From assembly GCF_026914265.1 (NCBI RefSeq), contig NC_069131.1, positions 1,213,501-1,277,500 of the forward strand: 64,000 bases of DNA, given 5' to 3'. Within the stretch, counting starts at the first letter, position 1, and each line of letters begins with the position of its first letter. The DNA is from Mya arenaria (taxonomy: Eukaryota; Mollusca; Bivalvia; Myida; Myidae). Positions 1-64,000 of this stretch are shown one piece after another. The notes below the pieces were generated by a model. The model was not told the origin of the DNA. It saw only the letters and a list, made by a program, of their open reading frames with translations, and made no database searches. The position numbers and the translations under genes were made by a program.

Positions 1-1436
1 TTACATGTGGCGCTTGTATATATATCCTTTAACCATTCATCTTTAAATGCCAGGCCAGACCAGGCTTGGCTGATGCAAGAAGTTGCGACTAGTTCAGTGA
101 AATTTTATGCGCTATTGTTAAAGATTTTACCCAAAGCATTATTATACAGACATTTTCTTATTTAAGGAAAAACACTTTGTTATTATAGACAAAAATAACC
201 CCTTTCATATAGCATATGATAACAATATTGTCAATTTGGTTTATTTAAAAATGCCATCAATAATACTATAACAGTAAATCAAAATTAATACAATATAAGT
301 ATCCTGATATTTGCAATTACTCTCGAAGCAGGAAACTAACTGCTAAATGTGTCTACCTATCTGTACCAGCATCTTAAAGATTGAAAGGATACGACCAAGT
401 GTATGTTTATACAGTAGATATCAATAGCAGATATTTGTTTATCTGCCTTTGAGAACGTGTTAAACCTCTTGAGAACGAACTATTCTTAATCGGCTTAAAC
501 CAACCTTATCTCTCCACTCGAGTGATGATTCTATGCGATAGAAATATTATTATAAAACCACTGATGAATGAGAATGAATACATACCCAATGTATAATTGC
601 ATGATCAAAACAAATCCTATAATCCGAATGCAGACAGTTTATTTCCCTATCCGGATGGAAATATCATAGCATTTGAATAAGTTATGAACGAAATTCTTAA
701 ACATCAATTATTAAAATATATAATTTTAGAAATAAGTCTTTAAAACATTTAATTTAGTATTTGAACGACATACATCAAATTGTTAAAGCTTGCGATGCAT
801 ATCCACGAAGTATTTAAACTATGTTTTACTTTGACGTTTAATAAACGGACTCCTTACGCATTTTTATGTCTCATGTACACGTTTACAAAAAGTCTGTAAT
901 CGTGTTAGCTCACTTTTAATCTTGAAGACAAGATGTCGCTCATTTTGGGCAAACAAAACGATACAAGAAACACATACGTGCCTTCTGCAGTTTGGATTTT
1001 TTTGGAGGTAAACATACTAATTCTAACAACTTGTAAGAAATAATTTATTTCAGTTGCAACAGAGCTGAAATAAGAATGAGTTTTTTGTTTGTAAATTCTG
1101 TTTTATACATATTAACGAGTTACGTAAAGTTTACTACATAATATTATATGTTTTTAATCGACCGATAAACTGTTTTAAATACGTTTTATGTGTGACTGTC
1201 TATTAATGAATATCCCCTTAATGTTTTACAAACATAATTTGTGTGCATAAATGATGATAATGATGGATCGATACAAAGTAGATTAATGCGTATGCGTGTG
1301 TGCGTGTGCGTGCGTGCGTGTGCGAGTGCGTGAGCGTGTGATTTGCGCGTGCGTTCATATTTCTAATAAATGATTGGTCTGTGTTACATTGATCAATGTG
1401 TAAAAGCATTTGTCCAGATGGCTTTATTGGGATGAA
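1..1436. other. AT-rich non-coding stretch
   Basis: No open frame with coding character and no RNA gene is seen on either strand. A short GT/GC-rich purine-pyrimidine tract lies near 1290-1340 and precedes the large tetranucleotide array. Confidence 0.5.
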
Positions 1437-2048
1437 TGAGTGAGTGAGTGAGTGAGTGAGTGAGTGAGTGAGTGAGTGAGTGAGTGAGTGAGTGAGTGAG
1501 TGAGTGAGTGAGTGAGTGAGTGAGTGAGTGAGTGAGTGAGTGAGTGAGTGAGTGAGTGAGTGAGTGAGTGAGTGAGTGAGTGAGTGAGTGAGTGAGTGAG
1601 TGAGTGAGTGAGTGAGTGAGTGAGTGAGTGAGTGAGTGAGTGAGTGAGTGAGTGAGTGAGTGAGTGAGTGAGTGAGTGAGTGATCGAGAGATCGAGTGAT
1701 CGAGTGATCGAGTGATCATGTGAGTGAGTGACTGAGTGACTGAGTGAATGAGTGAATGAATGAATGAATGAATGAATGAATGAATGAATGAATGAATGAA
1801 TGAATGAATGAATGAATGAATGAATGAATGAATGAATGAATGAATGAATGAATTAACGCATGAATGAACGAATGAACGAATGAACGAACGAATGAACGAA
1901 TGAACGAATCAATGAAAGATTAATGAACGAACGAACGATCAAACGAATGAATGAATGAAGGCACGAACGAGCGAACAGACGAACGGACGAACGGACGAAC
2001 GAACGAACGAATGAACAAACAAACAAACAACAATCAAACAATCAAACA

Positions 2049-2049
<1 letters not shown>
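1437..2049. repeat. Compound tetranucleotide array (GAGT)n to (GAAT)n to GAAC/GAAT mixture
   Basis: About 61 uninterrupted TGAG copies run to about 1682. Mixed GATC/GAGT units follow to about 1750, a nearly pure GAAT tract to about 1851, then interrupted GAAT/GAAC/GGAC units to about 2010 and CAAA-like units to 2049. Open frames on the minus strand here (Ser-Leu-Thr-His and Arg-Ser-Phe repeats) are repeat translations, not genes. Confidence 0.95.

Positions 2050-2108
<59 letters not shown>
2050..2108. repeat. (AAT)n microsatellite
   Basis: An uninterrupted AAT/ATA trinucleotide tract directly abuts the compound tetranucleotide array. Confidence 0.95.
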
Positions 2109-2109
<1 letters not shown>

Positions 2110-2793
2110 TACAATTAATTACTTATAAGCTGGACCCAAATATCTTTATTGATTGAGGCGATATAAATAGATAATACTGACTTTGCGGTCAACATGAACT
2201 GTATATTTAAAAAAATAAATAAGTTAATAGCTGTTTATCTACTTGATTACGCATGTCATAATATCACGTCACGACAACAGTATGACTGTGCCATTATTTA
2301 TACAGTCGGATTATATTTTAGAACTTCGCTTGTTAAGATCATCCGTGCAACATCGATGTTATGTAACTAAGTTAGTTTAGAATTAAACTGATATTAAACG
2401 TATTGTCAACCAGGTACGACTGCTGTATATTGATCTGAAAAATACCTTAAATCACAGTACAAATTAATCAATCTTTATACATGAATATTGATTTAAAAAA
2501 GGAGAAAATTAAATAGTCTATTTTCATTTTATCACCTTATCTAAATGTGTTTTCGTACATAATTGTTTTTGTGTTTGTTTAGCAAAAACCGGTCTTTAAT
2601 GTAAAAACACAAAATGTTAAGTCGGAAACACTTAATAAAGAAAAGCACATGGACAGAAATAGCGAATGAATCTATTTCGGGTTGTAAAATTACACCTCGG
2701 AGTGAATAACAACTCAAGTGATGTAGGATTTTTTTAAATTATCAACTGCTACTACTACTACTACTAATAATAATAGTAATAATAATAATAATA

Positions 2794-2830
<37 letters not shown>

Positions 2831-4355
2831 TATTAACAATTATTATATTACTACTACTTATAAGAATAATAATCCAACTGACTGTTCGCTATGAAATGCA
2901 TATCAATTCCCTGACCGCACTCTGAATAATAAAAATGCGTAAAACCTCAAAGCTGCAATGTACGTGATGTTAGCGGCCTATCGGTATTTCGGCCAAGCTG
3001 CTTGAAGCAAGCGGCCTGGCGACCAGGCAGCCTAGCGTCTTAAATTGCTTCCTAATTATTTTATTTGCGTTTTCCTCTAAAACATTGATAAAACATTGAT
3101 AAATCTAATGTCCCTTTTCACAAATCAATATCCTTTAGCGAATACCAGCATCTTCCCTAGCTGGACTGGTTGATTGAATATTTTTATACTCGCTTCAGAG
3201 TGTTGAAGTTTTTAGAAAAAAAAATTTAGAAAAAAAATATTGTTAAAGGGGAAAGCTCATATAAAAATGATTTCTGTTTATCTATGAATAAATATGCTTT
3301 GATTTATCATTGTTTTTTTCCCAAAACGGATGTTCAATTTCATTGAATAGATAACAAATCTATGCTGATAGGACCCTAATTCGCGCAATTTCGCGCCGCA
3401 CGGCCGCTCGGCTGCCAACTTCACGAACTTATAGCTAGCTGCCTATTCTTGCATCAAGGGATGTATTGCAACAATCAGATTTGCTGGGCGTTCATAATCA
3501 GTACGAAACAAAACAATTATCTGATATGCGCATCCTTTTGAAAATTTGATTTTATAGAAGTCCAGTGCATGTACATCATGTAGCCCAGTATTTTTATGTC
3601 ACTTATATCTCCAAATAGCTGATAGTTTCTCCTTGTCATGTATATTTAACACTCCGACTCATTCGGTTTGTATTTACATCTAATCCTCCGAGGTCGGTTC
3701 AAGTGGCCTTGTGAATTTATATGAGATATATTTGGGTGCCATTTATAAAACTTATTCAGTCAAATCCACACATATGTCATTTCAAAGTGAAGAATATTAC
3801 TGGTCATAAGATTTTCATGAATACAAGCCAATGTGCCTGGTCAGCATTTTTTCTAGGTGCATAATTTTGACAATTTTGGTCTAAGACTGGACACGGAAAT
3901 AAAGGGCCGAATTCAGATTAACCAATCTCGCCCACACACAATGAGTTAATCCTCTGTAATAACGGCTCAGAAATGAGTAACACGTAAGTGTTTTGTGTGT
4001 GGGACATTTGTAAATGCACGACTAGACCACCCATAATGTACATGACAAGCAGTAAAGATGAAATATTTAATAAATTTGGAACGACTATGGGGCATGATCG
4101 TTCCCTGACAATATTCGATAGACCGGGACAGTCCATTGGAGTACATGTCTTTAAAAAACGTGACTTCTGTGAAGACATCAATTTTCAGAAGGATGCACCA
4201 TTCACATATTTATTTTGTTTTATGATCTTGACCGCCTTGAAAACTTGATGGTTGTAATTCATCGATGACTGCAATAAAAAACAGCATTATGTACGTAAAA
4301 ATAGCGGCTTAGTGGTGTGAAGTAAGCGGCCTAGCGACGTTATAATCGGATCGGC
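2109..4355. other. Non-coding stretch with a CTA/ATA trinucleotide tract
   Basis: A CTA-then-AAT tract occupies about 2748-2830. Short GC-richer direct repeats containing AGCGGCCT lie near 2970-3045 and again near 4305-4340. One open frame at 3988-4248 (+) has no family I recognise and no flanking splice sites, so it is not called as a gene. Confidence 0.5.
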
Positions 4356-4371
4356 TAATGATGACAGAAAC

Positions 4372-4416
<45 letters not shown>

Positions 4417-4478
4417 TATTATTATTATTATTATTATTATTTTTATTAATATTATTACTATTGTTTCTGTCATCATTA
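4356..4478. repeat. Fold-back palindrome with AAT/ATT microsatellite core
   Basis: The outer arms TAATGATGACAGAAACAATA and their reverse complement flank an (AAT)n tract that switches to (ATT)n at its centre. The whole 123 bp can fold as one hairpin. Confidence 0.85.
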
Positions 4479-7400
4479 TACGATCTTAGTTTTCCTACAT
4501 TTCTTGATTTGCTTTCTGTCCGAGTTGTTATTTTTCTTAAGAAGTAGATGAATTCGCCTTTTATATCCATGTGCTTTTTTATAAAGTGCATTCAACTTCC
4601 ATCTTTAATTTATTTTCAAACGCTAAGCCCACTTCATGTAGACTAAATTACATTACGATTATATACGAATATGTTCAAATCACGTGATACAATTGAAAAC
4701 GGTTATATTTTAAAAACAACAGGAAACAGAAAACATGCATTTTAACGAATTTTAGAACTGTTATTTACAATCGAAAATGTTTAATTTTTATTAGCGAACT
4801 GTTTTAAAAGGTAAGTTTCATTTTAAGAATAATAATTTTAATTGTCATTTGTTTGTCGCAATTACTGACAAAAGGTACTCAAATCACATATGTTTACATC
4901 GTATACTATAAACACCACCATGATAGTGAAGCAGATAATCCGATATGATCATTAAAACATAATGTATTTGTACCGTATTGGTCACTTGATGAAGTGGAGT
5001 GTAAGCGAGGCATGTGGATATGAACAGGCCCAAATTTCTTGAGACTTCTTAAGCTTAACAGGCTTAAGTAGCTTATTTTATTTAGCTTAAATACTGACTT
5101 AAATTGATTTTTTATAAATGAACAATGGTGTATTGTGATTATCATAGAGATAATTGCTATTTAAAGTATAAAATTTCTGAAAGAAGTTAATATAATGCAA
5201 TAAATTGAAAACAAACAATAATGAGATTAGCTTAATCCTGTTATAAGGGACTTAAAAAGTTTGGAGAAATCGGGGCCAGATCACTTGAGTGTCACTTCCC
5301 TTTTTCCAATCAATTGGTTACTTGAGTTTCTCTCACAGGAATGTGGTTGGAGTGTGAGTGAGAGTAGATGTCTTGAATTCGGGCAAAGAAGATTTGTAAA
5401 GTAAGACAAAGTATATTGAAAACCTTGTACCACACTGGGCCAGTCCGGACAGCAAAAACTTAATATGAACAAACTGTGTTGAGCACCATTACATAATGGT
5501 TAAGATCTTATTTCAAGGGTCTGTGCTGTTTCAGAGGAAAAAAGTGTTGTTTTTTTACTTCAGACGTTATAAACGAAGGCCAAAGCATGCTTTGACCAGA
5601 GACAGCTTGGGCATGGTCACTTATGACAACAAAGCTAATATTTTATCATGTTGTTCAATTGGCATTGAAAAAAAAAACATTGAAGCTCCTCGGAAGAGTA
5701 AACATCGCGTCCCGCACTCAACCACCAATACTTGGGCCTGACATTTTGGGACAGGCCCTGATCCTAGTTAAGACCACACACACACGTACAACAGCATGCC
5801 AATAAGAATAAATTAGTGTTCGGTTTACAGCCATAGTCAGGAGCGTAGCTCTTCCTCTATTCGTGAATGTGTTTGCCTCCACTTCTAAAAATTGTTTACC
5901 ATGGTGCAATCAGGTGCATTCTGGTAGTTCGTATGTTCTTAATAAGGCTGTAGGCAGCTAGGCCTGCATACTTTTATAACCGTATTCCTGAAATCGCATC
6001 GGCAATTCGACATAACATTTTTAACTTTTGGCGAATTAATGCGCGCACGGTCGTGTCAACCCCAGCGCGGTTAGAACTGCGGTGGTCACCGGCCTAATTT
6101 ACATTTACATTCGCATCGAAAATACCTCGAGGGCAAACACTACTGCTTATTAATAAGCTTGCTATAAATAACGCTGTAATGAGTTCTCAATCTATGTTAT
6201 GCGGTTAATATAGTTCGAATAAACTGCATTTTACGTAATATAACGCGATTGAAATTGTAAAATAAGCAATTATTTAATTATCTGCGAGTTACAGAACGTA
6301 ATATAAAAAGCAGAATCCTATATACCTGTGTTTCGATTTTGCTTTGGCCGATGAAAGATAATATCTGCATGTACAGTGTCGTTTAGAATAGAATGTGGGT
6401 CATCGTTTTCGGACAGGGATACTCCCTCTGCGAAGTTGTCAAAACACGGAAAAATATGAATCATATCATGATGCAATTAAATGCTAATTAGGCGTTAAAT
6501 ATAAATTCATAATGTTTTAAATGAATCATTCATTTTATCCTACAAGCATTTTGTTTGGGGGGGGGGATTTAGTTATTTCATGAGTATATTTTCTATGTTT
6601 TAAATGTCTTGACATTTTTTATTGAGATTCTTATTTTATCCTTGTGTTTATAAAATGTGTGTCGCATTAAACCATAATCTTGTGTAAGCACTTACTAACA
6701 ACCTTTTAACCCTAAATAAATGCATATTATACATTTTTACCACTCAAATTAAATGGCGTAAAACGTTAAAAGGCTATCGACCTGCTACAATTTGTATCAT
6801 AGTCATGTAATGCCAAACGGAAAGTATGTGAATATTTCTCAGTTTGTCTCAGTAATTTCAGTCCAATATTTTGAGCATGATCAATATTTTTTTTAAAAAG
6901 AACTGATATAAATGTGTTCATATAAAAATGTTCATTTTTTTCACCAAAAATATACGTAGAGCGCATAATTAAGATAAAGTATGTACATCAAACATATATA
7001 TATATATATATATAAATAGTATGTGGGTTATTCGAGCCATAGGTATTTGGCGTTGTAGAAAGAAGGCTTTAACATAAACCTAATTAAAATGTCCAATGCA
7101 TTTTGTTGGGATTCATTTGAGCTAACATACCCTGGTAGTAAATTAAGTCTGGTTTCAAGAGTAGAGTAGATTCTACTAAAATTTTCTTCATGCCTTATCC
7201 GTGGCAGTGCATTGTTCATGAAACCAAAGCTCCAGATAAGGGTTTAATATGATTTTGAGAATTACTCCCTACCTTATATGTAACGTTTGGCGTAGTCCAC
7301 ATTTCAAGTGACTTATACTGCATGATCTCATTAAGAATCAACTTTAAACTCTAAATGTGTTGGCGAAGGAAATTATGAGCAAGCATATACTATCTTTAAA

Positions 7401-8110
7401 AAATGATAGTGTTTTTTCGAGAACGTTTAGTTTAATTGAAAAAAATACCTTGTAGAATACATTTGCTGAGTGCAATGAGTGCAGTTGTAATTGTGAAAAG
7501 TTGCGTATTGATATAAGAATGCAAATGCAGGTATTAAGTTGATCATTTAATTGACTTACACAGCAGAGTATGTGTATAGCTATAATACGGGGACACAAAT
7601 CGTTATTCATCTTTTTACTTGAATTATTTGGACTTTTATAAGGTACTAAATGGCTAAATAGTTAAGTACACGAGTCCTGCTTATTTAATACGACATATGG
7701 AAATTTCTTTGCTAGTAGTTTTTGCACAATGATGAGCTTGAAATACCAGAACTGAAAGTCTCTGACGTTTTGCCGAACGAGTGTTAAAAGGACCATAGTG
7801 AAAAAGTATGTTTACCATTACTTTGATTACTCTTTTAAAACTGGTTAAAGATTTTATTTTAGCAAAATTAATGATGGTTTGATCAGTTTCGCAAAAATTT
7901 AAAACAAGTCTAAGAATTTGAGGACTGCTTAGCATATATTGCAAGGTCGTACACTGAGGAGCTGGCCGAATGGATAAGTATTGAAAATGTATCTGTTTAC
8001 AAACTTTGACATTGGCTCTCCGATATGGGTGCCAGGTTTGTGCGTCGACATATGAAAGTGACGCCAATGCTAAAAAGGGCAATTATTATAAAAAAAATTA
8101 TAAAAATGAG
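4479..8110. other. AT-rich stretch with no supportable gene
   Basis: Only short scattered open frames with no recognisable domain occur. A (TA)n tract lies at about 6993-7014 and a G8 run near 6557. Nothing else is supportable. Confidence 0.5.
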
Positions 8111-8111
8111 T

Positions 8112-8182
8112 CATTTACCAGGCGGTTGAGCGGCATTGTTGTTTCGCACGAAACCCTGCTTCGAATCCTGGTCCGGAGTGGA
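8112..8182 (+). repeat. Possible tRNA-derived SINE head fragment
   Basis: The segment contains GGCGGTTGAGCGG followed about 40 bp later by a B-box-like CTTCGAATCCTGG, the layout of a degenerate tRNA-derived SINE promoter. The first 23 bp recur inverted near 9630-9652. No complete SINE body is recognised. Confidence 0.35.
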
Positions 8183-9044
8183 ACTATATCCAATCAAGGA
8201 AATATGGTCTTCTGATAACTTAATATTGCCAACGTTAAGGGGCCATTTTGAGTTAAAAGTAAACGGTTTCTAACTTATCTGAATGTGAAAATATATCACT
8301 TTATCAGTATGACCAGAAGCACATACTTTCGAGTTACTCTCGTGTACAATGCACAAAATACCCTTGACCAACAGTCACACCCAATGCTTTCTTTTTATAG
8401 ATTTTATCGACATTTCATGATGTTTGAAGTATTTGTCACATTTCAATTTTAACATTAATTAAGTCACTGTGTATTCCAAATAAATTTAAACACGGCTTGC
8501 ATAGACATATATCGTCATATACTCGACATTAAAGTCATGAGATAACGCGTTGTATTGTCTACATTCAAAAAAATATTTCTAAGACACAACTTTTATGCTA
8601 ATCTGGAAAATGTACACTCTTACTTACACTAATATAAAGGTGAACACATATCAATGAGTTTTTACAGCGACTAAAAACTACATGATATGGGTAAAGGTTC
8701 TGGCATTAAAAGACAGCACGTTTACGATGTAACCATATAAACACAGTACAGCAATATTGCTTATGATTGTTGGGATCACATTTTATTTGACCTGTTTTTA
8801 ACAACAAAACTAATTTATGCAATTGCTCAGTTTAAGTTCCAACGGCAGGACATTCTCAGACGGGACACTAGTGCTGTCTCTTCATCGCTCAGTTCAGGGT
8901 TCAAGCGGTTAACTGTTGGATGTTTACAAACATTAAATTTGAGTATACTTAAATTTGGACTTTCTTTGGACATTAAACAGTAGAGAACTATTTTGCGACA
9001 TTTTATGTGTTACAAATTTAGTAGAAGAGTAACTGACAGAGAAT

Positions 9045-9400
9045 CTCATTTAAAGATGCACTCTCACTCCCACATAAGAAGTACCACCATTTACCGAAAC
9101 TGAGAAAAATAATGGTTGTTATGAAGGATTACCGAGTTAGATATGAACGAAAGATGCGTAAAACACAGAATTTCCTTATTATGAGACAATAATTGATTAC
9201 TGTCGGACCCACCAGTCATTCATGTTCAGTGCGTTCTAAGCTACTAAATACATGTTTACAATCCTATAATCAGCAATAAATAGTTTCCATAAATGCATAA
9301 TAAAGCAAGAATAAAAAAGTTTATCACTCAAAAGGTATGTTTGTCATACATATGTATGGGTTTACTTTTCATACGATTGTCACCATTATATGATTCAAAA
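9045..9400 (+). repeat. Dispersed non-coding repeat, copy 1
   Basis: Shares an ordered set of blocks with copies at about 16500-16760 and 63300-63650: a GAAGGAT block, a CACCA-GTCATT block, a TAAATACATG block, and a CAC-rich block ending GTATGT(T)TGT. No coding capacity is seen. The class is unknown; it may be a decayed SINE or a non-autonomous DNA element. Confidence 0.5.
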
Positions 9401-10429
9401 CTATTTACGTACATATATTTTTCAGTAATATACCATTTTGCAGTTCTTTTTACCGTTAATAGAAACACACATACAATTACATTAAAACAGTCAGCCATAA
9501 TACTATTTTGTCCTAATTCAAAGCTATTGACGTACATATCATTTTTGCAGTTCTTTTCCCCGATAAATGAAACACATATATGATTACATGAAAACAGTCA
9601 GTCAACTAATCATTCCCTATAAAGTTAATGCCGCTCAACTGCCTGGTAATAGTATTAACGCATCATTACGCGATGAACAGTTTTTCGTTTGCTAAACCGT
9701 TCTTTTTATAAAGAAATAAACATATATTAACTGAGCCTGTAACATAATAAAAAAGGTATAAGATAAAAAAATAAATAACCTAAACCACTTGTTTTTTTAA
9801 TGAATTCCGCAAAATTTGTTGACAACGGAAATAAAAAAGACTAGTATTTAATGACTAGTACGATTAGACCACACATTTTGGAATGGTTACCGGCAGCATG
9901 CAGTCTTTACGCATTCCATATAGGAAATTGTTACCTTTGATTTATGTTTCTGTAGATACAGACTGGTCAATTAGTAGCGATTCAAGATTTTAGATACAGC
10001 TTTTGTATAAAAGGCCATATATTTTGTAGTCAACCTTATAAGTTTTCATGATAAAATGATATGTGCAGTGAAAAACATTTAAATCTGTGATGGCACAATA
10101 CTAAAATATGTCAAATAACTGTTATGAATCACTATAGGTCCATGACTAAGATATATGTGCTGTATTTGGCTTGTAATGGTTCACTCTGAGCTTATTAGTT
10201 TTATCTGAGAGTTAGCATATGAACTTAGAATTGCCATTCGTTGTTCTCACGTAGTTGCGTCAGGACCGCTACCCTGGATAGTTAGGGTGGTGCAATTGTT
10301 CAATAAAACATTTTAAAATAAAACTATTATGATAAGCACTTTTGACATTTGTGTCTATCAAACTTTTAAATAAAGTAACAAATGCAACGAAAAGTACAGG
10401 TCTTTCTTATATTTTGTAAAGTATTGCAT

Positions 10430-10883
10430 TCACATCAACCTTTGGGCGACACAATAACACGGAATTTACACATATTTCGAAACTATTTTTTTGAGGGAAT
10501 TTTGAAATCTTTTAAGTTGAACACAATTAAATTTTCTGTTAAAAAAAGTTTTGTTTTTCACATTTATGAACTCTTATCTTAAACATATAACTATGACAAG
10601 AAAATTATTAATCAAAATATAAATGTATCCCAAAGGTTGTTTTCAAAATATACACACTTTTTTGAAATTCATGATTTTTCCTTAAATGGTATTCCTGCTG
10701 ATTAGTGCTTAATGACTGAACCTTTCTAAAGCGTTCAAAATCGTTTGCAAAATTGTTTTATTATTTTAAATAATAAATTAATAGAAAAAAACACAATTAC
10801 TTTTGGGCGACACAACATATATCCTATGGGCGACACGAGTCTCCCAAAGGTTGCATCAAAGTTACCCAAAGGTTGGATTGTTC

Positions 10884-10885
<2 letters not shown>
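10430..10885. repeat. Cluster of short dyad motifs CAACCTTTGGGCGACACAA
   Basis: The motif or parts of it occur in direct orientation near 10438, 10800 and 10826, and inverted as CCCAAAGGTTG near 10629, 10842 and 10862. The cluster ends at a long (AT)n tract. Confidence 0.5.

Positions 10886-10886
<1 letters not shown>

Positions 10887-10949
<63 letters not shown>
10887..10949. repeat. (AT)n microsatellite
   Basis: About 31 AT dinucleotides without interruption. The Ile-Tyr repeat open frames on both strands here are artefacts of this tract. Confidence 0.95.
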
Positions 10950-10950
<1 letters not shown>

Positions 10951-11389
10951 CGATAGCAAAACGGAAAAAAATAGTGACAGGCTGATTAGTCAAATATTTG
11001 AAAATGTACCCTGTTTAGCGGCACAAGGCAGGGGTCCAAACGACAAAGAACTAGAGACACAAACGTATTATCACTAAACGATGAGGCATGATAGTAGCGA
11101 TTAAGCAGTGGCATACAATACTAATTGCAGTGATACCAGTATATTAATCGTTTGAACAAAACATAAACTGTTTATTTTATCAATGAACAAAGAATACGTT
11201 CGTGTCTGCGGTATTGTAATAGACATTTACATTTGAAGTTGATATTGATACGGCTTCGAGATCAGACCGAACATGCTGAGTAGATATCATGATATGATAT
11301 GGTATTAACTTTATAAACAAATCGCTAAGGACCTTAAACATAACGTAACCTGCTAAGGACTGTGTAAACAATAGAGAAAAAAATGATAA

Positions 11390-12850
11390 GGACCATGTTA
11401 ATCATAACGATAACGAGATAAGGACCCTGCATACCATATAGGTGACCTGAATATGAGTGTGCAAACTATATATATAACCTGATTAGGACTGTGCAAACTA
11501 TAGATATAGCATGATAATGGCCGTGCAAACCATTATATAACCTGATAAGGACCTTGCATACCATAAAAAACCCTGATTTGGATCGTACAAACCACAGAGA
11601 TAAGCTGACTTGGACCTTGCCAACCATAAAAAAAAAACCTGACTCGGATCGTACAAACCGCTAATTACGACATTGCAAACCATATAAGTAACCTGATTAG
11701 GATCGTGCAAGCCATAGCGATAACCTAAGTATGACAGTGCAAACCATAGAAGTAACCTGATTAGGAGTGTGCAAGCCATAGGGATAACATGCTTAGAATT
11801 GTGCAAACCATAAAGGTAATATAATAAGGACCGTGCAACCCATGAAGATATCCTAAAAGGACCTAGCAAACAAAAGAGAAAACATGATTATGCAAACCAT
11901 AGATATAACAAGATAAGGATTGTGCAAAGTATAGAGATAACCTTATAAGGAATATGTCAGCAATATATTAAACGTTATTAGGACCGTGCAAACCATAGAG
12001 ATAACAAGATAAGATTCATGCAAACTATAGATATAACCTTATAAGAATTTTGCCAGCAATATATTAAACGTTATTTGAACCGTACAAACCATAGAGATAA
12101 CAAGATAATGATTGTGCAAACTATAGAGATAACCTTATTAGAATTGTGCTAACAATATTTTAAACGTTATTAGGACCGTGCAAGCAATAGAGATAACAAG
12201 ATAAGGATTGTGCAAACTTTAGAGAAAACCTTATTAGAATTGTGCTAACAATATTTTAAACGTTATTAGGACCGTGCAAGCAATAGAGATAACAAGATAA
12301 GGATTGTGCAAACTTTAGAGATAACCTTATTAGAATTGTGCCAACATTATTTTAAACGTTATTTGGACCGTGCAAGCAATAGAGATAACAAGATAAGGGT
12401 TTGATTAGGGCCGTGCAGACCATAGTTATAGTCTGATTAGATTTGTGCAAACAATACAGATAACCTTATTAGGACCATGCAAACTATAGAGATTAACACT
12501 ATAAGCACAATAAAAAACATAGCGATAGACTGATTAGGAGAAAACAATCTAAGGCGATAAATCCGATAAGGACAATACAAACCATAGATATAAAGTTGAT
12601 AAGGAAAATGAAAATCATAGAGATAAATCTGATAAGGTCAACACAATCCTTAGAAGTGACGTGATTAGGCCATTACAATCCATTGATTAGGTAATTTCGA
12701 ACCATAGTGCAAACTTGATTAGGACATTACCATTTATAGAGATAACCTGATTAAGAGATTAAAAACCATTGCGATTACCTGATATTGAAAATACAAACCA
12801 TTGAGATAAATCTGATAGGAACATTGCAATCCAAAGGGATAAATTTGCTT
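11390..12850. repeat. 32-bp minisatellite with 96-bp higher-order repeat
   Basis: The unit contains GACCGTGCAAACCATAGAGA followed by TAACNNGAT(T)A(A)G. Between 11971 and about 12390 three diverged units form a 96-bp higher-order repeat: the landmark AACGTTATT starts at 11971, 12067, 12163, 12259 and 12355, exactly 96 bp apart each time. The outer parts are more degenerate. The open frame at 11498-11869 (-) is a translation of the repeat. Confidence 0.9.
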
Positions 12851-13919
12851 ATGACTTTGTAAACTATAGACGAAAACAGTTTTAGATCATCCATAATAAT
12901 GAAATATAGTGTTCTTGAAATTAGAATTAAAACGACATATAGATTAAACAATATCAAGTTCGCTGTATAAAGATGACACAACTGCTGTGTAGTCAGCAAC
13001 TCTATCATTTAATATATAAACACTAGATAACAAAACGTTAAGTTCATTGTACAGTATTTAAATGTGATACCCGCAGATGAACAGACGTTCGTATTATATG
13101 GACAATAGTTTCCGGATTATGGTCGTTTACTTCATAAAACAACAAAACAACGTTTACAAAGGTAAGAAATTAATGATATCATATTAATGCAATTTGAATT
13201 GATTAATTTTGGCATAATGTTATTATTCTAACAAAGTTGAAATTGAATGGAATAAACTTATCTTTAATGGTTACCACACTAAATGAGTAATATTGTCATA
13301 CGTACAATGTATAAACTTGTTGACGAGTTTATGAAACAGTGCAACGTTTGTAATAGAATTATGTTGTTTTCTTATTAGGGAATGTATACGTCAAATAGTT
13401 ATACAACCCTATTGCGTAGTAAAATATGCATTATTTATTGTTATTAGTTTGCGAACAATGAAAATGTATTTTCCTCTAAATATTTACATTATAATATTGG
13501 CATCACAGGCGAATTAAAATTTTAATGATAAAAACATCTGGAGCCTTAAAGGGTAAGATTTTGCCTACCATTCGTGTATCAAGACATTGGATCAAATCTA
13601 ACATAAACGTTGAAATATGTTTAGATTCGCATGCACGAATCCATTGTTACACAAATGTCTTCAACATGGCAGCCTGGCAATAACATACTATGTGTTTTAA
13701 ATGATCAAAACCCATTAGGAAAAGGTTTGATCAATATATACGAACTGTTAATAATACAATAGACAATTAACATATACGAAGAAATACAACAAGTCAGTCG
13801 AAAAACTGGAATGTTATAGATAATAGTTAATATTTGACAGGCAATGTCACCACGAACCAAACTCAGATAATACATTGAACAAACAACCACCAAATACAGG
13901 CTCTTGTAAGTAATTCATC

Positions 13920-14520
13920 CAACAAAAATGGAAACTATTCGATACTTTTTAAACCAATCCTAACAAAATTGAATGCCTGTAATATAATGGCCAATTCTGA
14001 CATTGACCTAATGTTATATATGAAATGTAATTATCTACGTAACTTGCCTCAAGTACGTAAGGTAATCCCTTAACTACCTTTAAATGAATAAGCGATAAGA
14101 GTATGATTATAATTTGTAATGTGTTACAGTTTTATTAGTTTAAACTTACTGTTAGTGTTGAACGTTTTAAAACACCTTAACATTAAGTCATTTTAGTGTA
14201 CCTCTCGCAATTGAAACAAAAATCATCCGATGCATCTTTAAAACCACGAGAAGTGGGAGCAAAAACTATAACCTAAATGTTAAAATGAAAACAAAACAAT
14301 TGTATCTGGCACTCAGTGTATATTTAGTAGCGTTATTTCGTGTATCAGATATCAGGTAATTGTATTTCAATTGATGCGATTGTCTTCCATTATCGTTTAT
14401 ATTGATAACTGCTTTATAACATGATACAAATTGAATGTTTAACTTGTGACATAATATAACCATATTATCGCAAATATTTAAATTATGTAAACACAAACAA
14501 GGCTTCTATAGATATATTGA
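13920..14520 (+). repeat. Inverted-duplication block upstream of IRG-A
   Basis: This non-coding block matches the reverse complement of about 50780-51170, upstream of IRG-B. A shared run is AGTGTATATTTAGTAGCGT, followed by similar text containing ATCAGATATCAGGT and TATCGCAAATATTTAAA. Identity is high in blocks separated by indels. It marks the outer part of the duplicated segment carrying the two GTPase genes. Confidence 0.8.
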
Positions 14521-14576
14521 ATAGTTTATTTTTTGGTGTCTCACTAGGTGTGTCGTGTTAAAGTGTGTATTGGACG

Positions 14577-16250
14577 GAATGGATCACTGCGTAGAGTATG
14601 TTGTGTATAAGGGGGATGGTTCACTGGGTAGAGTATGTTGTGTATAAGGGGGATGGTTCACTGGGTAGAGTATGTTGTGTATAAGGGGGATGGTTCACTG
14701 GGTAGAGTATGTTGTGTATAAGGGGGATGGTTCACTGGGTAGAGTATGTTGTGCATAAGGGGGTTGGTTCACTGGGTAGAGTATGTTGTGTATAAGGGGG
14801 ATGGTTCACTGGGTAGAGTATGTTGTGTATAAGGGGGATGGTTCACTGGGTAGAGTATGTCGTGTATAAGGGGGATAGTTCACTGGGTGGAGTATGTTGT
14901 GTATAAAGGGGTGCATAAGGGGGTTGGTTCACTGAGTAGAGTATGTTGTGTATAAGGGGGATAGTTCATTGGTAGAGTATGTTGTGTATAAGGGGGATGG
15001 TTCACTGGGTAGAGTATGTTGTGTATAAGGGGGATGGTTCACTGGATAGAGTATGTTGTGTATAAAGGGGTGCATAAGGGGGTTGGTTCACTGAGTAGAG
15101 TATGTTGTGTATAAGGGGGATAGTTCATTGGTAGAGTATGTTGTGTATAAGGGGGATGGTTCACTGGGTAGAGTATGTTGTGTATAAGGGGGATGGTTCA
15201 CTGGATAGAGTATGTTGTGTATAAGGGGGATGGTTCACTGAGTAGAGTATGTTGTGCATTAGGTGAATGGTTCACTGGGTATAGTATGTCGTGAATAAGG
15301 GGGATGGTTCACCGGGTAGAGTATGTTGTGTACAAAGGGGATGGTTCACTGGGTAGAGTATGTTGTGCATATGGGGGTTGGTTCACTGGGTAGAGTATGT
15401 TGTGCATAATGGGGATGGTTCACTGGCTAGAGTATGTTGTGCATAAGGGGGTGCTTAAGGGGGATGGTTTACTGGGTAGAGTATGTTGTGTATAAGGGGG
15501 ATGGTTCACTGGGTAGAGTATGTTGTGTATAAAGGGGATGGTTCACTGGGTAGAGTATGTTGTGCATAAGGGGGATGGTTCACTGGGTAGAGTATGTTGT
15601 GCATAAGGGGGTGCATAAGGGGGATGGTTTACTGGGTAGAGTATGTTGTGTATAAGGGGGATTGGTTCACTGAGTAGAGTATGTTGTGTATAAAGGGGAT
15701 GGTTCACTGGGTAGAGTATGTTGTGCATAAGGGGGATGGTTCACTGGGTAGAGTATGTTGTGCATAAGGGGGTTGGTTCACTGGGTAGAGTATGTTGAGC
15801 ATAAGGGGGTGCATAAGGGGGATGGTTTACTGGGTAGAGTATATTGTGTATAAGGGGGTTGGTTCACTGGGTAGAGTATGTTGTGCATAAGGGGGTTGGT
15901 TCACTGGGTAGAGTATGTTGTGTATAATGGGGATGGTTCACTGAGTAGAGTATGTTGTGCATAAGGGGGATGGTTCACTGGGTAGAGTATGTTGTGTATA
16001 AGGGGGTTGGTTCACTGGGTAGAGTATGTTGTGTATAAGGGGGATGGTTCACTGGGTAGAGTATGTTGTGCATAAGGGGGATGGTTCACTGGATAGAGTA
16101 TGTTGTGTATAAGGGGGATGGTTCACTGGGTAGAGTATGTTGTGTATAAGGGGGATGGTTCACTGGGTAGAGTATGTTGTGTATAAGGGGGATAGTTCAC
16201 TGGGTGGAGTATGTTGTGTATAAAGGGGGAAGGTTCACTGGCTAGAGTAT
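14577..16250 (+). repeat. 37-bp minisatellite array (about 45 units)
   Basis: The unit reads GGATGGTTCACTGGGTAGAG followed by TATGTTGTGTATAAGGG. Units vary at few positions, and some are expanded by an extra GTGCATAAGGGGG. The array ends about 1.3 kb before IRG-A exon 1. Diverged reverse-complement relatives lie at 49.56-50.56 kb, upstream of IRG-B, and at 53.0-55.2 kb. Confidence 0.95.
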
Positions 16251-16499
16251 AGTAACCAGACGATATTATTTTGAGAATAGTGGCTCATTTGTCTGTGCAT
16301 GTTTTTTATACGTCAGGGTAACGTAAATACGAAAAAAAACATGTACAAAATTGGTATAAACTGTACATTGAAATAAATCTAAATGTGATTTTTAAACGTT
16401 CTCAAGGTACAAAAGAAAAAAGTGGGTTTTTATTTTTATATTTTGCACTCCTTTTCCTAACTAACCAGTTTCACAATAAATACAATTGTTTTAATTTAG

Positions 16500-16765
16500 C
16501 AAAGAGGATGAATACATATCGAAAACTATGGATGTTTTGAAGGATACCATGTTGAATTTGAAAGAAAGGTCCAGAAAACATGATATTTAAACTTTACTAG
16601 CTGATCGATGATCTTCCTAAATATGTTTTGACCCACCAATCATTTAATATAAGTTCTGGTATCATATACACAGTTAAAGTCTAGTTATCAGGCATTGAAA
16701 TGCATAAATAAGAAAGAAGTTACAGGTTGATCACTCAAAGTGTATGTGTGTTACATTGATTATAA
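16500..16765 (+). repeat. Dispersed non-coding repeat, copy 2
   Basis: Resembles the copies at about 9045-9400 and 63300-63650: a GAAGGATA block, ACCCACCAATCATTTAAT, then TGATCACTCAAAGTGTATGT. Non-coding. Confidence 0.5.
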
Positions 16766-17310
16766 ACACGGGTATATTTAAATATCATTTCAGGGTTCTT
16801 ACTTTCTTCTATGCAGAACGAAAGCTATGCATATAACTATTTCTTGTTTACATACACAAGCAATTGACAAGGAAACTACATATTTTTAAACATGGTAAAT
16901 CGATCAAAAACAGAAGTAAAATATTCTATGGCTTTTTGTGATAATATTTACATTAATAGTATCATACTATTAGCTTAAATTCGACAGCATTACACATAGC
17001 AATTGAAGATGAATCATTTTGATACAATTAGGCTATGGAATATATCGACTGTTTGCTTTTCAATGTTTGCAAAACACTTGTTAAATATAATATGCTTGGC
17101 CTTTACAATAATATTCTGCTCTTCAAAAATGCATTAAATCATTTTCTTAAACGTATGCATAATTTTAAACTAACAGCTTTAACTTAATGGAGAAGGAAAA
17201 ATAATTTTATATCATATCTTTCAACGATACAACAACCGTTTCTTTGATTACACAACACTGACATACATATACATAATGACATACATCTATGTACAGAGGA
17301 AATCCATGTC

Positions 17311-17324
17311 GGGAAACTGAAGTC
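17311..17324 (+). promoter_or_regulatory. ISRE/IRF-like motif upstream of IRG-A
   Basis: GGGAAACTGAAGT resembles the interferon-stimulated response element core GAAANNGAAA and lies about 235 bp before the exon-1 start codon. The corresponding segment upstream of IRG-B does not keep the motif. This is a single match of a short motif, so weak support. Confidence 0.2.
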
Positions 17325-17557
17325 TTTTCGAATATTTAGGCGGTAATTTCTAAATGTTAAAGTTTGGTTTGTTGGACGAAAATTTTATCTTAACGCTCAT
17401 AGACATAGTAAATAGTTTCCTTACTTTATAAACGTTTTGCTGATTTATTGATAATTACAAAATACAAAATATGTTATCTTGAGGAAAAGATTTTACAAGT
17501 TTTTATGTTTTGCTACAGATTGATATTCATTGCTGTATAACTGACAACAAAGGCAAG

Positions 17558-17579
17558 ATGGGAAGTTGCTGTTCAAAAG
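17558..17579 (+). CDS. IRG-A exon 1: acylation-signal exon MGSCCSK
   Basis: ATG GGA AGT TGC TGT TCA AAA G then donor GTATAA. The start has a strong Kozak context (A at -3, G at +4). Gly2 with Ser6 and Lys7 fits the N-myristoyltransferase consensus, and Cys4-Cys5 fit palmitoylation. The same 22 bp occur as exon 1 of IRG-B. A possible 5'-UTR splice acceptor (GCTACAG) lies about 39 bp upstream of the ATG. Confidence 0.8.
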
Positions 17580-20500
17580 GTATAATATAGTCTTTTTATA
17601 AATGACAATTGATGACAACATATCTATTATAGTCCCAAAAGTTACACTTAGGATACATCCACAATGCAATTTATCTTATTTTTGCTAGGTTACAAATGTG
17701 AGCTATTTTTATCGCTTATTGTCAGAAACATTTGAAAATACCCCGTTTTACAAGTTTCGTTTGGATAGTAAACAATGATAATCGTTAAGTTAATTAACCA
17801 ATCATTGATTTCAAATGATTATTAAAATCATGGAATGATAAATGAATAAAAATGATTTTATATTGTTAAACGGGTGGTGGATATAGCCGGGAACATGTAA
17901 ACCATAGAATAGAAACTGTCAAATATCACTTAAAAGATTTAAAGAAATAATTTACCTAAAAATGTTATCCAGCGCTATGCAGGATAATTTATCGTTACCA
18001 AGACTGTTTATGACATGCAAGAACCATGTTTGTCGACGGCAACATAAATATTTGTAAAACTGTGTATGGTCTCGACCATTGACATCACGTTGCGATAGTA
18101 CTAGGTGTTTTACAATGACATAAATTATACATTCACTAAAAGTATTTGAGTGAACAATAAATGGATAGTCATGTAGAATTCGTGTGTTAATGATTGCTTT
18201 ATAAAACGGTTACCCTTGACACAATTTCTAGGAGCCACACATAATGCTGACGTACAGATCAACAAAATATCATCGATATCGAAAAGAAAACAAGGAATTC
18301 AAAATAGCCACGAACCAGGTAATGTTGCATAAAAGCATATACTAAATGTACTTTCTAATATAAAAAGAAATGTTATTAAATATAACATTCAATTTGATGG
18401 TGAGCGTATGTTATCTATTAATACTAACCTAGTCGTCTCACATCCTACATAAATACCTGAACGTTGCTAACAATCTAAAACACTTTCAAGAATTAGGTTG
18501 GTCTGTTCATAATTGATAGTTCATAAACAAATGTATATGCATAGCTATACAGTCATTATGAATATTTTGACACCCTTTTATAACGCATCCTGCAATTACT
18601 AAGATTGGTATTCCAAGATAATTTAAGTTGTCCATTTATCTATTGATGAATAAAATGAATAATTAACCAAAATATCAAGCGTGCGTTCGGCACGTATGGA
18701 GATATTCCGCCAATTAAAATGTAATTATAAATAGGATCTGGGATAAAATCTCGCTCAGAGCAAGCATTCAAAATAAATATATATACATCAAATCCAAGGT
18801 TTATCAGTATGTGATACGGCGTCAATAGTGTCCATCCTGTAAATATGTCGTGCGTTACATAAACTTAACAGATACACTTAGCATGTCCTGTTGATAAAAT
18901 GTCCGAATTCATGGCCATAATTAGGTGTAGTTGGACAAAATGCATTTGAATTTACCATGTACGGACCTTCAAAATTCGCAATATAAAGTTTGCGGATATT
19001 TCACAATATCGTTCAAAACCGTCATCTGTTTTTATTTGTAAAAACTAAAATGTTAGAACTTCACAACCACTGTCAGAATGTTGTAATAAGGTCAAGCGTC
19101 TTATCATTGGCAATTACTTTATATTTTTATACACAATTCTGGTGTTTTGCTTGCTTGCTAAAACGGTTGCCCTTAAAACAAATTCTAGGATTTACTAAAA
19201 ATGATGGCACAGATGTCACAGATATCGACAACAAACCACCGAGTTCGAGAAGTAAAGAAATGAATGAAGAGAGTCCCGATCGAGGTAAGTCTTCATAAAA
19301 CCAAATACCGAGTGAACTATCTAATATAATATGTTTGTTTTCCAATAGATGGTAAATTTATGTTTTATATGATTTTTAACGAACGTAGATACTGACAATT
19401 GCCTTAACTGCAAACGTCTAGTTGAGATAGAAGTTTTTGTGTGTATAGTAACAACTAAATGGTACATAAGTGGTATATCTATAGCTCCCTTTAAAATGAC
19501 AGTGCGTTTGTCATACACAATTAATACGTTTTCTATGCATTTTGGTCGCAGCCCTTGCTAGGAAAAAAACATGCTTTAGACAAGCATTTTAAATAATGAT
19601 ACATATACTTTATAGTTAAGCGGTCTATGGTATGGCGTCAACAAACATGTTACAAAAACACCATGACACACACTTTCTGCATGCAATAACCATGTCGTAG
19701 ATCCGTGGTCAAGGATATGATTTCCGTTAATTATATCTAAAGTTTTGTTATCTAAGTGAGCTGTCATAGGCTTGTTATGTAGTATTCGAGTTTTTTATGT
19801 TTGCTTTACTAAACTGTTACGCTTGAAACAAATTTTAGGATCTGCCAATACTGCTGACCTAGAGGTTGGAAACTTCAACAACGAATCTTCGAGTTCACAA
19901 AGGCAGCAAAGGAACTTCAAACAAGGTAATGGTAATCTCGTGTTATTAAATTTAAGTTTCGTTTTCATGGTATTTTTTATATGTATTCAAATCTAGGTTC
20001 AAAACAAACGTATACACTTGCCCGCAATCCAAAGGCCATTTGAAATATTAAATCGTTGTGCTCATAATTAGATCTGAATGATATTTAAGATGAACATTTG
20101 TACTATCCCATTATGAATTTGAAAAGCCTTTAAAATATATAGAGCTAAATGAGATATGTAGAAAATGTAAAAACATGAAATGGCTAATATTTATGAAAGA
20201 AAAAGAAATAATGTATCCACATCCCTCGGCGATCGACAAATCGCGGGATATTCCGCATGTTAAAATTTAATGGATGTGATTTGCGATAAATTAGTGCAGG
20301 GAAAGTTCAAAACTACATATGTTTACATTGAAACCATTGTTAAAAAAGACCTCTAGTACTGCATTAACGATAAGTGTCCACGCTAGAACTCTGTCACTCA
20401 ACGAAAAGAATTAAAGTCACCTGTTGTAAATAATAATCAGGAATGCGCAATTCCACGAGTATATGACCAACGTTTGTAGATCCGAGGTCAATTCCATTTT

Positions 20501-23500
20501 TTTACGGAGATGAGAGTATTTGTCAGAATGTATATGATTTGCATTATTTATATCTAACCTTTTGGTATTTAAGTAAGCTATTTAGGGCTTGTTTTATGTA
20601 TTTGGGTGTTTATACTTGCTTGCTAAAACGGTTAACATTGAAACAATTTCTAGAATCTATTAAAATTGCTGACGCCCTAGAGTATGAGAACAAATCACAG
20701 AGTTCGAAAAGTCAACGAAACAATCGAGGAAACCCCGACCGAGGTAATAAACTTTCTAATATTTTAAGTTTGTTTTACTAATTGTAATTGTTAAATGGAT
20801 GATACAATTATATTTCATTTGGAAACAAACATATTTACACAACGTATACAGTAAGTTAAGCCTTGCCTACTATGTATACTCAAATTTGAGAAAATAAATG
20901 TTGTAATCCTCTTTGTATTTTAAAGCACTTCAAAGTAAAAATGTCGACTTATACGGGGATTGGAAGCATAAAAAGAAACACAATGCGAAATCACGATAAC
21001 AACGATGAACATATCGATCAACAACGTTTAGTGCTCGTGCGATAAGCATTGGAATGTTTTGTCAGTTAAAGTGTTATTGTGGATATGATATGTGATATAA
21101 GTCGCTAGTAGTAAGCAATCAAAAGAAAAAGATGAAGATAAAATAAATGGTTCATATGCTTGTGACATGGCGTCAGCAATCCGTAGTATCCCGGCCAATA
21201 CTTTGACATGCATAATAAAAAAATGAAATAACCTGTTATAAAAAAATCAACATGAGAGTACAGTTATACCATTACAATACCAATATTTGTACGACCGTGT
21301 CAACAACATTTTAAAGTCTAAATGAGTTTTAATTTACCATGTCAGGGCTGTCGAAACTTTCGATGAAATGTTCGTATTTTCATTACTAGATTTTCCGAAA
21401 TTGACCCGAAATCTTTAATATAGTATAGAACGCATGTAACTTAGTAGTAGTTTTCGAGTGATTGTGTATACTTGTTAAAACGGTTACACTTAAAATATTT
21501 TCTAGGATCAACGATCAATAATGCGGAACGAGAGGTAACATTTGTCAACGAATCACCGAGTTCAAAAGTGAGTCAGACGATCAAGAGAACCCTGGAAGAG
21601 GTAATGTTCCTTAAGACAAATGCTTGTTGAGTTATATAATACATTTTTGTGTGTTTTATTGATTTTTGTTTTGATGGCAAAATTTTGTTTTGTATGTTTG
21701 CAAGTCTAGGTTCACAATAAACGTAAATTCTTGAAACTTGGTTGCAATTAAAAAGTTTGTTGGAACTATTAGCTGCTGTGCTCATAATGAAAAAATAAAT
21801 ATGTTAGTTGATTATCTATAATATCCATGTATGCACTTTTGAGCCCTTTTAAATAATCTTGACATAAATGATACACGTGAGGAAAAAATAACTGCTCAAT
21901 ACCGACAAAGTAAAAGAAGAAATGATATATCCATAATCTGTTTGAAATGAAACTTTCAAATGGATGTTAACGTTATCTTTTATTGATAAAGTATCTAGGT
22001 TCTCGATGTACATAAATTATATACTTAAGTATTACTTAACCTTATTTGCAAAAGCCAATTTGAGAAAACAGTTGATATGTGATCAATATTAAAACTAAAT
22101 AAAACAAAGATGGTTTACCTTTATTCTATCTACATATGCATATTAAAGTCCCATTTCAAAATTTTACACCCAGTAGAGTGTTATGGAAACCTACAGATTA
22201 TTATGATTCCATATCATTTCGGCCTCAACAATTTCTAATTCTCTAACAGCCACGCTTATATTTAGAATAGAATGTAGCCTGAAATCGTTACAGATAACAG
22301 TTTTTGTTCGAAGTATGCTAATCTCAATCATTAGAGATCGAATGTACATATGTAGAAAGAACTCTATATTAAATGGTCAATAAACAACGGATCACAGTAA
22401 TTTGCAAATAAGTAAAGTCCAAGCTGTTGTTTCAAACAGTAGTTATCAGGTGATGACGTTGTTAACCAATTACGTTCGATATATCGCGACTATATAACGT
22501 GAACGATTACTAAATAAACATTGCATATTAAAATAAAATATTTTTGATTTGTTTGTTGTTGTAAATTTTATATTATAACGCAAGTGCTTTTCATTATTAA
22601 TATTTTTAATAGGTTCAATAATGGGGTGATACAATAAAAATCAATTAATATTTTGATATTGTAAACATGGTGGTTGGTATGATACCGGACCTATAAACGA
22701 TGGAATGTAAACTGCCCATTTTGGTGAAATGATAAGAACGAATGCAAGATACATCGACCGGGTATAATCGACGAACTCTGCAAACTACCCTGCAAAATAC
22801 TATTGATATGTCCGTGTTGATGGCAATCTATACGTTTATGTTTCTCAGTATTATGATCGAATTTGAATTGTTGTGATATAAGATTTAATACATGTTTTAG
22901 AAAGGTAAGTATTTAAAATCAATCACTCTAAACTTAGCAATTGAAGTACAAACTGTCTAAATAACGATGAAAAAATAGAGGGAAATGGTCTACCACAACC
23001 ACATGCTTACGCTTGGCAAGTGAAATACTATCTCGCCAGTTCAAATATAGCCTTGGATGTGATTTGGCTAAAGATGACACTAAGATCAAGCATTCGCAAT
23101 ATTTATATAAACTCGGAAAATTTAGAGCAAAATTTCTCGAACAGTTGATTAATAAAATGTATGCATGTTCTATATCTAAGTTAATTAATATGTTACCGCA
23201 CAAGTACATAGTATTTGTATTTGTCACCATTGTGCACTTAATCTGGTTTCTTTATGCCTCATGGGTCTACACCTTCTGGTTTATTATTAATGTAACTTGA
23301 AGACTTGAAACTACAATCCATGGTGTGAATGTCTGTGGTATGGTGCCAATTACTCCACACGGGCTATATCTTTACCATGAAAATGAGAATTTGAATCATG
23401 ACAAAAATGTCAGTTTTTTTTTTTTGTAATAGTAAAGTCGATCGGTTCGTAAATCAATTTTGTTTTAATAAAATTCAATTTAAATGATATCAAAGTGAAT

Positions 23501-26500
23501 GTTGCTAAATTGGCGGATCATGTTAACGTGGTCAGAAGTGGTGATTTAATTAATAATACGAATAATGCAATATGATTGGCTATATCATAAAATGTTACGC
23601 ACAATATATGAAACATAACAAACCACATCGGGTCACATACACCGTCGTTGGCTAACTGGCCGGTCATATGACCCTCAGTGGTACGTAATGCGTCTTATAT
23701 ATGGCTCGAAAGTGGTATTTGATTTGTTTATTAAACTATAGAAAGTTTCAACTATTGTCAGTATGTTTCAGTTATGTCACAGAATTTAATAATTATTTGT
23801 ATGCAATTCTGTGGTATTAAAGAGAGTTGTCAAAGGTTTAGTATGTAGTATGCGAGAGTTAATACTAGCTTTCTAAAATACCTTATAAAATTAAGTCAAT
23901 CAATCTTAGAATGTTTATGACTTGAGTACAATACATCAACTACGCATCACGGAATTCGTAAAGAAAACAAATGATCCGACGAACCACGAACGATGTAATG
24001 TTTTATAAAAGCAAATACTTAGTAAACGATTTAATATAAATATATTTTAATTAATTGTTTATAAGAAAGAAGAGGATGGTAAATATAATGTCTCTTACGT
24101 AATTCATATTATAAATCAGTTTAAATACGATCCATGTATCTTTTTCAGCATCCATGTCGAAAGAAAGTGACAAAGGTAATATTCTTACTATAATTAACGA
24201 AAAGCGATTAGCTTGAAATATAAAAGTGTAGGAATTCTAAAAACGACTTAACCGATGACCATTACTCAAAGGACGAACGTTCCTTATACTAGGTACAGAA
24301 AACATATATTTGTGCATGCTGGGTGTGTCATAATGTAAGAGCAATGTCGACTGTTTATTGATGATTTGTACGTCAAATAACGAGTTGTTTTTGTCCCGAA
24401 GACATTCAGTGGTAGGATTCTTTTTAGCGGTATGGGCCCATCTCGCAATAATGTAACGACAGTGTAATGTAAAACCATAAAATACCACATGTAGCTTATA
24501 TTTGATCAGAAAATGATCCCTATTTTTGTTTTTTAAAGGAGATCAATCGCTTTACTTTTATAAGAGGAAGTACATTGTACTTGATTGGTAGGTTACACTT
24601 TGACCAGCAGTTACATTGGACTGGTGATATAGCTAGTATGTCAAATTTAAAGATAAATCAACAGTCTTTTTTAACTACACTATGTTTTAGAATCCTGAAT
24701 CTTTAGAGGTATGTCTCATTTAACGGTTAGTGCTGAAGTCCGGTTAGAGTAAGCCCATTCAGAATACTGCAAAACTATATGCCACCATTTGTAGCAACAA
24801 TAAAATAAATGCACAACGCAAAAGGATGAATATACTGTTCATATACAGCATGAACTACAAAATTTAAAAATGTATCACCTGTTGTCAGAAATGTTTTCGA
24901 AAATCGGCTTGTCCCTGGTGATTTTAGTAATCCCAATTTGTAAACATCATCCCACGTGGCAGCCGACGTTGGTATGTGATTTATTTCAAATAGTGCTTGT
25001 TCAGTTGAAATAAAAGATAGAATAAATAACATTGACTATTTATTTTTGGTGTGTTTATATGTTAATAGTGTTTAAAAATTGTAAAAAAAGAACAAATAAA
25101 GTCCCCATTTTTTAGAAAATATCCAAACGGGCATTTTTTTATTCCTCTTCAGAAATTTCAGATTTGTTAATAACAGACTGACAAGGTATTAAATGGCACT
25201 TATATATTTAAAATAGAATGACCTGAAAAGTCCATTTGCTTGATAAAGGTACCAGAAAGAGCGTAAGGAACTGTTTTAGATCAACATTTTATACTAACAA
25301 TATGAAAGAATATATTTAAAATATTCTACTTTGTAAGAAATCGTTTTTGTTACAATCATAACAGGCACATGAGATTTTCAACACGAATACGTCTTATCAC
25401 ACTTATGATATAAAGTTCACATACTTCTTACAGGTCACACTCTTCTTTTTTTCAAACTTCTTTCCACGTCGTTTTGCCTATATGCCTTTCCTTCTACAAC
25501 CGTAAACAGATAGGTCGGCCATTGGAATATTTTGTGTACATGTCCTCCATGTATGTGCCTTTATATAAAAAGTCATTCACTCTGCCACATAGCAGCAAAC
25601 CGTGGGTGTTTTAGCGTCCCCATGAACGTGTTTTGTATTTATAACGATTGGTTTGTTTTAAGATTTGCTATCACAAGTTGCACGGCGGTAGGGAATGTGT
25701 CTATAGTACGCTTGTTGTTTTCTGAATGATTAAAAAGCGACTCTAAACTTTTAAGTACCATGTATGAATTCTTTCATGCAGTATCTTTAGCGAACACTTT
25801 ATTTGAAAATAATAATCAATTACCGCACCATGATATAGATGTTCAAATAAGCATTGCCTGATGGTATGGGTATATCTGTTGAGATGTTTCAAGAACATGA
25901 TTGATATTCACCAGATGCTAAATATGTAATATCTAAATTGGCGATTTTCGAAAACTACTGTTATCTAAAATGTTATCGTTTGTTAGTATAATAAAAAAAC
26001 GTTATGATATGTTAAATATTTATAGTTCTGATAGTTTAGAGTTAATTAAAACAGGGAGTATAAATGAATAAAGAATGTCTTACTGAACTTACAAAAAACA
26101 ACAACAATTGAACTGTTTCTAATCTGCGTTGTCCTTGATATTATGGTAAAGAGAATATTTTTGACTTTCTTTCAAGATGGCTGCTTCCTAAGTGATAGCG
26201 TCTAAGATATTTAAAGTATGCGAAAAGAGGAAATATTATCCGATTAAAATTGATCCGCTGAAAGTAGCTAGGCAGAACCAGTTTTCTGTCCATTCCGATG
26301 CCATGTCTTAATTTTTATTTCGAAAATCCTCATGAGAAAGCAAGCTTTGCATACTATACGATATGCACAGTTTTTAGTTACCTAAAGAAGATGATATTAC
26401 ACTTTGTATATACATATTAGGTGTATTTCCTTTGTGAAGTGCTTAAAATGTTGGTAAACTGAAACAAGGCGCTTGGGAATGTGTCGATAGATAAAAGGAA

Positions 26501-28022
26501 TAACAATGGTGTACTGAATTATGGAAACGTTGACATTATGCCATTAATAAGAAAAGTATTTTTCTTCAATACTCACAATGCTTCTGACAAATGGCGCTCT
26601 TGTGTATGCAAATTATAGAATATGATAATGCACATGCCCATCGAACTCCTAATCAATAAAAACAGCGGATATCATAAAAACATGTTAAGACCTAAATGAA
26701 ACTACGTAAATTGAGTTCAGCTAAAATGAATGAAGGCGATCTTTCTAAGAAAATGTGCGCCTGTTCTTTTTAAGCCATTTTTAAGCCATTAACCTTAACA
26801 AACTCTTTTTCAGAGTCAAGTATTCACCGAGAAATCATACATTAATATATTAAAGGAACAAGGCATATCCGGTTTTCAAAGGGAGCTAGAAAATGATTTG
26901 GACAGCTGGAAAAATATTCAATTGAATATTGCTGTTGTTGGGGAAAGTGGGTCAGGAAAATCATCTTTAATAAATGCCATCCTTAATCTTAATGCGGACG
27001 ACGAAGGCAGCGCTGCAGTTGGCGTCAGCGAAACAACGGGCACGATAAATAGTTACCTAAACTCGAAACGTCCAAATCTCGTTTTCTGGGATTTTCCAGG
27101 CGTAGGGACACCCACATATCAGAAGGAACATTATTTTGATCGATTGGAAAGTGTGTCAGGAACAAATTTGTCTAATTTTGACTTTTTTCTAATAACTTCT
27201 TGTGGGCGGTTTCGGGAGAATGATCTTTGGTTCGCAAAACAGATATTACAACAAAATAAACAGTTCTACTTTTGCAGAACACAAATAGACAACGATGTGT
27301 CATCTGACAAAAAAGCTCACCCAACATCACATAATCAAGAGAAAATGCTACAAGAAATACTGGAGGATATACGATCTCAATTGTGTCAAAACGGAATTAA
27401 AACAAAAGAAGAACACATCTTTTTAGTGGACAGTTATCATACGAATAATTATGACTTTGACAATTTGATGAAAACACTGATACAAAATGCTCCCACTTTG
27501 AAAAAAGACACTTTAATCTTGTCAATGTCAAGTTACTCAAAAACAGTTATTGAAGGAAAGGTTAAAGTTCTGAAAGAAAGAGTTTATAAGGTAGCTTTGC
27601 TAGCATGCGTTGGAAACATTCTACCCATACCAGGACCTGGTGTGATTGTTGAAATGACTGTGATGTTAAAAGAAGCAAATTTTTATCGCGAACAATTTTG
27701 CGTTGACGACAACAGCTTAGCGAATATTTCGTCAAACCTGAAAATGGAAGAATGCATTTTACGAGGTCGAATTGGTTTGAAAACCCATACCATTTTGTCA
27801 TCAACGAAGGAGATATTAAAGTTTCTCTCTATCCATGCGGCATCGGACGCTTTTGAGACCATATCAAAATTCACACTACCAATCATTGGAAGCATTATTT
27901 CAGTGTCAATAAGTTATCCCTTGTGTATGTGGAGCCTGAACGAGTTTATCGATATGTGTGCATCTGAAGCCCACAAAACTCATGCAGTAATTGCGGATTG
28001 GCTGAAATCAAAACATGACTAA
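17558..28022 (+). CDS. IRG-A: immunity-related GTPase gene with modular N-terminal linker exons (whole gene span)
   Basis: Exons recognised: 17558-17579, 18232-18318, 19189-19284, 19839-19925, 20654-20743, 21506-21600 (frameshifted), 24149-24175, and the GTPase exon 26814-28022. The protein would be a lipid-anchored IRG GTPase: acylation signal, disordered Ser/Asn-rich linker, then G domain and helical domain. IRGs in vertebrates act on intracellular membranes and pathogen vacuoles; that role here is inference. All small exons are phase 1 to phase 1. The GTPase exon's first acceptor (after CAG at 26811-26813) needs phase 0, so an unfound 1-to-0 exon is missing, or the AAG acceptor at 26818-26820 is used. 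Skipping 21506-21600 and using the latter gives an open frame of 536 codons. The N-terminal half may also be decaying, leaving only the GTPase exon functional. Confidence 0.7.
18232..18318 (+). CDS. IRG-A cassette exon 2 (linker module)
   Basis: 87 bp, phase 1 at both ends, acceptor TTTCTAG and donor GTAATG. The encoded module begins G-A-T-H-N-A-D-V-Q and ends S-H-E-P. The 33 bp before the acceptor (ACGGTTACCCTTGACACAATT) recur before the other cassette exons, showing descent from one exon-plus-intron unit. Confidence 0.75.
19189..19284 (+). CDS. IRG-A cassette exon 3 (linker module)
   Basis: 96 bp, phase 1 at both ends, acceptor ATTCTAG and donor GTAAGT. The module begins G-F-T-K-N-D-G-T-D and ends E-S-P-D-R, with the shared centre D-N-K-P-P-S-S-R-S. 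The upstream landmark AAACGGTTGCCCTTAAAACA is present. Confidence 0.8.
19839..19925 (+). CDS. IRG-A cassette exon 4 (linker module)
   Basis: 87 bp, phase 1 at both ends, acceptor ATTTTAG and donor GTAATG. The module begins G-S-A-N-T-A-D-L-E-V with a central S-S-S-S and ends N-F-K-Q. The upstream landmark is AACTGTTACGCTTGAAACAA. Confidence 0.8.
20654..20743 (+). CDS. IRG-A cassette exon 5 (linker module)
   Basis: 90 bp, phase 1 at both ends, acceptor TTTCTAG and donor GTAATA. The module begins E-S-I-K-I-A-D-A-L-E with Q-S-S-K-S in the centre and ends G-N-P-D-R. The upstream landmark is AAACGGTTAACATTGAAACA. Confidence 0.8.
21506..21600 (+). pseudogene. IRG-A cassette exon 6, frameshifted by one base
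   Basis: Acceptor TTTCTAG and donor GTAATG are intact, but the exon is 95 bp, one short of a multiple of three. By comparison with exons 3 and 5 the loss is in the A-run near 21564-21567 (AGTTCAAAAGTGAG); after it the expected ending E-N-P-G-R appears in another frame. Inclusion would shift the frame downstream. A GTGAGT at 21568 could act as an internal donor. Confidence 0.7.
23910..23998 (+). pseudogene. Decayed seventh cassette exon of IRG-A
   Basis: Resembles the cassette exons (shared text GACTTGAGTAC, ATCAACTACG, CACGGAATTCG, GAACCACGAACGA before a GTAATG) with a TTAG acceptor. In the expected phase it meets TGA within four codons and the donor context is altered. It lies in the long intron between exons 6 and 8. 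Confidence 0.6.
24149..24175 (+). CDS. IRG-A short exon 8 (possible)
   Basis: 27 bp between acceptor CTTTTTCAG and donor GGTAAT, phase 1 at both ends, encoding A-S-M-S-K-E-S-D-K. Possibly the counterpart of the IRG-B exon at 45134-45165 (which has M-A-S-S-S-V-E-G), but that one ends in phase 0. Short, so moderate support only. Confidence 0.45.
25153..25185 (+). pseudogene. Possible degenerate counterpart of IRG-B mini-exon DRTDWINRFKA
   Basis: Flanked by CTCTTCAG and GTATTA and alignable with the IRG-B exon at 44102-44133 (shared blocks CAGATT, ATAA, ACAGA, ACAAG/AAAGC before GT). It is 33 bp rather than 32 and reads into TGA in the expected phase, so it cannot supply the phase 1-to-0 switch that IRG-A needs. 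Confidence 0.3.
26814..28022 (+). CDS. IRG-A terminal exon: IRG-type GTPase domain
   Basis: An open frame from the acceptor (TTTTTCAG before 26814) to TAA gives 402 codons; no convincing ATG opens it, supporting an upstream spliced N-terminus. Counting from 26814: amphipathic N-terminal helix 6-37; G1/P-loop GESGSGKSS at 43-51; switch I E-T-T near 73-75; G3 D-F-P-G at 93-96; G4 R-T-Q-I-D at 155-159, where the usual Lys of TKxD is Gln; then the IRG helical domain with the hydrophobic hairpin V-G-N-I-L-P-I-P-G-P-G. It aligns along its whole length with the IRG-B terminal exon, and the length matches the ~400-residue IRG family. It should bind and hydrolyse GTP at membranes, though the altered G4 makes guanine specificity uncertain. 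An AATAAA at 28474-28479 is a candidate poly(A) signal. Confidence 0.92.
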   Translation, partial: SQVFTEKSYINILKEQGISGFQRELENDLDSWKNIQLNIAVVGESGSGKSSLINAILNLNADDEGSAAVGVSETTGTINSYLNSKRPNLVFWDFPGVGTPTYQKEHYFDRLESVSGTNLSNFDFFLITSCGRFRENDLWFAKQILQQNKQFYFCRTQIDNDVSSDKKAHPTSHNQEKMLQEILEDIRSQLCQNGIKTKEEHIFLVDSYHTNNYDFDNLMKTLIQNAPTLKKDTLILSMSSYSKTVIEGKVKVLKERVYKVALLACVGNILPIPGPGVIVEMTVMLKEANFYREQFCVDDNSLANISSNLKMEECILRGRIGLKTHTILSSTKEILKFLSIHAASDAFETISKFTLPIIGSIISVSISYPLCMWSLNEFIDMCASEAHKTHAVIADWLKSKHD

Positions 28023-28473
28023 TCAAGATTCTTACATAATAGAAAACACTTGAACTGGAAATGATTTTTATTCCAACATAACAATTTTGAACATTGTCAA
28101 AGAAATCAAAATACACATAGATATGATCAATAATGGTATATTGTTGTGATTTTCGAACAAATATGATTTGTCCATGTACAGTTACGCTGCGTGTTTCATA
28201 TGAGGATACTGATACTAAAAATGCAATATGGTTAATACGTTCAATTGTTTGTCCTATAAAAATGTACGACGGCAATACAAACAGATAGAAAAAAACTTCT
28301 TGAATAACACGTAAAATAATTTGAGTGTCTTTGTAAACCTAGGCTCTGATATAGAACTTAGATAAATGATTAATACTATAGTTTGTTTGATTCACCCTGC
28401 GCAAACACTTCTTGGATGCACTATATATCATTGTGCACATCAAATTAAATGTAATTTTGTGCTCAACTTTTTG

Positions 28474-28479
28474 AATAAA
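28474..28479 (+). terminator. Candidate poly(A) signal of IRG-A
   Basis: AATAAA about 450 bp after the IRG-A stop codon, the first good match downstream. No transcript evidence. Confidence 0.35.
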
Positions 28480-31074
28480 TGTCCGACGTATTCGATGTCA
28501 TTCAATTATCATGTTGGTTTGAGGGCTTGATTTTACTAGGAATAGTTATGTTGGATGCGTGCTTGTAACATGCATTTAAGAAGTTTAATCCCCAGTAAAT
28601 TTACATTTTACTGACCGTTCAAAATCGGTTTCCAACAATGCTTTACAAAACCCCATAGCTTTATTAATTATACATGCATTTTGTTGATGTAGGGCTTTGA
28701 GTTGTTGTTTTATGTTTCTGGTATGTGATTGTTATTTTCCGTTTGATATCATTTGCCATATTTTTTCATATAAATATTGTCACTGTTACACCGCCACTTT
28801 TTGCGGTTGATGTCTGTATCATATATTAATTGAATACCTAAGTATACTAAGTATCAGTTAATTATCAGTTTAAATTTATTTCTGTTTTTTTGTTATTGGT
28901 CATTGTTATCAAATTAATATTTGTTTATATTAGACCTATATTGTTAAGACAAGTGTGAAGCTGAGTAGTACATTCCTGTTTCGAAGAACGTTTCAAGGGC
29001 TATGTGGCCTGTATTTGTTTTTCGTTATTGTATGTTTGGCTTATCTTTATGGTGTGTTGTGTGTATCTCGTTAAGTGGCTTTTAGGTACTTCTTAGGTAC
29101 TAACCTTCGTCCGTCTGTTCAATCACAGCCTTCGTTAAACAATATGGTTCTGTTTATACATAGATTACAATACAGCGTAAATTGATACAGTTTGCGTTCG
29201 ATATACACTTAAGAACATAATACTATTTCTAATTTACAATATTAAAGATGAACTCGAAACTGTATTACTAATACAACATCCAAAATTCATATACATATTG
29301 ATACACAAGTGATTATCAAAAGTAATATTTTAATTTGTTAGCGAAGTTACATCTGAGTATTTACTTATAATAGACTTATAATAAAAGTACATTTGTTTTA
29401 CATTAAAAAACACTTGTTAACGTTCGAATGATTTTTTGTTTGTAAACAAATATATCATGAATTAAGTATAACAGTTGTGTAATGACTCCAATACATGCCT
29501 GAAAACAATTTACAATGCTTATATAAATATAAAGATTCCGGAAAACTAAGTAAACTACTCTCCTGGATTTACAAATATACTTTTTGACAAGTATTGACAT
29601 TTGGTTTTTATTTTTCCATTTGTTTTTTATTGACACCATTCGCTTGAAAACTAAAAAGCGAGTTAAATTTCAAAAGCGATCTTCCTGAAATTTGTATTTT
29701 CTTTCACATAAACACTGCCAATTTAAATTTAAATAGAAACTACATTTTAATGAAACTTGATGTCAGTGAAATTACAATTAAAATACAGATGGTGTTTTAT
29801 ACAATTGTGAGCTACGAATTATTCGTTTGCGATCAAAACGACCAGGTATGTGGGTTTTTTTTCTATTATTGCTTACATTATATTTACACTCTTGCCCTCT
29901 ACAATCTGCATGGATAACAACCTCCGTTGCGGTATGGAGTCTCGAGATATGGCATATCTGCTTAAATCTTTAAAGGAGTGTACGTTAAATCGACATGGCT
30001 TCATTTTTCAAATAATTATGGAATAATGCTTTATCTCTGAATGTTACATGATGTTCACCTTTATACGACAGGTACTATTATTCAGCTTACAATGTGGTTG
30101 AAATATAACTTAAGTTGTAACACTTATGCGTTTAATAAAAGGAAGTCATACTTAGATGAGTAAAAGTTTTCTTTTGCAGTCACTTTTCTGTATTACATAA
30201 GATGACAAGTAGCGAGTACCTAGATGTTTTCTTAAAATCATAATTGTGCTATGGAGTTGGTATAACTGCCGCATTGTATGATATGTTTGTGTTTATAATC
30301 ATATGTCATACATTTTAGGGATTAATACAAAGATGTTGTTTGTGTTTTTAAATAACGTATATTTAAATTCATTCATTTAAAAACAATGACTGATTATTTT
30401 TATTACGATAAAAAAGAAAAAACATGACAAATAAAGTCTTAATTTATTGTGTTGGTTTTCATATTGATAAATTTACTTTGAAAACCTCTCGTTAACATCA
30501 AGTACTTGTTTGTTGTTTGGACTTAGTGCCAAATTTTTAAAACCATAATTCCACTAGATATGACTCCAATAACATATTAGTCTTTCATTTGGATTTAGGA
30601 AGTCACAATAGCGACACAACTGGTCAACACTTACTTTAATATGCAATGTCGAATTTGGTGTAATCTTATCGAATTTTGCTCCTTGATTGACCTCAAGCTT
30701 TAATCTAGTACAATGAACTGGGAGAGAGCCGAGTCAATAGAAAACTCAGGTCACGGTTACCTTGAACATGGCGATATTTACACAGAAGCAGGTTCGATCC
30801 GTGAAAAACAATTAATAGAATTTGTTAAGCAATGTATAAAATAGCTCTCACGGTAAAAACATTTAAAATGAGTGAGACTCAATAAGCAGCAATGTGTTAG
30901 CCATATAGGTATTGCTATAGCGGTTAAGTAGCCTGAGATTTTTTTTAAGAAATTTAATGACAAACGAACACTAAATTGAGAGACAACACGCAAAACTATA
31001 TAGTGCATCTTTTGAAATATAATAGTGCAAATGTCTTGACACGGTCAGGAAAAAACCCGAGTTGAGATAATTAC
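28480..31074. other. AT-rich intergenic stretch, no gene seen
   Basis: Only short random open frames. It separates the 3' end of IRG-A from the Harbinger transposon. Confidence 0.5.
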
Positions 31075-31077
31075 CTG

Positions 31078-31095
31078 GGGCCGGTTGCTCAAAAC
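31078..31095 (+). repeat. Harbinger left terminal inverted repeat
   Basis: GGGCCGGTTGCTCAAAAC, an exact reverse complement of 36230-36247. Preceded by target-site copy CTG. Confidence 0.95.
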
Positions 31096-31187
31096 CTCCG
31101 TTAGGCTTAAAGGAACGTTAACGGTGAAACTGACCGTTAAAGTTAATTGAGATAAGAACCTCGATTAAAGTTAACGGCAGATTCATT

Positions 31188-33301
31188 ATGGCAATTATAT
31201 TTTTACCAAATGTAAGGAAACAGCGTCAGTATAGACATACTCCTCATGTTCAGCATCTTGATGATGGGGAAATGCACGAGAGGTATCGTTTCACAATTGA
31301 TGGCGTAGCATTTTTGGAGGATATATTGAAGGATGACATAAAAAGAGACACTCACCGGAACAGGGCCCTCAGTGTGCGACAGATGGTTCTTATAACCCTT
31401 CGGTTCCTCGCCACAGGGGCGTTTTTCAATGTTGTAGGAGACAGCATGGGTTACCACAAATCAACAGTTTCTCGTGTGGTAACCCACGTGACAGATATAA
31501 TTGGCAAAAGCATGAAACGATTCATAGTATGGCCTTCCGACGAACAGAAGAATAGAGTGAAGAGCGGATTTTTCACATCGGCAGGCTTCCCTCCCGTAGT
31601 GGGGTGCGTTGACGAGACACACATTCGTATCCAGACCCCTTCTGTTGATGAGCCAGCTTATGTCAACCGAAAAGGCTATCATAGTAACAACATGCAGGCA
31701 GTTTGCGATCATGAAGGTAAAAAATGATTGAAATTTCACCAGAAACATTCTAAAGATCCTTTTCTTGTAAACGCTTTATGAAATAATTTTTGTCAACTCG
31801 TCTTAGACCGAAACGGTCATTAAATTTGAAATTCACCCCGATTATCGATCAATTATGGGCATATTCGGTTTGGTCAGAATGTGACAATTATCATAAAAAT
31901 GTTTACAAATTATCCACCGTAATGTTTTTCATTTAACTTAATACAGTTTACCACTCTAACCTTACCATACGCAGGGATGGCTCCAGGATTTGATGATTGA
32001 GGGGTTTAAATTGGGACATACAGCTCTTAGTGCTCCCTCTCTCCCCCGACATCGACACAAATAAACTTTACATTTGTGATTGTACATTAAAGAACATTAA
32101 GGAACCGTCCCTGATGATATGGGCTGGAGGCCTTCATGCAATAAATGTTTGAATTGAATTGATGATAAAAAAGGCGAATGTTGTTTATAATCTTGTCATA
32201 AAATTGTAAGACTGAACGTACTGTTAAGCTAATTGGTAAATAACTAAATCATTATTTTCCCAGAATTGTTCACAAGTGTCAACGCCAGTTGGCCGGGCTC
32301 GTGCCATGATGCACACGTGTTGAGGACATCAGGGCTGTGCAACAGGCTATAACGAGACAATCTATGTCTGGAAGATGGGGTGCTGCTTAGAGATAGTGGG
32401 TAAGTAGCATATATAAAGCATATGATGTCATCAGATGAAATTCGTAGCTGAACCGTGGTCTAGTTGTTAATTATAAACACTTCACTTTCAATCAAGGGGT
32501 CGCATGTTTTTATTCCCTGTCGCATCACTAAACGTACTAAACGGGAGGGACGTTAAATGGGGGTCAGTGCTATACACTGATGCACGTTAAAGAACCAGGG
32601 TAGCTCAAACCAGGGTTACATTCTGTCTGTGCACAGCATGCTCCAAAAATTGAAATGACTAATATTCTTAAGGGAGCAATCGCTGAATAAGGGCAATCTT
32701 ACACACACCCGTATGATTACATGATTGTAACATCGGGACGTTGTTGTTTTTTTGTCAATTTTATTATTGATATTGTTTTTATTCCCCGCCCCAGGTATCC
32801 TTTTAAGGCCATATCTCATGACGCCGTTAATGAACGCTGACACTCCTGCCAAGGAGAGCTACCAGCTACCCCATAGTAGAATCCGGGTTTGCATAGAAAG
32901 GGCCTTTGGTAGGCCCAAGCGGCGATTCCACGTGCTGCACAGTGAGGTACTTTCTTTCATATTTTTTTCGAATACTCGGACTAAGTTTATTCAGTCTATA
33001 GTTTAAGTGCATAAAGTGATTGCTTTCATTTTTAACTTTACTGTTCGCCAATCTGATATGTGATGATATTAAAAACTTTGCTATGATTACTATTTAATTA
33101 TTTTTATTTCAGATCAGACTTAGTCCAGACAAGGCCTGTCGCATAGCTACAGCCTGTGCAATTCAACATAATGTAGCAATCATGTTTAACATGCCAGAGG
33201 TAGATGATGTAGATGTCATACAGAACATTGATAATAATGTGCAGGATGATGTTGGTACTGGAACAGCTACACGGGATTGTATTGTTAACAGTTACTTTTA
33301 A
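31188..33301 (+). pseudogene. Harbinger transposase (HARBI1-like, DDE_Tnp_4), four exons, damaged
   Basis: Exons: 31188-31716, 32264-32399, 32795-32946, 33113-33301, joined in consistent phase (1, 2, 0) with GT/AG borders. Exon 1 gives a helix-turn-helix-like region (about residues 61-98, ending G-Y-H-K-S-T-V-S-R) and the first catalytic Asp in V-G-C-V-D-E-T-H-I (Asp142). Exon 2 has N-A-S-W-P-G-S-C-H-D and the second Asp in L-R-D-S-G; exon 3 begins Y-P and holds the catalytic Glu in C-I-E-R-A-F-G with the basic end P-K-R-R-F. Exon 4 ends the family-typical Q-H-N tail. Damage: an in-frame TAA at 32350-32352 and one extra T in the run 32801-32804, which shifts the frame before R-P-Y-L-M-T-P. 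The reaction would be cut-and-paste transposition. Confidence 0.92.
32450..32660 (+). mobile_element. tRNA-derived SINE in Harbinger intron 2
   Basis: Begins with a degenerate tRNA-like head (GTGGTCTAGTTGTTA, then CAATCAAGGGGTCGCATG in place of the B box). It continues with the conserved body ending TGCACGTTAAAGAACCAGGG and TAGCTCAAACCAGGG, a layout common in bivalve SINEs. It lies just after the donor of transposase exon 2, so it is nested in the transposon. Exact ends and target duplications are not determined. Confidence 0.6.
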
Positions 33302-33318
33302 TCATCATCATCATAATT

Positions 33319-33386
<68 letters not shown>

Positions 33387-33412
33387 GTTCATGTTCAGAT
33401 AATCATCATCAT

Positions 33413-33471
<59 letters not shown>

Positions 33472-33480
33472 CCATCATTA
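33302..33480. repeat. (ATC)n microsatellite
   Basis: Two long CAT/ATC tracts separated by a short GTTCATGTTCAG interruption, directly after the transposase stop codon. The poly-His/poly-Ile frames are artefacts. Confidence 0.95.
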
Positions 33481-33567
33481 TGCTGTAATAAAGAATAGCT
33501 TTGACTGTTGTTTTGTTCGTTTTCATTTTTACATATCTATCTACAATACAATACAATTAAATTTAAT

Positions 33568-33722
33568 TCAATTGAAAAATTGACTTTTTATGAAGGAGTC
33601 AACGTCCTCGTTGTCCATACGCCTCTCATATTTCTCTAGTACCCGTTGCTGTGTCTCAACAAGCTTTTGCTGAAATTTCAAAATAATAATAATGATAATA
33701 ATAACATTAATTATAATTATGA

Positions 33723-33753
<31 letters not shown>

Positions 33754-36003
33754 AATAATGCTACTGATACTGATACTATTGATACTACTTTACCTACTTC
33801 TACTGCTGATGATGGTACTACTCCTGCTGCTGTTACTGCTTCTGATGCTACTACTTCTACTACTGCTACTGCTGCTGCTACTGCTGCTGCTGCTGCTGCT
33901 ACTGCTGCTGTTGTTTTGCTACTACTACGACTACTACTTCTGCTACAACTAGTACTACTACACTTCTAGTTCTCATTCTATTACGTTCAATAATAATAAT
34001 TAGCTGCAACAATCACGAAAACAATGAAAATAGTAGGAAATTGATTTTATAAATGATGTTTATACCTTCTTCTCTGACAATGCCACCTGAGATTTGAAGA
34101 AACGAATATGCCACTCGGCAACCTCCTCGCTTAGGGGTTTCTTCCGCTTTGGTCTGCAAACATAAGATCAGAGAATGCAATTACCAAGACAAGGTTAAGT
34201 TGAAACTGTTAAATGGATATTCTAGAAGCTGCCGTAAATTTGGTTCGTATATGCATTCCATATCAACACAAAAGCCGGTTTACACTTTGACAGTTACACG
34301 TTAGTAAATATATTATTTTGTGTAGAGAACAAATAACCATATTACTGAAAATGATAAACTAACACAGAAGCTCTCCCTGCAAACGTTGCCCGTAAGCTCG
34401 AGGTGCAGGGGTCCTGTTTCACTTCAGTTGGGCATGTTGGCTCGAGATCAGAGGGCTCCTCTCCCTGCTGTGGGACCACCGATGGGATGTTAGCAATATA
34501 GCTCAAACCATATGCAATTAAAAAGCATAAGTTGACGTTTACTTCAAGATAAAACAACATAACAACATTGTATATTGAAGAAATCATATAACTTCTTTCA
34601 TAATAAGTTTCTAACAATCTGTATTAATTCGTTGATATTGCTTTTTTGTATCATGTATGTTTCATAAAAATAAGTCTTAAAACTATGCTATATGCTCATA
34701 AATTGAATATTTGTTATCATTGATACAAGTATAACATTTCCTTTGATAATATGTTTTGATGCATGTTCTCCTTAGTAATAGTATATATTTGATATGTTTG
34801 TAATGTATTCTAAATGTAATACTAAATGGTATATTGACTATTGTATATATGTATGATCATGTTGATGGATGATGAACTGTATGTTTAAATCCAAATAAAC
34901 TATTCTTCTTCTTCTATTAAAGACCAAAGAATTAAAGTACGTTTTGACTCCTTTCAAAATTTACCAACAAGAAAGACAGAAAAGTCAATTGACAGTAAAT
35001 GACTATCGATTTATCATGTCATTAAAATGCTTTTGAAAGTCGACTTAATTTATAATATATATATACACTTGTAACTAAGTTGTAAGTATATAACGATTGT
35101 ACATGACAAAATCTAGTTTCCAATTAAATTAAGTAACAATGTAATTGCATTTCAATTAATATTGTGTCACTTTGCAACAGCTCGTAAAGGGAGGTCACTG
35201 CGTTGCATTGGTGATAAGCATGGATGTTTCGACAAGTGAATGGAATAACAGGTACGTGTTAATGTTTATGTTTATTAATAGCAACATGATGTACGTTTAT
35301 TTTTAGAACATTGGGTTTTCCATATAGCAGTCTTTATTTAGTAATCGTACATTATTCAAACACATAAACTGCAAAAGTTCAAACCATTTTCGTCAGTGTC
35401 CGTCCCTCCTGTTATGCCGCTGAAGCTTGTATTGCCATGAACAGAGAAAATCCTCTGAGATTGCTCCGATGCAACCTTTAGACTTACCAAGCCCCTACCA
35501 CCCTCGCGTCTCTGCAGCTTTTCACTGTAATTTTTAAGAATATTTTATTATTCCATGACCAATAACTTTACTTACAGTTTAGTAACAAAAATTTTCTAAT
35601 GATTTTGTGTGCTGTGAAAATCTTTAAATGAAAACAACATAACAAACCAGTGAAATTATCAACATCACAATATCTTATTTCTTTAAAGATGACATTTGGT
35701 ATTATTTATTATTTTGCAGTATTCTATATATCTAAGAATTAAACAAATATTTTCACCTTATCACCTCTTCCTTTGCAGTTCTTATATTCTGCCATTTGTT
35801 TGATACTTCTTCTGCAGATCTTATAGCAAAGCCCAAAGAGAAAATTCTTGCAGCAATTCGGTGCCATTCATCTTTTTTTTATGATCCGTAACCTTGTTAC
35901 TGAAGCTAGAGCTAAGTAGCTCTTTAGTCTCTTCCACATTCATAAGTTCCTCTAACATCAAAACTGCATTTTTATTTAAGTTTGTTTTTCTCTTTTTTTG
36001 CAT
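33568..36003 (-). pseudogene. Harbinger MYB/SANT-like DNA-binding protein (second Harbinger gene), damaged
   Basis: Minus-strand exons: 36003-35765, 35511 to about 35390, about 34520-34372 (uncertain acceptor), 34153-34066 and 33669-33568. Exon 1 encodes the MYB/SANT-like domain: K-K-R-K-T-N-L-N-K, then F-S-N-K-V-T-D-H-K, then after a one-base frameshift in the A8 run (35873-35880) D-E-W-H-R-I-A-A-R-I and V-S-N-K-W-Q-N-I-R. Exon 2 has the glycine-rich G-I-T-G-G-T-D-T of this family. The last two exons join in phase and form a coiled-coil-like tail (S-E-E-V-A-E-W to K-L-V-E-T-Q-Q-R-V-L-E-K-Y). In known Harbingers this protein brings the transposase into the nucleus and onto the element ends. 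Confidence 0.82.
33680..33965. repeat. Compound trinucleotide tract (AAT, ACT, GCT units)
   Basis: AAT/ATA units grade into CTA, TGA and CTG units. It falls in the last intron of the MYB-like gene. The poly-Leu/poly-Ala frames on the plus strand are artefacts. Confidence 0.9.
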
Positions 36004-36229
36004 AAGACAAGTCAGCCATCTTGGAAGGAGAATGATGCATTGTGGGACAGGAAGTAGAAATTTAACAGCCTGTCAAGGATTTAACACTGGCGTTATCGAC
36101 TTAACGCTGACGTAATTTAACGGCAGCGTTAAGTCTCTTTAAGCAACAGGATTTTAACGGAGCGTTATCTTATGCTCCGTTAAGGATTTAACGGACTATT
36201 AAGGTAACGTAGCGTTATATTTAACATAT

Positions 36230-36247
36230 GTTTTGAGCAACCGGCCC
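36230..36247 (-). repeat. Harbinger right terminal inverted repeat
   Basis: Reverse complement of 31078-31095, no mismatch over 18 bp. Followed by target-site copy CTG at 36248-36250. Confidence 0.95.
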
Positions 36248-36250
36248 CTG

Positions 36251-37110
36251 GTGGTTAATCCAGCATATGAGTGTTAAAACTCACACTTGTTGCGACGTTT
36301 AGCAACACAATGTTTACAACTAAAATACAAGACATTAAGTCACAAGCAAGAACAGCTAAAGACAGTAAAATAATAAATTGTAAATGCGAAAACTGGATAA
36401 CAATCGATCGACTTCACAAACATTTCCCAATACGTGCACAATTATACACATGATTCTCATCGGAAGCAGATGGACAATTCTTAAAATAATTGCACGATTT
36501 AGTTTAAAGAACCGTGAACTAATGTTTTATTAAGATAGGAAACCGTGAAACAATCGCATACGTTATCACGGTATTATGAGTTATGCTGTAATACCGTAAT
36601 AAAAGTATATATTTTGCTGAAGGCTAATTGTTCGCAGCTATAATCATAGAATGTGCATACAAAGTAGCCAAACAAGAAAATATGTCCAACATAAACAATT
36701 CTTTATATAATCTAGATATTTCAAATAGTCTCTCATATATGTAATTGGTAGAACATTTAACTCCCAAATTGAGCAGGTGTTAACTATTTTATCCCATCTG
36801 ATATCTCGTTAAAATGCATACTTATTTTAGAAAAAAGTTAACCAATGACTACAATATATTATCAAAGTAAAAAAATTGTAAATAGTATCGCAAATATTGA
36901 AAATAAACATAATATAGATTTGTTTTCAGTCTTATACTAACAGTTCCATGATTAAGTTTGCAAATCCGGAAGTTTTGCAAACTTATTTTTTTGTTTTTTA
37001 CTTAATGAATTTCTATTGGTGTATTTTATTAAGATGTTTGGTTATACCTATAAGAATTTTTTTTTCGATTCCTGATATTTGATTTAGAAATATGTTGATT
37101 TTGTAATTAA
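36251..37110. other. AT-rich stretch, no gene seen
   Basis: No supportable open frame, RNA gene or repeat. Confidence 0.5.
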
Positions 37111-37113
37111 AGT

Positions 37114-37500
37114 CAACTTTTCCAATGAGAATCCCATTGGAAATTGGCCTTCCCATTAGAAAATACCTGTTTCAAGTTTTTCCAATTGGAAATTGCTCAA
37201 TTCATATTGTGTGAGAATTTAAAACATATTTTTTAAAATGGTAATAGACTGTCAAATTAGGAATATTTTACACTAACAAATAATAATAAATTCAATTAAA
37301 AATGAAAAAAAGATAGGTTCATTTAAGAGTTGTGTATGCGAATCCTTCCCATAAGTGAATCTTTCCAATTGGGAGATTTCCACACTCAAGTTAGGAAAAT
37401 TATAAACATTGGCAAAATCCAGTTGGAAAATTTGGTAAATGGGAAAATTCCAACTGGAGAAAAAAAGAGTTTTAAAATGGGAATTTCCCAAGTGGAAGTA
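37114..37500. repeat. Cluster of TTCCAATTGGAA-type palindromes
   Basis: At least eight imperfect copies or half-copies, such as TTCCAATTGGAAATTG, CCCATTGGAAATTGG, TCTTTCCAATTGGG, CCAGTTGGAAAA, AATTCCAACTGGAG and GGGAATTTCCCAAG, in under 400 bp. It could be a degenerate short tandem repeat. Confidence 0.5.
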
Positions 37501-39000
37501 CAGGTAACATTTTGTAATGGCAACATGTAGAAAATGTGATTAAAGAAAATTATCATCATAATACATCAGCAAAATGACACATGTCCTTACCTGTCAACTG
37601 TCGACATATCCATATTCCTAATCGCTGTTATACTATACAATGGTCAGCATTTCGTTTAACCATCGCAATGCTTCATTAAACCTATTTCAGATAGTAAAAT
37701 CTTTTTATCCGATTAATAAAAAACACACAAACAAAATAAAATTCAACTTTCATCAATGTCACATAAACGCTGTCGTTAAGCTTCATTACATACATGTCAT
37801 TTAACCGATTATTTTCGAGGTTAAAGGCAACTAAAATTTTGCCAAGAGTTACCATTCTTAGCATTAATGAAGTTCTTTAATACACATTATGAAGATGCTG
37901 TTTTGCTGTTTTTTTCTTGCATTTGGATAGCTGCCGTTCCAAGGCGGTTCCTAACAATTCTTGATATGTTTTTATATATATAGTATGTATGCACTGTGCT
38001 GTTTGTGGAGTTTTGTGCTGTTCCTCTATGTTTCTTGTCTGAGATTTTGTGTTCTATGTCTTTGGCCCTTGCCCAGTGCCACTAAACCGGGTTTATGTTT
38101 AAACCTTTTGCTACTGAGCTTGTCTCTGTAGCCTTTTGCATAAATATTAATTGGATAGATTTTGGGTAACTCTCTGCGTACTTCTGTTTGAGGCTCGAGA
38201 ATCTTATAAAAGCCATTGATAAGTATGTTACGAACAAATCAGTTTCAGCCACAATATAGCTGTTTGCAATATGAAGTCGAAGATATAAATTACACTTCTA
38301 TATTTGTTAAAGGCCATATGGTTATTTTTATATGTTGACTCAAACTTTAAAGGAGTCAGTGGGGTTATGGAGATCTATGGTATGGAAAGGCTTAATTTAT
38401 GGCATTTTTGAGTAAAAAATAGTGCAGGAACGACTCGCATATGCTGTCATTATTCCATGTTATGTGCTATATGAACTAACCAACCTTCTTGTTACTTGTT
38501 ACTTCTGATTTCATGACAGGTGAAAACTCGTCTTTGCACACTTTATTTACAAAATACTATATTATTTCAGTGTTAAATCGTCATATAGTTCACCGAGTAA
38601 GCTTCAACATTTATAATCCATAAATGGTTCATTATTTTGTGTTCACGAGGTTAAATGTAGTGGCTATTTGTTGATTTCAGTGTACGTATTTTGGTCACGT
38701 GTGTCATAGACAAACATATTTTCAAGAGTAGCAAAGCCACGAGTAAAACTATATTATTTTCTGTAATCACGAGTAAAACATGATAATTTCCAAAAAAAAA
38801 TGTTATTAAATGTTTAATTCCAATAATATTTCCTTTTTATATATTTTATTGAGCGCATGATGTGATGCGTTTATGTGAATGAACGCAGCAGTGAACGCTA
38901 GCAAATTTCCTCAAGCAAGAATTAAATAGACTAATACTTTTTACATTTTAAATATTGTTCATTGTGATCTAAAAATAGCAGTTTAACGTGCGATTAAAAA
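37501..39000. other. AT-rich stretch, no gene seen
   Basis: No coding signal recognised. Short direct repeats CACGAGTAAAAC occur near 38740 and 38767. Confidence 0.45.
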
Positions 39001-39004
39001 GATT

Positions 39005-39475
39005 ATTTTGGAGGCCGAGTTTTGACTGATTTCGGCCATGTTAAGCGGTAAGAGCTAAGGTACGACTAATTCCTAACCATCATAAGCAGTATCCTGGATG
39101 TTAAGGTTAGGTACGCCTTATACCCGGCTATTTTCAGGTCTATTCTGGATGTCTAGGTTAGGTACGCCTTATTCCCGGCCATTTCAAGCGGTATCTTGGA
39201 GGCTGAGGTTGGGTACGCCTAATTCCCGGCGATTTCCAGCGGTATCCTGGAGGCCCATGCTAGGTACGCCTCACTTCCGGCCATGATAAGTGGTAGCCAG
39301 AAGGCCGAGGTTAGGTACACCTGATTCCCGGCAATTAAAAGCGGTATCCCAGAGGCCGAGGTAAGGTAAGCCTGATCCTCGACCATTATCAGCTGTGTAC
39401 TTGATGCCGAGTCTAAATATGTCTTATTCTCCGCCAATGTCAGTGGTATGCTAATGGCCGAGGTTAGGTACACGT
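39005..39475 (+). repeat. 51-bp satellite, array A (about 9 units)
   Basis: Unit landmarks: GAGGCCGAGGTTAGGTACGCCT, then GATTCCCGGCCATT and AGCGGTATCC. Same family as array B at 57.6-60.95 kb. The copies here use ATTCCCGGC rather than the ATTACCGGC of most array-B units. Open frames of 17-residue repeats occur on both strands because 51 is a multiple of three. Confidence 0.9.
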
Positions 39476-40395
39476 ATTGTTATGCATATTTTCGAATGTC
39501 TAGTCAGTGATGGCAGCTGCTAACAAAAAGGCACTCGGACCAGAAACATTAATCAATCCAGAAATCAAAAACTTTACACATCTTTGACTGTTTTTGAATA
39601 AGTATCATTTGTTGATACTTTCATTATATTATCATTATTAACACATTTGCCTGTCGTCAGAAAAGAGGCCTTATTTAACAAGTATTACTTCATTGTTGTT
39701 TTGAGTATAAAAGATCAAATCAGAGAATTTGCGTTTATATGTCTTAATAAAAGCCATGGTATTTATGTGTTTCTGTTTACAATAAGAAATATACCATGAG
39801 GTGAGCATTATGACAGTGCCTTTTTGAGAAATTTTAACATTTTAAGACATTGCATGGACGGTTTGAACTATTTATAAGACAAATTGTGACTTTTTCAAAT
39901 TACGCTCAAAAGAACTTGTATAAAAAACTGACTTTTGTTCGCTCTTGTGAAACATATTCTTAGTTGTAAATCCTGCAGCTGTGAAAAAGTGCCTATAAAA
40001 AACACTAAAAAAAACCTTTATAATTGTATTATAACATCGAACTTGCTCTGAAGAAATTATTAGTCAAACATTGCATGAGGTAAATGATTCTGATACAATA
40101 AGTATAAGCACTACTATCGGGAAATGGATTAAAATGTTATAGTGCGTGCAAAATATTAAAAAAATGCTTATGCTACTGACAAAAAGAACAAATTCTGTAT
40201 TCATCTGTTTATACAAGTCAAACAGTATAACTTGACTGATTGGTTTTAACAATATTTATTTTATTGTTAGAATTTCAGATTCCAACGTGTTTAAAGTATA
40301 TCAATGAAATGGCAAATGGAGCAGAGTTTTTTAGTTCAAAAAGGTCTTTAAATCGATTTTGTTAATCATGTTGCAAAAAAAGAGGATATTTAAGA
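39476..40395 (+). repeat. Conserved tail following satellite array A
   Basis: This non-coding segment is alignable in order with about 60945-62345 after array B. Shared landmarks: GCATATTTTCGAATG, GGCAGCTGCT, CGGACCAGAAACA, GAGCATTATGACAGT, CATTGCATGGACGGTTTGAAC, GCTCTGAAGAAA and TCTTTAAATCGAT. Satellite and tail therefore form one mobile or duplicated unit. Confidence 0.8.
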
Positions 40396-41881
40396 TAAGT
40401 TAATAATGATATGTTCTACGTTAATGAAAACAGTTTTAGCTTGGGTACTGGAGATTTTATTTTTTTATCCTTCGGACTCCACACAACTTTACCAGTCCCA
40501 CTGCATTCATAGTCCAATTATGACTCCAAAACCGCAAATTCAATGGCACGTTGTTCGGATAACCTTGTTGTATCGAAGACAAAAAAACAACATTTATTGA
40601 ACTGCTTCAATATGTTTCACTTTGTTCCATTGGACGTATATACGAACTATAAACACCCCCTTTTTACCCGGAACGATAAAATATTTACATATGCAATCAA
40701 TTCAATCCTTACTAGATGGCCTCAAAGGCTTGCCTGGTTTGGTAAATAAATATGGATTTGAAGAAGGACTGTTTTAACAGTTTAAGATCCATAATTTTAA
40801 AATTATTCTATAATATTCTACAATTATTGATACCTTAAAGGGAAGAAAAAAGTCAATACTCATTTTATTTTATTTCTCTTTAACACACAAAATTAAATTT
40901 ATTGAACTTCTCGTACATTCAGACATTACTCATATGAGTATATGGAACATATTTCAATATCAAGCTAGTCTACTTAAATTGCAATATATATGCAAAAAGC
41001 TACAAAAATGCAATACAAATATTTGTACAAGTGCGTGTGTATACTTGCTACTAATTGTAGATAAGGGAAACAAAACATTCTATGCTACTGAGATGGTTTT
41101 TTTTGCGAATTTATCATTTGGAATACGTATGATAATAAATTTATAACACAATGTAGCGTAAGAGTTAACATAAAGTTTACTGGACTTTAAACAACAAGTA
41201 TCAAAAACAGAACAAGATCGTGAACATTTCATAAATTCATAAAACAATCATAATGTTATTTTCAATCTGAATTAAAAAGTTCTTATTTAAAGGTACAAAT
41301 CAAGCATTTATAAACAAACACACCAATTATCAAAAGGTTTTCCTTAAAATAATCCACCAACATATATCTTGTTCCATAATGTTTCCAAAACTTATTCATT
41401 TTGTCAAGTTATTCGTCAAACTGTGAGTATTACACGAATCCGTACTTCATTTAGTTTTGAAAAACAATCAGTCATTTTATTCTTAATAATAATGTTCGAA
41501 TGCATTTGTTTTCAATCGACATAGCCTTTTGTCCCTAATTATGTTAAATGAAGTGAGGCATATCCATTTAATATTATCAATGTGTTGCTACAAAATTCCC
41601 ATAAACTGGTATTCGCACCGATTGTAATGAGCTCCTGTTGTCGATATGCGCAGTGACAGCAAGTCTTTATCTCGGAATGTACGATTGCTGACTGGCCGTG
41701 GCTTTCTCTGACTGGTATAAGTAGTCGCTCTAAAGTTAAAAGGGAATGTTCTGCTAAGCGTTGTCGAAATTAACGACCATTTATGACCTGGTTAATTTCA
41801 CCGTTTCTATTATTTATCAACATCGTGTTGTAAAAGTTTCTGACATAGCAGGAAATACAATGTCTAGAATCGTCATAAGCT
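40396..41881. other. Intergenic stretch, no gene seen
   Basis: Short random open frames only. It lies between the satellite tail and the 3' end of IRG-B. Confidence 0.5.
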
Positions 41882-41887
41882 TTTATT
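41882..41887 (-). terminator. Candidate poly(A) signal of IRG-B
   Basis: AATAAA on the minus strand, about 275 bp beyond the IRG-B stop codon. Motif only. Confidence 0.3.
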
Positions 41888-42159
41888 GGTATATTTCGTA
41901 TATGTCATAATGTACATTAAGTTTAATTCACAATCAATTTAAACGAAGCAGTTCCATTCATTTTGTTGGGCACCAAGCGTAGTATAGACATGCTTCTTAT
42001 TTTGCTCATATTAAAGCATTTAGTATTCTAGGTAATGCTGAGGTAGATCACACGAAGGCAGAATGTTTGCTTAGATTGATTTCATTTCAACGCATTAATA
42101 CCCATTAACAACAAACGGATAGTTCTTCCATAAATACAACATGTGTTCTTCAAACTATA

Positions 42160-43362
42160 TTAAACCGCGCTTTCTTTACTCAGCCAAATTTCAATTTCAC
42201 TATTTAAGGCGTAGGCCTCTTTCTCACACACTGCTAACACTTTGTCTAGACTTCTCATGCACACTGGGTAGCTAATACATGCTGAAATGATACTTCCAAA
42301 AACGGGTAAAGATATCTTTAGGAGCGATTCAACACCTTCTGTTGCAAAAAAAAGAGCTAGAAATTTCAACAATGACTGTGTAGATGCAAACAATATGTTT
42401 GAGCTGATGTCTGCCTTCTTTTTTAAATCGTTTAAATCCTTATTCATATTTTTCGCCAATTCCTCCAAACTTTTGTCATCAATTTGAAGCTGTTTGCGAT
42501 AGAACTGAGCTTCATTGTAAATTGCCACAATTTCTATGAACTCACCTACTCCTGGAAGCGGTACAAGTGAACCGACGGATGCCATGATCGCCGTTTTAGC
42601 CATCCGGTCTTTTAATGCTATAATCTTCGTTTCAATGACTTCCTTTGAACGAGAAAATAATGCAAATATCACTGCTTTTCGTTTAATCGCGGGGGCATTT
42701 TTAATCAATTCTGTCATCAAAGTTGAAAAATCATGTTCGAGTTCGTTGTGACAATTTACAAGAGCTATGAATATGTTTTCCTCATTCAAACCGGCCTTGA
42801 GTAAATTGTTTTTGATATCTTCGCGTATTTCGACTATTAACTTTTGTTTATTGTGTGTCTTCGGGTGAGCTTTTTCATTATCTAAAATGTCGTGGTCAAT
42901 ACATGTTCTAACAAAATACACATGCAAGTTTTTTTTCTCAATCATTTTTGCAAACCATTTGTCGTTGTCTCTGAATCGCCCCCGAGAAACTATGAGGAAA
43001 AAGTCATACTTATCCAAATTAATTTTGTTTAAGTACTCATTTTTTGGGAAGTTGGGCGTTCCAATACCAGGCAAATCGAAAAAAGTCACGTTTTCGTGCT
43101 CAGGGTGAACATAACTTTTTTCTTCAAAGGTAGTTTCTTTACATCCTACATCTGCTGCACCTTCGTCGTCGGCTGTCAGGCCAAGAATAGCATTAATGAG
43201 GGACGATTTCCCGGAGCCAGACTCTCCGACTAACGCTATATTCAATCCAACATGTTTCCATTCATTTAAATCATTTTGTATTTCGTTTTGCATGTCTTTT
43301 ATTCCATCACGTTTCAGAATTCCGATGTACCGCATAACGTTTTCCATTGTACAGGCAGACAT
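42160..43362 (-). CDS. IRG-B terminal exon: IRG-type GTPase domain
   Basis: 400 codons after acceptor TTAATTCAG; the first codon is ATG, so this exon could also be translated alone. Residues counted from it: N-terminal helix 7-36; G1 GESGSGKSS at 46-54; switch I K-E-T-T near 75-78; G3 D-L-P-G at 96-99; G4 R-T-C-I-D at 152-156, with Cys where GTPases normally have Lys; then the IRG helical domain with V-G-S-L-V-P-L-P-G-V-G and a second hydrophobic stretch, L-P-V-F-G-S-I-I-S-A. It aligns with the IRG-A terminal exon end to end. Family length and domain order are normal; only G4 is unusual. Probable GTP-binding membrane-remodelling GTPase. Confidence 0.95.
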   Translation of the reverse strand: MSACTMENVMRYIGILKRDGIKDMQNEIQNDLNEWKHVGLNIALVGESGSGKSSLINAILGLTADDEGAADVGCKETTFEEKSYVHPEHENVTFFDLPGIGTPNFPKNEYLNKINLDKYDFFLIVSRGRFRDNDKWFAKMIEKKNLHVYFVRTCIDHDILDNEKAHPKTHNKQKLIVEIREDIKNNLLKAGLNEENIFIALVNCHNELEHDFSTLMTELIKNAPAIKRKAVIFALFSRSKEVIETKIIALKDRMAKTAIMASVGSLVPLPGVGEFIEIVAIYNEAQFYRKQLQIDDKSLEELAKNMNKDLNDLKKKADISSNILFASTQSLLKFLALFFATEGVESLLKISLPVFGSIISACISYPVCMRSLDKVLAVCEKEAYALNSEIEIWLSKESAV

Positions 43363-45448
43363 CTGAATTAAACACAGAATTATTTTAAAATTAATATTAA
43401 TCCATTTTTTCTTTCAGAAATGACTCATGAAACGCGTCAAAATTATGAACAATATTAACCTTACTTATCTTACTGTATAATTTCTAAATAGAACTTATTA
43501 TCTAATGAAATATGCAATTTTTAGTAGACTACATCTTCTAGATCATTCTAATTTTGAACATCGCTTTCTGAAAGAGAGTGGACTTAACGTGAGATGTCAT
43601 TCAGTACAGACACTATTAAACGATTTTGATACAGTTATAAAAACAAGCCTTGGCAAAATTTGGTACTTTTTCAAACAAGTTTGATAGTGTTGGTATTAAT
43701 TAACTACGCTTGTTATCTTCTATAAATATATTCAACGTAAAAACAGCGCTGTATATATACAACTTTGCTTTACCACTTGTTCAAGGCTATGTTTCATGAA
43801 GTCACGTCAAAAGTTATAATACTAGTTATATATATAAACAAAACTTTATGATTACAATTCACACAATGTAACAAATCAATATCTAAACGAGCCTATAATT
43901 TTAGGTGTTATCAGAAGAAGAAAATTCTGTGAAACAACATAAATAAAAAACAACAACATTGATTACATTAATTTGTATAATTAAACAATTTGGCTTTCAT
44001 AAACTCAATGCAGTCAAAACATGCTGGGGTGAAAGGCGTGATTGCTACAAAGCCACTTTTAAACCGTGGCATTATCTTTAAGCCATTTCTCCAATACTTA
44101 CTGCTTTAAATCTGTTTATCCAATCTGTTCGATCTGTAATTTAGAAAAAATATAATTTTACCACACAGTATATGGATAAATTTCACTTGTTTAGGTAATC
44201 TAAAATGGAGTTGATTAGTCTTTGATTTGTCTTTTTTTATAAATTGGACGTTTATCACAAGGCGCTAGGTTCGATGATTTTAAGCAGCAAAACAAATAAA
44301 TTCAAAGGAAATAGTTCATTTTTTGACAGAAATAGAAAATACTTACCCGGAGGAAGTGGTGGTGTATATGAAAGGGTTTCCTCATGCTCTTCTATTTGTT
44401 CAAAGTCGCCTTCACTTTGATTCATGCCACTATCTTTAGTGACTTCATTTTGATACACCTCTGTTTCAGTGTTTGTAGGAGCGTTTTCCCTATTCGGATT
44501 TACATCTTCATCAACGTATGCAAACAGTTCTTGTTCATGACTATCATCAATATTGGTTGGGTCTATTTTACTTATGGAATTCATGTCTCCGCTATTGGCA
44601 TTGAATGGCAATTTATCTTGACGATCATTACCATTGGTGTCTGTATCATTATTGTTTGTTTGATCGATTTCCGTATTTGGTTTTGTATCTGTGCTTCCGT
44701 CAATTACATCATCTTGTTTAACATTGCCATTGGTGTCGCTATCATTGATAAGTGTTTGTTCATGTTCCCTATTTGATTTCATACATGTGCAATCATGAAT
44801 TACTTCTTGTTCACCATCACTCTTGCATTCTTTGCTACTGTTGCAAATCTGATGAAAAAAAACCATATATGTTTATCCAGTGAGCACTTACTAAATGTGT
44901 TTTGTTTGTTCACAGAAAAATCTTTCTTGGTATGTATAATTTTCTTTCTCATTGTTTAAACGCACAAATATAGGTAAATGCAAAGCTCAACGTGACGAAT
45001 CCGTGATATAGGGGGATACTGGATTGACAGATGAATTGATGTCGAAGGGTAGATTAATTGATGGAATCCAAATAATTATGCACAGTGATATGATGATGGA
45101 TGGATAAATGGATGGATATAAAACATAACTTACCCCTTCTACTGAGGAGCTTGCCATTCTGATATCTGCAACATATTTTGGTTATTTTATTAAACACACA
45201 TTTACCGTGCACAAGAATTCTACTCTTGAAATGAAACTGTCAAAAAGTTAGTTCACGTTACAAGTATTATTATTAATGATAACGCGTTAACGCAGTGCTG
45301 TATAAAATTAGCACCTTTAATATGAAAAGCTTATACTAAGAATAGAGAAGTAGATATTTATTATAGGTATTGTTTTTTTGTTTTTTTTCAATCTTGTATT
45401 CCAAAGTGAGATAAAATCTAGCAACTAGTACTTGTGTCGTGTCTCATA

Positions 45449-45483
<35 letters not shown>

Positions 45484-45494
45484 CGTGCGTGTGT

Positions 45495-45544
<50 letters not shown>

Positions 45545-48517
45545 GTGTGTGTGTGTGTGTGAGCGATACCAAGTTTTGAAAAGTCTTTTCTTAGCATGCA
45601 ATAATATCTTTTTATCGTACACGTTAAATAGTCGATATATATCGAACGTAATCGGTTAACAACGTCGTGACTTGATGAAAAGAACTGACACAACAATTTT
45701 CAAAAAATAAGTACATTTAATGATGAATGCAATGTAATTAGTATTGATCATTAATTCCATGTTATTTCCGATTGTACATAGTTCAACATACGATTTGTTC
45801 TCACTGGGACACATATCTTGTAAACAAAAAAAGTGTCAAACTAGCTAAGTTTAAATCTGAACACAAACATGGCTAATTTCGGAGATATTGATACTGCTGA
45901 GTCAAACTGTGTATGAAGCACAATTTCTTTGGCTTTTAACAATTTTTGGATGTAAATTGTATTTTAAATAGGGCTTTAATACGCATGCATGGATAGGATA
46001 AGTGATCCATTTAATTATCATTAATATTTAATCATGTACACAGCTACTATTTTTATGAAACTAGTTTTTCATCAATACAACACATAATGTTACCATCCAT
46101 ATGAAACTAACAATTAATAAAACAACATATATATGCTAGTTCACCCAGATTTTGTTTATATGGATCATTACCTCGTTCGGAGTTTTCTTGGTTATTGGTT
46201 TGCCTTCGCGAGCTAGATGGTTCCTTGTTGATGTCTATTACCTCTAAGTCAGCATTTTGCATTGCTCCTATAATTTGTTTCAACGTAACGTTGGTAACGT
46301 TTTAATAACGCATGCATCTACACCCAAATAGTTTATACAGATGCCATAACAGTTCAGCTTTATTCCAAAGTATTAGATAAAATTAATATAACCTTAAAAC
46401 TCCTGACCAAAATGCAACGTTCTAACAACGTTTAAAACGTTCGCAAGTTTTATAACGATTTCAGATACTTGGTTTAAATACTCATTTGATTCGGTAACCT
46501 TGATATGACGACGATGAACAACTCAAACCCGATAATCACAAAGTAGTATGTCCCTCGGATAAACATGGGGCTTTCACTCGAGTAAAACTGTTTAATTTCC
46601 TTTTATTCCTTCTAATGATAAGGACACAAATTGTTGACGCCATACCACAGAACTGTAAACCATGTACTCTTTTCGTGTATACATATTAATTAATTTTTAT
46701 GAGTGCTTTCTGTCAGTGATTTGATCCCAGAAAACATGCGCAATTATAAGTTCAACTTGCCTAATAATCGATACTCCCCAAGCGCGCGCATATTGTTGAT
46801 GATAAATCATTTGTTCTTTTCTTTCATCGATTTATTTAATCTGTTCTTGCCAGCCTCATTTATATATAATTGAAACTTACAGTAAAGAGAAATTACTTTA
46901 TTTATAAGATTGTTCACGCATTTGATTATTGTAACAGTACCATGTTTGTTGTTCTTCTGACCTCTCAGTTTTCCATCCGAACTCTTTGCTTCTTTGTTGA
47001 TGACCTTTAAGTCAGAATTGGTCGTGGATTCTAGAATTTGTTTAAGGGGTAATCATTAAAAAAATCAAACACTACATAACACACCCAGCTTAGCTCATTT
47101 AAACACGAAAGATTGGATATAGTAAATGTACATTATAAAACGCTTGGCATTTTTGCAACATTCTGATCATAGTTGAGACGATGTATGGATAAGTTATTTC
47201 AAATACCTGCAGTCAGTAAGTGTTATCACAGATATTTTCTGCGATCACATTCTTACTGGTGGAATATTCCGAAACTTGTCGAGCGCACGCTTAGAAAGTA
47301 GAGGATACATAATTTCTTCGTTTCATTTATCGATATTGGACCGTTTTTTATATTGTTTTCCATACACCTCTCATCTATGTTTGTTTGTCTGGAAAAATGA
47401 CTTCAAAATGAAAACAGGGAGGATATAGCTATACAACCTTTCTTGAATTAGATGTATCATCCAGTTTTAATTTTGAACACAGAAGCGTATTGCTATTATT
47501 GCCTTCTTTGCATTGTATTCAAGGTTCTAGTATTAACATACGTTATTAACCTAGGTTTTTATCTTTATACAACATGTTTTATTATCAAATTGATATTTAA
47601 AGATAATATAACAAACTTTTTGTATTAGTTAGTAAACTTAGTACTTGCGCTTATGATACATTACCTCGATCGTGGCTCATTTGATTCCTTTGTTTTCTTT
47701 TCAAATTCCGTGATTTGTTGTAGATGTCTTTAAACTCTGAGTCATGCGTCAAACCTAGAATTTGTTTCAAGGGTAAATGTTATAAGAAAGGAAGCAAAGA
47801 TACACTTATACTACATAAGAAGCCGTAATTTGAGGATTAATATACATGGGTAGCACGAAATTTGTTCGAAGCATTATATTTTTTCTTACTTTTCTATGAC
47901 AGTCCCATTTATGTAAAGATGTCTTTGTAGAGGACATTTACCCTAAAAATAACTGCAGTTTAAGGGTTATTATAGTTATCTTAAGATCAAAATTCCGTTG
48001 CAACTGAGTCGGTGGCAACTTCGAAAGTCACTTAGTTGACACTTATGATTTTAAAGGCTAAGTTTAAGGGTCGTAGTTCTTGATAATAAATGAAATTACT
48101 CAGGGTGATCTATTTAAACATTTGGTATTGATAAGCAAATATATTGCTTGACTTTCGCCGGCTCCATTTTCATGGTCAATTTCTATTGAACAATTTGTCA
48201 AATTGCTGTGGCCTTTCAAGATTCTCTAATTCTACAAAATCTTTATCCTAATGTGTTTATGATGAACTTCAATTGATTAAATCATTTCCTTGTATTTCAG
48301 TTGCCTTCTAACGAATAAATTGAAATGAAAACGAAATATATCTGACAACAAGCGACCACGATAGCCCACAAAGGGCATTCACAAATTAGCAATACTAAGA
48401 AGACAACTCCGTTTATAATTAATCATTTTGAAGTTATCGGGAAAATAGTGAGTAGTTTCTCATTAATTAACAATATTAAAGAAACTTAAGAATACCTTTT
48501 GAACAGCAACTTCCCAT
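42160..48517 (-). CDS. IRG-B: complete eight-exon immunity-related GTPase gene (whole gene span)
   Basis: Minus-strand exons: 48517-48496, 47754-47665, 47030-46962, 46267-46172, 45165-45134, 44848-44347, 44133-44102 and 43362-42160. Every border is GT/AG and phases agree (1,1,1,1,0,1,0), giving 2046 coding bases, 681 codons plus stop. Order of the product: MGSCCSK acylation signal; three ~23-32-residue Ser/Asn-rich modules from cassette exons; a short M-A-S-S-S-V-E-G piece; a 167-residue acidic Asn/Asp/Thr-rich tract; the mini-exon D-R-T-D-W-I-N-R-F-K-A; and the 400-residue IRG GTPase. Predicted location is the cytosolic face of membranes; a cell-autonomous defence role is inferred from the family. 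It is convergent with IRG-A and part of the same inverted duplication. Confidence 0.88.
44102..44133 (-). CDS. IRG-B mini-exon 7 (phase 1 to 0)
   Basis: 32 bp between acceptor AAATTACAG and donor GTAAGT, encoding D-R-T-D-W-I-N-R-F-K-A. It converts the phase-1 end of the acidic exon to the phase-0 start of the GTPase exon, so it is required for a full-length reading frame. Confidence 0.8.
44347..44848 (-). CDS. IRG-B exon 6: acidic low-complexity linker
   Basis: 502 bp, phase 0 to 1, acceptor TTTCATCAG and donor GTAAGT. It encodes about 167 residues rich in Asn, Asp, Thr and Glu with imperfect internal repeats (D-T-N-G-N-x-K/R-Q-D occurs twice about 34 residues apart; x-I-D-Q/P-T-N also recurs). 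It ends in the proline-rich Y-T-P-P-L-P-P. No fold is recognised and it is probably disordered. IRG-A has no counterpart that I can find. Confidence 0.85.
45134..45165 (-). CDS. IRG-B mini-exon 5 (phase 1 to 0)
   Basis: 32 bp, acceptor TGTTGCAG and donor GTAAGT, encoding D-I-R-M-A-S-S-S-V-E-G. Its phase change matches the phase-0 acceptor of the long acidic exon, which supports both calls. Confidence 0.75.
45448..45561. repeat. (GT)n microsatellite
   Basis: Long GT tract with GC/GCGC interruptions in the IRG-B intron between exons 4 and 5. The Cys-Val and His-Thr frames are artefacts. Confidence 0.95.
46172..46267 (-). CDS. IRG-B cassette exon 4 (linker module)
   Basis: 96 bp, phase 1 at both ends, acceptor AAATTATAG and donor GTAATG. 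The module begins G-A-M-Q-N-A-D-L-E-V-I-D-I-N, has P-S-S-S-R-R in the centre and ends E-N-S-E-R. It is closest in pattern to IRG-A exon 4. Confidence 0.8.
46962..47030 (-). CDS. IRG-B cassette exon 3 (linker module)
   Basis: 69 bp, phase 1 at both ends, acceptor AAATTCTAG and donor GTCAGA. The module begins E-S-T-T-N-S-D-L-K-V-I-N and ends G-K-L-R. It is shorter than its relatives; the donor is weaker. Confidence 0.7.
47665..47754 (-). CDS. IRG-B cassette exon 2 (linker module)
   Basis: 90 bp, phase 1 at both ends, acceptor AAATTCTAG and donor GTAATG. The module begins G-L-T-H-D-S-E-F-K-D-I and ends M-S-H-D-R. The sequence before its acceptor, TTACCCTTGAAACAAATTCT, is the same landmark seen before the IRG-A cassettes. 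Confidence 0.8.
48496..48517 (-). CDS. IRG-B exon 1: acylation-signal exon MGSCCSK
   Basis: The 22 coding bases are the same as IRG-A exon 1, with donor GTATTC and a strong Kozak context (CAAAATGG). Gly2/Ser6 fit N-myristoylation; Cys4-Cys5 fit palmitoylation. Confidence 0.8.
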
Positions 48518-49559
48518 TTTGGTCTTGGATCAAGTTCTTTTATCGCCACTACGTAGATTTATCTCCAAGTAAAACATCAATACTTGTTATAACATGTATT
48601 CGACTTAAAGAAATTTGTATTGTTAAATCAGCAATAAATCAGCACCTCATTTGTAAGTAAGGTAAGTAAATATTAAGTTTTCCAAAGTTAAAATATATAA
48701 ATTTATAAATTCTGAAATTCATTCCTGATTTACCACGATTACTAAGATTGATCGCTTACAAGAACTTTACGACTTGAAGGAGATGCGAACGTGATGTGAA
48801 AATATTTTCTTCAAACAAATCAGACTTCAAAAAGGAGCATCTACCGACAAACAGACAGAGAAAAAATATAATTTCCAAAATCCATTTCATCAATAAATGT
48901 TAGACATTGTGAGTGTTACGAGCTTCATAAGCATCTCAAAGGAATGAGGATATGAAATGTTTACAAATATCGCCTTTGTAAATAGTAAAAGAATATGCAT
49001 GGTCTGTTTTTACAAAATCCGGTTATTGTATCGTGGAGTTATAGGATTTATCATTTACTCCATAAATTCAATTGTTAGTTCAATTATATGCATACGTTTG
49101 TTAAATGTGTTTTTCATTAGAGTTTAATAAACACTGTGAAGTAGACTTTGGTTATCATCGACGGTCTTATTATTGTCATGTGTTATGTTGATGAGTCTTC
49201 TTTAAGCTTATAGTATAATAGTATAAATGTAGATACTCTCACACAAAACAATTCATGATTTTACTTATGTTCTTTAAACATGTTGTTACTTCAACGATTT
49301 TAAAACTTAGATTATGCTAGGCCTATTTTTCGTTCTGCACATAAACATCTAAGAACTCTGCAATGTTAATAGAATATAATGCAATAGTTATATTCTGTGT
49401 CTGACGACAGTTGTATGACCATATTTTAACTTCATGTTAAAGCCACAGTTAAACACACATTTTGAACTATTTTTGTTTGTTTATTCCGTATTTACGTATT
49501 AACACGCACACCACTCGACACCAGTCGGGCCCTTATTTTTTACTAAAACACATCAAAAT

Positions 49560-50560
49560 CACGGAGCCTTTATTTCCTCCTTATACACAACAAACCAGAC
49601 ATAGCTAACCCATCTTTCCTCCTTAATCACAAAATACCACACATAGCTTACCCATATTTCCTATGTATACACAACATACCACACATAGCTAACCCATCTT
49701 TCCTCCTTAATCACAAACACACATAGCTTACCCATATTTCCTATGTATACACAACATACCACACATAGCTAACCCATCTTTCCTCCTGATACACAAAATA
49801 CCACACATAGCTAGCCCATCTTTCCTCCTGATACACAACATACCACACATAGCTAAACCATCTTTCCTCCTTAAACACAACAGATTCTACCCAGACCATC
49901 CCGCTTCCGTATACACAAGCTAATCTTTCTTTCATCCTAAAATATTATATATTAAGTGATTCCTACTTTCCTCTTTAAACAAAACAAACTCTTCCGAACC
50001 TACATCCCTTTCCAAATATGAGCATGACCGCAATGATATATCGCATATACTCCACTATCCTTATACAACACATACTCTACCAAGCTAACCATCTCTTAGT
50101 TTTTATACACACCACACCTTACTCAATTAACTACTATTAATTTTCTTATACACAGCATCCTCTTCCCAGCTAACCCTTCTTAACTCTTCAATTAAATAAA
50201 ACTCTGTATTGCTAGTCCGTCTTTCCTCCATCATAACATTATATCAATCTTCCCTGCATATAAACAACACACTCTACACTACCCATCTTTCCTCCGTTTA
50301 AATAATATCTTTAACAGATCTAATACTTAGTTTTTTTCTTCTCCACATTGTCTCTCCTGCTAACATTATGTCCTTCATTTTCATGACATACTCTAGCCAG
50401 CTAACCCATCTATTTCCTACTTATAAATAACATACTATTCCCCGCTAACCTTTGTTGCAAATAATATACTCTACCCAGTGAACTCTACTTAATTTCTTAA
50501 ACACAACATACTCCATTTAACTTACTGTTCCTTCTTCCTTATCACACATACTCTACTTAT
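49560..50560 (-). repeat. 42-bp minisatellite and degenerate extension upstream of IRG-B
   Basis: Clean 42-bp units (CACAACATACCACACATAGC then TAACCCATCTTTCCTCCTTATA) occupy about 49560-49900. Degenerate units with ATACTCTACCCAG and CTAACCCATCT continue to about 50560. They are alignable with the reverse complement of the 37-bp array at 14.58-16.25 kb and lie about 1 kb upstream of IRG-B exon 1. Confidence 0.85.
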
Positions 50561-50779
50561 CAATGATCTTTCTTTTGATATGTTAAAACACTCTATGCCC
50601 TATATTTCGTTGTTGGCAAAAAAAACACAACAGAAACGGAAAAATAAAAATAAAACCATTCAATGTTTCTAAAGTAGCCGTGCTTAATTTAACAAACTTT
50701 AAATATTTGCGATGATATGTTAACAGTATATCTCTGGTTAAACATATTGATTCAATTTTTATCACGTAATACATAATTT

Positions 50780-51170
50780 ATCAATACAGGCGATGAGAGA
50801 CAATTGCATCAATTTAAATACAATCACCTGATATCTGATACATGAGATTACGCTACTAAATATACACTGTGGGCAAGATACCAATTTAACATTAAGGTTA
50901 AAGTGTTTGCCCTCACTACTCGTGTTATTAAAGATTCACAAGATGATTAAAATCGAAATGTAGAGAAAAGATCCATATATTATGTTAATGTTCAGGTGTG
51001 TTTAAAAGGCTTTAATGTTTATCAGCCAATAATGCAATAGAAAATATAATTATGCCGACACCGCTTATTTATTTCAAGGTCTGCTTGTGTTAAGGACTTT
51101 CTCAATATATGTATATATACTTAAGGCAAGCTCAATAGATAATTGAATTAATTGAGGCAAACGCAAATTA
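50780..51170 (-). repeat. Inverted-duplication block upstream of IRG-B
   Basis: The reverse complement of this block matches about 13920-14520 in order and spacing. It shows that the region 5' of both GTPase genes was duplicated together with them. Confidence 0.8.
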
Positions 51171-53040
51171 AAGGCAATAGATACTTTAGTCTTATGTCAT
51201 TCCCTTTCCAGTTAATTCTAAATTCTAAATTAGTGCGTTTAAAACTTACAATACAGAATGTGGTCAAGATAAAGTATTCTGAATTTGAATTGCTCCTTAC
51301 ATTAGTAAGTTGTGTGGTGTTTACTTAGAATAAGTATGCAATTTGAACTGATTTACATTTGATACATGTCATAATTAGCTATAATATTATGAACAGATAT
51401 TTTGATTCTGGGACTAACAGAAATGTTTTATTACTTGTTGGTCGGATTCCATCCAATAGGCTACTTTTAAAAAATGTCTTGTTCAATTTTGTATGTGAAT
51501 TTAGTTGTAGTGTAAAAACCATCAAGCTAGATCTCTTTGAGTAATCCGATATCCCTCTTCAATATGTACTATAATTCCTAACATCCCGATTCTTTCGATT
51601 GTTTTTTATCTTTCACTGTAGATTACTCATTGGTTTTAAAAACTGTTCGTTAATATCGGTCGAACCGTTTTCTGATTAATTCCATTTGTTTTCTTTACTT
51701 TTGTAGAACGACTTTTTTATAATGTAAACAACAGTACATGTAAAAAAGTCTATTGCATTGTTGTTGTTGTATTTTTGCTGTGATGACAACATTATTATGT
51801 AAATACAAACAACACAGTAGTGAACATTTTCATCGGAAGTGAGCTCATAAATTCTCATTTATTTTACGCATAATCGAAATCATGTATTTCTCTACGCATG
51901 AGCACTATTAACATTAAGATACGTAAAGAAAATATTCCGATTGCGAACATTGCTGTGTTGCATTTAAAGTATGGTAAAACTTTTGATTTATTGTGGTTAC
52001 CATTATATTTTAGGTCATATATGAGGTTTTTAAGTAGGTTAGAAAATAACATAACGACAAAAATAATATTGCTTGAAAAATGATGTCAAAATCTTACCGG
52101 TTTAAAACTAATGTTGATCGCATAAATATTTTATTCTATGAACGCCCACATCTTCAAAATAGTGACCATATTAATCGAGCGTCTGTTCCGCTGCATGTAT
52201 CAAATACAAATGATATATTATTAAGTTATCGCTTTGTTATCTAGTATTTATATATTTAATGATAGAGATCGGTCATCATTTTTAATGATGATCTCACCCA
52301 AAACCTGTCTGTGTATACTTTCAGTAGAAACCTTTCCCATTTAAGTTAAAAAATAACTTCGACAATAAAATAAAATAAATCGTTTAGGTGTCTTTTTAAA
52401 AAAAAAAACTTAACAAGCATAGAGGTATGAGAAGGTCATTATATTAAAATGAAACTGCGGCTTTATAATTTCTGGTCGTAGAAAGTTTAAATTTAAATAC
52501 ATGATACTTGGTCTATGTGAACGTATCTGTATTTCCTCTGTTAACAAGAATGAACTAACCACATGGCAGTTATTTTATGTCCTTCTCGTATCAAGAAAGC
52601 AGTTTTGTCATCTTAATACACCGACCTAAATACCAACATCAACACGTAGCATATTTATTATATTACCAGTGTTAATTTTGCATTTTAAGTTGTATTATTT
52701 TGTAATTCAAATTTTGATAAGGATAACCGGACGAGTTTGTTTCTAGTTTTTCCACCTACCCTACTACTATTATTTTGTAATTCATATTTTGATTAGGAGA
52801 ACCGGACTTCTTTGCTTCCAGTGTCTCGACCTTCCCTACTTTATGTACCGACGCTATTTATTTTTGTTCTCATTGCCGTTAATGAATTTTTTAGGTACAC
52901 CATTTCGATATTTTGTTTTACCAGAAGCATCAAGCTGCTGTTTTATGTAGTCTTTCAGCCAAGGTTGACAAATACAAAAATGGCGACAATACTTAGCGTA
53001 ATAGTATGCACCTATTTAGTTTTTAATACGGGAACAGTCA
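51171..53040. other. AT-rich stretch, no gene seen
   Basis: Short random open frames only. A local direct repeat pairs TTTTGTAATTCAAATTTTGAT near 52697 with TTTTGTAATTCATATTTTGAT near 52773, each followed by an ACCGGAC block. Confidence 0.45.
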
Positions 53041-55225
53041 AAATTACTGTACAGTCAGTGTTATGGATATTACATCGCCCCTCCCCAGAAAACCCCTTCC
53101 TCATAGTTGTGCACAACGCCCCTCTACAGTTATTCCAGATCTCTTAGTAACACAAGAACACTTTCCAAGAGAACTCCTAAATGGTACTTATATCGTACTA
53201 TTGCACACCACATGTCAATGTGCACCATTCTACCGTACGTATAAACATCACACTCCCCCAGTGAATCCAATTATCGTAGTTTTATTCTTATGCACAACGC
53301 CCCTCTTCTTCAAGTAGAAACCCTCTCTCGTATTCATACTCACCGATGTGAATCTGTCTCGTACTTACAAACATCGTACTCCCCTTCAGTGAACACCCCT
53401 GTCGAACATAATATGCAAAAATACCCTCTCCTCCACATTGGACCTGTTCACTCTCTTCTATATGCACAACCCCCCCCCCCCGAAATGGGCCCTGCTCTCA
53501 TTCTTTAAACGTAATTTGCACACCATTGAGCCTCTCAATAGCACCGATGAACAACTACCCTCCTACTTGAGTCCCACTCTAGTAGCTATACAGGACATAC
53601 TTCCCCAATGAACCCTTCTTTCGTACGCAAACACATCAAACACTAATCTCGTTTAGATAGTATATTGTCTACATCCCTCTCGTCCCTATTAACAACCCAT
53701 TCTCCTAGTAAACATCCTTTTTGTCTTCATTAACAACACATCCATTAGTGAAACCCCCTCTTGTGACTGTTACGACATACTTCCCTAGTGCACACCCGTA
53801 TTGTCTCTCTCATAACACACTTCCCATCGTAAAAAAACAATATAGTACCTTTGAACAACATGCTCCCCTAGTGATTAACCTTCTCCTATCTTTTGTCTAT
53901 ATAATTTTTTATTGAACACCCTTCTTGTTCATATAAACATTCCACCCTAAGTGAATACCCCTCTTGTACCCAACAAAAAACAATCCACTAGTGAACACTC
54001 CTGTTGTACCTATTAACAACACACTTTAATAGTGAAGACCCCATTTTCCCTTTTAAAAACATTCCTCTAGTGAACATATTTCTGTAGTTATTAACAAACA
54101 CTCCCTAGTGAAAATCCTTCTTGTACTTTTTAATAAAACATTCCCCTAGTGGACACCCTTATTGTTCCTAGAAACAACACACACTCCTAGTGAGCACACC
54201 TGTTGTCCGTTTTGAAAACAACATTCCCCAAGTGAACTTTAAAAAAAAAAACATTTCTCCAATGAACACCCCTTTTGTACTTATAAACAACACGCTCCCT
54301 TAGTGAACACCTCTGCTGTTCCTTTAAGCAACATAATACCATAGTGAGCACTTGTACTGTACCATTTGACAAGGTTCTCTACTAGTGAGCCCCACACCTG
54401 TACCTAAGAACACACTCCCTTAGTTAACCCCTCCACTTGTACCTATTAAGATCACGTTCCCCAACCTAACACCTCCCTTGAACATATTAAGAACACAACC
54501 CACTAGTGCATCCCACCCTTGTACCTATTATGAACATACTGTTTTAGTGAACCACTTCTCTGTACCTATTAAGAACCCTTGTTTACCCCTCCCTTGTACC
54601 TACTAAGAAAATACTTCACTAGTTAACCCCTTCCTTGAACCTATTTAGTATTTAGTTTACCCCTCCCTTGTGTCAATTAAGACCCAATTGCCTCTAGTTT
54701 ACCCTCCTTGTACACTCTCCCAGTTAACCCCTTCCTTGAACCTATTAAGACAACAATTCACTAGTTTACCCCTCCCTTGTTTCAGTTAAGAACACATTCC
54801 CCTAGTTAACCCCTCCCTTGTAGTTTTGAAGAACACACTGACCTAGTGAACCCCTCCCTTGTATATATTAAGAATACATTTCCCTAGTTTACCCCTCCCT
54901 TTTACCTATAAGTAACTCACTTACCTAGTATACCCCTCCCATGAACCTATTAAGAAGACACTCACCTAGTTACCCCCTCCCTTGTATCTTTTAAGCATAG
55001 TCGCTTTGTGCACCATTCCCTTGTACCTATTAGCATCACACTCTAGTTAACGCCCCTTTTGTACTCATAAACAACACAACAGCCTAGTGGCGATATCGGA
55101 CATATTTACAATATACTCCCATTGTCAACACCTATATCGGACTTATATTCAACACACTCCACACAGTGAACTCATCTCTCCAATGTATGCACAACTTCCT
55201 TCTCCACAGTGAACCTTATCTCGGT
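53040..55225 (-). repeat. Degenerate ~40-bp minisatellite, third member of the family
   Basis: Recurrent AACAACACACTCCCCTAGTG then AACACCCCTCTTGTACCTAT-type units, very irregular. They are alignable with the reverse complement of the 37-bp array unit (CACAACATACTCTACCCAGTG, AACCATCCCCCTTATA). The open frames are rich in Pro/Thr/His because of the repeat and are not genes. Confidence 0.75.
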
Positions 55226-55603
55226 TGATTTATTCCCATATTGCTGATACTTACGTAGCCTTGTTTATGTGTACATATTTTAAATATTTCATTTACATGG
55301 CCATATCATATCCTTACGCAAATAAGTAAGGTCGACTTTTATCTAATGATATACAGCTGTTTAATACCGGCTAGGACAGGCGAACTTCTGAATCAAATTT
55401 CAATCACTAAAATACACTAAGAGACAGATATGATTGTTTTATGTACATTTGGGGATTAGATTATTTTTGTTTGCGCCCACTGTTCGAGTAATTAACAATC
55501 ACCATATCATTATTTTTTATCAAAAATGAAGATGTGCAGAGCAAGACACAAAGTTAATGTTACGCTTAGATTTGTCATGAGTTATGTTGCCGTTTTTTTT
55601 TGC

Positions 55604-55705
55604 AGGCGGTTAAGTTGGCCGCGCAAGGCACCATCACGGGTCAAGGGCAGTGCCCTTGTTTGGGTTCAGAGGGGCCGAAGCCACTGGACTTAGCATTTTA
55701 AGTGC
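55604..55705. repeat. Isolated GC-rich segment, possible repeat fragment
   Basis: About 100 bp far more GC-rich than its surroundings (GGCCGCGCAAGGCACCATCA, then GGGTTCAGAGGGGCCGAAGCC). The style resembles dispersed repeats with self-complementary GGGCAGTGCCC cores. No gene is recognised. Confidence 0.35.
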
Positions 55706-56770
55706 CTAAGATTGTATTTAAACATCCCTTTTCATGTTTATATATGACAAACAAATAGTAGAAATATCTTTTAAATTTGATTATATGAACAGAACAAAAC
55801 ATTAATTAGCATATTGTCATGCAATAACATCTTATCTTGTTTAAGAAGCACAAGTCATTAGCACTCTGTCATTTAAAATCCTATAATTGTTTTTGAGAAC
55901 ATATATGATTATTGTTTATTAATATAAAGATCGTTAATGTTTACTATATACTCAAATTTGACTAAGTTGATATTTGTATACCTTATAAGTGGCTTACTAC
56001 CTTTAAGGTCGATCATTACAGTCTAACAGAAAGTTCCATAGAACTCAAGGTCCTATTGGTGATATATAGTGACACCCTATAATGCTTCATATAACACAGC
56101 AAATGGCTTTTCGCTGCCTGTTTAGGAGTAAGTATTGAAAACGTGCTTAGTCAAACACGGCGATTTTCTGCAATTCTGTGCGTGGTTATTATATGCCTTT
56201 TAAAAAGTTGCAATAACTAAGAAATTACCAAACTTCAATTAAACCAAACATTATCACTATTACATGTCAATCATTCGTACACTGGTCATCCCGCAGGTTT
56301 TCAAGTTATATTTCCTTGAATTATGAGAAATTTATCAATATCATATAAAAACGTATAAATCAATTGTATAAACACGGAACTAATTGTATACGGTCATTCT
56401 GTGCATTTTCTCGAATCAGATTTTAATAATGAACAGTTATTAAGTTTTTAATAATAAAAATCAGAAATATTTAAGATCTATAGGTTCAAATAATAAGTAC
56501 CCAATATATAATGGAAATGTCTTTTTCTTGTACAGTTTAAACAAGGTATTTACGAACAGTTCCTAGTCAATTGTTACGGCATGCATATTTTGCGAACTTT
56601 GTATTGTTTACGTTCTCATTTATCGTTTTAGTTTTGTTAATAGTAGGTTCGATAATGATAAATCTTACACCTGGTTCAATAGCTGCAAAATCGAGTGCAA
56701 AATACAAAAACATCATTTTCCGGAAAGCATCGTCGACCAATTAAAACGCTTGTTACATTACGCATACTTA
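55706..56770. other. AT-rich stretch, no gene seen
   Basis: Nothing supportable between the GC-rich segment and the palindrome. Confidence 0.5.
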
Positions 56771-56948
56771 ACTCTTGATCACTTACCATCTATGCGCTGT
56801 TTAACCGCTAGTTATATTTTTCATTAATTTTGTAAAGTTTAAAAGCTCTCTGTTTTGATTCGAGAACAGAGAGCTTTTAAACTTTACAAACTTAATGAAA
56901 AATATAACTAGCGGTTAAACAGCGTATAGATGGTAAGTGATCAAGAGT
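56771..56948. mobile_element. 178-bp near-perfect palindrome (fold-back element)
   Basis: Two 84-bp arms (56771-56854 and 56865-56948) with only two mismatches flank a 10-bp loop. The outer ends are ACTCTTGATCACTTACCATC. There is no coding capacity. The form fits a fold-back MITE; a target duplication is not evident. Confidence 0.85.
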
Positions 56949-59900
56949 TCTCTTCGCAATTTTTTTTTTCAGCGATTTACATTCAAAACACAAGGCATTC
57001 AGGTACTTAATTTTATCTTGTGTGTTTAAGATTGTACGACATAAACAACATATATCTTTCACTTCTATATACCAATGTATCGTGGGTTTTCAAATAAACC
57101 TTAAAAAGGACCAAGATGTTAATATCAAATGAACATTAAAATTATCAAATAAAATAGTTTCCCTTTCAGTATCTAATGAACTGGAATTGTTGATCATACG
57201 CAATATTCCGTCCGCGCTGCTATATTGAAATTTAAACGGATTTAAGATAAAAGTACGACATGTGCGGTAAACGTGTCATAAATCATCATGCAAGAACTAT
57301 AAAAAGAGTTTGACTCTCGTTTCAAGTCGGTTGTTGTCAGGATTCCTTATTCTAATTGTGTTTGCTAGGCTCAATTCATTTGCTTTTAGCATTCGCCATG
57401 GTTTTCCGACTCCAAGAGAAAACATAAATGAACCCAGTGAAACGTCTCTGATTGGCTGAATCTTTTGCTGTTTGCACTCAGAATCGGGTGATAGAGCCAG
57501 AGTGTTGTACGCAAAACATCATCACTCTGAATGAATGTTGATAACTCTCCTTTTAAGTTGGCAAAAATAAACATAGAAAGTATGAGATATTTAATGAGTT
57601 GAATATATTTTTATGCCTGCCTAAAACACGTTCACCACACACAACGGATTTCGGACACATTTTAGCGGTAAATTTGATGCCAAGGTCAGGTACGCCTGGT
57701 TCTCGGCAATTTCGGCGGAATCTTGGAGGCCGAGGATAGCCACGCCTGATTCCCGGTCTTTTTAGCGCTATCATGGAAGCCGTGGTTAGGCATGCCTAAT
57801 TCCTTGCCATTATAAGCGGTGTATTGTAGGCGAAGGCCGAGTTTAGGTTCATCTGATTAACGGCTATGAAAAGCGGTATTCTAGATACGCCTGATTACAA
57901 GTCATTTTAAGCGATATACTGGAGCGAGTTAAGGTACGTCTGATTATCTACCATTATCAGCGGCTTTATTGACCCGAGGATAGGTACGCCTGATTACCGA
58001 CCATTATCAGCGGCTTCTTGGACCCGAGGTTAGGTACGCCTGATAACCGGCCATAATCAGCCGTATACTTGAGGCCGAGGTTAGGTACGCCTGATTACCG
58101 ACCATTATCAGCGGCTTCCTGGACCCGAGGTTAGGTACGCCTGATTACCGACCATTATCAGCGGTGTCCTGGACCCGAGGTTAGGTACGCCTGATTACCG
58201 GCCAACTTAACCGGTATCCTTGAGGACGAGGTAAGGTACGTCTGATTATCTATCATTATCAGCGTTTTCCTCGACCCGAGGTTAAGTACGCCTGATTACC
58301 GGCAATTATCAGCAGTATCCTTGAGGCCGAGGTTAGGTACGCCTGATTACCGTCCATTATCAGCGGTGTCCTTGAGGCCGAGGTTAGGGACGTCTGAGTA
58401 TCGGCCATTATTAGCGGTATCCTTGAGGCCGGGGTTAGGTACGCCTGATTACCGGCCATTATCAGCGGTGTCCTTGAGGCCTAGATTAGGGACATCTGAT
58501 TATCGGCCATTATCAGCAGTATCCTTGGGGCCGTGGTTAGGTACGCCTGATAACCGGCCATTATCAGCAGAATCCTTGAGGCCGAGGTTAGGTACGCCTG
58601 ATTACCGGCCATTATCAGCGATATCCTTGAGGCCGAGATTAGGTAAGCCTGATTATCGGCCATTATTAGCGGCTTCCTGTATCCGAGGTTAGATAGGCCT
58701 AATTACCGGCCATTATCAGCGGTATCCTTGAGGCCGAGGTTAGGTTAGCCTGATTACCGGCCATTATCAGCAGTATTCTTGAGGCCGAGGTTAGGTACGC
58801 CTGATTACGGGCCATTATCAGCGTTTATCTTGAGGCCGAGATTAGGTAACCTTGATTACCGGCCATTATCAGCGGCTTCCTGTACCCGAGGTTAGGTAGG
58901 CCTAATTACCGGCCATTATCAGCGGTATCCTGGAGGCCGAGGTTAGGTACGCCTGATTACCGGCTATTATCAGCAGTATCCTTGAGGCCGAGGTTAGGTA
59001 CGACTTATTATCGGCCATTATCAGCAGTATCCTTGAGGCCGAAGTTAGGTACGCCTGATTACCGGCCATTATCAGCAGTATCCTTGAGGCCAAGGTTAGA
59101 TACGCCTGATTACCGGCCATTATAAGCAGTATCCTTGAGGCCGAGGTTAGGTACGCCTGATTACCGGCCATTATCAGCAGTATCCTTGAGGCCGAGGTTA
59201 GGTTAACCTGATTACCGGCCATTATCAGCGGTATCCTTGAGGCCGAGGTTAGGTAGGCCTGATTACCGACCATTATTTGCGGTTTCTTGGACCCGAGGTT
59301 AGGTACGCCTAATTACCGGCCATAATCAGCAGTATCCTTGAGGCCGAGGTTTTGATCGCCTTTTTACCGACCATTATCAGCAGTATACTTGAGGCCGAGG
59401 TTTTGATCGCCTGTTTACCGACCATTTTAAGCGGTATGCTTGAGGCCGAGGTTTGGTACGCCTGATTAGCGGCCAATTGTCAGCGGTATCCTTAAGGCCA
59501 AGGTCAGGTAAGCATGATTACCGACCATTATCAGCAGTATCCTTGAGGCCGAGGTTAGGTACGCTTGATTAGCGGCCAATTGTCAGCGGTATCCTTAAGG
59601 CCAAGGTCAGGTAAGCATGATTACCGACCATTATCAGCGGCTTCCTGGACCCAAAGTTAGGTGCGCCTGATTACAGACCATCATCAGCAGTATCCTTGAG
59701 GCCGAGGTTAGGTACGCCAAATAACCCACCATTTTTCAGCGATATCCTGGACCTGAGGTTAGATACGCCAAATACGACCATTTTTCGGCGGTATCCTGGA
59801 CTCGAGGTTAGATACGCCTGATTACCGGCCATAATCAGCGGTATCCTGGACTCGAGGTTAGATACGCCTGATTACCGGCCATTATCAGCGGTATCCTTGA

Positions 59901-59985
59901 CCCGAGGTTAGATACGCCAAATTACCGACCATTTTTCAGCGGTCTTCTGGACTCGAGGTTAGATACGCCTGATTCCCGGCCATTA

Positions 59986-60127
59986 TGTCACGGTACCGAT
60001 ACCTATACAGGTGGTGAGGAGGTGTGTAAGTGGTCCGGTAGCTCAGTCGGTAGAGCACTCGCCCTGATAGCGAGGGGTCCCGGGTTCGAGCCCCGGTCTG
60101 GCTGCACACTTTTCTCACCCGGTGACA
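59986..60127 (+). repeat. Left LTR of the miniature element
   Basis: 142 bp, TGTCAC...GTGACA. Most of it is the tRNA-like unit described separately. Confidence 0.93.
60032..60104 (+). ncRNA. tRNA-like Pol III unit inside the left LTR
   Basis: A 73-nt cloverleaf-like sequence: A box TAGCTCAGTCGG (60039-60050), D stem GCTC/GAGC, anticodon stem CTCGC/GCGAG with loop CCTGATA, T stem CCGGG/CCCGG with loop TTCGAGC, B box GGTTCGAGCCC (60083-60093). A TTTT terminator follows at 60110-60113. The acceptor stem has one mismatch and several wobble pairs and the loop has C instead of the invariant U33, so it is tRNA-derived rather than a working tRNA. Confidence 0.8.
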
Positions 60128-60257
60128 TTTGGCGCCAAACGTGGGGCCGTTGCAGCACTGTTTGGCAGCATAACGCGCTCTCAGTGTGAATTATGTGAAT
60201 TCCTTAGCACTGGTGTTCCTTAAATTCGAGGACGAATTTCCAGTTTGCGGGGAAGTA

Positions 60258-60399
60258 TGTCACGGTACCGATACCTATACAGGTGGTGAGGAGGTGTGTA
60301 AGTGGTCCGGTAGCTCAGTCGGTAGAGCACTCGCCCTGATAGCGAGGGGTCCCGGGTTCGAGCCCCGGTCTGGCTGCACACTTTTCTCACCCTGTGACA
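60258..60399 (+). repeat. Right LTR of the miniature element
   Basis: 142 bp, one mismatch to the left LTR, preceded by a polypurine tract. Confidence 0.93.
60304..60376 (+). ncRNA. tRNA-like Pol III unit inside the right LTR
   Basis: Identical to the copy at 60032-60104, with A box, B box and a downstream TTTT at 60382-60385. Confidence 0.8.
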
Positions 60400-60955
60400 A
60401 TTATAACCGAGGTTCGGTACGCCTGATTCCCGGACATAAGAAGCGGTATCCTGAACCCGAGGTAAGGTACGCCTGATTACTTTTCATTATCAGCGGTATC
60501 ATTGAGGCTGTGGTTAGGTACGTCTTATTCACGGCTATGGTAAGCGGTTTTTTAGAGGTAAAGGTTAGGCACTCTTGATTCCTGGACATTTACAGCGATA
60601 TCATGAATGCCGAAGTTACGTACGTCTTATTCCCTGCTATTTGCAGCGGTATCCTAGAAGCCAATGCAAGGGAAATCTTATCCCTGGCCATTAAAAGTGA
60701 TATTATTATGCTGAGCTTATGTTCGTCTGATTTCCGGCAATTGCAGTGGTTTCCTGAAGGCCGAGGTTAGGTACACCTGTTTCCCGGCCATTTTCAGCGG
60801 TATTTTGGGAGGCCAAGGTTAGATACGCCTGATTCCCGACCATTTTCAGCGTTGAATTTGATGTCGAGGCAAGGTATGCCTGATTCTCGGCCAATGCCAG
60901 AGGTATGCTAGTGGCCCAGGTAATGTACATCTGTTTTGATGCAGAGCATATTTTC

Positions 60956-62345
60956 AAATGCCAAGTCAGTTTTAGCAGCTGCTTGCAATGTGGCCATCGG
61001 ACCGGAAACAGAAATTAATCGTTAAAACTCCAATACGTCCAAAATCTTGGACCGGTTTTCATAAAATATCATTTTTTGACACTAGCATAATTAATAAATT
61101 TGTCCGTGGTGAAAATTGAGTTCTAATTCAACAAGTATTCACAGTCGTTTTACTTAAATATAAATAGTACATGTCAAAATTGAGAATTATCGTTTGAAAG
61201 TCTTATTGAAGCTATGACATTTACGTGTTTCCGTTTACAATTATCATTATACCCTAAGCTCAGCATTATGACAGTTCCCGTTTGACCAATTTTAACATGT
61301 TTAATCATTGCATGGACTGTTTGAACTATTTACAAATGTATAAGACATATTGCAGTTTTTTGGCAAATTCAAATTCAAAGACTGGCATTTGTTCGGTCTT
61401 GTGAAAAATATACTTAGCTATAAAATCTGCAGATAGAAACGAAAGGCATTCACTAACCATATTTATACTTGTATTAAAACACCAAACATTCCATCCGGTT
61501 TATATTTTGCTCTGAAGAAATAATTAGTCAATAAAAAATAACTATCTTTATAATTGTATTAGAACTTTTCACACTGTGGCTGTTTCGCACTTTGCTCTGA
61601 AGAAAGAATCAGTACAAAATGAACATTCCTTTTATCTTTTTCCTTGTGATATGGTTTACTCTTATACTATTCTTCCTTGCTATGTGCTATTACCTTATTA
61701 CCTTATGTCTTGTAGTTGGATTTGTTTAAATGTATTAATATGTCACAAGAAACTATGTGTTCTATTCTGTAAATGAAACATAAGTTTCTATGTTAAACAC
61801 TGCAGGAGGCAAATGGTTCTTTTAGTTAATTTAAACATATTTATTTTACAACGACTGTGATACAAGTTATTACAACATTATATTAATCACTCTCGGTGGC
61901 ACGATTTTACGCGATAGTGTGGTCTTGTGTTGTGGGGGAAACCGGAAAACCCGGAGGAAACCCATTTGTCCAGCTTGGTGACCACAAACCAAACTCACAT
62001 GCGCCCAGGCAATGGTTCTTTTACAATATGTATAAGCAGCTACCACCGAGACGGTGGTTTAAAAGCAATGGATCATGCAAAATAATAACGTATTGTTTTC
62101 TCAAATTCTAACAGATTAGAATAACTTGTAAGCATATATTACTCCCAAAACAACCTTTCATTCGTATTATAATAACTTTTCTTGACTGCTTTGTTTTGAC
62201 AATATTTTGTATGTAAAATTTACAAATCAATGCGTGTTTTGAAGTTTATAAATGTTACCGGCAAATGGGGAGGTGTGTTTTAGTTCAGCCCGAATAAATA
62301 AGTCTTTAAATCGATATTATAAATCATGTTGCGTAAAAACAGAAA
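60956..62345 (+). repeat. Conserved tail following satellite array B
   Basis: Homologous to 39476-40395 after array A (shared CAGCATTATGACAGTTCC, CATTGCATGGACTGTTTGAAC, TTTGCTCTGAAGAAA, TCTTTAAATCGATATT). It is about 500 bp longer through an internal insertion or duplication (GCTCTGAAGAAA occurs twice near 61512 and 61598) and the GGAAACCGG segment near 61900-62000. Confidence 0.75.
61890..62010 (+). repeat. GGAAACCGG-type dispersed repeat fragment
   Basis: GTGTGGTCTTGTGTTGTGGG, then GAAACCGGAAAACCCGGAGG and GGTGACCACAAACC, followed by CTCACATGCGCCCA. I recognise this only as a type of text common in bivalve repeats. It is absent from the array-A tail, so it is probably an insertion. Not a gene. 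Confidence 0.35.
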
Positions 62346-63300
62346 CAGATTTACCGTTTTTAACTCTTTTTTTTCGTCTGGGAATGAGCAGAGTCAGTGC
62401 GTAAATGTCTAGAAACATGTGATTTAAAGCTGCTGATAAAGATCAGATCGCAGTTTTTAATATATAAGGTCGAAAAGCGATAACGTATGGCTAATACCAA
62501 CTCTAAAATATATTAAAATATTAGCTGCTCCGGCAGTTTTTCAAACTATTCAGATATGTTCTAATCTTATGGTTCTGAGCGGAAGGCATCGATACAAAAA
62601 TCAGCCGATCCACAAACAAAATTAAAAAAAAGTAAAAATTATCAATTTGTGAGAGCGTAGCTTTAAGCTTCAACATTGTGATTGGCTAATTTTATTCACA
62701 TGATCCAAGCTAGCCAACGTTGAGATGTCTTTTTATAGAAAATGACGAGGAAACCACCTACCATAAAAAATATGAGAAATCCAAGTTCAATTATCACACA
62801 AAAATACAAAATCTCGTTTCCATGAGGAAGAAAAGTATTGGCTTTCTAATTATTTAAGTAATCCGATTGCCTGTAGCTGTATTTGTCCTTCCCTACATTG
62901 TTTACGACAAAGGAACTCATCTAAATAAATTGTGGTCTCATCTGTCTTCCTTTTTAAGTGCTTCCAGGGAAATTAATCACATATTTTGCGACCAATTTGA
63001 TGTGAAGAATATGCTGGGTCTATTCATTAGGCGCATAGTGCACCATTGACTATGTAATATAGTGATATTTAGATGACGTCTGGCGTCTGGCGTCTTACTT
63101 AATGTGTTTAGTGTATTAATAGTAACTGAACGTATCTGAAAGCTTACATCGAAAAGTAAATGTTTATTCATCATCGCATTACATTCTGCTATCCATTAAA
63201 TAGTGTTTTATTTGATCAGTGATATGGCAATTTTTAAAGCAATGATACCTTGAGATGCACATTTTCCCATGTGTTTAGCTTTAGAACAGTTTCCCCAAAT
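62346..63300. other. AT-rich stretch, no gene seen
   Basis: No supportable gene or RNA. Confidence 0.45.
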
Positions 63301-63655
63301 TAGGAACATTTAAAGATGCACATTAACTCCAAAATAAGATTTACCATAATTAATACAATTGTGTTTATGTATCAAAAAGGTTTAATAAAAATCGAAAACA
63401 TGTATCAAAAAGGTTTAATAAAAATCGAAAACAATGGTTCTCATGAAGGATATTGCGTTTAATTTGAAGAAAAGTTGCAGAAAACACGGTATTTCACGGC
63501 ATTCACCAATCATTTAATGTTTATGCGTTTTCAGCTATTAAATACATGGTTATAAACTTGTTATCAGTTATTGATATTTTCCTTAAAAGCATTATTTAGT
63601 AAATAGTTTTATCACTTACAATTTATGTTTGTTATACGTGTGTATGTATTGACTT
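63300..63655 (+). repeat. Dispersed non-coding repeat, copy 3, with an internal 33-bp duplication
   Basis: Shares ordered blocks with copies near 9.05 and 16.5 kb (AGATGCACATTAACTCC, ATGAAGGATA, CACCAATCATTTAATG, TAAATACATGGTTATAAAC). A perfect 33-bp direct duplication beginning ATGTATCAAAAAGG lies at about 63367-63432. Confidence 0.55.
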
Positions 63656-64000
63656 TGAATAAGAGTGTCACTTTAAAGTTATAATTAGAAACTTCCTGCA
63701 ACTAAAAAAGATAAAACAATTTCACCGCATCATTTGGTTGTGGAAAACGTAACTGTATTTGGATGGTGGGAGATCAATCATCCATCAATATTTAGCTTGG
63801 TTAAGTTATATGTTAAATACAGAGGGTTATTATTTCAATCAAGATAAGGTTCACGTTGTCTAGAAATTGCAATTGGTACAGAGAGTATATTTTTCTGAAT
63901 ACAATTTTTAATGTAAATTGTGTACTCAAAACATATTTAAAACTGAAAACCATATTGTATTTGGTGCCAAATATACAAAGATATATGTCAAAAGTTTAAT

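Follow-up and report, generated by a model that had tools for sequence, protein, structure and literature searches.

Exon organization of the two GTPase genes

The window, a 64,000-nucleotide stretch of contig C10 of Mya arenaria, contains two convergent IRG (IIGP) GTPase genes, of a type used in pathogen defence, each of which probably encodes a tethered GTPase comprised of an acyl anchor, a cassette-built linker varied by duplication and splicing, and the GTPase itself. The row of short exons between the start and GTPase exons, noticed in a first-pass annotation of this DNA, was recovered in both genes as eight related exons, of which gene 1 has five and gene 2 three, and the exon-row architecture is well supported at the level of sequence.

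Gene 1 (+ strand)
17558..17579, +, start exon E1, MGSCCSK, phase 0→1
18232..18318, +, cassette C1, 87 nt, phase 1→1
19189..19284, +, cassette C2, 96 nt, phase 1→1
19839..19925, +, cassette C3, 87 nt, phase 1→1
20654..20743, +, cassette C4, 90 nt, phase 1→1
21506..21600, +, cassette C5, 95 nt, phase 1→0, shorter by a single base than the related cassettes
22445..22507, +, 63-bp non-coding element, sharing 87% identity with its gene 2 copy
~23910..24004, +, relic cassette (ninth copy) with in-phase stops and an altered base ahead of the donor
24149..24175, +, possible small exon x, 27 nt; the C16:40.88M copy has a 35-nt 1→0 candidate in its place
26814..28022, +, GTPase exon (IIGP, Pfam match), entry phase 0

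Gene 2 (− strand)
48496..48517, −, start exon E1, MGSCCSK, phase 0→1
47665..47754, −, cassette D1, 90 nt, phase 1→1
46941..47030, −, cassette D2, 90 nt, phase 1→1
46172..46267, −, cassette D3, 96 nt, phase 1→1
45614..45676, −, 63-bp non-coding element, gene 2 copy
45134..45165, −, exon E5, 32 nt, phase 1→0; an ATG starting at 45157 is in frame
44347..44848, −, exon E6, 502 nt, phase 0→1, polar, without a Pfam match
44102..44133, −, exon E7, 32 nt, phase 1→0, DRTDWINRFKA
42160..43362, −, GTPase exon (IIGP, Pfam match), entry phase 0

Gene 2 gives an unbroken 688-codon reading over eight exons, with three more exons (E5, E6, and E7) separating its cassettes from the GTPase exon, and gene 1 gives a 570-aa reading that is open with every cassette included and has one possible exon (x) in the corresponding region. 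A search of gene 1 for a 1→0 exon homologous to E7 did not find one, and yielded exon x instead.

The assignment of both GTPases to the IRG family was borne out by matches to Pfam PF05049 (E = 4.2e-71 and 3.1e-73 for genes 1 and 2, respectively), which cover positions 11–368 and 11–315 of the 375 in the profile. The solved IRG structures related to them are chains of Irga6, Irgb10, and TGTP2, the best relative being Irga6 for gene 1 (E = 5e-50) and Irgb10 for gene 2 (E = 1.4e-53). The P-loop GESGSGKS (G-x4-G-K-S) is present in both, the two exons are open over 402 and 400 aa, and the differences between them per codon position are 0.44/0.28/0.62, with most at the third. A tree was built from the two window genes, 36 hand-picked longer matches out of the 105 IRG matches in the Mya genome, and two outside proteins, and in it the window genes group with other Mya IRGs. 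Their GTPases belong to different subgroups despite the common front end. This combination suggests that front ends have been exchanged between IRG GTPases. Neither gene product was among the protein-database matches, an absence that says little because ~8000 candidates were scored per search and ten Mya IRG entries were returned, compared with the 105 genome matches; for the front of gene 1, no database protein was matched (143 candidates, none at E ≤ 10).

Cassette exons

The length range of 69–96 bp first given for the cassettes was not reproduced, the measured lengths (C1–C5, then D1–D3) being 87, 96, 87, 90, 95, 90, 90, and 96 nt. Phase 1 at both ends was found in seven of the eight (87–96 nt, divisible by 3), the exception being C5 (95 nt, 1→0), the end of which is read in a different frame from its relatives. 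Consequently to be qualified is the proposal that any subset may be included in frame: it holds for all eight subsets of D1–D3 in gene 2, and C1–C4 are optional in gene 1, but C5 is needed, being part of all 32 of the 64 gene 1 forms that are open and in frame. An inner donor of C5 at +62 scores better than its listed donor (8/9 compared with 6/9 consensus positions) and has the same exit phase by length.

The 3'-intron landmark was recovered, with six window matches at ≤3 mismatches (five in gene 1 and one in gene 2) and none in 100 shuffles; genome-wide, its 24-base form GGTTACCCTTGAAACAAATTCTAG matched six places at the same threshold, all at window cassettes (6/8), and the reversed control matched none. 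The intron end CTAG was found at six of the eight cassettes, with TTAG at C3 and ATAG at D3. The eight cassette acceptors are slightly short of pyrimidines, with a fraction of 0.41–0.65 versus 0.53–0.82 at 15 acceptors of two other Mya IRG genes (P0001/P0002), a small comparison with overlapping ranges in which the E5 acceptor of gene 2 also scores 0.41.

The encoded modules are related as proposed, although the motif drawn for them is loose and pairwise amino acid identity among the seven symmetric cassettes is 19–48%. The expected frame is open in all eight cassettes, with the other two forward frames open in one and none of the eight, respectively; the background chance of an open frame is 0.13 per 90-nt frame, and a star simulation gave ~1.5e-4 for the openness of the seven symmetric cassettes. 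Within the cassette exons, 44 of 52 gaps in pairwise alignments have lengths divisible by 3 (27/28 without C5), compared with 19/112 upstream and 32/105 downstream. Among the seven symmetric cassettes, differences at the three codon positions number 228/223/240. The cassettes keep their reading frame and hardly their protein sequence (dN ~ dS), a pattern to be expected of a spacer.

Start exon and its relatives on C16

The MGSCCSK start exon is present as an identical copy in both genes with a phase 1 exit; 22 of 22 bases are the same, against 67 mismatches over 183 bases of aligned flank. Both copies begin with MGxxxS, an acyl-type signal, and have two cysteines that might be palmitoylation sites, and E1 is likely to be a membrane-anchor exon. 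Three further copies with one to two mismatches, encoding MGS(C/S)CSK, were located at C16:40882577, 41106056, and 41787552. A cassette match lies ~0.7 kb downstream of each (E = 2e-8 to 3.2e-8; one diverged cassette per locus), and IRG GTPase matches follow at ~4 kb. The three 3-kb loci are 99.5–99.9% identical and therefore count as one independent case, and their IRG copies look broken and pseudogene-like.

Elsewhere, profile R1 detected no window-type cassette in 20 other loci, which cover ~20 kb of upstream DNA for each of seven IRG genes and include those of P0001/P0002, and a profile search of L073 was also negative. A search for the start exon that tolerated as many as six substitutions found no copy in the other loci examined. 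An MGSCCSK match near P0001 (C16:22686996, 3 mismatches) was rejected as chance or relic: GG stands where the donor should be, and a single match was obtained with the reversed control as well.

Front-exon rows in other Mya IRG genes

P0001 and P0002, with 71–73% identity to gene 2, and P0049 resemble the window genes in having phase-1-bounded front modules (tandem in P0002 and P0049) followed by a GTPase exon, and differ from them in their start (MDS..., or hydrophobic in P0049) and in unrelated module sequences. In P0002, for which the exon placement covers residues 1–276 of 637, the start exon (0→1) is followed by one 1→1 exon of 297 nt, a tandem array of three 50+55-nt pairs, a 35-nt 1→0 exon, and a phase-0 GTPase exon; E7 of gene 2 matches this 35-nt exon of P0001/P0002 by position and phase. 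On present comparison, the rows in these genes are analogous, not homologous, to the window cassettes.

Each 50+55-nt pair of P0002 is 1→1 as a pair, and the model keeps all three in one protein. Together with the full readings of genes 1 and 2, which are open with every cassette, this agrees with a constitutive array, where every cassette would always be included and linker length would differ between genes or over evolution by copy number only. We consider such an array rather unlikely, in view of two sets of predicted models from other genes. The P0049 gene has nine plus-strand cassette matches, eight of them intact at 45 nt, and its NCBI predicted 'isoform X3' uses five intact cassettes and leaves out three. 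Over 10 kb at the C3:28.57M gene, intact 45-nt cassettes number eight. In P0005/P0006 (isoforms X2/X3), different front exons are joined to one GTPase exon, although some of the common exons are read in two frames, so that some of these isoforms may have no function. These models lend class-level support to variable cassette inclusion, which is plausible in the window genes.

Possible internal promoter and decay

In each gene the 63-bp element follows the cassettes and may be an internal promoter or enhancer; its two copies are the only genome matches, and a TATA-like stretch was read in it by eye. The conservation and TATA-like stretch of this element favor a division into separate units, in which the E1-cassette part would be either a relic or an independent transcript and the GTPases would be expressed from a promoter near the element, with gene 2 starting at the E5 ATG, which is in frame with E6–E8. 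Mouse Irga6 offers a precedent, with two promoters in use according to the cited section (PMC2848866). However, E5 also fits as a 1→0 internal exon, and the E1-plus-cassette combination also precedes IRG matches on C16. Moreover, the gene 1 GTPase exon has no usable Met of its own, the first of its 402 residues to be Met being number 178, behind the P-loop. Exon x does contain an ATG, but reading from it leaves that exon in phase 1 and is not in frame with the GTPase exon, which is entered in phase 0. Separate units are accordingly judged improbable.

Decay of gene 1, or of both genes, with the open frames as leftovers, draws on the missing base of C5, the 8 nt by which exon x is shorter than its C16 counterpart, the relic cassette at 23.9 kb, and the broken C16 relatives, but is very improbable given that both GTPase exons are open, with their differences most frequent at the third position of codons, and that the −1 (C5) and −8 (exon x) changes compensate, which leaves gene 1 open over its full reading.

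Proposed tethering and comparison with known IRGs

The tethered-GTPase explanation builds on the exons and their phases, openness and frame conservation, the IRG identity, the C16 front ends, and the parallel Mya rows, all as read from the DNA. Were transcription to begin at E1, acylation of MGSCCSK would anchor the GTPase to a membrane, and the tandem, mostly frame-neutral cassettes would encode a polar, probably disordered linker before the one-exon GTPase. Cassette number would change by duplication over evolution and, at this locus, by inclusion or skipping per transcript, and would set the reach of the GTPase from its membrane, with selection preserving frame and length, not sequence. Against this explanation stand the asymmetry of C5, the pseudogene-like C16 relatives, the P0002 model, which reads as a constitutive array, and the lack of window-type cassettes in the seven other IRG loci and L073.

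It is possible, and put forward tentatively, that clams of this lineage diversify IRGs by swapped, splice-variable anchor exons and duplicating cassette rows, giving many membrane distances. If so, bivalve cell-autonomous immunity would have diversified by the tether (cassette number, splicing, and front-end exchange), without adaptive immunity, and tether-length control of IRG action on membranes would become directly testable. Mouse IRGs, in contrast, are varied by gene copy. Their coding sequence is typically on one long 3' exon in the account given by the cited section (PMC1297648).

For cassette exons in invertebrate IRGs, suggested at the outset to be an undescribed arrangement, searches covering open-licence PubMed Central papers turned up no description. 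Mouse Irga6/IIGP1 and Irgb10 share the IIGP GTPase and N-terminal MGxxxS with the window genes; the same section reports the motif in eleven mouse IRGs and its myristoylation in Irga6 (PMC1297648). Unlike mouse IRGs, the window genes have the anchor on a separate exon, and as many as six more coding exons are predicted between it and the GTPase exon. IRGQ (FKSG27), described there as without GTP-binding motifs, resembles them in its short exons, three of which encode ~100 N-terminal residues ahead of one long IRG-like exon; the section makes no mention of a tandem cassette row (PMC1297648). In Dreissena polymorpha, P0048 is similar to the window genes in carrying a ~66-aa module twice ahead of an IRG GTPase, and differs in its cysteine-rich start.

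Structure and reading frames of the two IRG genes

The window is C10:1213501-1277500 of the 1.216-Gb assembly (18 contigs) of Mya arenaria (Bivalvia, order Myida), a search of which returned 105 IRG matches, counting pieces and broken copies. Within the window, two IRG GTPase exons converge:

26814-28022, plus strand: gene 1 GTPase exon (Pfam IIGP, E 4.2e-71)
42160-43362, minus strand: gene 2 GTPase exon (Pfam IIGP, E 3.1e-73)

The window also contains a DDE_Tnp_4 transposase fragment (31134-31724, plus strand, E 5.7e-06) and, at 58246-60476, repetitive ORFs that include units of RPLSAVSLRPRLGTPDY type.

Gene 2 is predicted to consist of the MGSCCSK start exon (E1; phase 0->1), cassettes D1, D2 and D3 (1->1 each), E5 (32 nt, 1->0), E6 (502 nt, 0->1), E7 (32 nt, 1->0) and the phase 0 GTPase exon, with a stop-free full reading of 688 codons. 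The predicted order in gene 1 is MGSCCSK, C1-C4 (1->1), C5 (95 nt, 1->0), an optional small exon x (27 nt) and the phase 0 GTPase exon, giving 561 or 570 amino acids. C5 has one base fewer than related cassettes, which shifts the frame in which its end is read. At C16:40.88M the counterpart of x has 35 nt and is 1->0, eight nucleotides longer than x; the two differences, of one and eight, sum to nine, and the full gene 1 reading is therefore in frame.

The first-pass annotation described rows of cassettes symmetric in phase, any subset of which could be included without breaking the frame. The description is largely correct, but the asymmetric C5 is an important exception. Enumeration of exon subsets left 32 of 64 open and in frame in gene 1, all containing C5, so that the unrestricted claim fails there. 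It holds for gene 2, where the 24 of 64 permitted subsets comprise all eight combinations of D1-D3, each with three back-end combinations.

Coding character of the cassettes

The expected frame is open in all eight cassettes, compared with one and none of eight for the other two forward frames; a star simulation, which ignores shared ancestry, gave 1.5e-4 for the openness of the seven symmetric cassettes. Pairwise gaps are multiples of three in 44 of 52 cases within exons, compared with 19 of 112 upstream and 32 of 105 downstream (the pairs are non-independent). Mean pairwise identity is highest in the landmark, the conserved 3'-intron stretch (0.69), followed by the donor (0.63), exon (0.61), downstream (0.58) and upstream (0.52) regions, with 0.41 for shuffled upstream sequence. 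Substitutions among the symmetric cassettes are spread evenly over codon positions (228/223/240); between the two GTPases, by contrast, the differences per codon are 0.44/0.28/0.62. The cassettes thus retain their frame with an almost unconstrained peptide, which is the signature expected for a spacer. Polar, charged, glycine and proline residues (a letter set of our choosing) make up 77-79% of the front part versus 55-58% of the GTPases.

Cassette rows in other IRG genes

The gene for P0002, another M. arenaria IRG protein, carries three tandem pairs of 50- and 55-nt exons ~750 bp apart, then a 35-nt 1->0 exon and a phase 0 GTPase exon; the pairs are unrelated in sequence to the window cassettes and equal to them in outer phases. 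Ahead of the IRG in the P0049 gene (C3:28571800-28581799) are nine plus-strand cassette matches in 10 kb, with more P0049 modules beyond this stretch; eight of the nine are open, 45 nt long and bounded by AG and GT. Isoform X3, an NCBI predicted model, uses five intact cassettes in genomic order (256, 1275, 7160, 7880 and 8529, counted on the reverse complement) and omits three that are likewise intact (3883, 4659 and 6395); units 256 and 4659 encode identical peptides, and 256 was assigned by order. The P0005/P0006 isoforms, also NCBI predicted models, combine a single GTPase exon with differing front exons, some common exons being read in two frames. P0003 matches one unbroken stretch with its own Met, and thus not every M. 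arenaria IRG has such a front. These parallels strengthen the case for variable linker-cassette splicing in the window genes, which we regard as plausible. A Dreissena polymorpha protein (P0048) carries a ~66-aa module twice ahead of its IRG GTPase.

Proposed mechanism

An MGxxxS motif occurs in eleven mouse IRGs, with myristoylation demonstrated for Irga6, according to PMC1297648, and MGSCCSK fits this motif. If transcribed, the window genes would encode a protein tethered by acylation of MGSCCSK, with a conventional IRG GTPase at the end of a flexible linker; cassette skipping may set linker length through cassette number and thereby influence function. Against this proposal, neither product was among the protein-search matches, although these included just ten M. 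arenaria IRG entries. According to PMC7251785, Iigp5 is one of the families that have expanded in two buried bivalves, and bivalve IRG expansion is therefore already known.

Shared front ends and different GTPases

At up to three mismatches the start exon was found at six genomic places (reversed control, one). Two of these lie in the window and three, reading MGSSCSK, on C16; the sixth is doubtful. The C16 loci are 99.5-99.9% identical across 3 kb and therefore represent one independent case.

L061-L063, L065 and L066, C16: near-identical loci with an MGSSCSK exon and one diverged cassette, then broken IRG GTPase copies

The cassette (60 nt, 1->1 in the single copy spelled out) follows the start exon at each locus, and ~4 kb beyond are IRG GTPase matches interrupted by stops or frameshifts. 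The front end thus recurs before other IRG copies. In the longer pieces, the two C16 GTPase copies compared are 52-66% identical to gene 1, and thus nearer to it than to gene 2 (39-50%). A genome-wide search with the 24-base landmark form gave no match outside the window.

In a tree of 40 rows, including 36 chosen from the 105 IRG matches, the gene 2 GTPase clusters with the P0001 and P0002 loci (support 100/100), proteins with 100% matches to GTPase exons on C16 and C5. The gene 1 GTPase belongs to another subgroup, where it clusters with six rows (98/90, the inner forks being weakly supported); a wider group, of eleven rows, takes in both subgroups (93/90). The genes nevertheless share alignable DNA in blocks (~13.0-22.5 kb versus 52.3-45.6 kb), among them E1, cassettes and an element of 63 bp, as listed here:

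13000-22507 and 45614-52267: inverted arms whose shared blocks carry the front ends, with GTPase ends of different subgroups between them
22445-22507 and 45614-45676: 63-bp element, 87% identical, with a TATA-like stretch

The element has no genome match besides these two copies. Alignable non-coding pieces differ by 5-37%, a range biased towards what still aligns, and 40 of 59 four-fold sites differ between the GTPases, near saturation. Window-type cassettes were not found in ~20 kb upstream of the P0001/P0002 loci; such a front end may be ancestral and lost in that group. The most economical explanation is duplication of the front end, or its exchange, onto a different GTPase. Both arms also contain minisatellite-like arrays (14587-16232 and 49746-50557).
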